NCBI RefSeq assembly: GCF_037975245.1
Contig: NC_092568.1
Span: 33,388,501-33,452,500 of the forward strand
Direction of reading: 5' to 3'
DNA length: 64,000 nt
Origin: Apostichopus japonicus
Taxonomy: Eukaryota; Echinodermata; Holothuroidea; Aspidochirotida; Stichopodidae
This document shows, one piece after another, positions 1 through 64,000 of the stretch (positions are counted from its first letter, which is position 1; each line of letters opens with the position of its first letter). The notes beneath the pieces are model-generated. The model ran no database searches and had not been told where the DNA came from. It saw nothing but the letters and a program-made list of their open reading frames with translations. The position numbers were made by a program, and so were the translations under genes.

Positions 1-2736
1 ATTGCAATAGTCTTAATAGTCCAGCCTTTGTACATATTTAACCCTTTTCAAGATTTGTATCAATATTTATATATGTCATCATGTATTTACTGGAATAGTT
101 TTATGTAGCATAGCAACCGTTTCCTTGAAATATTTATAGCATGTTGTATTCTTTCTTTACGTTGAAGTTTTATTTTATTGCTGTATGTATCTTTAAAAGT
201 ACCTTATACTGTTGGACTATGCCAACATTACTTTTCAACACTGAGTATTAGTTTTCATTTTCATTATATATTTGATCCAATCAAAAAGCAGTATACAAAC
301 AACAAAGTACGAAAACACAAAGCGGATCTACGAAAACACAAAGCGGATCAGGATGTACAAAAGGAAACCAAATTCCTGTAGCCCGAAGGCCTGTACACTC
401 TTACAATAAGGGACTTAGAACTAAAATAAATATATAATATTCACAAATAATTGTGTATCTTTTTGTTTCTTTCTGTTTAGAGGATTTGGGAGGGTTTTGT
501 TACATGATGTAAGTATTATCAGTGAAAGATATCCTTGCTATATAATATGGTCCTTTAGTGTTAACTCTAACAGAAAATTCTTCACTGCATATATAAAATT
601 ACAATGACATGCTTACCTGAGATCACTTTAATATCCACTTTATAACATATTTTCATTGCTTCACAGCAAGCAAGCAAGCAGTGACCAATCACCTAACCCA
701 AACTATAGTAAAATTGAGGTTAAAATTGCAGTCAAAACTCTGGCTGTTTCTCTTCTGACAGCCTGTTAAAAAAATTCAAGTGGTTTAATTTTGAAATTAA
801 TATTAAAATGTGTGTAACAGTGTATCCCATTGTATCTTAGATAAATTTGTTAACTGTGATTATTTAATGCAGAGCGTAGGCAGACTTTAACCCTGCTACT
901 GAAATAACAAGATTTATTTTAACTTTCCTTAGTCCAATGAACTATTGGGACTTTTTTTGGAAGAGAAAGAGGTTACTGACATGCTATGAAATGATTTTCA
1001 TAGCAATTTCATAGCAGATATTCATGATGAAACCTTCAAATTTAGGCCGATATTTATTTGTACAATTGTTGAGATGTTTGTTTGCAGAACATTATGCTAG
1101 ATTTTTATAGTCGTCTTCCTGCAAAGTCATCCACTTTATTACTAAAATAGTATTTGATTGAAGTTTTGTTTTTGTTGAAGTTTATTTATTTCATTATTTT
1201 GGCTCCTACCTCTGTATATATGGTTTTTAATTTCCTTTTGAAATCATTGTCTTGGATTACATCATTGACTCTGTGAAGTTTGATTGTCATATTTTCTCCC
1301 AGATATCACATACACACTACCAGTTACCCTTTAGTATACCTAGCTATTCTTGTGTCGTTTATTTTGTATTAGATTGCTCAATATTTTGTTGAAGGTGTCC
1401 AAGCCAGTTTAACTTGCCTAAATTAGCAAAGTCACTTGATTTGAAAGATGCAATCTATTCATCATTTCACATGATAGAAAGTATTTATTCTTCTTCTTGA
1501 AAATATGGAGCAAGAATAAGGAATATTTTATGAGTATTTATTCTATTCAATTTAATCCTTTAACCAATAAATCCATTTTTTCTCCTTTTTCAAGTTTTTT
1601 TACACACATACATTGTAGCTTATACTAGCATCCATTAAGTTTTCCATGGTGCTGTACAGTCATGTGACATTTCAATGCGGATATGTATAGAAAACTCAAG
1701 TTAAGCTTTAGAAATAAAGCTTTACACAACAAATTCATTGCATGAACAGTCGAATGTACCTAACTGTGCTTAAATAATTTGTTAAATAATTGTCACTGAC
1801 AGGACTGAAATAGACTCTATTATTGTCATTCTCCGAAAAAGTCTGTTGATCAAATTGAAGTACAGCATCTGGTGATCTGTTTACTTTTGTTTTTTGCTGG
1901 TAATGTCTTACCTGTTATATTTCGATGCTACTAATGTAGATGGCTGCATTCATAGTTTCAGACCACATCAAGATGGGCTACTATAAATTTCAAATTTTCA
2001 TTTCTATATCAGAGTAAATGATTGAAGGAGCAGGGATCACATCAATTAAAGAAGTCATATTTAAACATCGTTATTTTCTCGCATATATCGTTGTACATCT
2101 TCCATCTGCGAATATTAACCAATATTATTCAGGAGTCAGTCTGGGCTTAGAATCTCAGGATATGAGGGAACAAGAGTCTAACAAGGTGCGATTCTCTTTC
2201 ACCCCTCTGTTGCTCTTGTGGTAAAAGTTTCATCTAACTTATCATGTACAGTATTTAATTTCTGAATTGAAGATTGCATTTTGTTAGCACTGATGTAAAA
2301 GCAGTATCTACAACTACATAAATTACATGCAACTTACAAATGATTTATAACAAATTTGAAACTATGGAATATATATTGGTAAACCTGGCAAAGCACATTG
2401 ACTAACGTTTTGCTGGTCTTTATTATGAATAAAATTTGTATGAAAACGTCCACAATATGAATTCCTCCAAAACCTTAATAACGTGATTCATTCATGACCA
2501 ATTCATGCATATTCATCGTGATCAACAACGTTAAGGCTTTAGGTGTCCTTATCCTTCTCGTAGTGATCTCTATTTTAGAAAATCAACTATTTTTAATCTC
2601 ATTATCGGCTGCCCATTGGTTACTTTCCTCCAAAGTAATGCTGAGAACTTAACAAAAAATTCAAATGCCCTAAGAGTAATTTACTGCTTTAAAATTGTGT
2701 GAAAGTTTGACACAAAGTGTCTGTGGCATATCTGTA
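1..2736. other. AT-rich region without a recognised gene
   Basis: I found no exon pair, conserved domain or RNA gene here on either strand. The open frames are short, of low complexity and without splice-site support. There is one small direct repeat near 311-349, where an 18-base phrase about 'acacaaagcggat' occurs twice. The stretch could be intron or UTR of a gene lying to the left of the window, but nothing in it shows that. Confidence 0.5.
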
Positions 2737-3078
2737 TATGTACTCACTGGCGGATCCAGGGCCTTTGTTTGGGAGGGGCCAAAGTGGCATTAGAGTGATA
2801 TGGGGAGGGGTCTAAGGGGAGGGGGTGCCCCCTCCCCTTTTGAAAATTTTCTATTGCTGAATGCCCTCAGATGCAATTTGGTGCGACAAAAGTGTACAAT
2901 GGTGATGTTAATTTACTTCTAAAAAAATGTTTCCCAGGTGTAATTTTCTAAAATATTTATTAAACAAAGTTGGGATCATCTTTCTCAAGAAATTTTATTT
3001 CTCATAGGTTATAAATTTCTTACAACCAGCCTGTAACTCCAAATGGTGTTAAACTGTAAATTCTCATGCTCATACATT

Positions 3079-3850
3079 CATGGGCGGCGATCCGTACTTC
3101 CGAGTGGGGGGGATATGACCTTGTTGACTATCTAAGCGTAGCGCCACCATGAGTTGGCGCAAAGCGTACACGAAAATTTGGGGATTTACAAACCCTCTAG
3201 ATGGCCGGAAACGGCACTTCCCAAGGTTTCCAAGCGGCATATACCCAACTTTAAAATAGGGATATCATGTCCGAAACATCTCATAATCAGGATCCAAAAT
3301 ACTTTTTTTTAATTTCGGGTGTTATTTTGGGAAAATTGCCCCTGTCAATCTTGTTTCAGGCACTACGTTAGAATGTTCGAGAGCTCTTTTATATTATTCG
3401 ATGAAGAAAATGGCCTCATACAGGCTATTATAGGCCTATACACATGCAATACACAATTACACATAGTTACATTCCTAGGTACCGATTGCTAGGGCATCCA
3501 GGTGAAACGTGTATTAAGCATTACCCTGGTAACATGAGATTCTCAGCTGTTCGAGGGAACATGTACGTGTGTAGGCCTACTATAGGGCCTATATACTATG
3601 AGGGTGCATATATGTACTATATCAATACCGTGATAAAGATAAAGACGGTTTATTTGAAAAGATCGCACTGCGTGTATGGTAGGCGAGAAATGAAGCTAAA
3701 AAAGAGCCGTACATTCACGATGATACATAAATGTAGGCATGAAAATATTCTTATCCCTGGCATTTGGTGGGGGGATATGGTGTATTACATCCCCTCCACC
3801 CATTTTCATGGGGGGATATATCCCCCCCCCCCCCAGGATCGCCGCCCATG
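3079..3850. mobile_element. Nested hAT-like MITE with GC-rich core
   Basis: Terminal inverted repeats CATGGGCGGCGATCC and GGATCGCCGCCCATG are exact complements. They are flanked by a perfect 8-bp duplication CATACATT (3071-3078 and 3851-3858). Just inside the left end, near 3128-3175, lies the GC-rich core found in six other elements of this window: 'ctaagcgtagcgccaccat' followed by 'gttggcgcaaagcgtac'. No transposase is encoded. Open frames crossing the element (for example 3444-3932) are fortuitous. Confidence 0.85.
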
Positions 3851-3860
3851 CATACATTTA

Positions 3861-4369
3861 CATAGCTCCCAACTCTTGAGAAGGCAAATGCTGGTCCATG
3901 CCACGAATCGCCGTCCTGGGGGAGGGGTATAAGGGGAGGGGGTTCCCCCTCCCCTTTTGATTTTTTTTGGAATCCTGGTGATGCCTACATGTAAAATGGT
4001 GGCACTTAGAAAGGCTTTTGTCACCCAAAATTTTCTGACAAATATGCATTTTTTTTGTGTAACATCAATAAATTGAATAGTAGGTGATAATTCATTCTTT
4101 CTCGTGGCATGAAAATGTTCGCTGCTCGCCACAATGAAAAGAAATATAGGCTAATTTGAGGTTCAAATGATGCTGTAAGGAGGTTTTATACTCTATTATG
4201 CTAAATGCTAAAGAAATGATGGTTGCTAAGTCAAAAATTGATGCAAATTTTTTTATGTATACTTGACAATTACAATGCGGTTTTTTTCGGACGCTTGTGC
4301 GGGTCAGCGGGTTTGGGTGTTAGAATGCGGGTCTAATTCCCGCGAATTGCGGGTCAGTTGGGAGCTCTG
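3861..4369. mobile_element. Nested short TIR element with AGCTCCCAACT ends
   Basis: The left end CATAGCTCCCAACT and right end AGTTGGGAGCTCTG are inverted with one mismatch. Both are flanked by CATTTA (3855-3860 and 4370-4375). The visible duplication is 6 bp; an eroded 8-bp hAT duplication is possible. The left flank overlaps the target duplication of the element at 3079-3850, so that element went in beside this one afterwards. The interior carries the motif 'ggggagggggttccccctcc', also seen in the flanking host and near 20700. Confidence 0.7.
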
Positions 4370-4543
4370 CATTTAATTTTAAACCAGAAAACGAGAAGGT
4401 TTAGACTAGTCTACCACTGCTATTCCTCTCGATTTTTTTAATTTCCAATCATATGATTTAGCGGATGTTCGGAAACACTTTTTGGCTCACCTTTGGGGGG
4501 GGGGGGGGCCATGGCCCCCCTTGGATCCGCCAGTGTATGTACT

Positions 4544-6118
4544 GTATTAACACAGACAAATAAAGTGGTGAAACATTGCAATATTATTTTTTACTTTCTT
4601 TATTATACACTCTTCCTTCATCACAATTGTTGTACATTTTTGTTATTTTCTTTTAAATGCATCTCACTTTGCTACAGATTTACAAGATGAAGTCATTGTC
4701 TGCATGTCCATAATGAAAAACTTCAGACACCATTGGTTTGCATAAGTACGGGCCATCCATTTTGCCCCTAAATATATTAAAAAGACAAGAATGGTCACTT
4801 ATTACTGTAACTTCAACATCGGCTTCTACCAACTTTTTAGTGCTCTGACTCGCACCTTTCTGATACGACCTTCCCTTATTGGAGTCGCAAACCCAATTGA
4901 TCATCTACGGCCTATCTGATGGAAATCTTTGTCAAGAACTACTGTACTCTCCAGTACAGAGCCTAGGAAAAAGTATGCCACAGTAAGGAGATATGGTAGT
5001 ATAAAAAGTCGTGTCTGGGGGTTCTGGGGAATGACACTTTGTGACTGTGCGATGTTACAGTGCCACCCGGAGGTGACTTTCCCTAAAGTGTCTTTTCACA
5101 TGAATTGTAGACAGTATTGACACCAAAATCAACTGGAACTAGAAAGTTCAAAACAAAGATTTAGTATTTTCAAAACTTATAGATCTCTAGCAAAATGTTA
5201 AAAGGAACTTTAAAACTGTTCCAAACCATTACCGAAAAGTGTTCCCAAAGGAATACAATTGTTCTTAACTGTGTTGGGATGTTGTTAACCACAAGAACAC
5301 ATATTTACCATAGTATTGATGATGGTTGGTTTTCCTTCTCCTTTCATGATTTGAAAATATTTGGCCGGTGGAAACTTTTACATATCTTGAAAACGGGCTG
5401 AAAGTAGCATGTTAACATTGACAACCAAGACAGATGAAGTCTTGTCCAGCTAAGAGATGAAAGATTTTTGAAAATATTAAGGCTACTTTAATAATCATGC
5501 CCATTTGCTTAACTCTTTTCACCAGTTGTTCAGTTATTTAATATCTATTTCAATGTTTCCTTGGTACAATTGGTTGATAAAGCTACATAAGATATTTGCA
5601 TAATTCAACTTTCATATTCTTCAGTTCAAGATAATAAAGATCTACTGACTGTGATTAGATTTCACTACTATTGTTCACAAGTTTCAAGTTTGACCTGAAG
5701 TGCAGTACACCAGATGCAAAAGTTTGATTAAGTGTAATATCACAGAGTGCCAGAGACATTTTATGGCAATAGAAAATATCCAACCGACCAAGTTGACTAG
5801 AAGATGGATGAAAGAAATATGGCTATGTAGCGATATTCCACGCCCCTTCTACTCACCCCTTCCCTTCCTCCCCCCTCCCTCCAACCTCTTTTTTTTTACT
5901 AACAAAATTAATATGTTTTATAATGTATTTTCACACAACCATTTCATGTTACTGCCAACACTTTTTGCAACTCTTATTTCTGTTCAATGGAAGAATATTG
6001 CATTCATATTTAAGTTCCAGTCCAGACAACGTCCAAGATCATCGATGCTTCATCACACCCCTTCGTAAAAGTTCTGACACCATCTACACTTTTATCTTCA
6101 CAGCTTTGGACATCAAAA
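4544..6118. other. Intergenic region downstream of MRPL33
   Basis: No supported gene was found. The left part follows directly on the transposon end. The right part is the 3' flank, and probably the 3' UTR, of MRPL33, which is read leftward. A minus-strand open stretch at 4680-4904 has no splice sites, and I recognise no domain in it. Confidence 0.45.
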
Positions 6119-8101
6119 TCAACCTTTGAGGGATTTAATTTTCTTGATTTCTGTGAACAGAACATGTCTCCGTACTGTATGGGGGGAAGAAAGAGAGAGA
6201 GATTCCACATTTAAATACTGAAACCACAATAATCAGGATGAGCGGTGAATAAAACTGATTGTACCTTAAATGCAATTCCTGTTCTGTTAAGTAACAAGAT
6301 ACATGCAATGCAAATAACATTGTTGCAAACAACTTTTCCATCACTCATGACATCAGTTTTGTTTGAAGTATTGAGCCCTGACTGACTAAATGAAATTAAT
6401 ATTACAAAGATTATAAAGGAAAGTCTTACCTTTTCTGTCAAACAGTTTGACAGCTAACTTGTCTGCTAACCTTGGTCTCTTCAGAACTTTGGAGATGCCA
6501 GTGCCAGCAGAGCTTGACACTAAAACCAATACATCTCTGAAATGAGAATGATGATATCAGTTATGAACTGTATAGCAATATTCTCCAAAGAGTCCATCCA
6601 GTCTTTGAAAATGATTCATGAGAGTGTTTCTCATCAATAACAATTATTTGTTTTATTTTCCTTTTTGCAGAATAATGTCTTTAAACATGATGGAAAAGAT
6701 AAACTTTATTATCATTATTACTTTTTTTTTTTTTTTTGGGGGGGGGGGTTGCGACTGTTCCTTATGGAATAGGGAGTAATAATAATAATATAATGAATAT
6801 AGCGCCAAATACCAAAAGGCCTCTAGGCGCTTTATAAAACCTAAACAAATAAAAAGACAGAGAAATCAAAGGAATAAAATTTCTAGAAGTAGTTTTCGGT
6901 TGATCTGAGGACTCAAAATATAACAATCCTGAGGAGCCACCCAAATAACCCAAATTAATATCCAAATAGTATAGTACTAAATGAAAGTTATCAAAATCAT
7001 GGCATGCTTTTACTATCAAACTATCATACAACTGCAGCTGTACAAAATGCATAGTTATAGAACTTTGTCTTTTTCTCCACAACAAAGCTTCATTCTTGTA
7101 TTTAACAAAAGTAAGAAAATTAACAAGTAAATATGTAACACGATAAGTTTAAAATTAAAAACTGGGTGTAGAGTTTTGTGATAAGTGTGAAGGAAACTCA
7201 CCTGGACTTTGCATCTGTCAAGAATGAAACAGAATATAAAAAAAAATATCATAAAACTGAGGCGTAAACATTTCTAAACATACAGCACATTGCTGATGTG
7301 TTTTACCTACCATTGTAACAAGTACATAATTAAGAAAATAAAATGAGCAATATCAAATGGTTCCTTTGGTGCCTTGAAAGGAGTAAAAGCAAAGCAAGAT
7401 GGTAACTGTGATTTAGGGGTAACTCTTTGTAATATTTCATACATGTGAAATCTCAACCTGATTCAATGTGCCATAGGAAGGACAATGTCCTTTTAAATGA
7501 TAGCGGTAAAGTCGATCTCCCTGATTTTGCTCAGTGGTTCAAACATTAATTCTCTCCTTCAGTTATGTCATTTCATTGATGGTTTGACCAGACTCCGCCA
7601 GATATAGAAAGAATGATACTTGAAAAGGTCGGTAGTCAAACTACTCAAAGCAACAAAAAATTTCCCTAACTTAGCACATGCATTGAAGTTTACTGTATTA
7701 TTCAGCTAAATGGGTGGACTTATCCACGGAGGTGTATCAAAATATATAACTGATGGTTTTTTCGTTTCACTATTACAATTTCGTTTCCGTTAAGGCTTTG
7801 TGGATTAAAATTGCGATTGAAAGAATGGCTACAATTTGACTTACGTACACGGCAACTTTAGTGTCTACAGTATCAGTGCAGCTACATGTTTAACAGACTG
7901 AGTACGCGAATTCACCGTACATCACCATACTTGTTGACCATAACTTAGGCCTAACTGTTATGTTACTAACCATGTACTGTACGGAAAATGTTAGGCCGTC
8001 GCATCAGCCTCACTGTTATTTAGTGCTAAAGTAGAAGCTGAACGCCTGAACTGAAGGTATTATATGACAGAATACTCACATCTTAACAACGAAAGGAACA
8101 T
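6119..8101 (-). CDS. MRPL33: Mitochondrial ribosomal protein L33 (bL33m)
   Basis: The gene encodes a small basic protein of the large subunit of the mitochondrial ribosome. Coding exons on the minus strand are 8101-8080, 7214-7202, 6536-6430 and 6174-6119. All four junctions use GT-AG and the phases match, giving 198 nt, that is 65 residues plus TGA. Human MRPL33 is also 65 residues. Shared features are the MFLS start, the AKS segment, an (S)(S/E)AGTG motif near residues 21-25, a K/R-rich middle, and a VLF.E.KKI(K/R)SL C terminus. Exon 2 is a 13-nt microexon that supplies part of the AKSR segment. The start ATG lies in exon 1, 22 nt before its donor. No RING, zinc or membrane motif is seen, as expected. 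The gene is too short and too split to appear as one open frame. It diverges from GNPNAT1, which suggests a shared promoter. The assignment rests on remembered family sequence, but exon phase, length and motifs all agree. Confidence 0.93.
6775..6850 (-). repeat. 3' tail of a CR1/L2-like LINE or tail-sharing SINE
   Basis: On the minus strand the sequence ends with 'gcgctatattcattatatt' followed by ATT repeats, preceded by 'aaagcgcctagaggcc'. This is the usual 3' end of CR1/L2-type LINEs and the SINEs that use them. It lies in intron 2 of MRPL33. No coding part is recognisable upstream. A homopolymer T/G run at 6722-6749 lies beside it. Confidence 0.45.
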
Positions 8102-8656
8102 ACTATAGGAAGTTACTCTTTTCCCTTGTCCGAGTGAAAGTTTGTGTCGCAGCGGTACTTTTCTTGCTCTTATTTATTGTATGCAATGAGAAAGTTCAAT
8201 TTCTGGATTCCAATTTTTCCTCACATAGTACATGTGACCATTATACCTTATAGTTTCCGGCTATAATACCTGGAGAAATGTCTAAGCGGTCACCGTGTGA
8301 AATGAAGTAGTCATGGTTAAAACCAACAATCATAGGTAAATGCACAATTTGTGTCTGTACAAGTGCCTCTATTAAAACATAGAACGTCAGCGTTAACCCT
8401 GACTTTGTTCACCAAGTACTTTACAAACGCATGCCACGTCCTTGTTCAATTCTTGCGCAACTAACCGGTGCTGCTAAGCAGTTTGGTATTTATACGCTCA
8501 ACGTTAGCAACTCGGGCCACTGCTTCACTCAGGTCGAACTTTCTATCACAGTTGTGATTTGAGATTATGAAATAGGCCTAGCCCTGTAATAAAGACATTT
8601 CCCGTTCGTTGGTTCCTGAAACATTATTTCAAGATATCATCAGAAGAGAGACAGCA
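8102..8656. promoter_or_regulatory. Divergent promoter region between MRPL33 and GNPNAT1
   Basis: The 555 bp between the two start codons must hold the 5' UTRs and transcription starts of both genes, unless distant leader exons exist. It is richer in CG dinucleotides than the introns around it and contains no obvious TATA box next to either start. No transcription-factor site can be assigned with confidence. Shared control of the two genes is an inference from the head-to-head layout. Confidence 0.45.
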
Positions 8657-11600
8657 ATGTCGGTTGAGGTACGCAGACGTGTAGGATATGCCTAGTATGA
8701 CTGAGTATGATTATGATTATGAAAGATGTAGGCTAGGGGATTTGATATGCTCAATGGTATTATTGTTACTGCCAGTGCTACTGCTAGTATTCAGTTGGGT
8801 CATACAGTAGCCTATATTCATCACAGAACTTTCAAATTCATTTCTATGAATATTTTTGTTGTCGGTACAACTATAGAGTGCAGGGTTACTTGAGATATAT
8901 CCTCCTTCCTAGTATTCCTGGTTGTACAGATGGCTAGTTGACTCTTTTCCCACTACGCATATCCACTTTACAATATTAGCCTTGGATTTTTTTGAAATAT
9001 ATAAACATGTAAATTGTAAATGAACAACAAATTATAACAGCACAAAGTTGGGTCGATCTCAAATTAATGTCATTGACTTAGATTTACCCAATCAGTATAT
9101 GAACAACTTCTCATCCACTTCAAAAGTTTAGCCTTGGACTCAAATTTTAGACATAACCCTTTTTTCCCTGTTTCAACACCATTTACATTACTGCAAAATT
9201 GATTTTTCAAAAGTTCAGTTTACAATACAACATGATCTTAGTCACCAGTGAAGTGAAAGTAAACTTCATTTTTGCCATGAGACTAACTTACTTAAATTTA
9301 TTTCTCTAGAATGGAGATGAGCTGGAACTGGAGCTGTTTGATTCCAAGCTTTTGCAGGAAATTGATTTTGCTAAATCCCCTGTTTCTTTCCCAAATGGAA
9401 TATCAATCACAAACCCTGGTGAATCACTGGTTATGAGGTCACTTAAGATAAGTGACTTTGATAAAGGTAAGTTTGGCTGATACCTTGAAGTCAAGATCCC
9501 ATTATAACGTTAAGAACAGAAAGGTCACAACCATTTGGCATGCCACAGTAGCTTGGTGTGTGTTTATAGAGATAAAAAACAATGAAGGAATGTAACTTAC
9601 TGTAGCTTTACTTGTAAGAGATTACTTCATGCACAAATATAATTTAATATGTAGAAACTATCGAAAACAAACTCTCCAAATAATGTTGCAAAATGTGTTG
9701 CATCACTAATAAGTCCCTTTGAAATTACTGAAAGTTCTACCAATTCCTTTGACTGAGTTTTAAATTTGAAAGAATGTACATGCTCAAATGCTATCTGGTT
9801 CTCTTCTCGAAAAGAAATTAAAATTGTAAAAAATTTAATAATTCAGTGTTGTATATCTAGATCTTCTTTCATCCCAACCTGTCTTCTTTTTATAAACTGA
9901 GTTTATTTATTTTTCTCCTTTCTTAATTTTTCTTTCACTTTTGGACAGGTTATATTCAACTCTTAAGCCAGTTGACAGACACCAGCAATACAACCAAGGA
10001 GATGTTTCTAGGTGAGACTTAATGTTGTATTTCCTCTATGGCTACTTGCTGTAATAAAGGTTCGTAACCTTTTGTAATGTATACCAAATTTAGTCCTAAA
10101 GGTCTTTCCATCATACTGGACTATGGCATCTCCAAACTATGGTTTTTCTCAAAATCAGTCTTAATGATACAATTTGAAGAATTTAAGATAAATTTGAGAG
10201 AAAATTGGCTTTTGAATGCGGCCCAAGTTACAGTAATATTTAGCAGTAGGAACATGGTTGTGATTATGAAACTTGGTAGGTGAGATCTGAAGTAGGCCTA
10301 CTATGAAAGCAAAGTGAATCCATTTCCTGAGTTTTCCTTACAACCCCTACATTATGAGCATAGTATATGGTGTTGTGTCAGTTTGCAGTTTATTGATTAT
10401 CTATGATAAATATGATATAAACTCTGCACTATATATTTTGTTTCCATTATAGTTTATACAAAGATGTCTAATGCCACAGAAAATTACAAATTTGATTCCA
10501 AATGATATCCTTTTCTTTCCATTTTTCCCTGACAGAAAGGTTTCATGCGATGAAAAATTGCAAAGATACTTACTATGCTACAGTCATTGAAGATACCTCA
10601 ACTAATCAAATTATTGCCGGAGCCACTCTAGAAATTGAACAAAAGTTTATCCGCCAATGTGCAATAGTAAGTATGTATGTATATGTGATCTTCCCGCAAG
10701 CAGGAACTCGCGAAAGAAGCCATGGAGGCTTATAGACTCGCAAGCTGACCGAAGCCAATCTCTCGGCACACATCCATTTAACGTCCATGTCGGGAAGTTG
10801 TTATTGAACAACACCCTTGCCAGACGACACACCTTGCTGTCGGCGGGGAATCGAACCGGCAGGGAATCGAATCGAGTCCTCAATAAGTTCTGCCTGATAT
10901 GTGTTGGCTCATTGTGTTAACTTGTATGTAAAGAAATATGTTTTGGAGTGGTGTGTGGGTGCACACACCACTCCAAAACATGAGAGGGGGGGGTAGGGAG
11001 GGATTCAAATACCTATGAATTAAATACACATTATGTAGAATGATGTCAATGGAACTGGTCTCTCTACTAGCAATTGAACAGCAACTCAGATCAATAGCTA
11101 CAGTTGAAATCCAGTTCTGGCTCAAATCAACAAAAGTTTGTTGTCATTTTGTTCTACTGACATATGAAGTCTGTCTTCGATGGTGATATTCTAATCAGTG
11201 CTTTCTCAGTTGATCTGACCAATTGTATATGTTGATAGATGTAAGTGCAACACAATATATCTGCTGCACTGTGACTGGGAGTGAAGGGGGAGGAGGGCAG
11301 GGGGAAACAGGGAGACTTACTCTACCTCAGAAATTAATTCTTCTTTGATTTGAAAACTTCACAAATGTTTATTTCTTGGAGAGAAGACTCAGTGTATTAT
11401 TGATAAGTATTTATTTATACTAATCCACAACAGAAAATGGATTGGGATATTCTAAACAAACTTGAAAGGTATTTCTTTTGTTATATTTCACTTTTTCTTT
11501 TGTTTCTTCTCTTCAGAGAGGAAGAATAGAAGAGGTTGTCGTCCTGGAGGAATATCGAGGAAAACAACTTGGGAAATTGTAAGCATAAACTTAAGTGTCT

Positions 11601-12529
11601 TGTTTTGTAGTTGTACTTCACAATCAACAACCAACTTGAGACCCTAGAAATTAATACCCATCCTCTGTATCCCATCCAGCTCCCCCATTTGGAGAAATTG
11701 TATTGTTGTCTGTCTTGCTCAGGAAAAATCAATGTCACTACTGAGTACCCTATTGCCTACTCCTCCACCCCCCCCCCCCCCACACACACATGCATACATC
11801 TATTTTCAATTCATATTTTTAGGATTTTAAAGTAATCAGTTATCCCACTGATCACAAGAGCTGATAGAAAGGAGCAGTGGTAACATATTAAGTTGGAAAA
11901 CACATTGATATCTTTTTGTTTAGTATACCTTCATTTAAAACAAGGAAATTACTTTGTAACTAAAGTCCTGAGCAAAGGCACACATACTAACAAAGGCTAC
12001 AATACCTCAAAGGTGTTTCTTGAAATTTCATCTGTAAAAGTTCTACTTGATGGCTGTTTTAATTTAATCTACATTTTGGACCATGGCGATTGATGTAAGT
12101 CAACACATGAAATGTAGTTTAAGAAAAATTGAAAATTGTGCAAGCTGATACTTAGGGTACAAATATTGTTTTTCAGATTGTTGTTAGGTACTCTGTGGAG
12201 CTTCATACTTCTGTAATGTTGGATATAGGACAAATATAAGTAATGAAATGCAACCAAGGCCTTACATAACTGAATCTCTGACTGTAATGTTTGGATCCTG
12301 TTATGTCTTTTTCCTTGTAGTAAAATGAACTATTATGATTATTATTCTTTTGTTTCTTTTTTTGCTGTTATATTGCAGACTCCTTTCAACTCTTACTTTA
12401 CTGAGTCAAAAACTTGGCTGCTACAAGTTAAGCCTCGAATGTGCCGAAGACAACATTCCATTCTATCAAAAATTTGGATTCAAACCACACACAGAGTGTT
12501 ACATGGTCCTGCGATTCCGGCCAAAGTAA
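8657..12529 (+). CDS. GNPNAT1: Glucosamine 6-phosphate N-acetyltransferase
   Basis: The enzyme transfers acetyl from acetyl-CoA to glucosamine 6-phosphate. It is the second committed step of the hexosamine pathway to UDP-GlcNAc and acts in the cytosol or on endomembranes. Exons are 8657-8668, 9310-9466, 9949-10011, 10536-10666, 11517-11578 and 12379-12529. All junctions are GT-AG with matching phases, giving 576 nt or 191 residues (human 184). The GNAT fold is clear: MRSL near residue 46, the YYATVIEDT strand near 88, TLEIEQKFI near 106, RGRIEEVVV at 122-130, then the acetyl-CoA loop YRGKQLGKL at 134-142, [16 protein letters not shown] near 163, and a C-terminal RF segment. Exon 1 holds only MSVE. 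It is chosen because exon 2 has no in-frame ATG before the conserved part and because its donor keeps the frame. The gene is convergent with NDUFAF1. Introns carry a SINE-like repeat and a perfect hairpin. Confidence 0.96.
10680..10895. repeat. SINE-like dispersed repeat in GNPNAT1 intron 4
   Basis: A CG-rich block begins about 14 bp after the exon 4 donor. It differs in composition from the rest of the AT-rich intron and includes 'cggggaatcgaaccggc', which resembles a tRNA T-arm on the opposite strand. This is consistent with a SINE-type insertion. No target duplication could be fixed. Confidence 0.35.
10938..10981. repeat. Perfect 20-bp inverted repeat with 4-nt loop
   Basis: The arm ATGTTTTGGAGTGGTGTGTG is followed by GGTG and then by its exact reverse complement. 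It sits inside intron 4 of GNPNAT1. The stem is too short for a typical microRNA precursor. It may be a recent local inversion-duplication. Confidence 0.9.
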
Positions 12530-15500
12530 CTTCAAACCAGACCTCCAGGGTTAGGGTTGTGAGCTCTAACTAACTTAATAGTTTTGTTGATGTTATTCCC
12601 AAGTGCAATCTATCACATTAACCTAAGTGCCAACACAATTTTGTTGCTAAGTATGCTAGGAAAACCCCTGCTCAAGACAAACAAAATGGTCACATTGCTA
12701 CAAAATATTTCATTATCTGATCAAAGTTTAAATTTCTCTTCCCTTTTTTCTTTTAAAAAGAATTTGATGCCACTCAGCTTCTGTGAGCAGATTCATATTG
12801 CAATTAAATGACCCACAACAGGATTACAACTCCTGCAGTCACTGGATAGAATCCCGACTCCAGCCAATTAATTTAATTCTCACATCGATATGTCTTTGGT
12901 CCAGTGGGTTGGAGAAAATGTGCGCATTTTAGAGTAATTGTCATAGCGTTAGGGAAATAAAATCAGCCTATACATGCAAAAAGGTTTAAGTCTGAAACTA
13001 GAACAGTAATACTTAACTACTGTAAATAAAATAGATGTATTCTAAAAAACTCATTACAATAAAATTACTGCTGTTTGAAGAATGCAAAGTCCCACAACCA
13101 TTGAGCTACTAACAATCTGGGGCCTGTTATTCTGGAATTGTACAAGAGATGGAAACCGAGAACGGTTAGAACAAGAAATCTTGGAACCAAAGATAATGCT
13201 CAGGTATTGCTGTGTCACAAAAGTCCTGTTTCTTTAAGATCACAACGAAATTAAATTAAAGAAATTATTCAAAGTTACATAAGCTGCTCATAAAACAAGC
13301 AAATTGTTTATTCTTCTTAATATCAAATAGTGAAATTTCTTTTATTTCCGCGTAAGTTTGTTTGAAAACTGATGGCAGCAATATTTCGCCTCATTCCGTC
13401 TATTTCCTACTGGACATATTATTTATTGATTTTACCGTTTTTAAATTTCCATAAAAGGAGCTCTGAAGGTCCAATTGTTTGGAATCAGATGTAGTTTAGA
13501 AGAACTTTTTTGCTTTTTCTTTTTAAATGGGCAGAATTAAAACTTCCTAGAATGTTGAGAGGTTAAGTAATGTTGAGAATGTTTTGGTGGAGTCGTGACT
13601 TCATATTGGAGAAAAAGAGATGAACAGGTTACAGGGAGATGCAAGGTTTGATGAGAATTTTCATCTGTACAATATTGTCTCGTCTTCACGAACCTTGAAC
13701 TAATTCAATCTATGTCAACTTTGTACTACTTGCATAAAGGGTAAGAGTAATGAAAAAGAGGAAAGATTAGATAAAAGTTTATTCTCCCTAACACCTAAAG
13801 TAGGCTCAGTTACGTGGCTCCAACACTGCGATATCAAATTACATAATAAACCATTGTAAATGTATTATAATTGCAGTCTTTAACCACACTTATAGACAAA
13901 ACATAATGGATCACATGATTGAGGAGGTTCTGCTTTCTTTTGCCTCTGGTGGATTCAGAGGCATCAATATGGAGGTTGTGGGGTTTGTCGTTCTGCCCCT
14001 CGTCAGAGTAAGAAATGGGTGTCAAATCGACGCCTGTTTGGATTCTGTTCAGAACCAAAGTCAATGTGCTTTACACCCACGGGCATGAGAGTAATTATGA
14101 AGCAAATTGCTGCATTCTTGACAAACACGCGTGGAAATAGTTAAGTGTACTCCATGAGTTATGTAAACGCTATTAAGACTGGTGTAGAGGTTAAAACCTC
14201 AGCTACAAGTTTCCATACATGATGCATGAATTGGAAGTATTTGAGGGGAAAATATTAGCAAATCAGAAGCATATGGAAACCCAGCACCTCCCTGTAACTT
14301 GGTGGAGCTGATATTTACAAATATATTTGTAAGCAGGTTTAACCTGAGGTCATTTCATAGTGTAATTATTATTCATAGTACTTAATGAAGGGTATATCTA
14401 TCATATAATACCTAACTTCCTGAATTTCAAATTCTTTTCAATGGCAATAGTCATTAGTAATATTATCGTTATTTTAATCCCTCATTTTTGCCACCGAAGT
14501 CAAACCAATTGCAAGATTTTTCCATCCTATTTCATACATGTTGTATCTTTTAAATCTTTTATTGAAAAGTTCTATGAACTTGTTTATCATGCCTCCTGCC
14601 TTATAAGAGTTTTAGAAGACAACTAAGGGTGCAGTTTAAAGCACAACGAAAAGAAATCAGTAATTGGAAGTATGTTAAAGATGAAAATTTTAACAAAATG
14701 CTGACAGGAATACTTATTTCTGTGATCCAGTCTCTCAGAATTTCAGCATGGTGTTGCACTTTTGCTACATCCATTGTAGATTCAGTGACATGTTGTATTT
14801 CTGATAGTTTCCATATTTATTTGTTTTATGATTGTATCTGGCTTTACAATCTGCTTCTATATCAGTAAATATTGAAGGGAAAAAAAATTGAAATTGGGTA
14901 GATTATGTCAACTTTGCAGGGGGAGGACCCCTACCCTACATCGGAATCCACTTCTATGACCCCAGGACAATACCCCCCCCCCCCTTTATGAGATCCTTCA
15001 TTCCATTAACACACTTTTTTAAAGGTTCAAGCCCCTTCATAAATCAGTTTAGTCATATTTTGAATCCCTTTAATTACATATTGTTATGTGGGATATCTAG
15101 AAATGGAAACAATTGGACAGGAGGCCTTTGAACTTATTTGAAGATGGTTACTGGTGGATGGCGTTGTAGTCATCATATATTTCATCGTACCATTTTTTCT
15201 TGTTCACACCATAAGATTGATGGAACATTTGCTTCTTTTTTTTAATCTTTTTTTTGATAACATCTTAAAGTCTATGTTTTCTGTGAGTTTCTTATTTTCT
15301 ATTATCTTTGCATGGAGGAATGTTGCAGTTGTCTTCCAATTTGTAAGTTTTAGATAAAGGTAGAACTTATTTTACCTTAACAATGCCTTGAATAAATTTA
15401 TCTATATCTGTTATCACTTTAAGTGTTTGGTCTCCTCATGTCATCATTGGTCAAATTTCTTGCTCCCATCATTCTGCCATCCCACCCCCTTTCCCACCCC

Positions 15501-16483
15501 CTCTGTCACCCACTCTTCCACCTCAAATACACATCCTTATCTTGATGAGGAGATTCAATATTGACCAATGCTTATGGACAATAGATGGATTGCAGGCTAC
15601 CCTATGCAACTGATTAGAATGCTTTGGTCAAAGAGAGTGACTATATTATTTTCAGAAAAACTTGTGAAATGATTGTGTATTTGAACCTGTCATATTGACA
15701 TCAGGGACAGTATCATTACTGTATGTTCATGGGGAGTGGTGAAATTTCATTATTTGGAGGTCTTACCTTTTTAGGATAATGGTCAGATACAAAGTTTCCG
15801 AAAAACCTCTTCCAGAATCGAGCGTTTGTCCAATATAAAAATCAAGGGCCAAAGTACTTAAGTAATTGGAACTCTTTATTATCTTTCTGTAAATGCCAAA
15901 CGGTGATTAGAAAGTGAACGTAATAGAGAATTAAATGATCTGTGTCGCCCTCTATCTGTGAATGAAATTTGTGGCTGTAAACCTACAAATTTACATTCAA
16001 GCTGTTTTTGGGCATGGAAAGCCAAATATGTACAACTTAAATATTCAGGGACTTTCCACAAATTTGGGGACAGTTCCGAGGACCCTTATAGTGATTACAG
16101 ATACATGAAATCCAGGGAAAATTCTGGAGACATTTTAACCTGGGGAAGGTACATGACATACAAGGACCATTCTTGATTTGTTTGTATTTATTTGTGTAAA
16201 ACTGACTTGATGTACAGTATGCATAATCAGACTACACTAATGATCCTCCATCACTGTACTAGTTCCTTTCCTTGATCCCACCATTTCTACGTCTTTAAGA
16301 ACTCTACAAAAACGAAGCTAAGTAAGCCAATGAGACTCCAATTTGTCATGTTCTTAACCAACTTGACTGGTAAATTATCCGCATCAAATATCTGACGAAT
16401 GCCTTTGGTTTTGTTATTCTGTCATCGTGCATTGTTCCACAAGGTGTTTCGCTGTACCGAATGTTCAATGAAACATTATCGTT
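12530..16483. other. Convergent intergenic region between GNPNAT1 and NDUFAF1
   Basis: Both genes end here. Candidate poly(A) signals AATAAA for GNPNAT1 occur at 13025-13030 and 13058-13063. On the minus strand, AATAAA at 16192-16187 and 15880-15875 could serve NDUFAF1. Near 14930-15010 there is a degenerate block containing 'gaccccaggac' and 'atccttcattc' that recurs near 62215-62255, so it is a dispersed repeat. No gene is supported. Confidence 0.5.
13025..13063 (+). terminator. Candidate poly(A) signals of GNPNAT1
   Basis: Two AATAAA hexamers, at 13025-13030 and 13058-13063, lie about 500 bp past the GNPNAT1 stop codon. That is a reasonable 3' UTR length. No transcript evidence is available. 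Confidence 0.35.
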
Positions 16484-19076
16484 CTATGTTTGGTAACGTT
16501 CGTAGACAAATTCCTCGCTCTCTGTAGCATCGTAGGTCACGTGTATAGAACCTAGTTCCAAAGAAAATTCGCCATTGACGGCATCTGCCATGGTCAGGCC
16601 AATGGAAGTAACCCGCTCTAAATCCACGGGACTTTGTTTGTCTTGCACGCGACCTTGGCTTGATAGGAAGAATTTTGAAAAAGGTATCTGTAAAGAAGAA
16701 AATAACGATTGTTTATGAAAACAAACTCAATCGTCCAGTATCCAAACCTGTTTATGCCACTGAGGCTAAGGTCAATTACAGTTTTTCTTTTTTTATCAAG
16801 GCATTCCAATAATTTTGTCAGCAAATTTCAATCTTCTCAGGAATCAGAAATGGCTAGTAGGATGTAATAAGTATAAAAGGTAATGTATAGCCTATTGGAA
16901 TAACAAGTGGAACATTGCCATACATATATATCTATATATGTATATTGTATAGAAGGTCACCTTTCTGTTGAGATCCCTTTGTTGCCACTTTTATGTGTTC
17001 TATTCCATTCTTTCAAGCACACTTGGCAGGGAATGACCCTCAGGCTCCCTATCTTGGCCCTGCCCCCAACTTATGACTGAGTATGACAGTATGACTGAGC
17101 AGCTCCAAGAGCACAGGAACTTTAACTAAACCGAAATTGTCTTAACTGCTTTTGTGTGTGCCACATTGTCACAATCAATTATGTAAGCAGTGAAAACACC
17201 CCCAACCTTTTGAAGGTTATACCAAACACTACCGTAGATTACAATACCCGTGCATAGATGAGAGACTGACTTACACTGACATTCTGCCAATGAGGGCCTC
17301 CTCTAGTAAACAAGAAGTAACTCCAGACATCATCATGCGTCAGAGTAAAATAACTGTTGCAGTACATGTTTATCATGTAGGCCCTTCCGTCGCCTCTCAG
17401 CCGTAGATGTAACGTAGTGAAAGGTGTGAGGTCTATTTCGACCTTCCGATTAAACGAACCCTGTTAGACAGAAGCCAACAAAAAAAGAAGGAGTGAGTTG
17501 AAAACTTTCCTAAATATTTGCATCTCTTCACATAAATGTTCTTTTTTTGAAAGTGGGCACAAACACAGCCATCATCTTTAGTTTGACAGATAGAGTATCT
17601 TTGTGAAATATCCTACTCTACCAGTGGTGTCTGGGAGGCTGGGAGCATGCCATCATTAGGTCATATTAAAGAGGTTCACATAAATTTGCAAAATCCACCT
17701 CCATTATGGAAAATAATTGTTATACAGAAAAGAAATGAAACAAAGGTTGCAGCACATATGGGTAGATGATGTCATATTTAGACTTGATCAAGTCTCCAGC
17801 CATGACACTAAATCTGTGATATCTTTCAAGTGCTATAAGATTTAGCCTCACTGCCAGTGTTTGGGGGAAGTTATTTATGACAGTTATGTCTAACACAAAT
17901 ATACATGTCCCCTTTAATATTATTGTTATAGTTACACTTGTAACAAAACTGGATCATCTTATGTCAGCAGGAAAAGGGAGGGGGGGGGGGGAATAGAATA
18001 TCGACAATGATCAGAATGGCTAGAAATCAGGATTTAACTAGAACCTTCAATTATCTCTATTCTCTCCACTGCTTCTCCAATTGACTGGACAAGGAAGTCT
18101 TAAACCAACTACTGTTCATGCATGATAAATTGTAAAAGGAACATTATTCCCTCTCTGGAGATTAAGATTTGAATTCTGGGAACTTTAAGTTAAAACCAAT
18201 GCACCAACTGTGGTGCAGGTTTCCAATTGTGATGCAGGCTTCCAATTGTGATGGAGGTTTCCAATTGTGATGGAGGCTTCCAATTGTAATGCAAGTTTCC
18301 AATTGTGATGCAAGTTTCCAATTGTGATGCAAGTTTCCAGTTGTGATGCAAGTTTCAGTAATTACCTAGCAATTTACGAGTGACTTATACTGTACACACT
18401 TTACTTTATACATTATATATATTAAAATTCATATCATATTAGTTATATATACTTAACAAAAAACTTAATATTTCACTGAGGATAGATACATCTGTAAACA
18501 GTGAATGCATTTTGCAACATCAACAGAGAATACATGGATAAATACACTGTATGGTGATTATAATACTGGTCAGTGAAATGGCGATTTGTTATTAGGATAA
18601 CACATTTTTAAATAACATTGGTAAATATTACTCACAAATTGTTGAAGAGTCTTTAAAGTACAGAAACCACTACGGACTGTTTCTCCATCCTTTGGAACAT
18701 CTGTGTTTAGGTTGCCTGTAAAGAGTAACTTGTTGTTCCTGCTGATACCAAGTTTGGCTGTGCTCTGTCCACCTATTGTGGCATCAGTGACAACTTTGAA
18801 TTCCTTCAAACTTTCAGGACCCTTATATTCCCACAGGACTCTAGATCTATCAAACATAGTATCTATATTAGGGCTTTTTAACTTTGTCACAAACTCTTGC
18901 GTCATAAGTTTAAAATTTCTGGTCAAGGAACCATAAAAGGATTCCTTTTCCTCTGAAGAAAATGACCGATGCAATGTTTTTAAAGTTCCGGCATGTGCTA
19001 CAGGTATCGTCCTAAGAACACCTGAATGAAGAATGAAATGTCGACACAAGCCTTGGTACTTCACACATGCCATCAT
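16484..19076 (-). CDS. NDUFAF1: Complex I intermediate-associated protein 30 (NDUFAF1)
   Basis: The protein is an assembly factor of mitochondrial NADH dehydrogenase (complex I) and part of the MCIA assembly complex of the inner membrane. Coding exons on the minus strand are 19076-18636, 17460-17275 and 16687-16484. All introns are phase 0 with GTGAGT and GTAAGT donors, and the total is 276 residues (human 327). The N terminus is basic and rich in S/T/L, consistent with a matrix presequence. The CIA30 domain runs from about residue 75 to 262, with WEYKG, VVTDATIGGQS, DGETVRSGFC, LHLRLRGDGRAYMIN, FTRGGPHWQ, IPFSKFFLS and VTSIGLTMAD, each matching human NDUFAF1. The first ATG directly follows a consensus acceptor (19077-19078), so at least one 5' UTR exon must lie upstream. 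A donor-like gtacga near 20323 on this strand is one candidate. The N-terminal part before CIA30 is shorter than in human. Confidence 0.95.
18205..18356. repeat. 19-bp minisatellite in NDUFAF1 intron 1
   Basis: About eight tandem copies of a 19-bp unit, 'ttccaattgtgatgcaggt' with variants, lie in the intron between the first two coding exons. Confidence 0.9.
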
Positions 19077-19078
19077 CT

Positions 19079-20618
19079 GAATAAAGTATCAGACAACTTG
19101 ACACTCAAAGTTAGATCAATAGATCAGGTGACAGCTCCTGGCATAGGCCTTCTCTGGAAGATATAAAAAAGAAAGACAAATTCAGTGCCAAAGTACAGCC
19201 ATTCCTTTGGGCATTACCATCCAAAACACAAACATAAAAGCAGCAGGAGGGTACAGTACTTCAATATGTGATTTCCGATGCATAGCTTGGGATAAATACA
19301 CTCGTCCTTGATACCTGCTGTATGATCATACAAATTGAATGACATTAGGAACACTCACTAAATGTATCTAGACTATTGCTAAACTTAAGAATAATTATTG
19401 TGTATAATTTATAATACTAATTTGTGTAAATCCAATATAATATGTCGTTAACATTGTTTCCTAATGTTGGATATAGGCTAAGCCCAAGCTTTATTGCAGC
19501 TAGTATCAGGGCATCATTTGTGTAGCAGTTTTGAAGACTCTGAAATCTGCCTCTTATAAAATATAAGATATGTTCTGTATCAAAAAACTATGCTCTTGTA
19601 TAGCAAATTAAACATTTTACATAACATTTTGTGATGTGATACAGAACAAATAATTCCATGAGAATGAAAACAGTATAGGGTAGCCTTAATAGTATATGAT
19701 AGTCGATCTAACATGGATAGGGTCTCAAATAAGCTACTAAAAGGCTTCCTGATCCTTGGGTCTCTAAACTAATAGGCCCCTTCTGATGTCTGTGTCTACA
19801 GACTGTAAGTGTAAGTAAGCCAATGGATATGTGTCTATTGTCTAACTTAGGGCCAATTTTGATGCTACATACAGTCGTTGAGTCATCCTACTGCCACTGG
19901 AATAGCTCAAATTAGCCCTAACGAATGCCTGCAGCCTCGCGCAGCCAATATGCCTTGTAGTTGTATTGCTAAGATCCTGTTCGCTTATCTGCTGTGTGTA
20001 GAAATGTTTGTAGTACTACGCAAAATTTAAAATTTCGATGAGAATCCTGTTAATATGACTTATGTGTCATGTATCTAATACCTCAGGCGCTATAGAAACT
20101 ATATAGGTACAGTATGCTATCAATTACAACTTGCAACTCCGTACACACAAAATCAGCGATAATTTTATCGCGGAACTAGACCCCAACAGAATTGAATTCA
20201 GTCAATGCATGCAATAATTGATTAGACCTGTCTGTACTAGCCTATTTACGTAAGTTCTGGTCTTCTGAAGAGTACTTATAACTGTCATATATGAGCTTTG
20301 GGTACATTATACGGAATATTCGTACCTCGCTCCACTTCCTGGCATTTATGTTAGTTCACTCTAAGTTCAATCTTTCGAAAAGAGTTTCAATTTTGCACGT
20401 TTCCACCTCTTGTTACTATCACCATCGAGTTAAATAAATCAGATTGATTAAACTCGTAGACTATCACTGAGTGGTTGCTATTTGTATGTAGCGCCACTAC
20501 ATTGCGAAGTTGCATTTTTTGCATTGAACTATTAATATCATGATAAATATAAATGTATCCATGGAGCTGCTATTCATCTTACCTGGTTACGTCATTTTAT
20601 CAATTCGATTCCAAAATA
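19079..20618. other. 5' flank of NDUFAF1
   Basis: This should contain the NDUFAF1 leader exon or exons and promoter. No coding exon or repeat was recognised. The bases are AT-rich, with somewhat more CG dinucleotides between 19900 and 20480. Confidence 0.4.
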
Positions 20619-21057
20619 ATAGGCAGTGGCGGATCCAGGATTTCGCCGAAGGGGGGGCCCAGATGGGAAATGCCTAATCGTCGTCCTGGGGAAGGGGTCT
20701 AAGGGGAGTGGGTGCCCCCTCCCCTTTGGGAAAATTTCACAAAATATGGAGGTCCTCGGTGCAATCTGGTGCTACTTTTCGTGAAAGTTTGGAGTAAAAT
20801 TTATTTCCAATAAATCATGTATTCATGGTTTGCCGGGCATATATTTGCAATTTCGAGCAATGAGCTGGGATTTACGTCTTTGGGGAGTAGGTGGTGATGA
20901 AAACTACTTTTTACCAGGCTACTCCAGGCCATTTCATCTTGGATGCCCCCTTCCAGATGGAGACTATTGATGCAGTCAGAGTGCCCCTCTCACCTTCACT
21001 TTATCAGAATGATGGTGTACTCTTTTTGCAAATTTATTTTACAAAAAATTACACGCA

Positions 21058-22398
21058 CAGTGGCGTAGCTAGGATTTTTTGAGTGGGGGGGGGCATGGGG
21101 GGCTGTTCTTTCTTGTGGGGGGGGGCGGAGTTTACTATCTAAGCGGAGCGCCACCTTGGTTGGCGCGGAGCGTACAGAGAAAATTTGAGATTTCAGCACC
21201 CCCCAGATCGCAGGAGATGGCACCTGTGAGGCAAAATAGCAACCAAAATGATGTGCAACTTTGGTGACAGAAATGCAAAAAAAGTTTTTTCTCTTTCATG
21301 CTGACTGGCCTTGCCAACTCAGCCAGACTTTAAACTTGAGGGAAGTTGGCATCATTTGTCGTTTCAAGCTGTCAAGGCCTTTCTCCCAACTCAAACCCCT
21401 GTGGGCTACCGGTAGATTTGCAGGATATGCCCACATGTGGACTTAAATAGCATTAGAGGAAGGGGGTGGAAGACTAACACGCATCGATGTTTCGGTAATG
21501 GTCCACATTGATGGCTCGGTGCTTATTAGGCCATTTATTGGGTTTCTTGAGGCAGCTGTCATCAGAATCTGGCTTTTTGTGCCAATCGATGACCGATAAC
21601 ATGTATTGGTATGTAAATTTCTTCTTCATATATCTAGCAACACTCTAAAAACAAATGAGTGGATTTCATTCCATTGGAGTGATCACTCGGCGCACTTCAA
21701 ATTAAGAGTAAAATTTAACTCTATTGGAGTTAACCCTCACTCCTAATATGAGTGAATATAACTCTATTAGGAGTTAAGATTTACTCCAATGGAGTGGAAA
21801 TTCACTCTTATACCGGAATGTGCTCAGTTGACACTCCCATGGAGTGTAATTCACCTATGTTTTTATCAGTACAGTACAGTGCATATCATCATAGACGTAC
21901 GTACTTACGTACTACGTACGTTCGTATATCAGACGCACTCGATACCCACGATACGATACGGTCCTGGAGAAACTATTTCCACTCATCATTTTTTAAGGCG
22001 ATACAGTAGTGAGTATTGAACAGGCACAGCCGCATGTTTGCAGGAAATTCAGAATTCCCAATATTTTATATCTCTACCAGTAGTGAAAATCATGTTTCGA
22101 CAGTTTCGTGGACATAAAAAGTTGTTTTGTGGAATATTCAATGACATATCAGGGGCGGATGCAGGATTTGTGACAGGGGGGGGGGGGGGTCTGACTGGTC
22201 CAGCCGCGCCTGAACGTAAGACTATCTAAGCGGAGCGCCATCATCGGTTGGCGCGGAGCGTACAAGAAAATTTTTGGCTTTACAAACCCCCCAGATGGCC
22301 GGAAACGGCACTTCCCGAGTATTCTAAGCAGCATGTACCTAGCCTGAAAATATGGATCTCATGTCTGCAATTTCAGGCCCCCCGTAGCTACGCCACTG
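21058..22398. mobile_element. hAT-like MITE with CAGTGGCGTAGCTA ends
   Basis: The ends CAGTGGCGTAGCTA and TAGCTACGCCACTG are exact inverted repeats. The flanks are TACACGCA (21050-21057) and ATCACGCA (22399-22406), six of eight bases alike. This is consistent with an old 8-bp duplication. The GC-rich core (ctaagcggagcgccacc, then ggttggcgcggagcgtac) occurs near 21138-21185 and again near 22226-22265. Confidence 0.6.
21643..21852. repeat. Serial ACTCC/GGAGT palindromes
   Basis: At least five short palindromes built from ACTC..GAGT halves follow one another, for example AACTCTATTGGAGTT, TTACTCCAATGGAGT and ACTCCCATGGAGT. Spacings are about 25-40 bp. The block lies inside the transposon cluster and looks like a repeat array whose unit is itself palindromic. 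Confidence 0.6.
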
Positions 22399-23013
22399 AT
22401 CACGCATGGGGCACTTTCCCTCGAACGCGGAAAAAACAATCAAAAAAAAAAAAAATCAGGATTTTCAAAAAGGGTGGGCCCGGGCCCCCCGGCCCCCCCC
22501 TGGATCCGCCCCTGATAGGTATCGTGAATAATCTAAAGGTTTCCACAATTAATTAAGACATTTTGAATAATCTAAAATGTCTTCACTTTATGCATATATT
22601 AATTTGATTAAACAAAATCAATATAAACGAAATAGGCTAGAGATGTATGTTGAACTGTAAACGTTTGAATTATTGTTGCTGTACAGTCGGTACAGTCGAC
22701 CAACGATAAATGATAACTTTAGTCTGCAGTTACAAGTATCAACTGTTTTAATAAATTATATAGGCGAGTTGCCGTGGTCGCGCTATACAAGTACCCTTTC
22801 AATACAAATGTCGGCTAAAAATGGCAACCAGGTAAAATTTGTAAACACATCATTATCGATAATAAGAGCTCGATGGTACGTGAACCATCACCCCCTCCCC
22901 ATTCAAAACGATAGCCGCCAATGCAGTACATTTCTACACTGATTGCTATTGACATTTTCAGATTTTGGTACAATTTGAGCAACCATCCGATGGTTACATA
23001 AGTGGATAAGTCG

Positions 23014-24882
23014 CATATGGGCGCAGACCCTGGTGGGGACAGCGGGATGCGTCCCCACCAACTTTTTCAGTGGTGGGACATGATACCGTGTTCCCACCAA
23101 TTTGTCTTGACCAAACGCTGCATTTCAAATTCCCCTGTATTGAACTTTGGCGCAGTTTGATCCAGCATTGTGCAAATGATATGCTATAAAAGACGAGAAT
23201 TATTACTATTGGCACTGTTAGGCATGGGCGTCAACAGGTGGGGGACGGGGGGGACATGTCCCCCCCACTTTCAAAAGTGGAGGGGATATCATATCATTTG
23301 TCCCACCCACTTTTCAGAGCAGTTATTAAAAAAAATCACATGCATATGCGCGATTTTCTATTTAAGGTCAAGAAATCTGGACTCCCTGGGCCCCTGCTAT
23401 CTATCACTTGCACCGTCATTTATCTCCCATTCTCCCAATATCCTAAATCTGCCCATTTAATTCGTTCGGGGGGTATTGTGTATTGAATCTTGCACACATG
23501 TTGTTTGTATGGGTTCCAAGGGATTAGGTAAGCCATACAGGTAGATGGTGATGAGTTACTATGTTCATATCACTACCTCCAGTCCCTTGGACTGGACGGA
23601 CGAATAGGGGTACATGTATTCGCCGGATATGGTAGATCTTTATTGTTGAGTGCCGGCTAGGCGCTACACACGCTCTGCGCGGTGCCTTTTTCTGATTATT
23701 ATTAAAGTACCTGGGCACATAACAACTGACGTCTCGCACCTACATGCATGTATTATATATACCACTCCACTCATCCCGGAGGTGACGGCGCCACTTTTTC
23801 AATATTTCGTTTGAGATGGACGCTGTGTAATTCGTCTCCCTTGGTGTCAGAACGGCATCTTTCTACCAGTACTTTCTGTCGGAATTTAGTTTTGTGAGAC
23901 AAAATTTCTCCTCACAGATCTGGTTCTGATGTAACTAAAAACGACTCAGGAAGGCCGTCTCCTGCGATCTAGGGGGTCTTATGTATCCAAAATTTTCTCG
24001 TACGCTACGCGCCAACCAATGGTGGCGCTCCGCTTAGATAGTATAGTGTCCCCCTCACTTTCTGAAACCTGCTGACGCCCATGCTGTTAGGCGTGACTTC
24101 TCCGCTGAAGATTAACACATTCAATCATGTGAAACATGTTAATCTATACACGAGACTGGTAAATTGTGGTCAGCAAAACGGACTGAGTGAGAACAAAACA
24201 ATCGTTAACAACTCACACTGTGTGTTGCCAATTTGAGCTAGCTTCACGTCCTGCGGTGTTTACACTTTCAGTTGAATTTCGGGAAATATTTTGAGAAGAT
24301 AACATTTTGGAAGGAAAGTATTTGGATGTATCTAATTATATGTCTCTGAAGTAAGAATAAACTGGGCCTTACAACCTGCTACACTAGAGTACCCTTTTCA
24401 TCGTACTGTGAGACGTATGAGCTTTCTAAAATGAATATACGACTTACGAGCATGCAGGAGCAACATTTATATACATCGATGTAACTTAAATTATCACTAG
24501 TTCTCATATTATTATATTTATCCACAGTTGTTAAATATAGGACGGAAATCGCATTTGCGGCAGTCTATATATAATTGTTTTCTCTGAGAGGACCCCATAC
24601 CCATCGTATACAAAAGTATACTTGGAATTTTTGTCCCATGATTTTTTTCTGCAGACGCCCATTTAGTACCCCAAACTAAATTCCTAAGCCATGAGATCTA
24701 AAACTTAAGGAGGTATGGGAGCATCATTGGGTCTGGGAAATGTTGTCTCCGGCGATCTGGGAGGAGTATTTGCCAAAAATTTCTTGTACGCTACGCGCGA
24801 AGCCATGGTCGCGCTCCGCTTAGATAGTATCAGAGAACAGACACGCGTCCCCACCATTATCCAAGACTGATCTGCGCCAATG
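23014..24882. mobile_element. hAT-like element, host of a nested MITE
   Basis: The left end starts CATATGGGCGCAGACC and the right end finishes GATCTGCGCCAATG. Both are flanked by ATAAGTCG (23006-23013) and ATAAGCCG (24883-24890), seven of eight bases alike. The GC-rich core is present on the minus strand near 24780-24835. The element at 23223-24083 is inserted in it. No transposase is visible. Confidence 0.7.
23223..24083. mobile_element. Nested hAT-like MITE with CATGGGCGTCAACAGG ends
   Basis: The ends CATGGGCGTCAACAGG and CCTGCTGACGCCCATG are inverted with one mismatch. They are flanked by a perfect 8-bp duplication CTGTTAGG (23215-23222, 24084-24091). The GC-rich core is present on the minus strand near 23995-24050. 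The intact duplication suggests a younger insertion than its host. Confidence 0.85.
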
Positions 24883-24891
24883 ATAAGCCGT

Positions 24892-27800
24892 ATTTGAAGG
24901 TGCTTGCAGCCTCGATTGGACATTCTTGATAGTTCAGCGCCAAAACTGAATCCTGCAAAGTACCGTTCTGACGAGTGTTCTAAAACCTACAGAAAATCCG
25001 ATTTAACTTGGCCGACTCCAAATTTCGCAGTTAACGCTGCGAGTTAAAAGTGGTTCGTGAAACAGTCATGGTTACCACCGAGTCCTTTGCGAAGCACTCA
25101 TGTTTAATTTTTAGTCCTTGGTTAAACACTTGTAATTTTATTTGTATTTTTCTTAATTCTTGGAGTATAGAATATTGAAGGATGTTTCACGAACCTTCAA
25201 GGTTAGCATTGGGTCTTTCATGTCACAGGCATTTACACTTTCGAAATCCACTCATTGGAGTTATGGTAATGTGAAGGAATTTTCGTGAACCCCCAGGCCT
25301 GGTAGCGAGATTTTTTTTCCCAGCGCGGTAAAGGACAAGATTAGCATACCTCGCTTCCCATTGGCTGGGGTCCGCATACATAAGATACATTACAAAATCA
25401 ACTAGCAGCTGCTGCACTGAATCGCTCATCACATTTCCCAAGGCCACTTTGCTACCCTCAAAAAAGAAAACAGTCTAGCAGCAGATTGTACAATGGTACG
25501 CGTTTGAGTAGAGTTCATTTATTTGTCGGTGTGTTATGCCATATGGGTGTAGAGGGTCTGTGGTTATGCATCGCACAACTATGTTGCTGAAAGAAGTTAA
25601 TCAAACTGAAACAGTTTCAAGATGATAAAAAAAATCACCATATAATATAAACGTAAGACAATTTATGTGTTCAATAACTATATAATCCACAGTGGCAGTG
25701 GTACTTTACTAACATGCATGACTAAATACTAGGCCTATATCTTTCGTATTATATTATCTGAAAACCGTGCCAAAGGGTCATAATAAACCGTTTCAAAGGG
25801 TCATAATTTTGAAAATCAAATCAATGTCTATGCTCAAAATTAAGAGTCTATCAGTTTAAACTTAAAAGCATCTCAAGTAAATAGTCAACCAGAAACGGTC
25901 AAGCTGTCCAATGTTTTTAAGCAGTTTTGAAGCAAGCAAACGCCTGGTTCTTATCTGCGTACATTGCCATCGCAGTACTCTGTACAGCAAGTTCCACCAT
26001 CACTTGCACCCTTGTCAAAACTAACTTATTCGATTTATTGGCTTTTCAGCTTTGGATCATCAACCTAAGTAATCATTACCTTCAAAGAAGGACAGTCATC
26101 TTCAATGAGACGTGTACACTCACAGTCCATAGTCGCAGTGTTGTTTTACTTATGGATGTAAATATACACAAACAAGTCCGCGCAAAAGCAAAGAAAAAAA
26201 ATTTTAACAAATTTGTTAACAAAGTTGTCTCAAGACAGTCGCCAGTTCATACAGTACGTGTATGCGAATCACGAGCCACTGCGTGCATGCACATGTATGT
26301 TCATGTTAATACATACACGCATAGCGTAAGCAAGAACTTCCCAATTCAGCGTCAAAAGTGCAAGACACAGCCAATGAGAAGCGAGGTATGCAAATGATAG
26401 CCTTTACCGCGCTGGGGAAAAAAATCTCGCGGCCTAATGAGTCTTTCATGTTACAAGTCTTTCCATTCTCGGAATACTCGTATTTCCTTCATAGTCTTAA
26501 ACACTCACGTTTACCATCATTGGGTTTTAAAAATATATGCAAGTATATGGGCCCAGCTTCATGAGCCCTCCTCATGTTTGGCAGTGAGTCTTTCATGCCG
26601 CATCCCTATCATGAAAGATTGAAACACCCATTTTTACCTTTGATGTAGTTGATCAAACACAAACCTTTGAGTCATTCATGCATTTATATTGAGGGATGTT
26701 TCATGACACTCAGGTTTGGCGTCAATTAATCTTTCATATCACTAAACTACCCCACAATGACCCCACAATTAAGCCCCGCCTTTTTTAACCAATTAGCAAC
26801 TGCCCACCCCTGCCCCGCCCTCATAAATTGCTGAAGCATGAGAAGTAATGGTTCTCTCCAGAGGGTGGTATTGCATGGGCAGCCCTCCCAAAAAAGTCAG
26901 CTCTTATTTCGTATACACTTCCAATCTGAAAATTATTCTTTTCACTTATTTACTGTACCCTGAATAAATTTATTTATAATACTATTTATGTCTGTTTACT
27001 CCGAAAAATCTAGCAGTGCTTTCAATCACTTTCAATCGTCCGCACAAGCACATGTGACGTTTCACAACACTACATGAAACCCTTGGAAAGACATGTTGAG
27101 CGTCTCATGCAGCATGAAACCCCTGCCTAACTTGTTGCTAGTTCTTTAGTTGGAACTTCAGTTCTTTTTTTTTTCAAATTTCAAGGACCGTTTAAAATTT
27201 CGAAGATGGAAAAGCCTCGTTATGAAATACATATTCTATACCTTTTAAATTCGGGTATTTTCTTCCATTTTCCTATGGCCATTGTCAGTGTCCAGTACTA
27301 CGGTAAGACGGTAGGCCTAGGCTAGTTGTCGGTTGTAAGGCGGGAATTTATCGTGGGGGGGGGGGTGTCTTCCCACAGCCCCGAATTGTGGGCGTACTAA
27401 ACTCTTCGATTTGGGGCTGGGCAGTCCAAAACTGCATAAAACCCCCAGCATATAGTGAGTTCGTTCACAACAAGAGTGAGCACTGCAACCCAAGCAGACG
27501 ACAACTTTTGGAATGCAGGTTTCCCGTACATGTAGCATACATGATTGAGTCACATGTAGTATAACGTTAGACTCAAATAAACCAAACACCCGAGAGATCA
27601 CCCTTTGTGATTCAAGATTTTCTTTTATAGAAGAGGTAAGTATCGTTAAATGCATCAAAGATTTAGTCGATGCAATATTTGCATCAAGAGAATAACTCTA
27701 CGACTACGTACTGACTGCTCGTGAAGTTAGGCGTAAGTGACATTTTGCGTCAGCTCTTCGCTAACGTACAGAACAGAGCTGTGTGTTGTTACTGTGAAGA

Positions 27801-28395
27801 TGACTTTGACTGTTTAAACTCGGTCATATCAAAGTTTACTTTTGTGTGAGGGTAAGCTAGAGCTTAATTATTCGGAGGTCGTCATTAACAAAGATATATA
27901 AATAAAATAATTTAGACAACATAGAGTAGATACAAGTGAAAAAGGTTCAATAATCTCAGAAATGTATTATGGTAGGTTGAAACACAAAACGTGTTAGGCC
28001 CTAATACCAAAGTGAAGACGTGGTATTGGTAAGAAGAAATTAATGTAAGTTGGCCTATATGTAGTGTCTTTATTAGTACTAAGGAAATAAGTAATGTATG
28101 CAGTACAAGAAATAAAAGCTAAACAAAGTAGTAGATTGAACCTGCAGTATGGTCGATACCACTTATTTGGTGCACCCAGAAAACGGTGCACAGCTTGTAC
28201 AAATTGTTCCATATCACCGTGACCGTAGTACTCAACATACTTGTCTAATCACTGGTGTACTGTTTTACTACTGTTTTACTATTTAAATACACATTACCAT
28301 ACCATTACAATCCAAAGCTATTAATGATATCTGCAGTGTGGAAGGCACCCTTTATTCCTTGCCTACCTTGATAAAAAATAATATATAAACACAAT
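24892..28395. other. Intergenic region with an inverted repeat, no recognised gene
   Basis: The notable content is the inverted pair described at 25305-26435 and degenerate modules of the type 'gtttcatgaaacactcag'. Long open frames at 25927-26397 and 27317-27658 (minus) show no domain I recognise. A GGTAAG donor-like site near 27852 could belong to a leader exon of the downstream dioxygenase gene, but nothing links them. Confidence 0.4.
25305..26435. repeat. Inverted repeat pair carrying CCAAT and octamer-like motifs
   Basis: A segment at about 25310-25372 recurs inverted at about 26371-26433. Shared phrases are the run 'cccagcgcggtaaagg', 'gcatacctcgctt' and 'ccattggctg'/'tcattggctg'. Read outward from the middle, each arm has a CCAAT box followed by an ATGCAAAT or ATGCTAAT octamer-like site. 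More distant, weaker similarity extends outside the arms. It may be a fold-back element or a duplicated promoter. Confidence 0.6.
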
Positions 28396-28399
28396 CTTG

Positions 28400-28715
28400 C
28401 GATGACGACGATGATAATATAATAATAATAACTCCTATTCCTAGTCTCATAATTTCATATAGTGCAGAATCCATGAAAAGTTGCTCAATGCACTAAGCAG
28501 GTGATGTCAAATAGAAACATCTAATCACAATGTCAAAAAGATGAGTTTTAAGATGATGCTTAATCTGATCAAGGGAGTCCAGAGACCTAACATCTACAGT
28601 ACTCGAAGTGAGTTCCACAAATGGGGGGCAGCATGACGGAAGCTACGACCCCTGTTCGTTTTCATTCGAGACACAGAAAACCATCGGGCTTCATCAGACA
28701 GTGGTTACTTCTTGG
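28400..28715 (-). mobile_element. 5'-truncated CR1/L2-like LINE fragment
   Basis: The minus-strand translation contains NRGRSFRHAAPHLW, a hallmark near the end of many non-LTR reverse transcriptase ORFs. In a second frame it continues as LDQIKHHLKTHLF and a stop, so at least one frameshift separates the two parts. Downstream come 'gcactatatgaaattatg' and an ATT-rich tail, typical of the 3' end of this LINE group. The polymerase domain itself is missing. Confidence 0.75.
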
Positions 28716-28729
28716 GTAAAAACTTGTTT

Positions 28730-29853
28730 TATAGTAATGTGGTTAATACATGAAGTGAAAAAGATTGAAACTTGAAAATATCCTGTGTTTTACTGTATAT
28801 CAAACAGGTCAAGTGAAATGTAGTTTCAAGTCTACGGGAACCAATCTTACATTCACTCTGAAAGATTGTCAAGTTTGTTTTAATGACGTGTAAGTGTACA
28901 ACTTTATTAAAATGAAGCAATCTTTAAAGTCGATAGTTAACAGTGTCTATTAATTGATCACAACTGTAATTGATCACAATTGATTGATTGATCACAACTG
29001 TAAATAGGAAATGAAAATGTTTGTGTCATTGGGAAAGATATAGGCAGAATCATGTAGAACTGCACACTTAAGTTTCTTAAAAAAGATAACAAGATAAACT
29101 GTTTCAAGTTCATCCTTAAATTGGAGTACACGCCTATTGGATTGTTGACATCATCTAGCAGTGAACATAATAATAATGTTAACTGTTTGTAAACATAAAT
29201 ACATGGCATGTTCAGTGACTAACCTGATTAGCAGATCAAAGTTTCAAAAGAGTTTGTTAATCTGAAAGATTGTAAAGTTTGTTTTAGTGACATTTAAGAG
29301 TACAAATTTATCAAAATGAAACAATCTTAAATGAAGCGATCTTTAATAAAGCTATCTTTGGAGATTTTGTAGATTAAATTATCAGTTTGTAGGATCCAGG
29401 TAAACTCTTATCAGTCTTTTTCAAGTATGTTTACTGTTGTTTGCACAACATTTATTAGGATCTACCATGTGCAGATAAAAGCAGTATAATCAACATGAGT
29501 AGCCAGTAGCAACAGTCTCCTATTGTAACTGGAAATAATTCAATAAATATAAGGCATTTGAGCTAAATTCGAAGCCTTGATATGATGGGTTTTGGGGAAG
29601 TTTTCCTTTAGAAACAGATGATTTACCATGAATGGAGAAAAGGTTAGAAGCCCAGTAATCAAATAGACAGATGTAGTGTGATGTTATAGCATGACTTAGA
29701 AGATTTTGACTTATTGTGGACTTTGGGCAGAAGAAATGATTAAAAGCATTGGGTTTATGTCGCGATTGACTGCATGGGTGGCGCCATTGACTACTGAACT
29801 AATGTAAAATGTGAATATCCCAACCAGGAAAAATTCTTAACGGTCGTTGTACC
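28730..29853. other. Intergenic, no gene recognised
   Basis: AT-rich sequence. A phrase around 'gaaagattgt.aagtttgtttta' occurs near 28858 and again near 29262, so part of it (about 28850-28930 and 29255-29345) is a local duplication. No coding support. Confidence 0.4.
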
Positions 29854-29861
29854 AAAGTCCT

Positions 29862-30211
29862 CATAGGCGTAGGAGACTGGGGGGGGGGGGCTGCAGCCCC
29901 CCAACCAATTTTTGTGTGAAATTTCGGGCAACATGCTGAGATTTTTTGGGCACCCACGGAAACAACAATAATTTGCAATGTGTTTTTCAATGCTTATATT
30001 ATTATGATCATTGCAACGACTCCCCCAATAATTATAACCAATATGAAAGGGTAATAACACGAAAAATGATGGTATGTTATGGCATGTGATGTAATAACCG
30101 ATGAATGCCTAGATATGATATGCACATTAACAGCACCCAAAAAGATGTGGTTATATTTTTCGGGCAAGTTGTTACAGCCCCCCCAAATCAAATTAGGCTC
30201 CTACGCCTATG
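29862..30211. mobile_element. 350-bp hAT-like MITE
   Basis: The ends CATAGGCGTAGGAG and CTCCTACGCCTATG are exact inverted repeats. They are flanked by AAAGTCCT (29854-29861) and AATGTCCT (30212-30219), seven of eight bases alike. G and C runs lie just inside the ends, as in the other elements of the window. It does not show the GC-rich core. Confidence 0.85.
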
Positions 30212-30889
30212 AATGTCCTAGACCACCAAATTTTCTGTTTGGAAAATCGATTCAGCTTTGGAGGTCGCCCAAGGGTTGACTAGTTGTTTACAAGAAATTC
30301 AGATTACATTGTAACTAGCACACGCACAAATAGATAACATGATAACTTTCCAAATGTCATTGGAGACATGGAAATAAAACAAACATTTGGTAAGCCTAAA
30401 GTATGATCCACACAAAGGGAGTTTACTGGCACAAAGCTGCTTCACTATTCACTAAGCCTACTCATCTCTCCTACAGTGTAAATATTGGTCTTTTTTTTTA
30501 CAACACAGTACACACAGTACTGTATGGTAGTTTGCTGCCTTATTTTTTGATTTGTTATAATAATATTAATCCAAGTTTTTTGTTTGAGCAACCAAAATTT
30601 ATTTGGGACAATTTGGAATGTACAATTTAGAGTACATATGGCATAAGATATGAAGGATGTGAAGACAGATCTAAGCCACTTGGTAGTTTTTATTGAAGAC
30701 ATTTTTGTATTCAGTTATTAAATTTTTCCTTTATTCATTTTACATTTGAGTTTGTCTTTAAATCCTGTCCCTGCACTGTCTGGGTATGTATCCAATAAAA
30801 GCGGTTACATCGTACTACAAGGTTACTGTGGCTTCTGACTGGCACCCACAGCAAAGAAATGGTTATATATAGGGATCACTACCAACTAA

Positions 30890-30938
30890 GGGCCGGGTAG
30901 CTCGGGTGGTAGAGCGCCGGACTTGCAACCCAGAGGTC
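30890..30938 (+). repeat. tRNA-like 5' half, probably a SINE head
   Basis: The block gggccgggtagctcgggtgg followed by tagagcgccggacttgcaac resembles the acceptor, D and anticodon arms of a tRNA, with TGC in the anticodon position and a box A-like segment. The expected T arm does not follow, so this is not a working tRNA gene. A tRNA-derived SINE is the likely source. Confidence 0.4.
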
Positions 30939-31184
30939 ACTGAGAGCTCTGTATGCTGTAGCTCATTGGATGAGAGGCGATGATATCGGAGCGTTTGAAT
31001 CTGCATTGCATATAAAATACAGTACATACAGAGAAAGGAATGTGAGGCAAACATTAATGATGTATGTTGTGGTATGTTGTGATGTGAAGAATGTACTGCA
31101 CATATATCTGTCTGGAGCAGCTGGCATGAAGGTGAACGAATGTGAAAAAGGAGTAAACATAGTTTGAGACAGTCTTGTTTGTCA

Positions 31185-31534
31185 GTCGCCCCAAACCGCG
31201 TGACGCCCTCTGAAAAAGTTAACTTTCCGTTGCTTGCAAGTGAATTTTTTTTTCTTGTTGCTACAAAATGCAGACAGTAATGAAACGTGATACCTTGTTA
31301 TCTTTTATCTGGACCTGAGATGTCCATCGCTGCTATGTATACTGTGCTGTGGGTAGTAACTAAAGCTGCATGTATTGACTGTACACTAGTGTCTAATTAC
31401 CGACGGTAGCAAGCTGTGTGTGTATTTTCTGGGATCGATGGTAGTGTCTAACACTTCTGTTACACCTCATTCGAAACTAGGTCATATTACCGGCATCAGA
31501 CGTTTCTTTGAGCTCGAGTCTTCACTCCCGTTAA
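31185..31534. mobile_element. Partial copy of the TTAA-flanked MITE
   Basis: The sequence is closely alike, over about 320 bp, to 42461-42819 inside the dioxygenase gene. Its right end reads gagtcttcactcccg followed by TTAA. The left terminus no longer matches the inverted repeat, so this copy is decayed at one side. Confidence 0.7.
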
Positions 31535-31845
31535 GTTTGATCAACTACTGTACAGTATCTTCCTCCATAAATGTGTCTCTCATTTCTTGTTTGTCATTTC
31601 TTTTTGTTTTGTGTTTTTCTTGCTCTGATTGGCTTAAATGTAGCTCAGCGTTTATATGTACAATGTACAGTGAATGATGCGTATACCCGTTGATCAAGTG
31701 TGCAACGGATTGACTGTGTACAAGTCTTGTATGCACAGTATCTATTAAATTATGTTGTGCAAGTTAATAGGCAGGTCTAATTTTTTTTCGCAGGACCAGT
31801 TTAACGCCTGTGTTGTCCATGATTTCTGTCTGTCTGTGTACTAGT

Positions 31846-32116
31846 CAGGCGCATAGCCAAGGGGGCCAAAAGGGACACGGCCCCCCCTTGAGCATATTTT
31901 TTTTACTTTTTTTTTTTTGATATTGCTAGTAATTTCAAAGTAAAAAAAAGTTACATGCAACTTACAAGGCCTGGGTAGTGCCATTTCCAGCGATCTGGGA
32001 GGCATTTTCGGCCAAAATTTTCTTGTACGCTTTGCGCCAACTCATGCTGGTGCTACGCTTATATAGTTTGCCTACAGGTTCGCCCCTCCCTTGGCAAATT
32101 CCTCGCTACGCGCCTG
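31846..32116. mobile_element. 271-bp hAT-like MITE with GC-rich core
   Basis: The left end CAGGCGCATAGCCAAGG and right end GCTACGCGCCTG are inverted. They are flanked by a perfect 8-bp duplication GTACTAGT (31838-31845, 32117-32124). The shared core lies on the minus strand near 32020-32065. It is the shortest complete core-bearing element in the window. Confidence 0.85.
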
Positions 32117-32609
32117 GTACTAGTTACCATTACGTAAGAATGATCCCTTCAATTAACATCCTTAGTACCAGTCATCTCTGATGTGAATATGAAAGTGCTT
32201 GTAAACAGGTTTCTAAAAGTAATTCACCTGCATGAAACAGTTTGCCTTGTGTATACAGGGTATGGAATGTTCCCATTAGACTTCCTTTATTAAAACAAAA
32301 TGTAATTACTGTGAGCATATTGTGATGTTACTACATACAGAAGTACGTGTACATGTTCTTTGCAACAACAATTTTACATGATTAATATTCATGATGGGTG
32401 GGGCTTTATGACAAATTGTCAAAGACAGCTGGTAAATATAATATCTCAACAAACACACCCTGAATCAATGTGATACTGTACTTGGTAGATAGATTACTGT
32501 ACCCATGATGAGTAGATGTGCCCTATTGTTCTTGGTTCTCATCTCATGAATATTAATGAGTGGATAGGGCTTATCCTAAAATGTCAATGTCTCTGCAACC
32601 ATAGGTCTG

Positions 32610-33370
32610 ATTTGAGTTGAAAAATCCAGAACAGTGAAAAAAAACTTCCAGCCTCCACTGGGATTCGAACCCAGGCCTCCAGCTCTATATGCAAACACCC
32701 TAACCACTAGGCTATGGATGCTGATTGTACAGTATGTCCAGAGGTTCGAAACCGGTAAGGAAGGTCATAATTCCACTGTAGGCTTTGTCGCCTTTATCGA
32801 ACAATACTAGTTCTGTTTTGGTGAAATATTTGCCTTACTCTAGAGATCAAACATGATTCTAACCAACTCGAAGTCATTTGTGATTCCTAAAGCCGGATCT
32901 CGAAAGAGATACTTTGAACAGACTTTTGTTAAAGAAATGGAGGTATACCACGAAGGCAAATTATTATATAAATTTGAAATCATAACAAGTTGGAATCTCC
33001 AGGACAGTGAAAAAACGGCTAGCCTCCACCGGGATTCGAACCCGGGCCTCCTGCTTTATATGTGGACACACTAACCACTAGGCTATGGACGCTGATGGTA
33101 TGTCCAGAGGTTCGAAACCGGTAAGGAAGGTCGCAATTCCACTGTAGGCGTTTGTCACCTGTATCTAACAATACTAGTTCTGTTTTGGTGACATATTTGC
33201 CTTACTCTAGAGATCAAACATGATGCTAACCAACTCGAAATCATTTGTGACTGATATATATCATTGAAGTCCTAATGAGTTGGGAAATCAAGAACAGTGA
33301 AAAAACTTTCAGCCTCCACCGGGATTCGAACCAGGGCCTCCTGCTTTATATGCGGACACCCTAACCATCT

Positions 33371-33375
<5 letters not shown>
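32610..33375 (-). repeat. Tandem tRNA-like SINE units
   Basis: Three related units lie in a row, with their tRNA-like parts at 32649-32723, 33019-33094 and about 33309-33370. On the minus strand each has GCCTAGTGGTTAG (box A region) and GGTTCGAATCCC (box B region), an acceptor pairing of about six of seven bases, and a poor anticodon stem with ATA in the loop. Copy 1 is followed by eight T, a polymerase III stop signal. About 200 bp of shared non-tRNA sequence, including 'accagtaaggaaggt'-type phrases, joins the units. The last unit runs into a TA microsatellite. A fourth copy lies at 44030-44236. Confidence 0.75.

Positions 33376-33432
<57 letters not shown>
33371..33432. repeat. TA dinucleotide microsatellite
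   Basis: An almost pure run of TA, with a few TTTA interruptions, truncates the third tRNA-like SINE unit. Confidence 0.95.
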
Positions 33433-33433
<1 letters not shown>

Positions 33434-34043
33434 GATTCCAAAAAAAATATAATAATGTGGTTTATTGGATCGATGATTAAATTGTTTCTATATACTGTAC
33501 AGGCCTACAACTTAATTGTTATCGATATAGAGACAGTTGGTTGGTTTTCATTGGCATAGTCCACTGAACCGCAGATGAATTGCAAACTAACCAGGTATGC
33601 CGTAAAGAAATATTACCCAGTTTCTTCACATTCTGAATAAATTTACTGTATTTATGTACATGCATAGTTAGCTTAATCTTTAATGAGCAAATTTGGTTAT
33701 TATGACCTACTTAAACACGTGTTCATTCTTAACGTTACTAGATGGTTAATATTAATAAATGTGTGTTATTACCCCAGATAAGCATAAGTGCACTAAAATA
33801 ATTTAATTTTGATAATTATCCCATCGATAAACAGAAACTATATAGTGTGGACAAACTTCCCATTCGAAACTTCTTTTTCACCATGTTACACTACTACACT
33901 TCTTGATCTACAAGTGTGTCCTTTCGTACACCCTGCTTATTATTAACACCCTGCTTATATTATTCCAGCCTCTCATTGTTCCAAATACTGTAACACTGAT
34001 AATTTATCATTGTTCATAAATTTACCCAATCCAGGCAAGTTTT

Positions 34044-34336
34044 AACACTTGCTGAGATCCCAGATCTGGGCCAGATATAAGAATCCAGATCTGGGCCAGA
34101 TATGGAATATCAATCTGGGTCAGATCTGCTCCAGATCTGGAATGTATTTCTGGATCAGATAAGAAATTGGGCAGATATAGCATTATATAAAATGACATTT
34201 TATATGGCCCATATAAAATTTTATCTGGAAAAATCTATTGAATCCATATCTGGGCCAGATAAATCTTTATCTGGATTGACTGTTTATCCAGTTATATCTG
34301 GCTTTATATGGCCTGATAAATCTTTATCTGCATATC
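34044..34336. repeat. Degenerate CCAGATCTGGG-based array
   Basis: Many diverged copies of 'ccagatctgggccagatat' and 'gataaatctttatctgg' alternate. The array is internally palindromic. It has no coding support. Confidence 0.7.
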
Positions 34337-34752
34337 TGGAATAACTATGTAAGTGGGTTATGTTGATCAAATAGGAAATAAGTAGCCAAAACTGGACTAG
34401 CATTGAGGGTAACTTTCCAGCTTGATCAGTTATCTCTGTTCTGGTATGGAGACCCATACAGAGAGCAAGACACACACGAAATATAAACACAGAACTCAAC
34501 TGCATTGGAATATAGTAAAACACATTTTTACTTAACATTTTCAAACTGATATATAATTCATTTACATTCAGATTTTGGGCCCAGGTAAATCATATTTTAA
34601 AGTACTTACTAAAATAAACTGGCATCGCGCGGTACCACTAGTACACTTAAAAATATAACTTCTTTCACATAGTTTTTTCGCGTAAATTCCCAAATTTGGG
34701 AATTTACGTATATCTGTCATGATACGACATGGTAAAACTTCCCCAACCAGAT

Positions 34753-35147
34753 GTGGTTAAAGATGGCCAGATACACAGATATGGTTAAAGATGGCCAGAT
34801 ACACAGTTATGGATAAAAAATGGCCAGATACACAGTTATGGTTAAAGATGGCCAGATACACAGTTATGGTTAAAGATGGCCAGATACACAGTTATGGTTG
34901 TAGATGGCCAGATACACAGTTATGGTTGTAGATGGCCAGATACACAGTTATGGTTAAAGATGGCCAGATACACAGTTATGGTTATAGAAGGCCAGGTACA
35001 CAGTTATGGTTAAAGATGGCCAGATACACAGTTATGGTTAAAGATGGCCAGACACACAGTTATGGTTGTAGATGGCCAGATACACAGTTATGGCTAAATA
35101 TGGCCAGATACACAGTTATGGTTAAAGATGGCCAGATACACAGTTAA
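34753..35147. repeat. 28-bp minisatellite
   Basis: About 14 tandem copies of a 28-bp unit containing gatggccagatacacagtta and then tggttaaa. Since 28 is not a multiple of three, the open frame across it cycles through phases and is not a gene. Confidence 0.95.
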
Positions 35148-35460
35148 ACAAGTTTTATCAGACCAGGTTGAATGAAATTACAAAGGTTCTAATGGCTTGA
35201 TATAGTATATTCAGAGAGACTATAATCAACTTGATCACATCTTTAAAGATAAGTTTGAAGAGATTATTTTGACTGGACAGTGGAAGTTTACCCATCGTGC
35301 TGGAAAGCAAGCACTATCTTAAAAACTTACCCATCTGCATTAATAAGTAATATTACCGCATACATTAGGAGACTATATGCAGTAAGAAGGACAGAGCCCA
35401 TTTTGTTTTTAAACCCTATGAAAATGTACTTTGTTCAAAGAACTACCCTAAATCTAGATC

Positions 35461-35774
35461 CAGGGATGTGCTCACACTGTGCGGCACCGGGCGGCTGTGC
35501 CCAGCAGTTCTGAATGCCGCCCAGCACAAACAGTATTTTAAACATTTCCACCCGGCACTTTTTTGATGATAATTTAACAAATTTTACCATAACCAAATCT
35601 GGGAGAATACATGGCACAGAATAGGAAAAATAGCACCACCTAAGCATACTTCATGTGCAAAATTTGTCCAGTGGGGAGGGTATACCCCACTCATTGTCCT
35701 TCTCCCTGGGTGTGGATTACACTACCGCACAATCTGCCTGGCACTCAAATACAGTATTCCTGAGCACATCCCTG
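35461..35774. mobile_element. 314-bp TIR element with CAGGGATGTGCTCA ends
   Basis: CAGGGATGTGCTCA and TGAGCACATCCCTG are exact inverted repeats. They are flanked by TAGATC on both sides (35455-35460, 35775-35780). If the first CA is counted with the target, the duplication is 8 bp, TAGATCCA. It is a hAT-like MITE by its ends. Confidence 0.75.
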
Positions 35775-36053
35775 TAGATCCAACTCTAAAAAGAATGTGG
35801 GTAAAAAAAGCTGGTATTGCAACATGATACAGATCTAACACTGTTTAAATTTGTTGTACAGTAAGTATGCTTTCTGTTCTGCGTTAACAAAAGCAGCTAG
35901 AATTCGAGAGATAGAGGGATTCACAGTTCAGCCTAAATTCAGAATTTTTCTTGAGATTTGTTTTCTATATTTTATATTTATGTTTTGGTGTTTTGTTTTG
36001 TTTGGTTTTATGAAAACACACTCTTTTTACATTTTATTCTTCTGCAGTACATT

Positions 36054-39000
36054 ATGTTTATCTCCACACAAGTGGCTCGTGCAACATTAAGGGTGCTACT
36101 TCGACAAAGTGCAAATACCTGCAGCCAGCGCTTTGCGTCAACTTCCAAAAATTCTCTACCAGTGGTCAGCGCAGGATCCGGGGAAACAAGTCATCTACTT
36201 CAAACATGTGCAAAGAAGAAATCAGATCCACTGGAATATGAAAATCTGCTGGTAAGTTGAAATCTAATATTACAAGGAATTTTTTATATTTCTGTTTTTA
36301 ATTGAAATATGAGAATGTCCGTGTAATTTTAGATCTTGAAGGTTCAACTATGGAGAAGGTTGAGGACAGGGATCCTTTAACCATGGAGTCTCTTCTAACT
36401 CCATGCTGTAACCTAATCTGTATGGTTGTTGAGAAAGCACTGGATGTATGCTTACAGTGCATACCAGAGCTCTACATCTAGTTGAGTAAGAGGGCAGGGG
36501 AAGGGGGAGGGGGCGATGGGATACAAGGAAGGAATCTAACACCATCAGAAAGAGGGCAGGGGAAGGGGGTGGGGACAAAGGGATACAGGTAGGAATCCAA
36601 CACTGTCATGTAGAGGGCAGGGGAAGGGGGTGGGGACTAAGGGATACAGGTAGGAATCCTATACCGTCAGTAAGAGGGCAGGGGAAGGGGGTGGGATGAA
36701 GGGATACAGAGTAGGAATCTAACATCATCAGTAAGAGTGGGGGAAGGAGGGTGGGGATGACGGGATACAGGGTAGGAATCTAACACCCTCAGTAAGAGGG
36801 CAGGGCAAGGGGGTGGGGACTAAGTGATACAGGTAGGAATCTAACACCGTCAGACCAGCAAGCTGTTGACTTTTTTTTGTGATTTATTTAAACCACATTT
36901 TGCTAAACATGCATCATTGGGAGATGCAGTCTATATTTCTCTTGCCAAAGCTGGTGTTCTATGCACCAAACCCACACATCCCTCTCACAGTGCACATAGT
37001 ACACACTGTATTGGTTGTTCTTTTTCATGCAAGGTATGCTAAAAAATCTAGAGTCTGATTTGCCCGTCATCGTCAGCTGATGTAGATTTGTAACGTTACT
37101 TTCCCTTGTGTAGATATAGCTAAGTTTGCGGTATATGGCTATCATATATGTGCACTCAAATATCATAACGTTAAATCATTGTTGTCACATGCGTATGTTT
37201 TGACAAGAAGCGTTTATGTCATGAAGATGCACATGAGTTGTTTCTGAGACTATCACGTAATATTTGATTTACCTTGATCACAAAATGTTATGAGTTGAGA
37301 CAATCTATGAATTTTGTTAGAAGCTAACATCTCTGATACTGAAAAGGACTTTTCATCTCACAGTATGTTGCTCTCTCCGTATTGAGAGTTGCTAATGTAT
37401 AATGTGCCTTCATACTACAGTAATCTCTTGGTCGTAAACTTGCATAAATTTTCGCGGTACCTTTGACCATGTGCTGCAGTTATTTTTGGGGTGATTTTTT
37501 GGGTGCAACGTCCATGTCTAAACTACTGTATTTCATGCATCGTCAAATGTAGGGAGATTGATTTAATCGACATGCGTAAAAAGTTATTTACATTCTATCA
37601 TGTTCGTGGAGCTGGTTGTTTGCAAATACTGCAAAGCAGCTAGGGTACATGATTGATCAGGTGCTCTATGGTTTCGCGAGCAACTTGAAGGGCACAATTG
37701 AAGTACCTTTAGGCAGTACACTACACTGAACTACTGCAGTTAACTAAACCTGCCAAGCAAGTTCTTTCGTAAAGCGAAATCCTTTCGGAGTTTTGATTTG
37801 CATAGGGATTGAGTGGTAAATGACATAAAAATACAGAAACCTCGCTCAGGATTCTGACGACGTCTTCAGCTTTGACTACAGTGTCACTGTTTCTGTTATG
37901 TTGCTGTGTTGGAAAAATCTAACGGTAATAGTAGTTACCAACTTTGCGATCCGTGTTGCAGTCATTTCCGACAAACCGCGGTCCCCCTCACAATTTTGCA
38001 AAGTCACTCATTTCCAGGAAAGCGAAAACAAGCTCGAATAAGTTCTGCTCGGGAGACCAAGGGCATTAAATTATAATGCTTCATATATAAAATTTTATGT
38101 ATTTGATTAACATATAATAAAATGCAAAAAGGTACGGTATCATAACCCTCATATTTTCATTGTATCAACAGCAAGCATCTCTGGGTAGCCAAGTCAAAAA
38201 TAGTCAAATCGTTAAGAAGCTAATTTGTCAGGATGGCATGGTTGATGTCACTTGGAAAGATGACGGTACCAGCAGGTAGACATGCAACATCAGCTTTTTA
38301 GTTTGAATATCTTTCTCTATAAAACTTGAGCAGCAACGCTGCAGATGTGGCCCTAATTACTGTAGGGTGTCCACAAAAAAACCCCATATGATTACACGTA
38401 TGAAAATTAAATCACAGCCGAAAGCTACTGTATCACTAAAAATCACTGATTGGAAATTTCTAGCAGTGAACACCAGTTTTTTATCAACACAGATTATTAC
38501 CACTGTATGCCAGGCAGCAGAATTGTTTACCTTTCAACTTGATAAGATGAACATATACCCTGCATGCTATTGATTTAAAATTCTGGTGCATTCTGTGAGG
38601 AACATCAAAATTTAAGTCTCAAGGACCAAGGGGCCTGGATTCTTGCACTGTTTTGGTAAAACCAAGGGCCACTTGAATGTAACCAAGGGCCACTTGAATG
38701 TAACCAAGGGCCATTTTGTCATATTCTTATAAAGTTCCCAATTGTAGCATTTCTTTTACTTACAGAAATAATATGAAGAAACAAGAATTCATATATTATG
38801 AATCATTGCTCTTCTTTTCTTTTCCCTCTCTTTTTCTTATTGTTGACATTTTTTTCGGAGGGAAACGTGTGTGCGAGTAGTTGAATGGCTGTGCAGTGTA
38901 CACTAAATGAACATAAAATAAAACATACTCTTGGCAATTGAGACTCTTGTTATTTTCCTAGTTGATGCGAGTCTTATAGTCTTTTTCGCTTTTTAAAAGG

Positions 39001-42000
39001 TTGATTTCCTGTTAGACTTAAATCAGAGTAATTAACCTTGTAATTCTGCCAATGTATTAACAGTGTGAATGTGCATGTTAATAGTTGCTCTAGCATTGTA
39101 TTTGCCAATACTACTGTAGAAGACCTGTTGTTTAGAAGACTTTATTTTACGCAAAGAAATATATATAACAAGACCTACTTAAAATAGACACAAGTCACAG
39201 TTTCTCACTGCATTCCATTTCAGATACCATTCGAAGTGGCTTTGGTTCAACTGCTTCTGTTCTGAATGTATGCAACCCAACAGTGGCCAGAAAATTGTCA
39301 AACCTGGCGACATTCCATGGAAATTAACTGCTGTAAATGCCAAAGAATTTGAAAATGATGGTAATATCCTAGATTCTTCTGTCTTTATCCTTCTCTATTT
39401 TAGTCCCTACCCTCTTCCCTTAATCCTCTCTTTGTCCCTCTACAATTTATCTCCTACCTCTCCTCTTCCCCTGTTGGTTTCTTTCTTTCTTCACTCCATC
39501 CCTTGTGTATTAATCCCCTTTCTTCTATCTCTTTGTGTTCACCATGCTCATTAACCTGTCTGTATTCTGTGAGTGTTTTTGTCCCATCTGTTACTTGTCA
39601 TTCAGCCTCTGAAGAAGATCCTGCTAGGATTGAAACATCAGGCCAACTTACTTTTACACATTCCCTTACACAGGCTCTTTAGTGGATAAGCAGTTTGCTA
39701 ACAGTTTTATTTTAGTTTAAATAAGAACTTGCAAGAACTTACAGTATACTTCACACCTCTCTTTACACCTGCCTCCATTCCACAAATGCACTCAAATCAG
39801 CCCAGCCTCCAAAAAGTGGTGCACCCCACCCCTCCCCCTCACCCCCACACCCCCACTGACCTACTTCACAGTCACACCCATGTCCTCCTCCTGTTAAATC
39901 GTGTTGGTTTTCAAGATGATATCACTGGTATGCTCTGAATAAGTAACCTGTTAATTTTTTTTTTTTTTACATGAAATGTCAGTATTTGAGCCTCCATATA
40001 CTTTGCTATCTGTATGTTTTTGTACACTGGTACCAGTTGTCTGAAAACCATAGTACTCAAAAGTGCAGGCTTATAGTGTAACAAGTTCTCATTACCCAGC
40101 ATGCATCATGTGGAGTCTCTTATTAATTCCCAATGCTTTTGGTGGATTTTTATCATCAGCAGAGGTTAGAAAGTTAAACAGTTGTAAAATCGGGGTAAAT
40201 TCAAGGCAAGAATATGTTATGAGAGGAGATCAGAAATTGAAATATCAATATTTCCCTTATGAAGTATGTACAGTAAGGGAGAGTAAACCATTAAATGAAG
40301 AAGTCTTACGGGTGGTTGCAGATGACCACGATTCATAATATTCGACTGTGAATGCTTTCAACAGGTCAACCGTCCAGATGGTCATAATGTAATGCCTTAG
40401 TTACGCCAAGACTTATAATACTAACATTCTAGAGCTAAAATTGTAGGGCTTTAGTTACAAGCTGTAATAATTGTGCTAATGTTTATATCACTTTCATGCG
40501 ATGTACCAATGTGACTCATTCTGTTTTATTAAGGAAGGTTGATTTTTTATATTGTTTTTATCATTTATTGATGACTTCTTTGAAACTTGCTATATCCATC
40601 CTTCCATATTTCGTTGGACAGTTTTAAAGCTCTCTCTTTCCCCCCCCCTCTTTGAATCTTGGAAGAAGGAAAAGGAGGAATAGTTTTTTGCCCCTCGTTA
40701 AACTCATCCTTAGCAAGATTTCTTAAATTTATCAAGGTATCATGTAGACATAAAATTTCACTCTCACCTTTCTTTCTGCCACCACTGTCTTATTTTTTAA
40801 TTTTTGTTTTGTATTTACAGATGGAGCTTTCATTGAGGTTCAATTTAAGGAGGTCAATCACATTGTCAGACTTCCACAGGAGTGGCTAAAGCTTTACAGT
40901 TATAGTACAGATAGTCTACAGGCAAAATCAGAGATGAGGGATCCTCCATATTTCACTCAGGTATCATAATTAAATCACAATATATCCCAATCATTATTAA
41001 TGTATCGAATTAGTAGCTCACTTAAATATTAAAGGGATTGTGTGAACAAAAAGTATATTGGATGGTCTCATGAGAAGGGAGGGCATTGACCGGAGGGGCC
41101 GGTCATAGAGGGCGCACAGTGTTAAAAGGTTACCACTTCATTCTAGGCACGGTAGAACCAGAGCGCTATTAGGTTGTGGGGAGACAGGTAAGCTTGTCAC
41201 TCGTCACTCATATGTAGCCAAACAAGTAAGTTTTGAGATCTCATGTAAGTATAAATGGATAGTATGAAAAAAATATATTAACAGAATTGATTTTGCATCA
41301 CAACATTGGATCACAATAGAGCATACATAGTCACTCAATGAGGAGAAGAATATCTCACAGGATTAATGGTGCATACTGTGTGATAAGCCTGTACCCTAAT
41401 TGTGGGTACTGCTTGTCGAAAAAAGAGGGCATAACTGTCACGGTTCGTTACGACAGATCAGTTTTGACACCACCGATGAAACAATACTGTTAATACTCAT
41501 CAAAGTCCTAATACTGGAGAGCCAAGTACTGTCGGCACCAGGAGTCGTAACACCATTTCAGACTGTAAATTTATTTAAATTGGCATTCCAGGTCATTTCC
41601 CTATTTAGAATGTGGTCTGAGTATATGTGCACCATTTTATATTATAGAGTATAAGTAAGTGGGCTTGACGTTTCCATCCCAGCAGGATCTTCTGCAGAGG
41701 CTGAGGTCTCTGAAGAAGATTCTGCTGGGATCAAAACTTCAGAGGCTAAGGCCTCTCAAGAAGATCCTGCTAGGATCAAAACTTCAGAGGCTGAGGCTTC
41801 AGTCTCTGAAGAAGATCCTGCTGGGATCGAAACGTCAGGCCCACTTACTTTTACACATTCTCTTACACAGGCTCTTTAGTGGATAAACAGTTTGCTAACA
41901 GTTTTGTTTTATTGAGAATATAGAGTGTGATATTGTAGCATGATACTTGCAGCTTTGGTCAATGTTTCCCATTGACTAATCTTTATCTATAATGATTGAT

Positions 42001-45000
42001 GAAAGTTTTACTTCTGTTACAGGGCCCAATCAAAGCCTTTGACTATCAGGCAGTTTAACTAATCTTTATCTATAATGATTGATGAAAGTTTTACTTCCGT
42101 TACAGGGCCCAATCAAAGCCTTTGACTATCAGGCAGTTTCAGATACAGAGAGTAGTCATTACTTTGAGTAAGTCACCTCTGATTTGTGTTTTTGTGATAA
42201 AAAATCTGGCTACTTTGTCACAGCCAGTTTTATATGTTGGTATGTTATTGATATAAACTGTTTGATATGTTAACAATCTAATTAATAAGTAAATCTTACT
42301 ATTTAGTGTCTCCGTCTGTTTCTCAAGTCCACCTTTGTTTCAATCCTCAGGTGGTTACATAACCTCAACCTTAGTGGTGTGACCATAGTTAATAATGTAC
42401 CAACAGAGACAGGAGCAAGTGGAAAGGTAGGTGCTGAAAATGTCAACTCTCATAGTATGTTTAAGGGCATTGAAGACTCGCCCCAAAATGCATGCCGACC
42501 TCTTATAAAGTTAACTTTCCGTTGCTTGCAAGTGAATTTTTTTTCTTGTCGCTACAAAAATGCAGACAGTAATGAAACGTGATACCTTGTTATCTTTTAT
42601 CTGGACCTGAGATGTCCATCGCTGCTATGTATACTGTGTTGTGGGTATTGACTATAGCTGCATGTATTGACTGTACACTAGTGTCTAATTACCGAAGGTA
42701 GCAAGCTGTGTGTGTATTTTCTGGGATCGATGGTGGTGTCTAACACTTCTGTTACACGAAACTAGGTCAGATTAGGGGTATCAGACGTTTCTTTGTGCAC
42801 GAGTCTTCACTCCCTTTAAACATTCTCTAGAAGGAACTGGAAATAATAGAAAACCCAAGAGATAGATTGTAAAATGTAAGATCATTGGTTACTTGAAAAG
42901 ATATACCGTTGCAGATTGTCTGCTTTCTCCCTTTTTCTGTCCGACTGTCTGTATGTCTTTCTGTCTGTTTGACTGTCTGTATGTCTTTCTGTCTGTTTGA
43001 CTGTCTGTATGTCTTTCTGTCTGTTTGACTGTCTGTATGTCTTTCTGTCTGTTTGACTGTCTGTATGTCTTTCTGTCTGTTAACTGTCTGTATGTCTTTC
43101 TGTCTGTTTGACTGTCTGTATGTCTTTCTGTCTGTTTGACTGTCTGTATGTCTTTGTCTGTCATCCATCAGTCTGCATGTCTGTTCGTCTTGTGCATCTT
43201 TCTTCTAATACAGTTTACTATGTGTACTGTTAGTTATTAAATGAAAACTCAGTCTGCAGTTAGCTGAGATCCAACCAACCAAAACAGCAAAGAACTTGAA
43301 GATGAATGCATGCATCATGATTAGAAGTAAAGGTTAAAGTTGAAGGCAGAGAGAAAGGGATATGGGATGGGGTGGAGGGGTCGGAGAAGGATTTTATATG
43401 CAGTACTTATACTAACATACGTTTTATATTTGAATTCTATTGTCACATCTATTATTTTATTCATTTTCTTATATACAAAGGCTTTTTTAGATTAGTATGT
43501 TTTAGTCTTTGTTCTTCTCAAACTGATCAAGTATGTAATTGTACTTTATAACTTTTCAGGTCGGTGAACTAATTGGACCTGTTACAACTACTCTCTATGG
43601 CAAGGTAAGACCAATAAATGGCCATTGATTCTTTGCTCTTGAACTGTTAAACATCAATACTGTTACTCTGAGCAAATTTAAACTACGGTGTAACACCGTA
43701 GCAATCCCTGGATGCATCTGACATTACACGAAAGGTTAGTACTTAACAATGTTGAACTGAGTTGAATTATCATTTAGTGCTAATGGTCAGAGGTACTAGT
43801 ATGGTCAGAACTACTAGAACTACAGCTGTACTAAAAACTGAAGTAAATTCAGGTGTCTGAACTATGAATCTCGCTGGAAATTTAAATGTTGAGATTTAAT
43901 GAGTTTTATCTTTGGCTCCAAAAGAATTTAAACAAATGACTGCATGAATACCAGTCAGCTAGTGTGCTTCTGCCAGCACATTTATCCAATGCTAGGTTGG
44001 ATCCATGTAGATATATATATATATTTGAAGTGGTAAAGAGTTGGAAAATGCAGAACAATCAATAACCTTCTAGCCTCCACCAGGATTTGAACTGATTGTT
44101 TGTCCAGGATTCAAAACCAGTAAGGAAGGTTGTTGTTCGCCACCTGTATCGAATAATGCTAGTTATGTTTTTGGTGACATATTTTGCCATACTCTAGAGA
44201 TCAAATCATGATGCTAACCAGCTTGAAATCATTTGTTCCTGCTGTTAGGTTTCAGATGTGGTTGCAGTAGAAAATCCAATCAACGTTGCATATTCATCAA
44301 TCAGCTTGGACGTTCACCAAGATTTAATGTACTACGAGTCTCCTCCAGGCCTACAGCTCCTTCATTGTTTAAGGTACTGAGAATCCTTACTTTGCCTGTG
44401 ATGGAAATATTTGCGAAACATAACTTTGTCGAATTTGGATCTCTCAAGTGTGGTTGTTCTGATTTGTGGCAATTTCTGGATATATAGCATTCTAACAAGG
44501 AGACAATTGTTGTACTGTAGTTGAAGGATAATTATATGAGATCATTTCAGAGAAGACTTAAACCTTAACAAAATATAATAAATTAATCAATAATGGATAC
44601 TTGGTTGGAAAGTTATGGTCAACGCTTTAAGCAAGTCAATAAATGTTTGGCTGGATTGAGCTGCAAACCATGCAGCTACCATATGATCATATTTACCAGC
44701 CAAGCTTTCCTATTAGTTGTTGGCAATGCCTATTTTAGCCATATCTTTGCTGGTGATGCCAGTCAGAAGCTACTGTAATTTGCATACCTTGGGATACCAT
44801 ATGTCCCAATTAATTAGCATTGTCCCATATCTTGCAACTGAAGTATATCGTCCCTCGGGCATACTAAAATGTCCTGATCTTGTAATGGTCTTTGTGACTT
44901 TCAAAAATATTACTGTTGTGAAGATGTACAAAACCCAAAAAAATTGCACATGAAGTACACATCACTGTATGTGATCAAATAAATAAATTTGTTTTCAAGG

Positions 45001-48000
45001 AGCTGGAAAAGCTGCATAACGTGGGCTTACATAGTTGCAACAGTTACTAACACTAACGTTTATCAAAGAAATAACGCATTGCATATACGTCTGATTATTT
45101 TCACGTTTTGCTTGATTTGCAGATTTTGTCCGCAAGTCACAGGAGGTGAGAGTCTATTCATCGATGCCTTCTATGCAGCTGAGAACTTTCGACAGGAGCA
45201 CCCACACCACTTCCAAACCTTGCTTAAAGTACCTGCCACGTTTAAGAAAATACATTTTGACAGGTGAGTGGTTAACTTTATCTTTGCTATCTAACTTTGC
45301 CACTGGTTTTCTAGTTTATGTCATGTTTTTTTATCTGTGGCATATTTTGCTTTCTTACTTTGCTTTTTTAGTTTGTTTTTGTTTATTGCTTGTATCATAT
45401 TAAAGTTGGTGCTTTTTTTTCTGTTCATATTTTCCTTTTTCTGAATCTGTAATGAATAAAACAAGAAGCAAATATCAGGTTAAGTTTTTTCAAGTCTTTT
45501 ATTTTCTTGCTCTCACTTTTTCAGAGACAACCCTGCAGCATATCTGTACCAAAGACCTCACATCACAGTTAACAGTCACCAAAAGGTATGATGCTAAATT
45601 GTACAGATGACAAGATTCATCTCTTGTCTAATTAGTCTTTGTAATGTTCTCAGTTCTTCATGCATATGAAAACTTTTGCTCTTATAAACGACCCATTATC
45701 GGAGAATTAAATGCTGTTGTATATGCACAGGAAGCGTTGTTGTTTTCGCTCTCCGAAATTGCTGTGAGAGCACTGCACATCGGGTGCAGTCAGATTAGCC
45801 GTGTAAAGGAGGACTTCACAAAATTTCTTACGATGCTTTTGATCTGCTGGTGAAAAGTACGAGCCTTAATATTGACCAATCTTATATTTTATATCACTAG
45901 AGAGAAGAGTCAACAAACTTTTCTTTGGCATAGGAAAGCAATTGGTTACACAGTCACACTCCCAGCAAGCACAATGTAAGCATTGAGAGATAGGGACATT
46001 TTGAAGACGTTCACTGCTTTACGAAGTGGTTTTCACTTTTTCAGAATAAAAAGTACAGGCTTTAGTTCACACGCATAATAAATAACGACACATTATCATA
46101 AAGAGGACACAATATCCTTCAAAATGACATAAGAAAGAGTTTTCTGAGTGCTATACTTAGAAAGCTATGAAAAGAGTTAGCGCAAAATGTGCTTATTTTG
46201 TAGCGATATTTGCTCCGTAAAGGGGTGCTTTGTGAAGAGTTCCGCAAAGATTCCATATGTCACCTTACATACTAACTTTGCTAGATGTTTATCATTGATT
46301 GGTTCATCTGTTTCTGTTTGTGTGTTTGCTTGTTCGATACTCAAAGTGGACGTGTAGCATTGAACTATTTTCATGCTTTCTTCTCTAAACAGATTACAAA
46401 TGTTATTTGGTCACCACCTTTTGAAGGCCCACTTCAAGTCTCAGAGGTAAATGATAATTCCAAAATGTAGTCATTTTGTTTTGTATTACATGATCAGTCA
46501 GAAATCTCTTTTCATGCTTTGAATGTTTTATACTTATGGATTCTTATAAGGTTGTTCCTGAATTCTGAATTCAAGCTTTGCTGCAGTTGTCTTTGATATG
46601 CAGGATGTTATTGACAACCATTGTTTGTTCTTGTCTTATTGTTGCAATGTTTTTAGGACAGACAATAAAAGTTGCATTAAGCATTTTAGTATTTTTGTCA
46701 AGATCTGCTTCAGCAATACTCATCTATTGAGGGAAGCATGAGGCACCTGGCAGCATTTTGAAATCACCATTGAAATGAACATTAAATGGTTAAATATATC
46801 TTAGGAAAACAATAAAAGTTGCATTTAGCATTGAATTTTTGTCAAGATCTGCTTCGGCAATACTCATCTATTGAGGGAAGCATGAGGCACCTGGCAGCAT
46901 TTTGAAATCCCCATTGAAATGAACATTAAATGGTTAAATATATCTTAGGAAAACAATAAAAGTTGCATTTAGCATTGAATTTTTGTCAAGATCTGCTTCG
47001 GCAATACTCATCTATTGAGGGAAGGATAAGGCACCTGGCAGCTTTTTGAAATCACCATTGAAATGAACATTAAATGGTTAAATATATCTTAGGAAAACAA
47101 TAAAAGTTGCATTTAGCATTGAATTTTTGTCAAGATCTGCTTCGGCAATACTCATCCGTTGAGGGAAGGATAAGGCACCTGGCAGCATTTTTAAATCACC
47201 ATTGAAATGAACATTTAATGGTTACTATATATATTTATGGCTATATACTTAGAGTTCCCTGGTTATCTGTAGGCAGTTTAACCTAACGGTATTATTCATA
47301 TGACCTTGAATTTCCCCGTGAAAGTCACTCTGAATAACTGTGTGTTTACTTTTGGCACTGTTAACTACAAAGTCTCCCTGATTAAAAACAAAAACAGAAA
47401 AATATTGTGCAAGATCATAGGTACTATGGAAAGATGGGCCAACACCGGTGGATGAATTACAGATGTCATTGAGAGATTAGACTCAATGCCATTTTCAATT
47501 ACTGTACTTTGGACATTCTAAACTAGGTTTCTAAATATAGAATTTGATACCACAAGCAAAGGTTAATGAGTTTGTGTTTTCATTGTTTACATAGTTAACA
47601 CATGTTACTCTAGCAGTTGTAACATAATTTTGGTTAATATGTTAAAAACAGACAAAAGTGTCATCCATTGGTGCCTAGTTGGTGCTCAGTTGGTGCTCAG
47701 TTGGTGCTCAGTTGGTGCTTAGTTGGCATTGTCACCTCTTGAATGATAAAGAAAAAGGACATTTGATATTTTCAAAAATGGTTTAAAATTTTTCAAGCAT
47801 GTTTGTTGTTGCATTTCAAAGCCAATTATTGTCAAATATAAGCCCTGGACCTAGCAGGGGCTTGTCCAAGATTTTAAAATGCTTAAAACTTAACATGTTA
47901 GACATACAACGTTGAAATATGAGGCATATATAGGCAGTAAAATAAGTTTAAAATTAGGTTAACACACAAGGTTGAGCTGATATAAACTACTTCTGAGTAA

Positions 48001-51000
48001 GCTACTTTTGATAAACTACTTGTGAGTTTTTTGTGTCGAGTTGAAGATGGTGGTGCGTACCCCCCCCCCCACCCTCCTTACGTGGACATGCACCTGCCTA
48101 ATACCCTGTTTTAACAGAGATGCCTAGCCCGCTTTGTCCCTATGACTAAAGTCATTGATGCTTAGGATATATACAGGCTAATCTTGCCTTAATGGCAAAA
48201 GAGAGAAACTGCTAAAACTTTGAACCCTAAATACTGATTGAAGCTGATGAGTATTGTCATATTGTGAGGCATGTGCTTAATATTCTGTGAGTCATATTCG
48301 ATATCTTTTCATTCCAGGAACTAGTTGAACCCTACTTTGAAGCCTACCAGGCATTTGCTGAGACAATACACAAAGCTCCTGTTGTAAGTGTAAACAAAAT
48401 TTGGATCAAACAAATATTGATTATTAGTTAACTTTAACTTTATTATTTTATGCTTCCTGTTACAAAACCAAACCATTTGTAGACTTGGGTAAATATTTGC
48501 TGTATTTCCAAAGGAATTATTATGCTGGTTGTCTGCTTGTATAGTGTTATAACATGGCAATTTGATGCCAATATACAAGTTTGACAAAAAATTCAAAACT
48601 CTTCTGATTATAGAAAACAAAATTATTCCAAATAATCTTTTTTTCACAGTAATATTTGATTTTTGATTTTGTGTCAAAAAATGGGTGTTATTGTCTTTAG
48701 TTGTTGATTTTGCAAACTCAAATTTTGTAAGACTTACATTTCCAAAACTATAGACAAACAATTCCATCTCATTGAACTGAAAAGCTGTCGCTGCTGTGAG
48801 GTTAACAGTGGTTTTAAAAAAAATTAAATAATAATAAATAATAATAAATAAATAAAATAGTATCAATAAATAATATAAAAAATAATATAAATAAATAATG
48901 AAATTAATTAATTAAATGAAAAACTTTTTGACTGATAAGTTTGGCCATTCAGGAATTCATGAATAATCAGCAGATCAATCCGATGTCACTTGATCTCAGT
49001 CAAAGAGATGTAATAAGTGTGTGTACGATGTGACTTGGCTGCTGAAGTATGAGTCATCAGGACTAATAGAACTGGGAGTATGATCATTAGTATAGTTTTC
49101 AGTTCTAGATTAAGTTTGCATTTGAGTATATGAACATAGGAGAGTACCCATACCAGCAGAAGTGGAAACCAGTGTTATCCTTATGAATATTCATACCATT
49201 TAAAGTGAGGCCATTGGTGTGTGGTCATTGGAGTACCCATGCCAGTGGATGTGGAAATCAGTGTATGTCCATATGAGTTCCCATGTCAATAGAAGTGGGA
49301 ATTGGTATATGACAATCAATACTATTAGAAGTGGGAACGAGTGTCGTTCCATATGAGTTCCCATACCACTGCAGGTGGGAACTGTTTTATGACAATACTA
49401 GTAGAAGTAGGAACCAGTGTATGTCCATATGAGTTCCCATACCACTACAAGTGGAAATTGTTTTATGACAATACTAGTAGAAGTAGGAACCAGTGTATGT
49501 CCATATGAGTTCCCATACCACTAGAAGTAGGAATTGGTATATGACAATCCATACTAGTAGAAGTGGGAATCAATGTATGTCCATATGAGTTCCCATACCA
49601 CTACAAGTGGGAATTGTTTTATGACAATACTAGTAGAAGTAAGAACCAGTGTATGTCCATATGAGTTCCCATACCACTACAAGTGGAAATTGTTTTATGA
49701 CAATACTAGTAGAAGTAGGATCCAGTGTATGTCCATATGAGTTCCCATACCACTACAAGTGGAAATTGTTTTATGGCAATACTAGTAGAAGTAGGAACCA
49801 GTGTATGTCCATATGAGTTCCCATACCACTAGAAGTAGGAATTGGTATATGACAATCCATACTAGTAGAAGTGGGAATCAATGTATGTCCATATGAGTTC
49901 CCATACCACTAGAAGTGGGAATTGTTTTATGACAATACTAGTAGAAGTAGGATCCAGTGTATGTACATATGAGTTCCCATACCACTACACGTGGGAATTG
50001 TTTTATGACAATCAATACTAGTGGAAGTAGGAACCAGTGTATGTCCATATGAGTTCCCATACCATTAGAAGTGAGAATTGGTATATGACAATCCGTGAGG
50101 GTAGAAGTGGGAATCAATGTATGTCCATATGAGTTCCCATACCACTACAAGTGGGAATTGTTTTATGAAAATACTAGTACAAGTAGGAACCAGTGTATGT
50201 ACATATGAGTTCCCATACCACTAGAAGTGGAAATTGTTTTATGACAATCAATACATGTAGAAGTGGGAACCGGTGTATGTCCATATGAGTTCCCATAACA
50301 CTAGGAGTCGGAATTGGTATATGACAATCCGTACTAGTAGAAGTGGGAATCAGTGTATGTCCATACCAGTACCCATACCAGTAAGATTGGGAAACATTAT
50401 GCAGATACCCTTCTCCTTCCTATCACAGGTCACCCATCGAATGGTTCCTGGTGATTGTTTAGTCTTTAACAATCGTAGAATGCTCCACGGTCGAAACTCG
50501 TACGAGCTCAACGGTGGAGCGAGACATTTTCAGGTATGTCTGCATATTCAACTCTATTTAATGTAAACATGATTAGCCTTGACTCTTATTTAGAGGATAT
50601 TTTTGAATCTTTCAAGATAGTAGATAAATGAGCCTTCATATACAGTATGGACTACCAAGGGCTTCAGAATACTTTTAACAATTCAGTATTTATTGTTGTT
50701 ATGTAGGGTAAGAAGTGAACAGAAAAGCTAAAGGAAATTCATGTTGATTTTGTCAGAGCATTTATAGCAATAGTGCAGGTTGCATTTCAACACCAATTTC
50801 ATTTTCCAGTAAGTTAATAGTTTAAATTTTGTCAAATCTTTTACTTGTCAGAGTGATTTTTGTTTGTTGTTGTAAGTCAAACAGAAGCTTGATTTGATCA
50901 TGTTGGTTGTGAATTTTGCATCTCTCCCACCAAGTCAGGTGACATTTTAACTCGAAACTGGAGACTAAAATATATATTTTCTTGGGGTTCTCTCCACAGG

Positions 51001-51107
51001 TCTGTTATGTTAACACAGATGATTTCATTCAGAGGGTACAGGTAGAACACATCCGAAGAAAGACAGGGCAGTTTGCTAAAAGGGTTGGCAATCAATGCAA
51101 CTTTTAA
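36054..51107 (+). CDS. BBOX1: Gamma-butyrobetaine dioxygenase-like 2-oxoglutarate oxygenase
   Basis: The family comprises Fe(II)/2-oxoglutarate dioxygenases such as BBOX1, which makes L-carnitine from gamma-butyrobetaine, and TMLHE. Coding exons: 36054-36251, 38172-38275, 39224-39360, 40821-40960, 42106-42167, 42351-42426, 43560-43604, 44249-44373, 45123-45263, 45525-45585, 46393-46446, 48318-48383, 50429-50533, 51000-51107. All junctions are GT-AG with matching phases, 1422 nt, 473 residues (human BBOX1 387). The N-terminal zinc module shows NCFCSEC (C111, C113, C116) with H160. The catalytic domain shows iron ligands H277 and D279 (VHQD) and H423 (LHGRNSY), and R435 for 2-oxoglutarate. GLQLLHC and VTGGES are shared with human BBOX1; DAFYAAE resembles DGFYAAE of TMLHE. 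Residues 1-32 are rich in R/S/A/T without acid, like a mitochondrial presequence; BBOX1 itself is cytosolic. The first ATG lies 6 nt after an acceptor-like ttctgcag, so a leader exon is likely. The exact substrate is uncertain. An AATAAA at 52256-52261 is a distant poly(A) candidate. Confidence 0.92.
36484..36856. repeat. About 61-bp G-rich minisatellite in BBOX1-like intron 1
   Basis: Roughly six imperfect copies of a unit built from agagggcaggggaagggggt and gggatacaggtaggaatct. It is strongly purine-rich on the plus strand. Confidence 0.9.
38659..38716. repeat. 21-bp triplicate in BBOX1-like intron 2
   Basis: Three tandem copies of 'aaccaagggccacttgaatgt', the last one diverging. It lies between coding exons 2 and 3. 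Confidence 0.85.
39603..39716. repeat. Dispersed repeat, copy A (intron 3)
   Basis: About 110 bp starting at ctctgaagaagatcctgcta and ending near ggataagcagtttgctaaca. It is closely similar to 41800-41907 in the next intron. I cannot name the family. Confidence 0.7.
41690..41907. repeat. Dispersed repeat, copy B with amplified head (intron 4)
   Basis: The same family as 39603-39716, but the opening segment (gaagaagatcctgctgggat with flanks) is present three times, about 48 bp apart. The open frame over it is caused by this amplification. Confidence 0.75.
41975..42140 (+). repeat. 83-bp tandem duplication covering a splice acceptor and exon start
   Basis: Two copies of an 83-bp unit (41975-42057 and 42058-42140) hold the end of intron 4, the acceptor gttacag and the first 35 bp of exon 5. 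I see one base difference (cttctg versus cttccg). The second copy leads into the rest of exon 5. The first reads 11 codons and then meets TAA at the junction. Confidence 0.93.
42461..42819. mobile_element. TTAA-flanked MITE in intron 6, piggyBac-like target
   Basis: The left end TTAAGGGCATTGAAGACTCG and right end CGAGTCTTCACTCCCTTTAA are inverted with few mismatches, and TTAA lies at both outer edges. TTAA duplication is the piggyBac pattern, though the terminal bases GGG are not the usual CCC, so the superfamily is tentative. It starts 34 bp after the exon 6 donor. A related copy lies at 31185-31534. Confidence 0.65.
42930..43160. repeat. 28-bp TGTCTGTTTGAC minisatellite in intron 6
   Basis: About eight copies of a 28-bp unit made of tgtctgtttgactgtctgta and tgtctttc. 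One copy is a base short. The minus-strand open frames at 42827-43168 are a by-product of the repeat. Confidence 0.95.
44030..44236 (-). repeat. SINE remnant ending at exon 8 acceptor
   Basis: The non-tRNA part and the T-arm side of the unit at 32610-33255 are recognisable: 'agcctccacc', 'accagtaaggaaggtt' and 'tactctagagatcaaa'. The rest of the tRNA-like part is deleted. The remnant stops about 12 bp before the acceptor of exon 8 (44249) and contains tgctaac at 44212-44218. Confidence 0.75.
46662..47230. repeat. 144-bp tandem repeat in intron 11
   Basis: Four copies, starting near 46662, 46809, 46953 and 47097, of a unit that includes 'acaataaaagttgcattta' and 'gtcaagatctgcttcggca'. Spacings are 147, 144 and 144 bp. 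Copies 2 to 4 are nearly identical. Confidence 0.93.
49180..50395. repeat. 76-80-bp tandem repeat in intron 12
   Basis: About 15 or 16 copies of a unit containing 'tatgtccatatgagttccca', 'taccacta' and 'gacaatactagtagaagt'. Copies vary in length by a few bases. The array ends about 35 bp before exon 13. Confidence 0.93.
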
Positions 51108-51394
51108 AGTTCTTTTTTTCCCCCTTTTTTCTCTCTATGTCAAGATCAAATATTTCAAGTGCTATTATGTCTTTAAAAAGGAACTTGGTCTTCCAGAGTA
51201 GTCTTTTCATTTATAAGAAGAAGAAGATTATATTTACTTTTAAGCCAATAATTTTTTTTTGCTTTGAATTTAATTATTCAAGTATTTCATCTCAAGGAAA
51301 TGAGAACAAAAAACGGAAGGGGGCAGAAATATGTTAGAAATTTAGAAAACCATGTTCTAATTATCCTGGTGAAGTTTGCAAACATAATGTTCCC

Positions 51395-51735
51395 TCCAGA
51401 CTACCCTTTTCAGTCAAGTGGGGCCGAAAGCATTGCTGGTTGAAGTCATGCCCAGATCATTACGCTTTGTCCTTGGGGCAAGACATTTAATCCCAGTTGC
51501 TTCCTCTCTTCACCCAAGTGTATAAATGGGGACCTGCGAGGTAACTTGTAAATATAGTTGTTTGCTTAATCAGTCTCACCAAGGGATGTGTAGATGTGGC
51601 ACACTGTGGTACCCTGGCAGAGACTGTTGAAATTGTGCTTAACAAAGTTACTGGTGACCAGGGGTTACCGTTGTAAAGTTGTGTGAGAAGGCTTTCAGCC
51701 TTGATACAAACAAGACTGTGAACTAACTAATACAA
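51395..51735. repeat. SINE-like dispersed repeat downstream of BBOX1-like gene
   Basis: The part 'ccttggggcaagacattta' followed by 'gcttcctctcttcacccaag' and 'tgtataaatggggacctg' has the wording of a repeat I know to be common in invertebrate genomes. The ends are not fixed. It probably lies in the 3' UTR or just behind it. Confidence 0.4.
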
Positions 51736-52394
51736 TAGTAAATGCGCAATACTGCATATCTGGGATAACTCTGCATTGCAATTTTTTTTTGGCTGAATCA
51801 ATATGATGATATAGATAATTATGATACTGTTGCTCTCTACCAGCATTGGGTGAGCATAATTTGTAGATCTGTGATTTGTTTTTATGTATTTATTTAAATT
51901 GAATTCATATCAAGATGCTCTAATATGCACTTGGTTTGTTTCAACCCACATATTATCTCATGAAGAACCTAACCTAGCTATTTCTTTTTCCTTTATATGC
52001 TACAGAGTTTGTTTGGAATTAGGTTTCAAATTTATATTTAAGAGAAATTTTATACATCCTTATAGACGTATTCTGATTGTTATTATTTATAAAAAATGTA
52101 ATTTATGAGAACATTTGCGATCCTATTGTTGTTTTTTTTGTACTAATACCAAGGAAAGTATTTCATCTTTGCTTTATTCATTGAATACAATGAATTTGAT
52201 AGATATATGTATATGTGTTATTATATAAGGGGAAATGAAAGAACATTTCCATTAGAATAAAAAATTAACTACATTTCTTTGCTGTAAAATTATTATATTC
52301 TTTTACAAGAAGGTTTGATAGAGAGGAAAGAAATTTTACATTATGACAGGATTCACTTTTAGGAATTAGGAAGGAATTGTCTGGTAATAATAGC

Positions 52395-53220
52395 TCAATA
52401 ACGGGTTTCATTATTCTACCTACATCAACAACGGGTTTCATGATTCTACCTATATCAATAAGGGGTTTCATGATTCTACCTATATCAATAAGGTGTTTCA
52501 TGATTCTGCCTATATCAATAAGGGGTTTCATGATTCTACCTATATCAATAAGGGGTTTCATGATTCTACCTATATCAATAAGGGGTTTCATGATTCTACT
52601 TATATTATAAGGGGTTTCATGATTCTGCCTATATCAATAAGGGGTTTCATGATTCTACCTATCACAACATGAGTTTTATGATTCTGCCTATATTAATAAT
52701 GGGTTTCATGGTTCTACATATTTCAATAAAGGGTTTCATGATTCTACCTACATCAATAACGGGTTTCATGATTCTACCAATATCAATAAGGGGTTTCATG
52801 ATTCTACTTATATTATAATGGGTTTCATGATTCTACCTATATCAATAAGGGGTTTCATGATTCTACTTATATTATAAGGGGTTTCATGATTCTACCTATA
52901 TCAATAAGGGGTTTCATGATTCTACCTATATCAATAAGGGGTTTCATGATTCTACTTATATTATAATAGGTTTCATGATTCTACCTATATCAATAAAGGG
53001 TTTCATGATTCTACTTATATTATAAGGGGTTTCATGATTCTACCTATATCAATAAGGGGTTTCATGATTCTGCCTATATCAATAAGGGGTTTCATGATTC
53101 TGCCTATATCAATATGAGTTTTATGATTCTGCCTATATTAATACGGGGTCACATGATTCTGCCTATATTAAAAAGGGTTTCATAATTCTACCTATATTAT
53201 AAGGGTTTCATGATTCTTTC
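52395..53220. repeat. 30-bp satellite, block 1
   Basis: About 27 copies of ggggtttcatgattctacct plus atatcaataa, in the 3' flank of the dioxygenase gene. Some units are shortened by a few bases (atattataa), which resets the phase. Open frames on both strands are products of the 30-bp period. Confidence 0.95.
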
Positions 53221-53464
53221 TGTTCTGGCCAGGCATTACATATCACATGGTATTGCAGTAGTACAGGAAACTTAAATGACATTGTAAAATCAAAATCATA
53301 GCCGAGTCCCTTGAGCCATTTATTGTATTCTTTGTAACAAGCTTGTTTAATCTAACAGACTGTTAATTGCTAGCAAATCTATTTACCACTGTGTTTAGTG
53401 ATCAGTGGTATCGTTTATGTTAGCTATGATTTCACCACATTACATAAAAGATGGTTTAACTTTT

Positions 53465-54150
53465 GAGGGGTTTCAAGATTTTGCCAATAACGAAAAGGTT
53501 TTTTAATGTTTATCAATAAGGGGTTTCAGGATTATACCTATATCAATATGGGGTTTCAGGATTCTGTCAGTATTCATAAAGGATTGCATGATTATACCTA
53601 TATCAATAAGGGGTTTCATGATTCTGCCAATATCGATAAGGGGTTTCAGGCTTCTGTCTGTATTCATAAAGGATTGCATGATTATACCTATATCATTAAG
53701 AGGTTTTATGATTCTATATATATCAATAAGAGGTTTTATGATTATACCTATATCAATAAGAGGTTTTATGATTATACCTATATCAATAAGGGGTTTCATG
53801 ATTCTGCCAATATCGATAAGGGGTTTCAGGCTTCTGTCTGTATTCATAAAGGATTGCATGATGATACCTATATCATTAAGAGGTTTTATGATTCTATATA
53901 TATCAATAAGAGGTTTTATGATTATACCTATATCAATAAGAGGTTTTATGATTATACCTATATCAATAAGGGGTTTCATGATTCTGCCAATATCGATAAT
54001 GGGTTTCAGGATTCTGTTTGTATTCATAAATGGATTGCATGATTATACCTATATCATTAAGAGGTTTTATAACTATGAATATTGGTAATGGGTTCCATAA
54101 TTCTACCTATATCATTAAGGAGTTTCAGGATTCTGCAAACTCTATTAGGG
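53465..54150. repeat. 30-bp satellite, block 2 with 180-bp higher-order unit
   Basis: Related 30-bp monomers are arranged in a set of six that repeats after exactly 180 bp: ggattgcatgat at 53671 and 53851, and the monomers between them in the same order. Adjacent sets are almost identical. The open frames at 53503-54027 (minus) and 53506-54042 and 53588-54088 (plus) are not genes. Confidence 0.93.
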
Positions 54151-55788
54151 GAGGAGGGGGGGGGGGAGTTGAAATACAAAGAGTTGCTGTAAAGGGCTTG
54201 AACATGGTGACCATTATTTGGCAGTACCTCTAGCATATTTTGGTTTATACCAAATACCTTTTTAACACATGAATTGAAAGCTTTGAGGTTAGTATGGAGT
54301 TATGAGTTGTTAAAAGTTGGAGGTATTGTCCCAGTTGAATGCTTGCTAATTGTCTAGGAATTATTTTTTGAACAAATAGTAGTATATATGACCTCGGCTG
54401 TCTTCTCCATTGAACCGTCGTCCAAACTACTATCTGAAGTTGGAATACAAATGAATATATATCCATAGATACTTTCTAATATGTTAAATTCTTGGTTTAC
54501 CTGGATTTTTCTATTCCTTTCCTTGTTTGTAAACATTCATACTTTGCAAACAAGAAATGCGGTGAATTTTGGAAATATATGATAAGAATGAACAGTCTCA
54601 GTGGTTTCCTCTTTTTGACTCCATGTTGTTGTTGTTGTTTCCATTGTGGGCATTATCTGCCCATATGCCCTCTTAATTGTTAACGACACAATGGTCCTTC
54701 GTAAATTGCAACTGAGAAGCCGAACGATTATATGATCTCTCTCTGTCAAGTTTAGGAGGTAAACGAATTGATGAAAGTAAACTGTATAGCAGAGTTTCCC
54801 TAACTTTATCCCCCACGAACGCCCCGTGGATGTCAGAGTTGTCCACGAACCCCCAACTTTTCAAGTCACGATCTGAGTCATTATTATACTATAATACGCA
54901 TAACAGTGCTTCGTAAAAGATCAAGTTCATAGTGTAATATTGTAATGAAAAAAACAAGCGATGAACAAATATTTGTCTGGAAACCTCATAATCAGATCGG
55001 CTCTTTATCTTCACGAAGTACTGTCATGCGTACACCAACTTCACCAAAGTCATGCGGCATGTGTCTGTTTCATAATCGTTAAATTAAACGAGACCATAGG
55101 TTGAAGTTTGATTGAGATTCTACTGAGACATTACACGAACGAAGGGATTACTTGAGATTGTATAATTGAGGATTAGCTTCAGTTTTTAAAGTTACCATAT
55201 GCGATTGAACACCACGAACTTCTGGGAGGGAAAATTATGTGATAATAATCCTGCATGAGAATGCATTACATGGGAGGGCAAGTAATCCCTTCGTTCGTGT
55301 AATGTCTCAGTAGAATCTCAATCAAACTTCAACCTATGGTCTCGTTTAATTTAACGATTCTACTTCCCCATTACACTTCACTACGGAACTACTTGAGATT
55401 TCAAAGCAGTGTTCAAGCGCATACGAACAGAAAGATTACAAACGAACACAAATTCAAAGTTTGTATCTTTTTTAATTTGCTTGCTGAGCAACAGAAACAT
55501 TTCTTTTCTTTTTAAACAAGAACTGAGGTAATTTCATTACCACTTGGTACCACTTGGTACAAAGGATAACACAACATAGTTACTTTCAATACTTTGGAAA
55601 TCAAAAAAAAATTATTCTCATTCTTGTGAATAAAATCTATCATAGCATCCTCTTTGAGGAATATTCAAACATTGTTATATCACTTCTACATCTTGAAGTA
55701 TGTATATCACCTCATACCTATACATAACCCATCTGTTAAATTATACCACACTTTTTATGTAATGCATATAGTAAAACTACTTTTACAC

Positions 55789-56904
55789 TTATGCATCCAA
55801 AACTGCCATTGCAAAAGTTTTGTTACTGACAATAGGTTTTTTGTAATACTGAGCAAAGGTTCTTTCCGAGGCCCACCCTACTGTACGTAAAATATCATCT
55901 ACAGGCAGATTTCTTGAATCTGCAGCGGAGGTAGAGGCTGCCCTGGTACTATGGGCCGCATATTGAACTACATCAACCCCAGCCTCCTCCAAAACAAGTT
56001 TAATCCATCGTGATAAAGTATTTCTCGTTACTGGTTTATGTGGTGGAACATAACTAATGAAAAGTTGCGATTCCGCTCCTCTTAATGAGGATGTGACGTT
56101 AATATAATGCTGAAGTACATGATAAACATCAAGATTCATGTCAGCCTGGTATGATGCCAACACAACTCTTAATGGATTGGAACCAGGCCGTGACTGCTTT
56201 AATTTATTAGGTAAGAAGAAAACAGCTTCCTTCCCATCCAAATGAAGATTATTGACATCTAATAATTGCAGAGTTTGTAGTCTCTGAGCAGATAACAAAG
56301 CAATAAGCATTACTAACTTATGGGTTAATTGCTTTAAAGTCAATGATAATGTAGGATGAAGAGACCGGAGATAGTTCAACACAATAGACACGTCCCAAAT
56401 TGTCGTGTATCTGGGGGATGGGGTTCTCAATTCGAAAATTCCTTTGAGAAAACGGCTGATGAGAGGATGTGAGCCAATAGTATTTCTTTGTTCATGATCC
56501 AATAATGCAGAAAGCGATGACCGTGCAGTGTTAATGGTACTATAACTAAGGCCAGCATTGTAAAGACTCGTTAGAAAGTCAAGCACCTGATTTACAGAGG
56601 GATGAAGTGAATCAATTTGTTTCCTTGAACAGAACTTAAACCACCTATCTTGATAAGTGCTGTACTGTTTTTGAGTGGATACCCTCCAGGATGCCATGAG
56701 GATTCTGGAAGTTTCTTCTGGAATGTCAAGGTTTCGGAAGCGTTGCCAGACACCAGGCATGCAACCAACTGAAGGTTGTGATGAAGGGGGTGTAGTTTGC
56801 TTCTGTCTTCGGATAGAAGTAAGACTTCTTTCCCCAGCGGTAAATACCTTGGAATAGCTATGGTCATGTGTAACAGTTTTGTGTACCAGTTCTGAGTTGG
56901 CCAT
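55789..56904 (-). CDS. DIRS element tyrosine recombinase ORF
   Basis: The 371-residue frame has the layout of a DIRS tyrosine recombinase: an N-terminal core-binding part, then a catalytic part with an AAHSTR box and a tyrosine-containing motif near the C terminus. In this family it joins the circular intermediate to the target, in place of a DDE integrase. It overlaps the end of the polymerase frame, as is usual in the family. Confidence 0.88.
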   Translation of the reverse strand: MANSELVHKTVTHDHSYSKVFTAGERSLTSIRRQKQTTPPSSQPSVGCMPGVWQRFRNLDIPEETSRILMASWRVSTQKQYSTYQDRWFKFCSRKQIDSLHPSVNQVLDFLTSLYNAGLSYSTINTARSSLSALLDHEQRNTIGSHPLISRFLKGIFELRTPSPRYTTIWDVSIVLNYLRSLHPTLSLTLKQLTHKLVMLIALLSAQRLQTLQLLDVNNLHLDGKEAVFFLPNKLKQSRPGSNPLRVVLASYQADMNLDVYHVLQHYINVTSSLRGAESQLFISYVPPHKPVTRNTLSRWIKLVLEEAGVDVVQYAAHSTRAASTSAADSRNLPVDDILRTVGWASERTFAQYYKKPIVSNKTFAMAVLDA

Positions 56905-58610
56905 AAAGGTACCACAATTACTCCTCTTGCCTGGTCCCTTTGTATTTTTTGCAGTACTCTGGCAATTAGGCTAAAGGGGGGAAAAGCATAAAAGATGTAC
57001 TTATGCCAATTAAAAGAGAATGCATCAATGAATAAGGCATCTGGGTCTGGTCGCCATGAAACAAAGGGAGCGAGTTGTTTATTTGTACGAGATGCAAATA
57101 AATCAATATCAAAGTTCCCCCACAGGGAAGAAATTGCATGAAATATTTCTGGATTTAGCATCCATTCTGTGTTACTCTTAAATGTACGGGACAGCATGTC
57201 AGCATGGACATTAAGCTTGCCCGGCAAGTAACAACAAGACAACCACACTTTGTTTGATGCAGACCATTCCCATATAGCTTTTGCTATTTTGTTACATTGT
57301 GACGAATGAGTACCTCCCATAGCCTTAATGTATGCAACAGCTGTCGAGCTGTCAGATAAAATTCTTATATGCGTATGATCGCCCTTTAAGCATAACGTTT
57401 TTAGAGCAAAATAGATAGCAAGGAGTTCAAGCACATTTATGTGATATGTTTTCTCAACGGTATTCCACTTTCCTTGTGACCGTGTAGAGAGGGTCGGGCA
57501 AAAAGCACCCCATCCTACCAGAGAAGCATCAGTTTCTAGTACGATATCTGGGTTAGGCTCTAAGATATGCATGCATGCAAGCGGAAGGGACTCTAACCAC
57601 CATTTCAGCTCTGTATAGTCCCCCTGAGCCAATTCTATTTCTGTATCAAAATTTCCCTTGTATTTTTTCAACAGAGAAATCTTAAGTTTTTCCATATCCC
57701 TGTAATGAAGGGGTCCATATTTAACTCCTGGGAACAGCGAGACAAGGATACCAATGATATGTGCCAAGTCCCTGATAGTCTTTTTGTGTTTGCCCTTAAA
57801 TTTTTGTATCTCATTTAAGGCAGATTCTATCCTTTTGGGTTTTGGCCGAACAGTCATATGTTGGGAATCAAGCACAAATCCAAGGAAAGATAGCTTAGTA
57901 CTTGGTTCTAGTACTGATTTTTCGGGATGAATGATGAAGCCTAATTTCTGAAAAAATTGTACAGCCGTATGCACTGCAGAAACACATGCACTTTTGGTAT
58001 TAGCCTGGATATAAATATCATCAATGTAGCTCAGGCAAGAAATACCCAATTTCCTGAGCTCAGCCAGAATAGGTTTGAGTAGTTTAGTAAAAATGCGAGG
58101 TGCTGAGGCCAACCCATTTGGTAGGCAAGTATACTGATAAAGTTTGTCTTTGAACGCAAGCCTCAAAAATTTTCGACTTGAAGAACTAATAGGTACTGAA
58201 TAATAGGCGTCTTTCAGGTCAATTGAAGCCATGAAACACTGCGGCTCTACTAGCCGTAATGCAGCCTGCAAAGTATCCATTTTAAAATGGTAATATTTGA
58301 CACTTTCATTTAGGTTCTTTAAATTCAATATCATTCTGAAAGAACCATCTGGCTTAGGCCTGAGAAACACTGATGAAATAAATTCCCCTTGGGAATGGGA
58401 CGTTTCCTCCAAAACATTCTTTTCCCAAAGTTTAGATATTTCATTATCTAAAAGAAGCTCTTCGGTTGAATTAGAGCATATATATTTTGTTTTGGATCTA
58501 CTATACTGAATTGGCTTTTCTTCATCAAATTCGATGTCATAGCCATGAACACAACTTAGTATAACCGAGTCAGCTGTGATTTCTTGCCAGTGCTGTAGAA
58601 AATGTTTCAA
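56592..58610 (-). CDS. DIRS element reverse transcriptase/RNase H ORF
   Basis: The frame is 672 codons. The polymerase part shows the YIDD box, followed by an RNase H part (ETDAS, HINVLELLA, LSDSS) and a C-terminal domain that in DIRS elements resembles a DNA N6-adenine methyltransferase fold. The order and sizes fit the family. The frame looks uninterrupted. Confidence 0.9.
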   Translation of the reverse strand: MKHFLQHWQEITADSVILSCVHGYDIEFDEEKPIQYSRSKTKYICSNSTEELLLDNEISKLWEKNVLEETSHSQGEFISSVFLRPKPDGSFRMILNLKNLNESVKYYHFKMDTLQAALRLVEPQCFMASIDLKDAYYSVPISSSSRKFLRLAFKDKLYQYTCLPNGLASAPRIFTKLLKPILAELRKLGISCLSYIDDIYIQANTKSACVSAVHTAVQFFQKLGFIIHPEKSVLEPSTKLSFLGFVLDSQHMTVRPKPKRIESALNEIQKFKGKHKKTIRDLAHIIGILVSLFPGVKYGPLHYRDMEKLKISLLKKYKGNFDTEIELAQGDYTELKWWLESLPLACMHILEPNPDIVLETDASLVGWGAFCPTLSTRSQGKWNTVEKTYHINVLELLAIYFALKTLCLKGDHTHIRILSDSSTAVAYIKAMGGTHSSQCNKIAKAIWEWSASNKVWLSCCYLPGKLNVHADMLSRTFKSNTEWMLNPEIFHAISSLWGNFDIDLFASRTNKQLAPFVSWRPDPDALFIDAFSFNWHKYIFYAFPPFSLIARVLQKIQRDQARGVIVVPLWPTQNWYTKLLHMTIAIPRYLPLGKEVLLLSEDRSKLHPLHHNLQLVACLVSGNASETLTFQKKLPESSWHPGGYPLKNSTALIKIGGLSSVQGNKLIHFIPL

Positions 58611-58693
58611 ACGGCCGCCAATGGGTAATTGCTTTGTTTTACAAGGCTGTAAAGAATGTACCGTAACAGAATTGACACATACCTTACCTCTTG

Positions 58694-59803
58694 TTAATTC
58701 CTCGTGCTTTTCTGAGGATTTCTCGGCAGTTGATTTGTGTACTGCCTGTGACGTTGGCCTAAAAAAGGCTGGTAGCGTCTGTTGCCTCCTCTGTATGGGC
58801 CACGATAATTGATTTTACCTCTAAAACCTCCACCTCTAGCTCTCCCCCTAGTGGGAGTTAAGCAACACTTGCTCATTTTATTTGCATCGGTTATGTCACG
58901 CACTTGCTGCGATATGTCATCCCCAAATAACAGAGTAGACATAGGCACTGAGTTTGAACAAAGATTTTTATACTCTGCCTTAAGTTCCGGCTTGAAAAGA
59001 TCACGCCGAAAATGGTTCAAGTCTATGTTAGATGAACCAAGAAAGGCCAAGGCATCTGTCAACTTCAACAGGACATTCTCCTTATCCTGATCAGCCTTGC
59101 CAGTCAATACATCATTAATTAGATAAGTCAGAGCAATCATAGCCTTAACGTTCCCTGACTGTATCTTTTGTAATCTCAAATCTTTGGTTCTAGCTTGCAG
59201 CTGAATATTGTCCCAGATCAATTTGTTGACCTGAGATGTCTGCAATAGTTCCATATTGCTTGGATGTTGATATTTTTCCATCTTTTCTTTCAGTTTTTGT
59301 GGTGCCAATTTTTTGGAACAAATATTTTTGACCAAATTTGCAACCTTTTCTAGTACCGCAGTACCGACTTTATTGCCCAAATCAAGGCTAGAAACAATGT
59401 TACTAAAAGCAGTTTGTTCCTCCGTAGGGATTTTTACAGTTTGCTTTTCAAGTTCTGAAGAACTTTCAAGAAGAGAGATGAGATCATCATTCTCATTAGC
59501 AGTATCATCTGGTGAGTTCAATAAGTCTAGAAGCTCATCATCATAGTCCAAAGATATCCCCTCCTGATTGTGAGGGGGAAGAGAACAAGCCTCAGAAAGA
59601 GGTCGATTTTCAGCAGAGGTTGCTACCTCATTTTTAGCTTTCTCTTCATTGCCAGGAATAACTTTCTGGCACAACAATTTAATCTGTGCCTGCATTTGAG
59701 CAAGCATATCTTTTACATCGCTTTGGGCGATTTGTGTACCAGAACTTCCTTCTCCCGAAGGCGAAGGTAAGTCAGGTCCTGCCTGGAACTCTAAGTCCAT
59801 CAC
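58694..59803 (-). CDS. DIRS element gag-like ORF
   Basis: The frame is 369 codons and is the first ORF of the element. It is acidic in the middle and ends in an R/G-rich tail that could bind RNA. I see no zinc knuckle. Position and composition fit a DIRS gag-like protein. Confidence 0.75.
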   Translation of the reverse strand: MMDLEFQAGPDLPSPSGEGSSGTQIAQSDVKDMLAQMQAQIKLLCQKVIPGNEEKAKNEVATSAENRPLSEACSLPPHNQEGISLDYDDELLDLLNSPDDTANENDDLISLLESSSELEKQTVKIPTEEQTAFSNIVSSLDLGNKVGTAVLEKVANLVKNICSKKLAPQKLKEKMEKYQHPSNMELLQTSQVNKLIWDNIQLQARTKDLRLQKIQSGNVKAMIALTYLINDVLTGKADQDKENVLLKLTDALAFLGSSNIDLNHFRRDLFKPELKAEYKNLCSNSVPMSTLLFGDDISQQVRDITDANKMSKCCLTPTRGRARGGGFRGKINYRGPYRGGNRRYQPFLGQRHRQYTNQLPRNPQKSTRN

Positions 59804-60172
59804 AGTAAAAAATTAAACCCCGAAGCAAAATGCCAATTGGGTAGTTATAACGTAATTAGCAATTACTGCTAATATTAAGTTAAGCAGAACGCAGATAGAC
59901 AGCAAAATACTGCTACTGCAAAGCTTAAACAAGTTAAAGCATAAAGCCAGCAAAATACTGCTCATGCAACATGTGTGCCGCCTGTAAATGTAACGTATGC
60001 CTACAACAATAATGTAGGTTCTAAAGGCTAGTATTATTATTAAGCCATGTATCGTACAGCAACTCTCAAGTGCTCGCAACAACACCAGAACAAACCAACT
60101 TACGTGCTAGAGGCTTCGTTTGCAAGTGACAAGAAATTGAAATGACTCGACAGCATTGTTTAAATGCTGTGC

Positions 60173-60174
<2 letters not shown>

Positions 60175-60244
<70 letters not shown>
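60175..60244. repeat. 70-nt T homopolymer
   Basis: An unbroken run of 70 T on the plus strand, that is 70 A in the sense of the DIRS-type element. It lies between the terminal repeat and the first ORF. Assembly length may be inexact. Confidence 0.95.
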
Positions 60245-60246
<2 letters not shown>

Positions 60247-60502
60247 GTAATTGAACACAAGCTTGTTAAAGAGCAAGACAAAAGGTGGCAGGCACAACAC
60301 TATCTGAAGCACATAGTTCAAGCGCGACGGTTTTGTTAACAAAACCCTCAACGTTAAACCATGCAAAGGAGAGAGAGCCGCAAAATACGTCTACTCTCTC
60401 CAAATCCAATCACACACTGAAGCTAATCCTCAATTATACAATCTCAAGTAGTTCCGTAGTGAAGTGTAATGGGGAAGTAGAATTCAGTTATTTATCACAT
60501 GT

Positions 60503-60523
60503 ACGGTACGGTACGGTACGGTA
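60503..60523. repeat. GGTAC short tandem repeat
   Basis: Four tandem copies of the pentamer GGTAC in the right part of the hAT-like host element. Confidence 0.85.
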
Positions 60524-60726
60524 CTACTATATGGCAACATATGCGTATGGAACGCGAAAAGAGTTTGTCGATTTTGTACATTACTTAATTATATGATATA
60601 TCAGATTTTAGTTCAACAAAAAGTACTCTAGTTTTTACTTTCAGAAACGTCTCACGATCCCCTGGGATGGGCTCACGCACCCCCTGGGGGCTCATACACC
60701 CCAGTTAGGGAACCCCTGCTGTATAG

Positions 60727-62587
60727 GGTCAATCCCAACTACCGATTTCTACATCTGACGCAAAGTTTAGAGTGCTACAAATTTGTTAGACGTTTTCAAA
60801 GAGATTTTCATTAGATTACAACATCCTCTATATTATTTCCAGACATATTGGACTTCCATTAGAATTTACCGAAGTGTGTCAGTAAGGTAAAATGCATTGA
60901 AGACAGCAGGAAATGTTCGTTAAAAACCTTTATCGCAGTGACCATTATTTTGACTTTCTAGCATATATTTCGGGGCAATACTGAAAGTTAAGTTCTGCTA
61001 AACTTGTGTCGACAAGTTGTCTCCGTGAAAAATATTGCTTTTGTTATTTTTGTTTTGTTTTCTTAAAAGTTTATTGACGTTTGGTGTAGTATAGACCGGT
61101 GGCCAAAATTATATAAATAGTCTATATTTCACATCGATTAATCTTTATTAAAACATCAATAACGGGTTTTCTCATCATTAAAAGTCACCAGCAGCACAAA
61201 CAAAGTTGGCTTACATTCAGTCACGTAGGCAAAGATCGAAATTTTTTAAGAGGTTTCAAAATCTTTAAAAAAACGGAAGGAGATATATTCCTTTTTTTCT
61301 GTGAAACATATCCTGACCCGTTCACCCCACCCTACCCACCCCACCCCCCATAAAAAAAAACCAGGAGGAATTGGTTAACTTGCAAAGTAATTAAAGGTAG
61401 AATGCAGAATGTGCGAAGAAAACTCACAGCCTTTAAATTTAATCTAAAGCATGTTACTACAAACCTCTCTGCTTTCGATTAGAACATTCTGATATCTTAA
61501 AAGTCTGCCCGGAAAGGGTCATTTCAGGCGAATTGACGAATTCTATGACGTTAACTACATATATATGATAAAGGTGAAAATTCATTGAATATTTCTGATT
61601 ATTCAATGCTTCAATACGAGTCCAAAGAACAAGATATTCAATCACGTTATTTTATTTTCCAATCAATCAATCTTGAATGTAGATCATAATATTAATTTGA
61701 TTAGCTGCTATAATGAAATTGACAAATTTTTAGTCATCACCCATGCAGGAAAAATGTCACGATTTAAGTACAGACATTGACTTGTATGAGTGAGAGTAAA
61801 GAACATAGCTTTAGCATTATGAGACAACCATACTACAAAACTGAAGTTTGAAACGGTTTCTGAACTGTTGCTGTCATTCCGTCGGAAATGAAAAGAAAAT
61901 AAATTGCTGGTCTTCCCCTGCTGGGGGTGGGGGGGGGGGCGATCATCGTCAGTCAATGGAAATGGTTCATTCATTTTGTTACATTCAGCCGGGGAAGAAT
62001 GAAACCATTGCTATATAGAGGTGAACATCCCCTATTCAGCAGCACACTACAATCGTTAGTATTTATTGGCACAGCCTTGCGTTTAGAGCGAATTTTAGAT
62101 ATAATGTATAGTCTACGTGTGCCTCCGAATATACCATTTGACATTTAAATTTGTCATTTTTCTTGCGGAGTCGGACTACAAACACGTCTCCCTACATGGA
62201 AGTCGGCATCAAAGACCCCAGGACCACATCCATTCATTTATGAAATCCTTCATTCGCCTCGTGCCCTTCGATAAAAGGTTAGCTCCGATACCTAAATCAG
62301 TCGGTGGAGGTGGGGTGGGGGTTGGGTGGGGATTATAATTTTACCCCCCACCCCGTTCATCTTTGACATCCATTCCACTCTACTGGGTCATCTCTCTGTC
62401 TCATCGTGTATAATAATGCACACGTATATACTACTAGGCTGGCGTTACAAAATCAAAGCATAAAAACGGCTTGTGGCAAGTCCGTATTCCTATATTATTA
62501 CAATCCCATCTCCGATCAGGATCTTTACTTTCATCGATTTTGTTTAAGGTTGCATTGAACAAACAGGATATATATTCGAAATGCGTG
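60727..62587. other. Intergenic, no gene recognised
   Basis: AT-rich. A block near 62190-62260 (gaccccaggac, tttatgaaatccttcattc) resembles 14930-15010 and so belongs to a dispersed repeat. A plus-strand trace of the 30-bp satellite wording occurs near 61150. No splice-supported ORF. Confidence 0.4.
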
Positions 62588-62845
62588 CTAGTGTTTACCC
62601 GCTAGAATGTTAATATTTACTAATAGACTAAGAATAAGTTGACCACAAATTTGCTTAAAACAATCAAGCCTGACATCCCTGGTCACACATCGCTGTATAC
62701 AACAACCTACTTTAATATTCTCAACACCAATCATCACTACGGCTTGAATAATTCGTTGAAGCTCAAAGCAGAACACCCCTGCTGCACTCGCCTGTAGACT
62801 GATACAGGTCTCGGAAAGCAACCACTGGTTGGTCTCATAAGCAAT
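62588..62845 (-). CDS. Candidate coding exon, unknown product
   Basis: Read leftward, a strong polypyrimidine acceptor (tttatttttctacag) opens at 62845 onto 85 codons without a stop. The first 45 or so (IAYETNQWLLSETCISLQ, then FELQRIIQAVVMIGVENIK) look protein-like and amphipathic. A GTAGGT donor-like site follows ENIK, so this may be an internal exon of 135 nt or a terminal exon ending at 62588. I do not recognise the family, and no partner exon was found in the window. The rest of the gene could lie to the right. Confidence 0.3.
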   Translation of the reverse strand: MAYETNQWLLSETCISLQASAAGVFCFELQRIIQAVVMIGVENIKVGCCIQRCVTRDVRLDCFKQICGQLILSLLVNINILAGKH

Positions 62846-63206
62846 CTGTAGAAAAATAAAAATCGGTATTAATCAAAATTGACACTGACCCCCCCCCCCA
62901 ACCCCTAACCCTCCTCCTTCCTCTGGTATAGGGATGATGCCTTTTTCGTCAATTTTCTTTTCATTTTTACACGTTCAGTCTCCCTGAATTTTGCGACTTC
63001 GCAATGCCTATGGGAACATTGAAGGAAAGAACTATACCAGGGTCGTCGCTAATATTCGACGACTGGGGAAGAGGAGGAGGGGGATGGAGGGGGCTGTTGA
63101 CATTCGACAAAAAGCTCTGGTTTTGTTCCGACAATAAGTCTTCAGTTTCCCGTAAACCATGTACTCCTAGCTCAAGCGCCATGGTTCTGACACTATACAT
63201 TTTGCA

Positions 63207-63769
63207 AAAGATGAACAATCACGGGAACCATTTTTACTCTCATATTCCATAGAATTTGAAAGGGAATGAAAATTTTGAAATAAAATATCGAAATTTTGAG
63301 ATTTAAAGGTAACATTTCGAAACTATAAATGTCGAAAGTTGGGATAGTTCGAAATATAAAACTCAAACTTGAGACATGTAAAACGTTGCCATCTCGACCA
63401 GTGTGGTCGAGTGTGACGAAAACTTGCCGCGGAAGTGGCAAGTAGAAACCGCTCATTATCTGAGATAGCAGAAATAATGTTATATAATGTAATCGCACGG
63501 TACTACTTCATCCTCGAAATCAAACTGAACGAAAATAATTCTACCTGACAGCCTGGGGGATTATGAGAATGTAAAAGTTCCCAAATTCCCCATCCCAATC
63601 CCCACCCCAAACCCCAAAATAAAACCAAGCATGATTTCCCTGATAAACCTCCAAACTTTCAGGCGATAGTCGCTTTGGCCCGGCGGAAAATATTTCTGGG
63701 TGACACTTCCCGCTATGCAAAAAATGAACAATCACGGGAACCATTTTTACTCTCATATTCCATAGAATG
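63207..63769. repeat. Pair of about 50-bp direct repeats
   Basis: The phrase 'gaacaatcacgggaaccatt' with 'tttactctcatattccatag' occurs near 63210-63254 and again near 63725-63769, about 515 bp apart. Read on one strand it is identical over about 45 bp. The cause is unknown. Confidence 0.85.
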
Positions 63770-63889
63770 TACCCTTTGATCGGTAAAATTAACACCCATA
63801 TAGGCTTTAAATTGCATCTAAACAATTAATGAACGTGTGTAAATTTAGGGAGGGCGGATAGAAGAACTTATATGGTGATGTACAACTGA

Positions 63890-64000
63890 AGCTTACACGT
63901 CACTATTTAGGCGGTGCACCACCATCAGTTGGAGCGGCGCGTCGAAATTTAAGCAAAAAGGAAATCCTAGATCAGCAAAAATGACACCTCTGGTAACAAT
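63890..64000. mobile_element. Core-bearing hAT-like MITE, cut by the window end
   Basis: The segment 'actatttaggcggtgcacca' followed by 'cagttggagcggcgcgtcg' is a diverged copy of the GC-rich core of the other elements. The 3' part is outside the window. The left end is not fixed. Confidence 0.5.

Follow-up and report, generated by a model that had tools for sequence, protein, structure and literature searches.

The window, a stretch of 64,000 nt of the Apostichopus japonicus genome, contains hAT-type DNA transposons, some of them nested. A profile search of the window found a conserved core at all seven sites that a sequence-only reading had listed. Three of the copies are on the reverse strand. 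The elements and the copies of the conserved module in the window are as follows.

3079..3850, forward strand: non-autonomous hAT-type element of class F09, 772 bp, end type CATGGGCGGCGATCC, exact 8-bp target duplication CATACATT
3127-3220, forward strand: module copy of the F09 element, 48 bp inward from the left end of the element
21058..22398, forward strand: class F15 element, end type CAGTGGCGTAGCTAGG, target duplication TACACGCA/ATCACGCA with two mismatches
21134-21225, forward strand: module copy of the F15 element
22150..22314, forward strand: left end CAGGGGCGGATGCAGG (class F16) with a module copy at 22221-22314, within the F15 element
23014..24882, reverse strand: class F08 element, ends CATATGGGCGCAGACC / CATTGGCGCAGATC, target duplication ATAAGTCG/ATAAGCCG with one mismatch
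23223..24083, reverse strand: class F10 element, 861 bp, end type CATGGGCGTCA(A/G)CAGG, exact 8-bp target duplication CTGTTAGG
23950-24042, reverse strand: module copy of the F10 element
24737-24828, reverse strand: module copy of the F08 element, its stem with a C-G to G-C exchange
31846..32116, reverse strand: class F01 element, 271 bp, end type CAGGCGC(A/G)TAGC, exact 8-bp target duplication GTACTAGT
31975-32067, reverse strand: module copy of the F01 element
63902-63990, forward strand: diverged module copy of class F06 (E 3.7e-8), where the window ends

The six copies other than that at 63902 were found with E values of 6.8e-30 to 5.8e-23. When up to three mismatches were allowed, the two core halves were found 5 and 6 times in the window, compared with 0.02 and 0.00 expected by chance, respectively. 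The copy at 63902 has more than three mismatches in both halves, and no terminal repeat or known end was recognised for it. The F10 element is inserted inside the F08 element, and the F15 element is nested within 20624-22514. An 8-bp duplication had been proposed as common to several of the elements; it is exact for the F09, F10 and F01 elements and imperfect for the F08 and F15 elements. F16, with the copy at 22221, was rejected as a family of its own, as no separate right end was confirmed for it. Elements with hAT-style ends and no module of their own were also found in the window (2745-4535, 20624-22514 and 29862-30211), so that such mobility needs no module in general. These elements were counted against the explanation favoured below.

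The conserved unit is an oriented module of approximately 93 bp, ACTATCT...GGAAATGGCACTTCC. The core as first described, of approximately 45 bp, is its most constant half, so that its conservation was confirmed but its extent was not. In the 671.6-Mb genome, a 13-mer of the module had 12,410 exact copies, while the reversed control had none. A further 4,428 copies differed solely at one variable base, carrying T or A; genome-wide, this base (base 13) was G, T, A and C in 12,410, 3,548, 880 and 74 copies, respectively. Two neighbouring transitions in the 13-mer were found in only 63 and 93 copies. The module is carried by twelve left-flank classes with target duplications and lies 37-79 bp inward of one end of hAT-type DNA transposons. 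In a sample of 67 genomic copies, chosen by the exact 13-mer and therefore biased at module positions 10-22, both ends were set in 27 copies of 10 classes, and the near end was always on the ACTATCT side. The end search demanded CA...TG, GGCG-like ends and some target duplication, and the other 40 copies gave no accepted end pair; this and the sample bias were both weighed against the explanation favoured below. A mirrored search on the opposite side of the module found none in 67, with more than 1.2 kb to search there in 41 of them. The module is thus oriented, lies near one end only and is common to families whose terminal repeats differ and whose target duplications are of two lengths; the earlier suggestion of a module amplified independently of transposase, as a mobile unit of its own, was not borne out.

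Short CA...TG terminal inverted repeats with up to three mismatches in 12 bp were present in 27 of the 67 copies. An 8-bp duplication flanked 21 of the 27 two-ended elements, exactly in 19 and with one mismatch in 2. It was found in classes F00, F01, F04, F05, F07, F09, F10 and F17, and with one mismatch in F12 and F08, but not in classes F02 and F03. Four F03 elements had a 5-bp duplication, one had 6 bp, and a sixth (L022) agreed at four of five bases. For F02, the duplication was 5 bp in L033 and agreed at four of five bases in L034, and none was seen in L038. A hAT subgroup with 5-bp duplications (hAT5) exists.

The hAT dimerisation domain (Pfam PF05699) was identified within F05, F12 and F17 elements, and DUF4371 within F05 and F17. 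In four transposase-bearing copies of these three classes, the module lies antisense near the 3' end of the hAT transposase gene; in F05 and F17 it is approximately 0.75-0.95 kb beyond the stop codon. Transposase frames of 796 aa (F05, C17:7010094-7012481) and 514 aa were 31% identical over 523 aa, and the module lies downstream of both. Transposases were identified in F05, F12 and F17 only. That the 5-bp classes F02 and F03 gave no source transposase, and that no left end was seen for the element with the 796-aa frame, were also counted against the favoured explanation.

Several other identities were considered and rejected. A TATA-like sequence directly upstream of the module in L044 had prompted the idea that the module is a gene of its own, driven by its own promoter, but this flank is a separate repeat that was inserted into an F03 copy approximately 3 bp outside the module; it has at least 42 matches, and among the matches listed 40 are nearly full length at 94-100% identity. 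The module is not the coding tail of a transposase, as the reading frame in L063 stops more than 900 bp ahead of it. A spliced-leader or snRNA-like gene was rejected because AATTTTTGG, which we take to resemble an Sm site, is not conserved between families and no Rfam match was found for the copy searched. The GNA mini-hairpin, a known DNA motif, was rejected because base 13 is C in only 74 of 16,912 copies and is therefore not the free N of that motif.

Between-class comparison was carried out on 106 class pairs drawn from different groups. Identity between unrelated classes was 0.52-0.53 in the left flank (shuffled, 0.50-0.54), 0.91 and 0.76 in the module, and 0.58 and 0.57 in the right flank (shuffled, 0.55 and 0.57, respectively). 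Among 162 between-class BLAST hits over a module, the start lay no more than 3 bp from the left edge of the module in 138, and the end lay 80-110 bp from that edge in 121. The constant centre with changing ends is therefore supported, with between-class identity at shuffle level up to the left edge of the module. Smooth joint divergence of ends and core, the outcome that had been set against it, was looked for and not found. Within class groups, homology extends rightward past the module by differing lengths.

The clearest case of changed ends is F07. The bodies of F03 and F07 are 84% identical over 583 bp (z 14.1), while their ends gave z values of only 2.9 and 1.9, and the target duplication is 8 bp in F07 and 5 bp in F03. 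In the comparison of F07 with F09, the ends gave z values of 5.5 and 6.5 and the body 0.4. F07 combines an F03 body with F09-type ends, which agrees with the end switching proposed by the sequence-only reading and shows that these are not one family of different ages. Judged from these alignments, ends and body are uncoupled and the ends have been exchanged at least once. It is highly improbable that the whole group is one old hAT lineage in which the ends drifted with the transposases, with the module as the slowest part and never exchanged. All of the ends are alike in style (CA.GGGCG..., then often a G-run) and both long module-bearing transposases are homologous, as ordinary descent would have it, but this is contradicted for F03, F07 and F09: the similar bodies of F03 and F07 go with different ends on both sides and different duplication lengths, and the F07 ends match those of F09. 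For the other classes such descent could hold, given intermediates linking their ends.

Within six classes, stem positions were divergent at 13/637 (2.0%), the loop at 17/195 (8.7%) and the right flank at 391/4394 (8.9%). The hairpin stems thus diverge approximately four times less than the flank, and stem positions are constrained. The module outside the stems mostly showed 4-6% divergence, little below the nearest flank (5.7%), a point against the explanation favoured below; base 36 reached 10.2%. This uneven change, together with the skew at base 13 relative to the neighbouring transitions, is not expected from uniform homogenisation. It speaks against a module without function of its own, kept mainly by recombination between families, such as conversion at a common hotspot. 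That explanation is quite unlikely, even though an exchange of ends beside the module was observed, homology to its right varies in length, and hairpin 3 does better once A-C pairs are allowed (p 0.001), which no same-strand hairpin model predicts. The sequence-only reading had suggested a replication or transcription signal, and the module could also be an RNA-level or transcription signal of the transposase region (3' end formation, an antisense promoter or a structured RNA), which short derivatives would keep solely through its nearness to an end. The antisense position past the stop codon fits such a signal, as do eight core pairs found by RNAalifold (seven kept in 30/30 rows and the eighth in 29/30), a two-sided pair exchange in helix 1 (2/30 rows, both of class F08) and a modest excess of hairpin 2 over permuted arms (p 0.009). 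However, the hairpin 2 signal is abolished when G-T pairs are allowed (p 0.87), and hairpin 3 with Watson-Crick pairs reached only p 0.06. When alignment columns were scanned for pairs showing three or more Watson-Crick types, only two pairs emerged, each joining unrelated columns. No Rfam match up to E 10 was found for L033:180-420, and a gathering-level search of the window, L042, L033, L044 and L047 gave two tRNAs only. A transcription signal also needs no retention of the module in gene-free copies of 271-380 bp, and we consider it unlikely.

On balance, and with modest confidence, we regard the module as a subterminal site, present on one side only, that is recognised in transposition and has also allowed ends to be exchanged. 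It would be a cis-acting unit of approximately 93 bp at one end of a large hAT-type transposon group, and in the classes with a transposase seen that end is the one 3' of the gene. The transposition complex may assemble on it, by analogy with the Hermes left end and its quasi-palindromic subterminal repeats, with the quasi-palindrome and two GCGNAGCG repeats as predicted contact sites. Template switching in or beside the module, during gap repair or recombination, may give an old body new ends, as in F07; this would be possible there because the module is a near-identical island in otherwise unrelated elements. A further, rather doubtful possibility is that the module serves several competing hAT-type transposases, including those with different duplication lengths, as a common, portable docking site. 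A conserved zinc finger or a host factor would then read it.

As described for Hermes, ends are recognised asymmetrically and BED zinc fingers bind left-end subterminal repeats (PMC10368747). The 8-bp target sites and the quasi-palindromic subterminal site are similar here. The zinc-finger contacts reported there are at one end only, and the module here lies near one end only; the Hermes site is short (bp 11-27), whereas the module is approximately 93 bp, lies 37-79 bp inside and, unlike that site, is common to families with different ends. Maize Ac/Ds, as presented in PMC3260210, are likewise hAT elements with subterminal sites (AAACGG repeats) and heterogeneous non-autonomous forms (Ds1, Ds2 and Ds-l), but there the interior varies between constant 11-bp ends, while here the ends vary around a constant inner module. 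Highly conserved SINE domains, such as the V domain present in MER6, a mariner-derived element that acquired a SINE, also place one block across elements with different flanking parts according to PMC6887750; those blocks are defined in SINEs, whereas the module is fixed in both position and orientation at one end of many hAT-type families. For Galileo, template switching during gap repair and ectopic exchange have been proposed (PMC4168063), which can likewise join parts of different copies. There they explain defective copies of one transposon, whereas here one family had its ends replaced by an end pair with a different duplication length.

Ends serve both to define and to classify families of DNA transposons. 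Because the inner module is conserved while ends were exchanged and duplication length changed, an end-based scheme can divide a single lineage and lump others together. If the module is a shared docking site, an element could swap its ends, and thereby its transposase, yet keep that site, so that the ends would be interchangeable parts and the inner module the heritable identity. These elements offer a copy-rich, concrete system for asking how transposons change transposase. A literature search met no described recognition site for the DUF4371/hAT transposase group, and the module points to a testable, one-sided candidate.

The core was present at all seven places where the sequence-only reading had put it, as shown by motif and profile searches of the window. 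At up to three mismatches, its two halves gave 5 and 6 matches there, versus 0.02 and 0.00 expected from shuffles. The core is the most constant half of an oriented unit of about 93 bp, the module, which starts with ACTATCT just inside one end of hAT-type DNA transposons. An alignment of 30 copies from 16 classes gave the unit as ACTATCTAAGCGNAGCGCCACCAT.GGTTGGCGCGNAGCGTACAAGAAAATTTT, a variable stretch and then CCCCCCAGATCGCCGGAAATGGCACTTCC, with a mean column identity of 85%. In the genome (671,581,487 bases, 35 contigs), exact counts of the 13-mer GCGGAGCGCCACC were 6,178 and 6,232, and its reversed control occurred 0 times in the whole genome. Copies were sampled from the first 100 listed 13-mer places, every one on contig C1, as 20 longer stretches (about 8-10 kb each) and 20 shorter ones (1.65 kb each); stretches around hAT coding sequence were added. 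The sample yielded 67 module copies (66 plus that of the stretch L063) in 18 classes of left flank, F00 to F17. Of these, F06 had no recognised end, F14 proved to be F03 interrupted by a foreign insertion, and F11 seems to be F03 in diverged form.

The edges of the module were compared in 106 pairs whose two classes belong to different groups. Between groups, block identity stayed at shuffle level over 60 bp of left flank (0.52, 0.53 and 0.52; shuffled 0.50, 0.54 and 0.52), rose to 0.91 in the first 46 bp of the module and 0.76 in its remainder (shuffled 0.58 and 0.55), and dropped to 0.58 and 0.57 over 60 bp of right flank (shuffled 0.55 and 0.57). In group 1, made up of F02, F05, F09, F13 and F16, the left flank was at shuffle level (0.51-0.54 versus 0.51-0.55), the module reached 0.96 and 0.88, and the right side was at 0.73 for 60 bp (shuffled 0.58-0.61) and at shuffle level beyond. 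In group 2, made up of F03, F07 and F11, identity was already 0.65 in the 20 bp adjoining the module on its left (shuffled 0.55), and to its right 0.71-0.87 was maintained over 200 bp. BLAST matches over the module between class representatives (n=162, excluding the pairs F15/F16 and F08/F10, which have window DNA in common through nesting) began at most 3 bp from the left edge in 138 cases and further out in 24; they ended 80-110 bp from that edge in 121, later in 22 and earlier in 19. Together, these distributions and block identities indicate a sharp left edge, and a right edge that is sharp in comparisons across groups but fades gradually inside a group. In one F03 copy, the flank outside the module was a separate repeat (L044:1-238; at least 40 copies, 94-100% identical) whose edge lay about 3 bp from the module; close to that edge it has an E-box and a TATA-like motif.

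The element search set both ends and a target duplication in 27 of the 67 copies. Target duplications were found in 12 classes, F07 and F09 having one end type in common:

F00, F01, F04, F05, F07, F09, F10 and F17: 8-bp duplication in 21 elements, two with one mismatch
F03: 5-bp duplication in four elements, 6 bp in a fifth; agreement at 4 of 5 bases in a sixth copy (L022)
F02: 5-bp duplication in one element; agreement at 4 of 5 bases in a second copy (L034), none seen in a third (L038)
F12: 8-bp duplication with one mismatch (CATCCGAG/CATCCGTG)
F08: 8-bp duplication with one mismatch

The module started 37-79 bp from the near end, the element end on its ACTATCT side, which was the side covered by the main end search. 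A mirrored search on the other side found an end in 0 of 67 copies, more than 1.2 kb being searchable in 41 of these. A profile scan of 31 element rows found 14 additional modules further inside elements, all oriented like the first, several rows having one old insertion in common. Three tandem modules of one orientation lay at L042:239-775, and 8 of 9 adjacent pairs less than 1 kb apart on C1 were co-oriented among the matches listed, several probably being copies of one composite. The GCGNAGC of the module resembled the terminal repeats of part of the classes only (F00, CAGTGGCGGAGCTAGG; F01, CAGGCGCGTAGCGAGG; F02; F15).

Constraint was measured as cells differing from the class majority within the six classes F00-F05. 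Positions 10-22 were omitted from rate statements because the places had been chosen by the exact 13-mer, which biases them to conservation. Differing cells made up 13 of 637 in the stem (positions 27-35 and 37-40; 2.0%), 17 of 195 in the loop (23-26; 8.7%) and 5 of 49 at position 36. Of the flanks, the left differed in 110 of 1,457 cells (7.5%) and the right, taken over 94-190, in 391 of 4,394 (8.9%; 5.7% for 94-125 alone). Fisher's test of stem versus right flank gave p 1.4e-11 on the assumption of independent cells, which does not hold completely. Since positions 41-93 diverged by 4.4-6.1%, within-class constraint lies mainly in the stem. Immobile copies should decay evenly, so the stems were probably kept by selection on moving copies. 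Genome-wide, module base 13 was G in 12,410, T in 3,548, A in 880 and C in 74 copies, and two single transitions at neighbouring sites numbered 63 and 93. The core folded with RNAalifold into eight predicted pairs. All 30 aligned rows form seven of them and 29 rows the eighth, and in F08 one pair is exchanged on both sides, from C-G to G-C. This exchange fits both a hairpin and a dimer site, because a symmetric protein site would yield the same exchange. When arms were permuted among 17 classes, the p-values for Watson-Crick pairs, with G-T and with A-C were 0.009, 0.87 and 0.26 for a second hairpin and 0.06, 0.35 and 0.001 for a third, respectively.

Ends have been exchanged among these elements. 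The F03 copy L013 (CAGGCGCGTATCCAGG ends, 5-bp duplication) and the F07 copy L046 ( CAGGGGCGGCGATC/CATGGGCGGCGATC ends, 8-bp duplication) were 84% identical over 583 bp from 7 bp outside the module, while their ends were alike in general style only (z 2.9 and 1.9). The ends of F07 matched those of F09 (z 5.5 and 6.5), and the bodies did not (z 0.4). F07 is thus an F03 body with F09-type ends, which is incompatible with a single ordinary family whose copies differ in age. Nested insertion does not account for the pattern, the homology ending short of F03's own terminal repeat. In a weaker second case, F05 and F09 had the body beside the module in common (z 8.0) and not the ends (z 3.1 and 2.2). 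F02 had F03-like left ends (z 8.8) and a body without clear assignment (z 0.6 to 3.1).

F00 copies rarely lacked the module. The initial 6.1 Mb of C1 holds 18 exact F00 left ends, and among the 15 looked at (match lists compared by hand) the right place held the exact 13-mer in 12, its A variant in two and a mutated copy in one (L041). The module is not universal, since three window elements had none of their own:

2745-4535: hAT-type element of 1,791 bp, 8-bp target duplication TATGTACT, host of the inserted F09 element at 3079-3850
20624-22514: complete element, 5-bp duplication ATAGG, ends CAGTGGCGGATCCAGG/CAGGGGCGGATCCAGG
29862-30211: F04-like element of 350 bp, ends CATAGGCGTAGGAG, 8-bp duplication with one mismatch

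The element at 20624-22514 contains that at 21058-22398, which contains an F16 left end and its module. Two tRNA genes were found by Rfam search at 32650-32721 and 33021-33092 (-).

Dimerisation domains of hAT type were common in the genome (150 of 633 candidates scored). The module lay downstream of two of the six fetched hAT frames, and two further module-bearing copies carried part of a transposase:

C17: 796-aa hAT frame with an F05 end, module downstream
C8: 514-aa hAT frame with an F17 end, module downstream
L063 (F17): 231-aa frame, C-terminal part of a transposase
L021 (F12): C-terminal part of a transposase

In these 4 of 4 copies, from three classes, the module was antisense near the 3' end of the transposase gene, beginning about 0.75-0.95 kb beyond the stop codon in F05 and F17. 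The 796-aa and 514-aa proteins were 31% identical over 523 aa, and both contained DUF4371. The C17 element is not called autonomous, because its left end was not found in the stretch covered. The other 18 hAT loci (L049-L062, L064, L065, L067 and L068) gave no module at E<=1 in a profile search of the short flanks fetched. Four 804-aa hAT frames with identical scores (G000 C1:1198075, C7:9747129, C7:9836554 and C7:9878765) look like a recently spread family; the one read (L061) had no module.

Among the matches listed, no description of the module was found in literature on hAT subterminal families, template switching, Apostichopus transposons or chimeric MITEs, and three sequence words of the module gave a sole match, on Drosophila nucleolar stress. 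Repbase or Dfam may already have entries for the element families as such. Ac/Ds follows the usual pattern, with constant ends and a variable interior (PMC3260210). The zinc fingers of Hermes bind only one of its two ends (PMC10368747), and a general description of gap-repair template switching exists for Galileo (PMC4168063). By analogy with Hermes, the module may be recognised at one element end by the transposase or a partner, and the exchange of ends could have arisen by template switching in gap repair at a shared island of module sequence.
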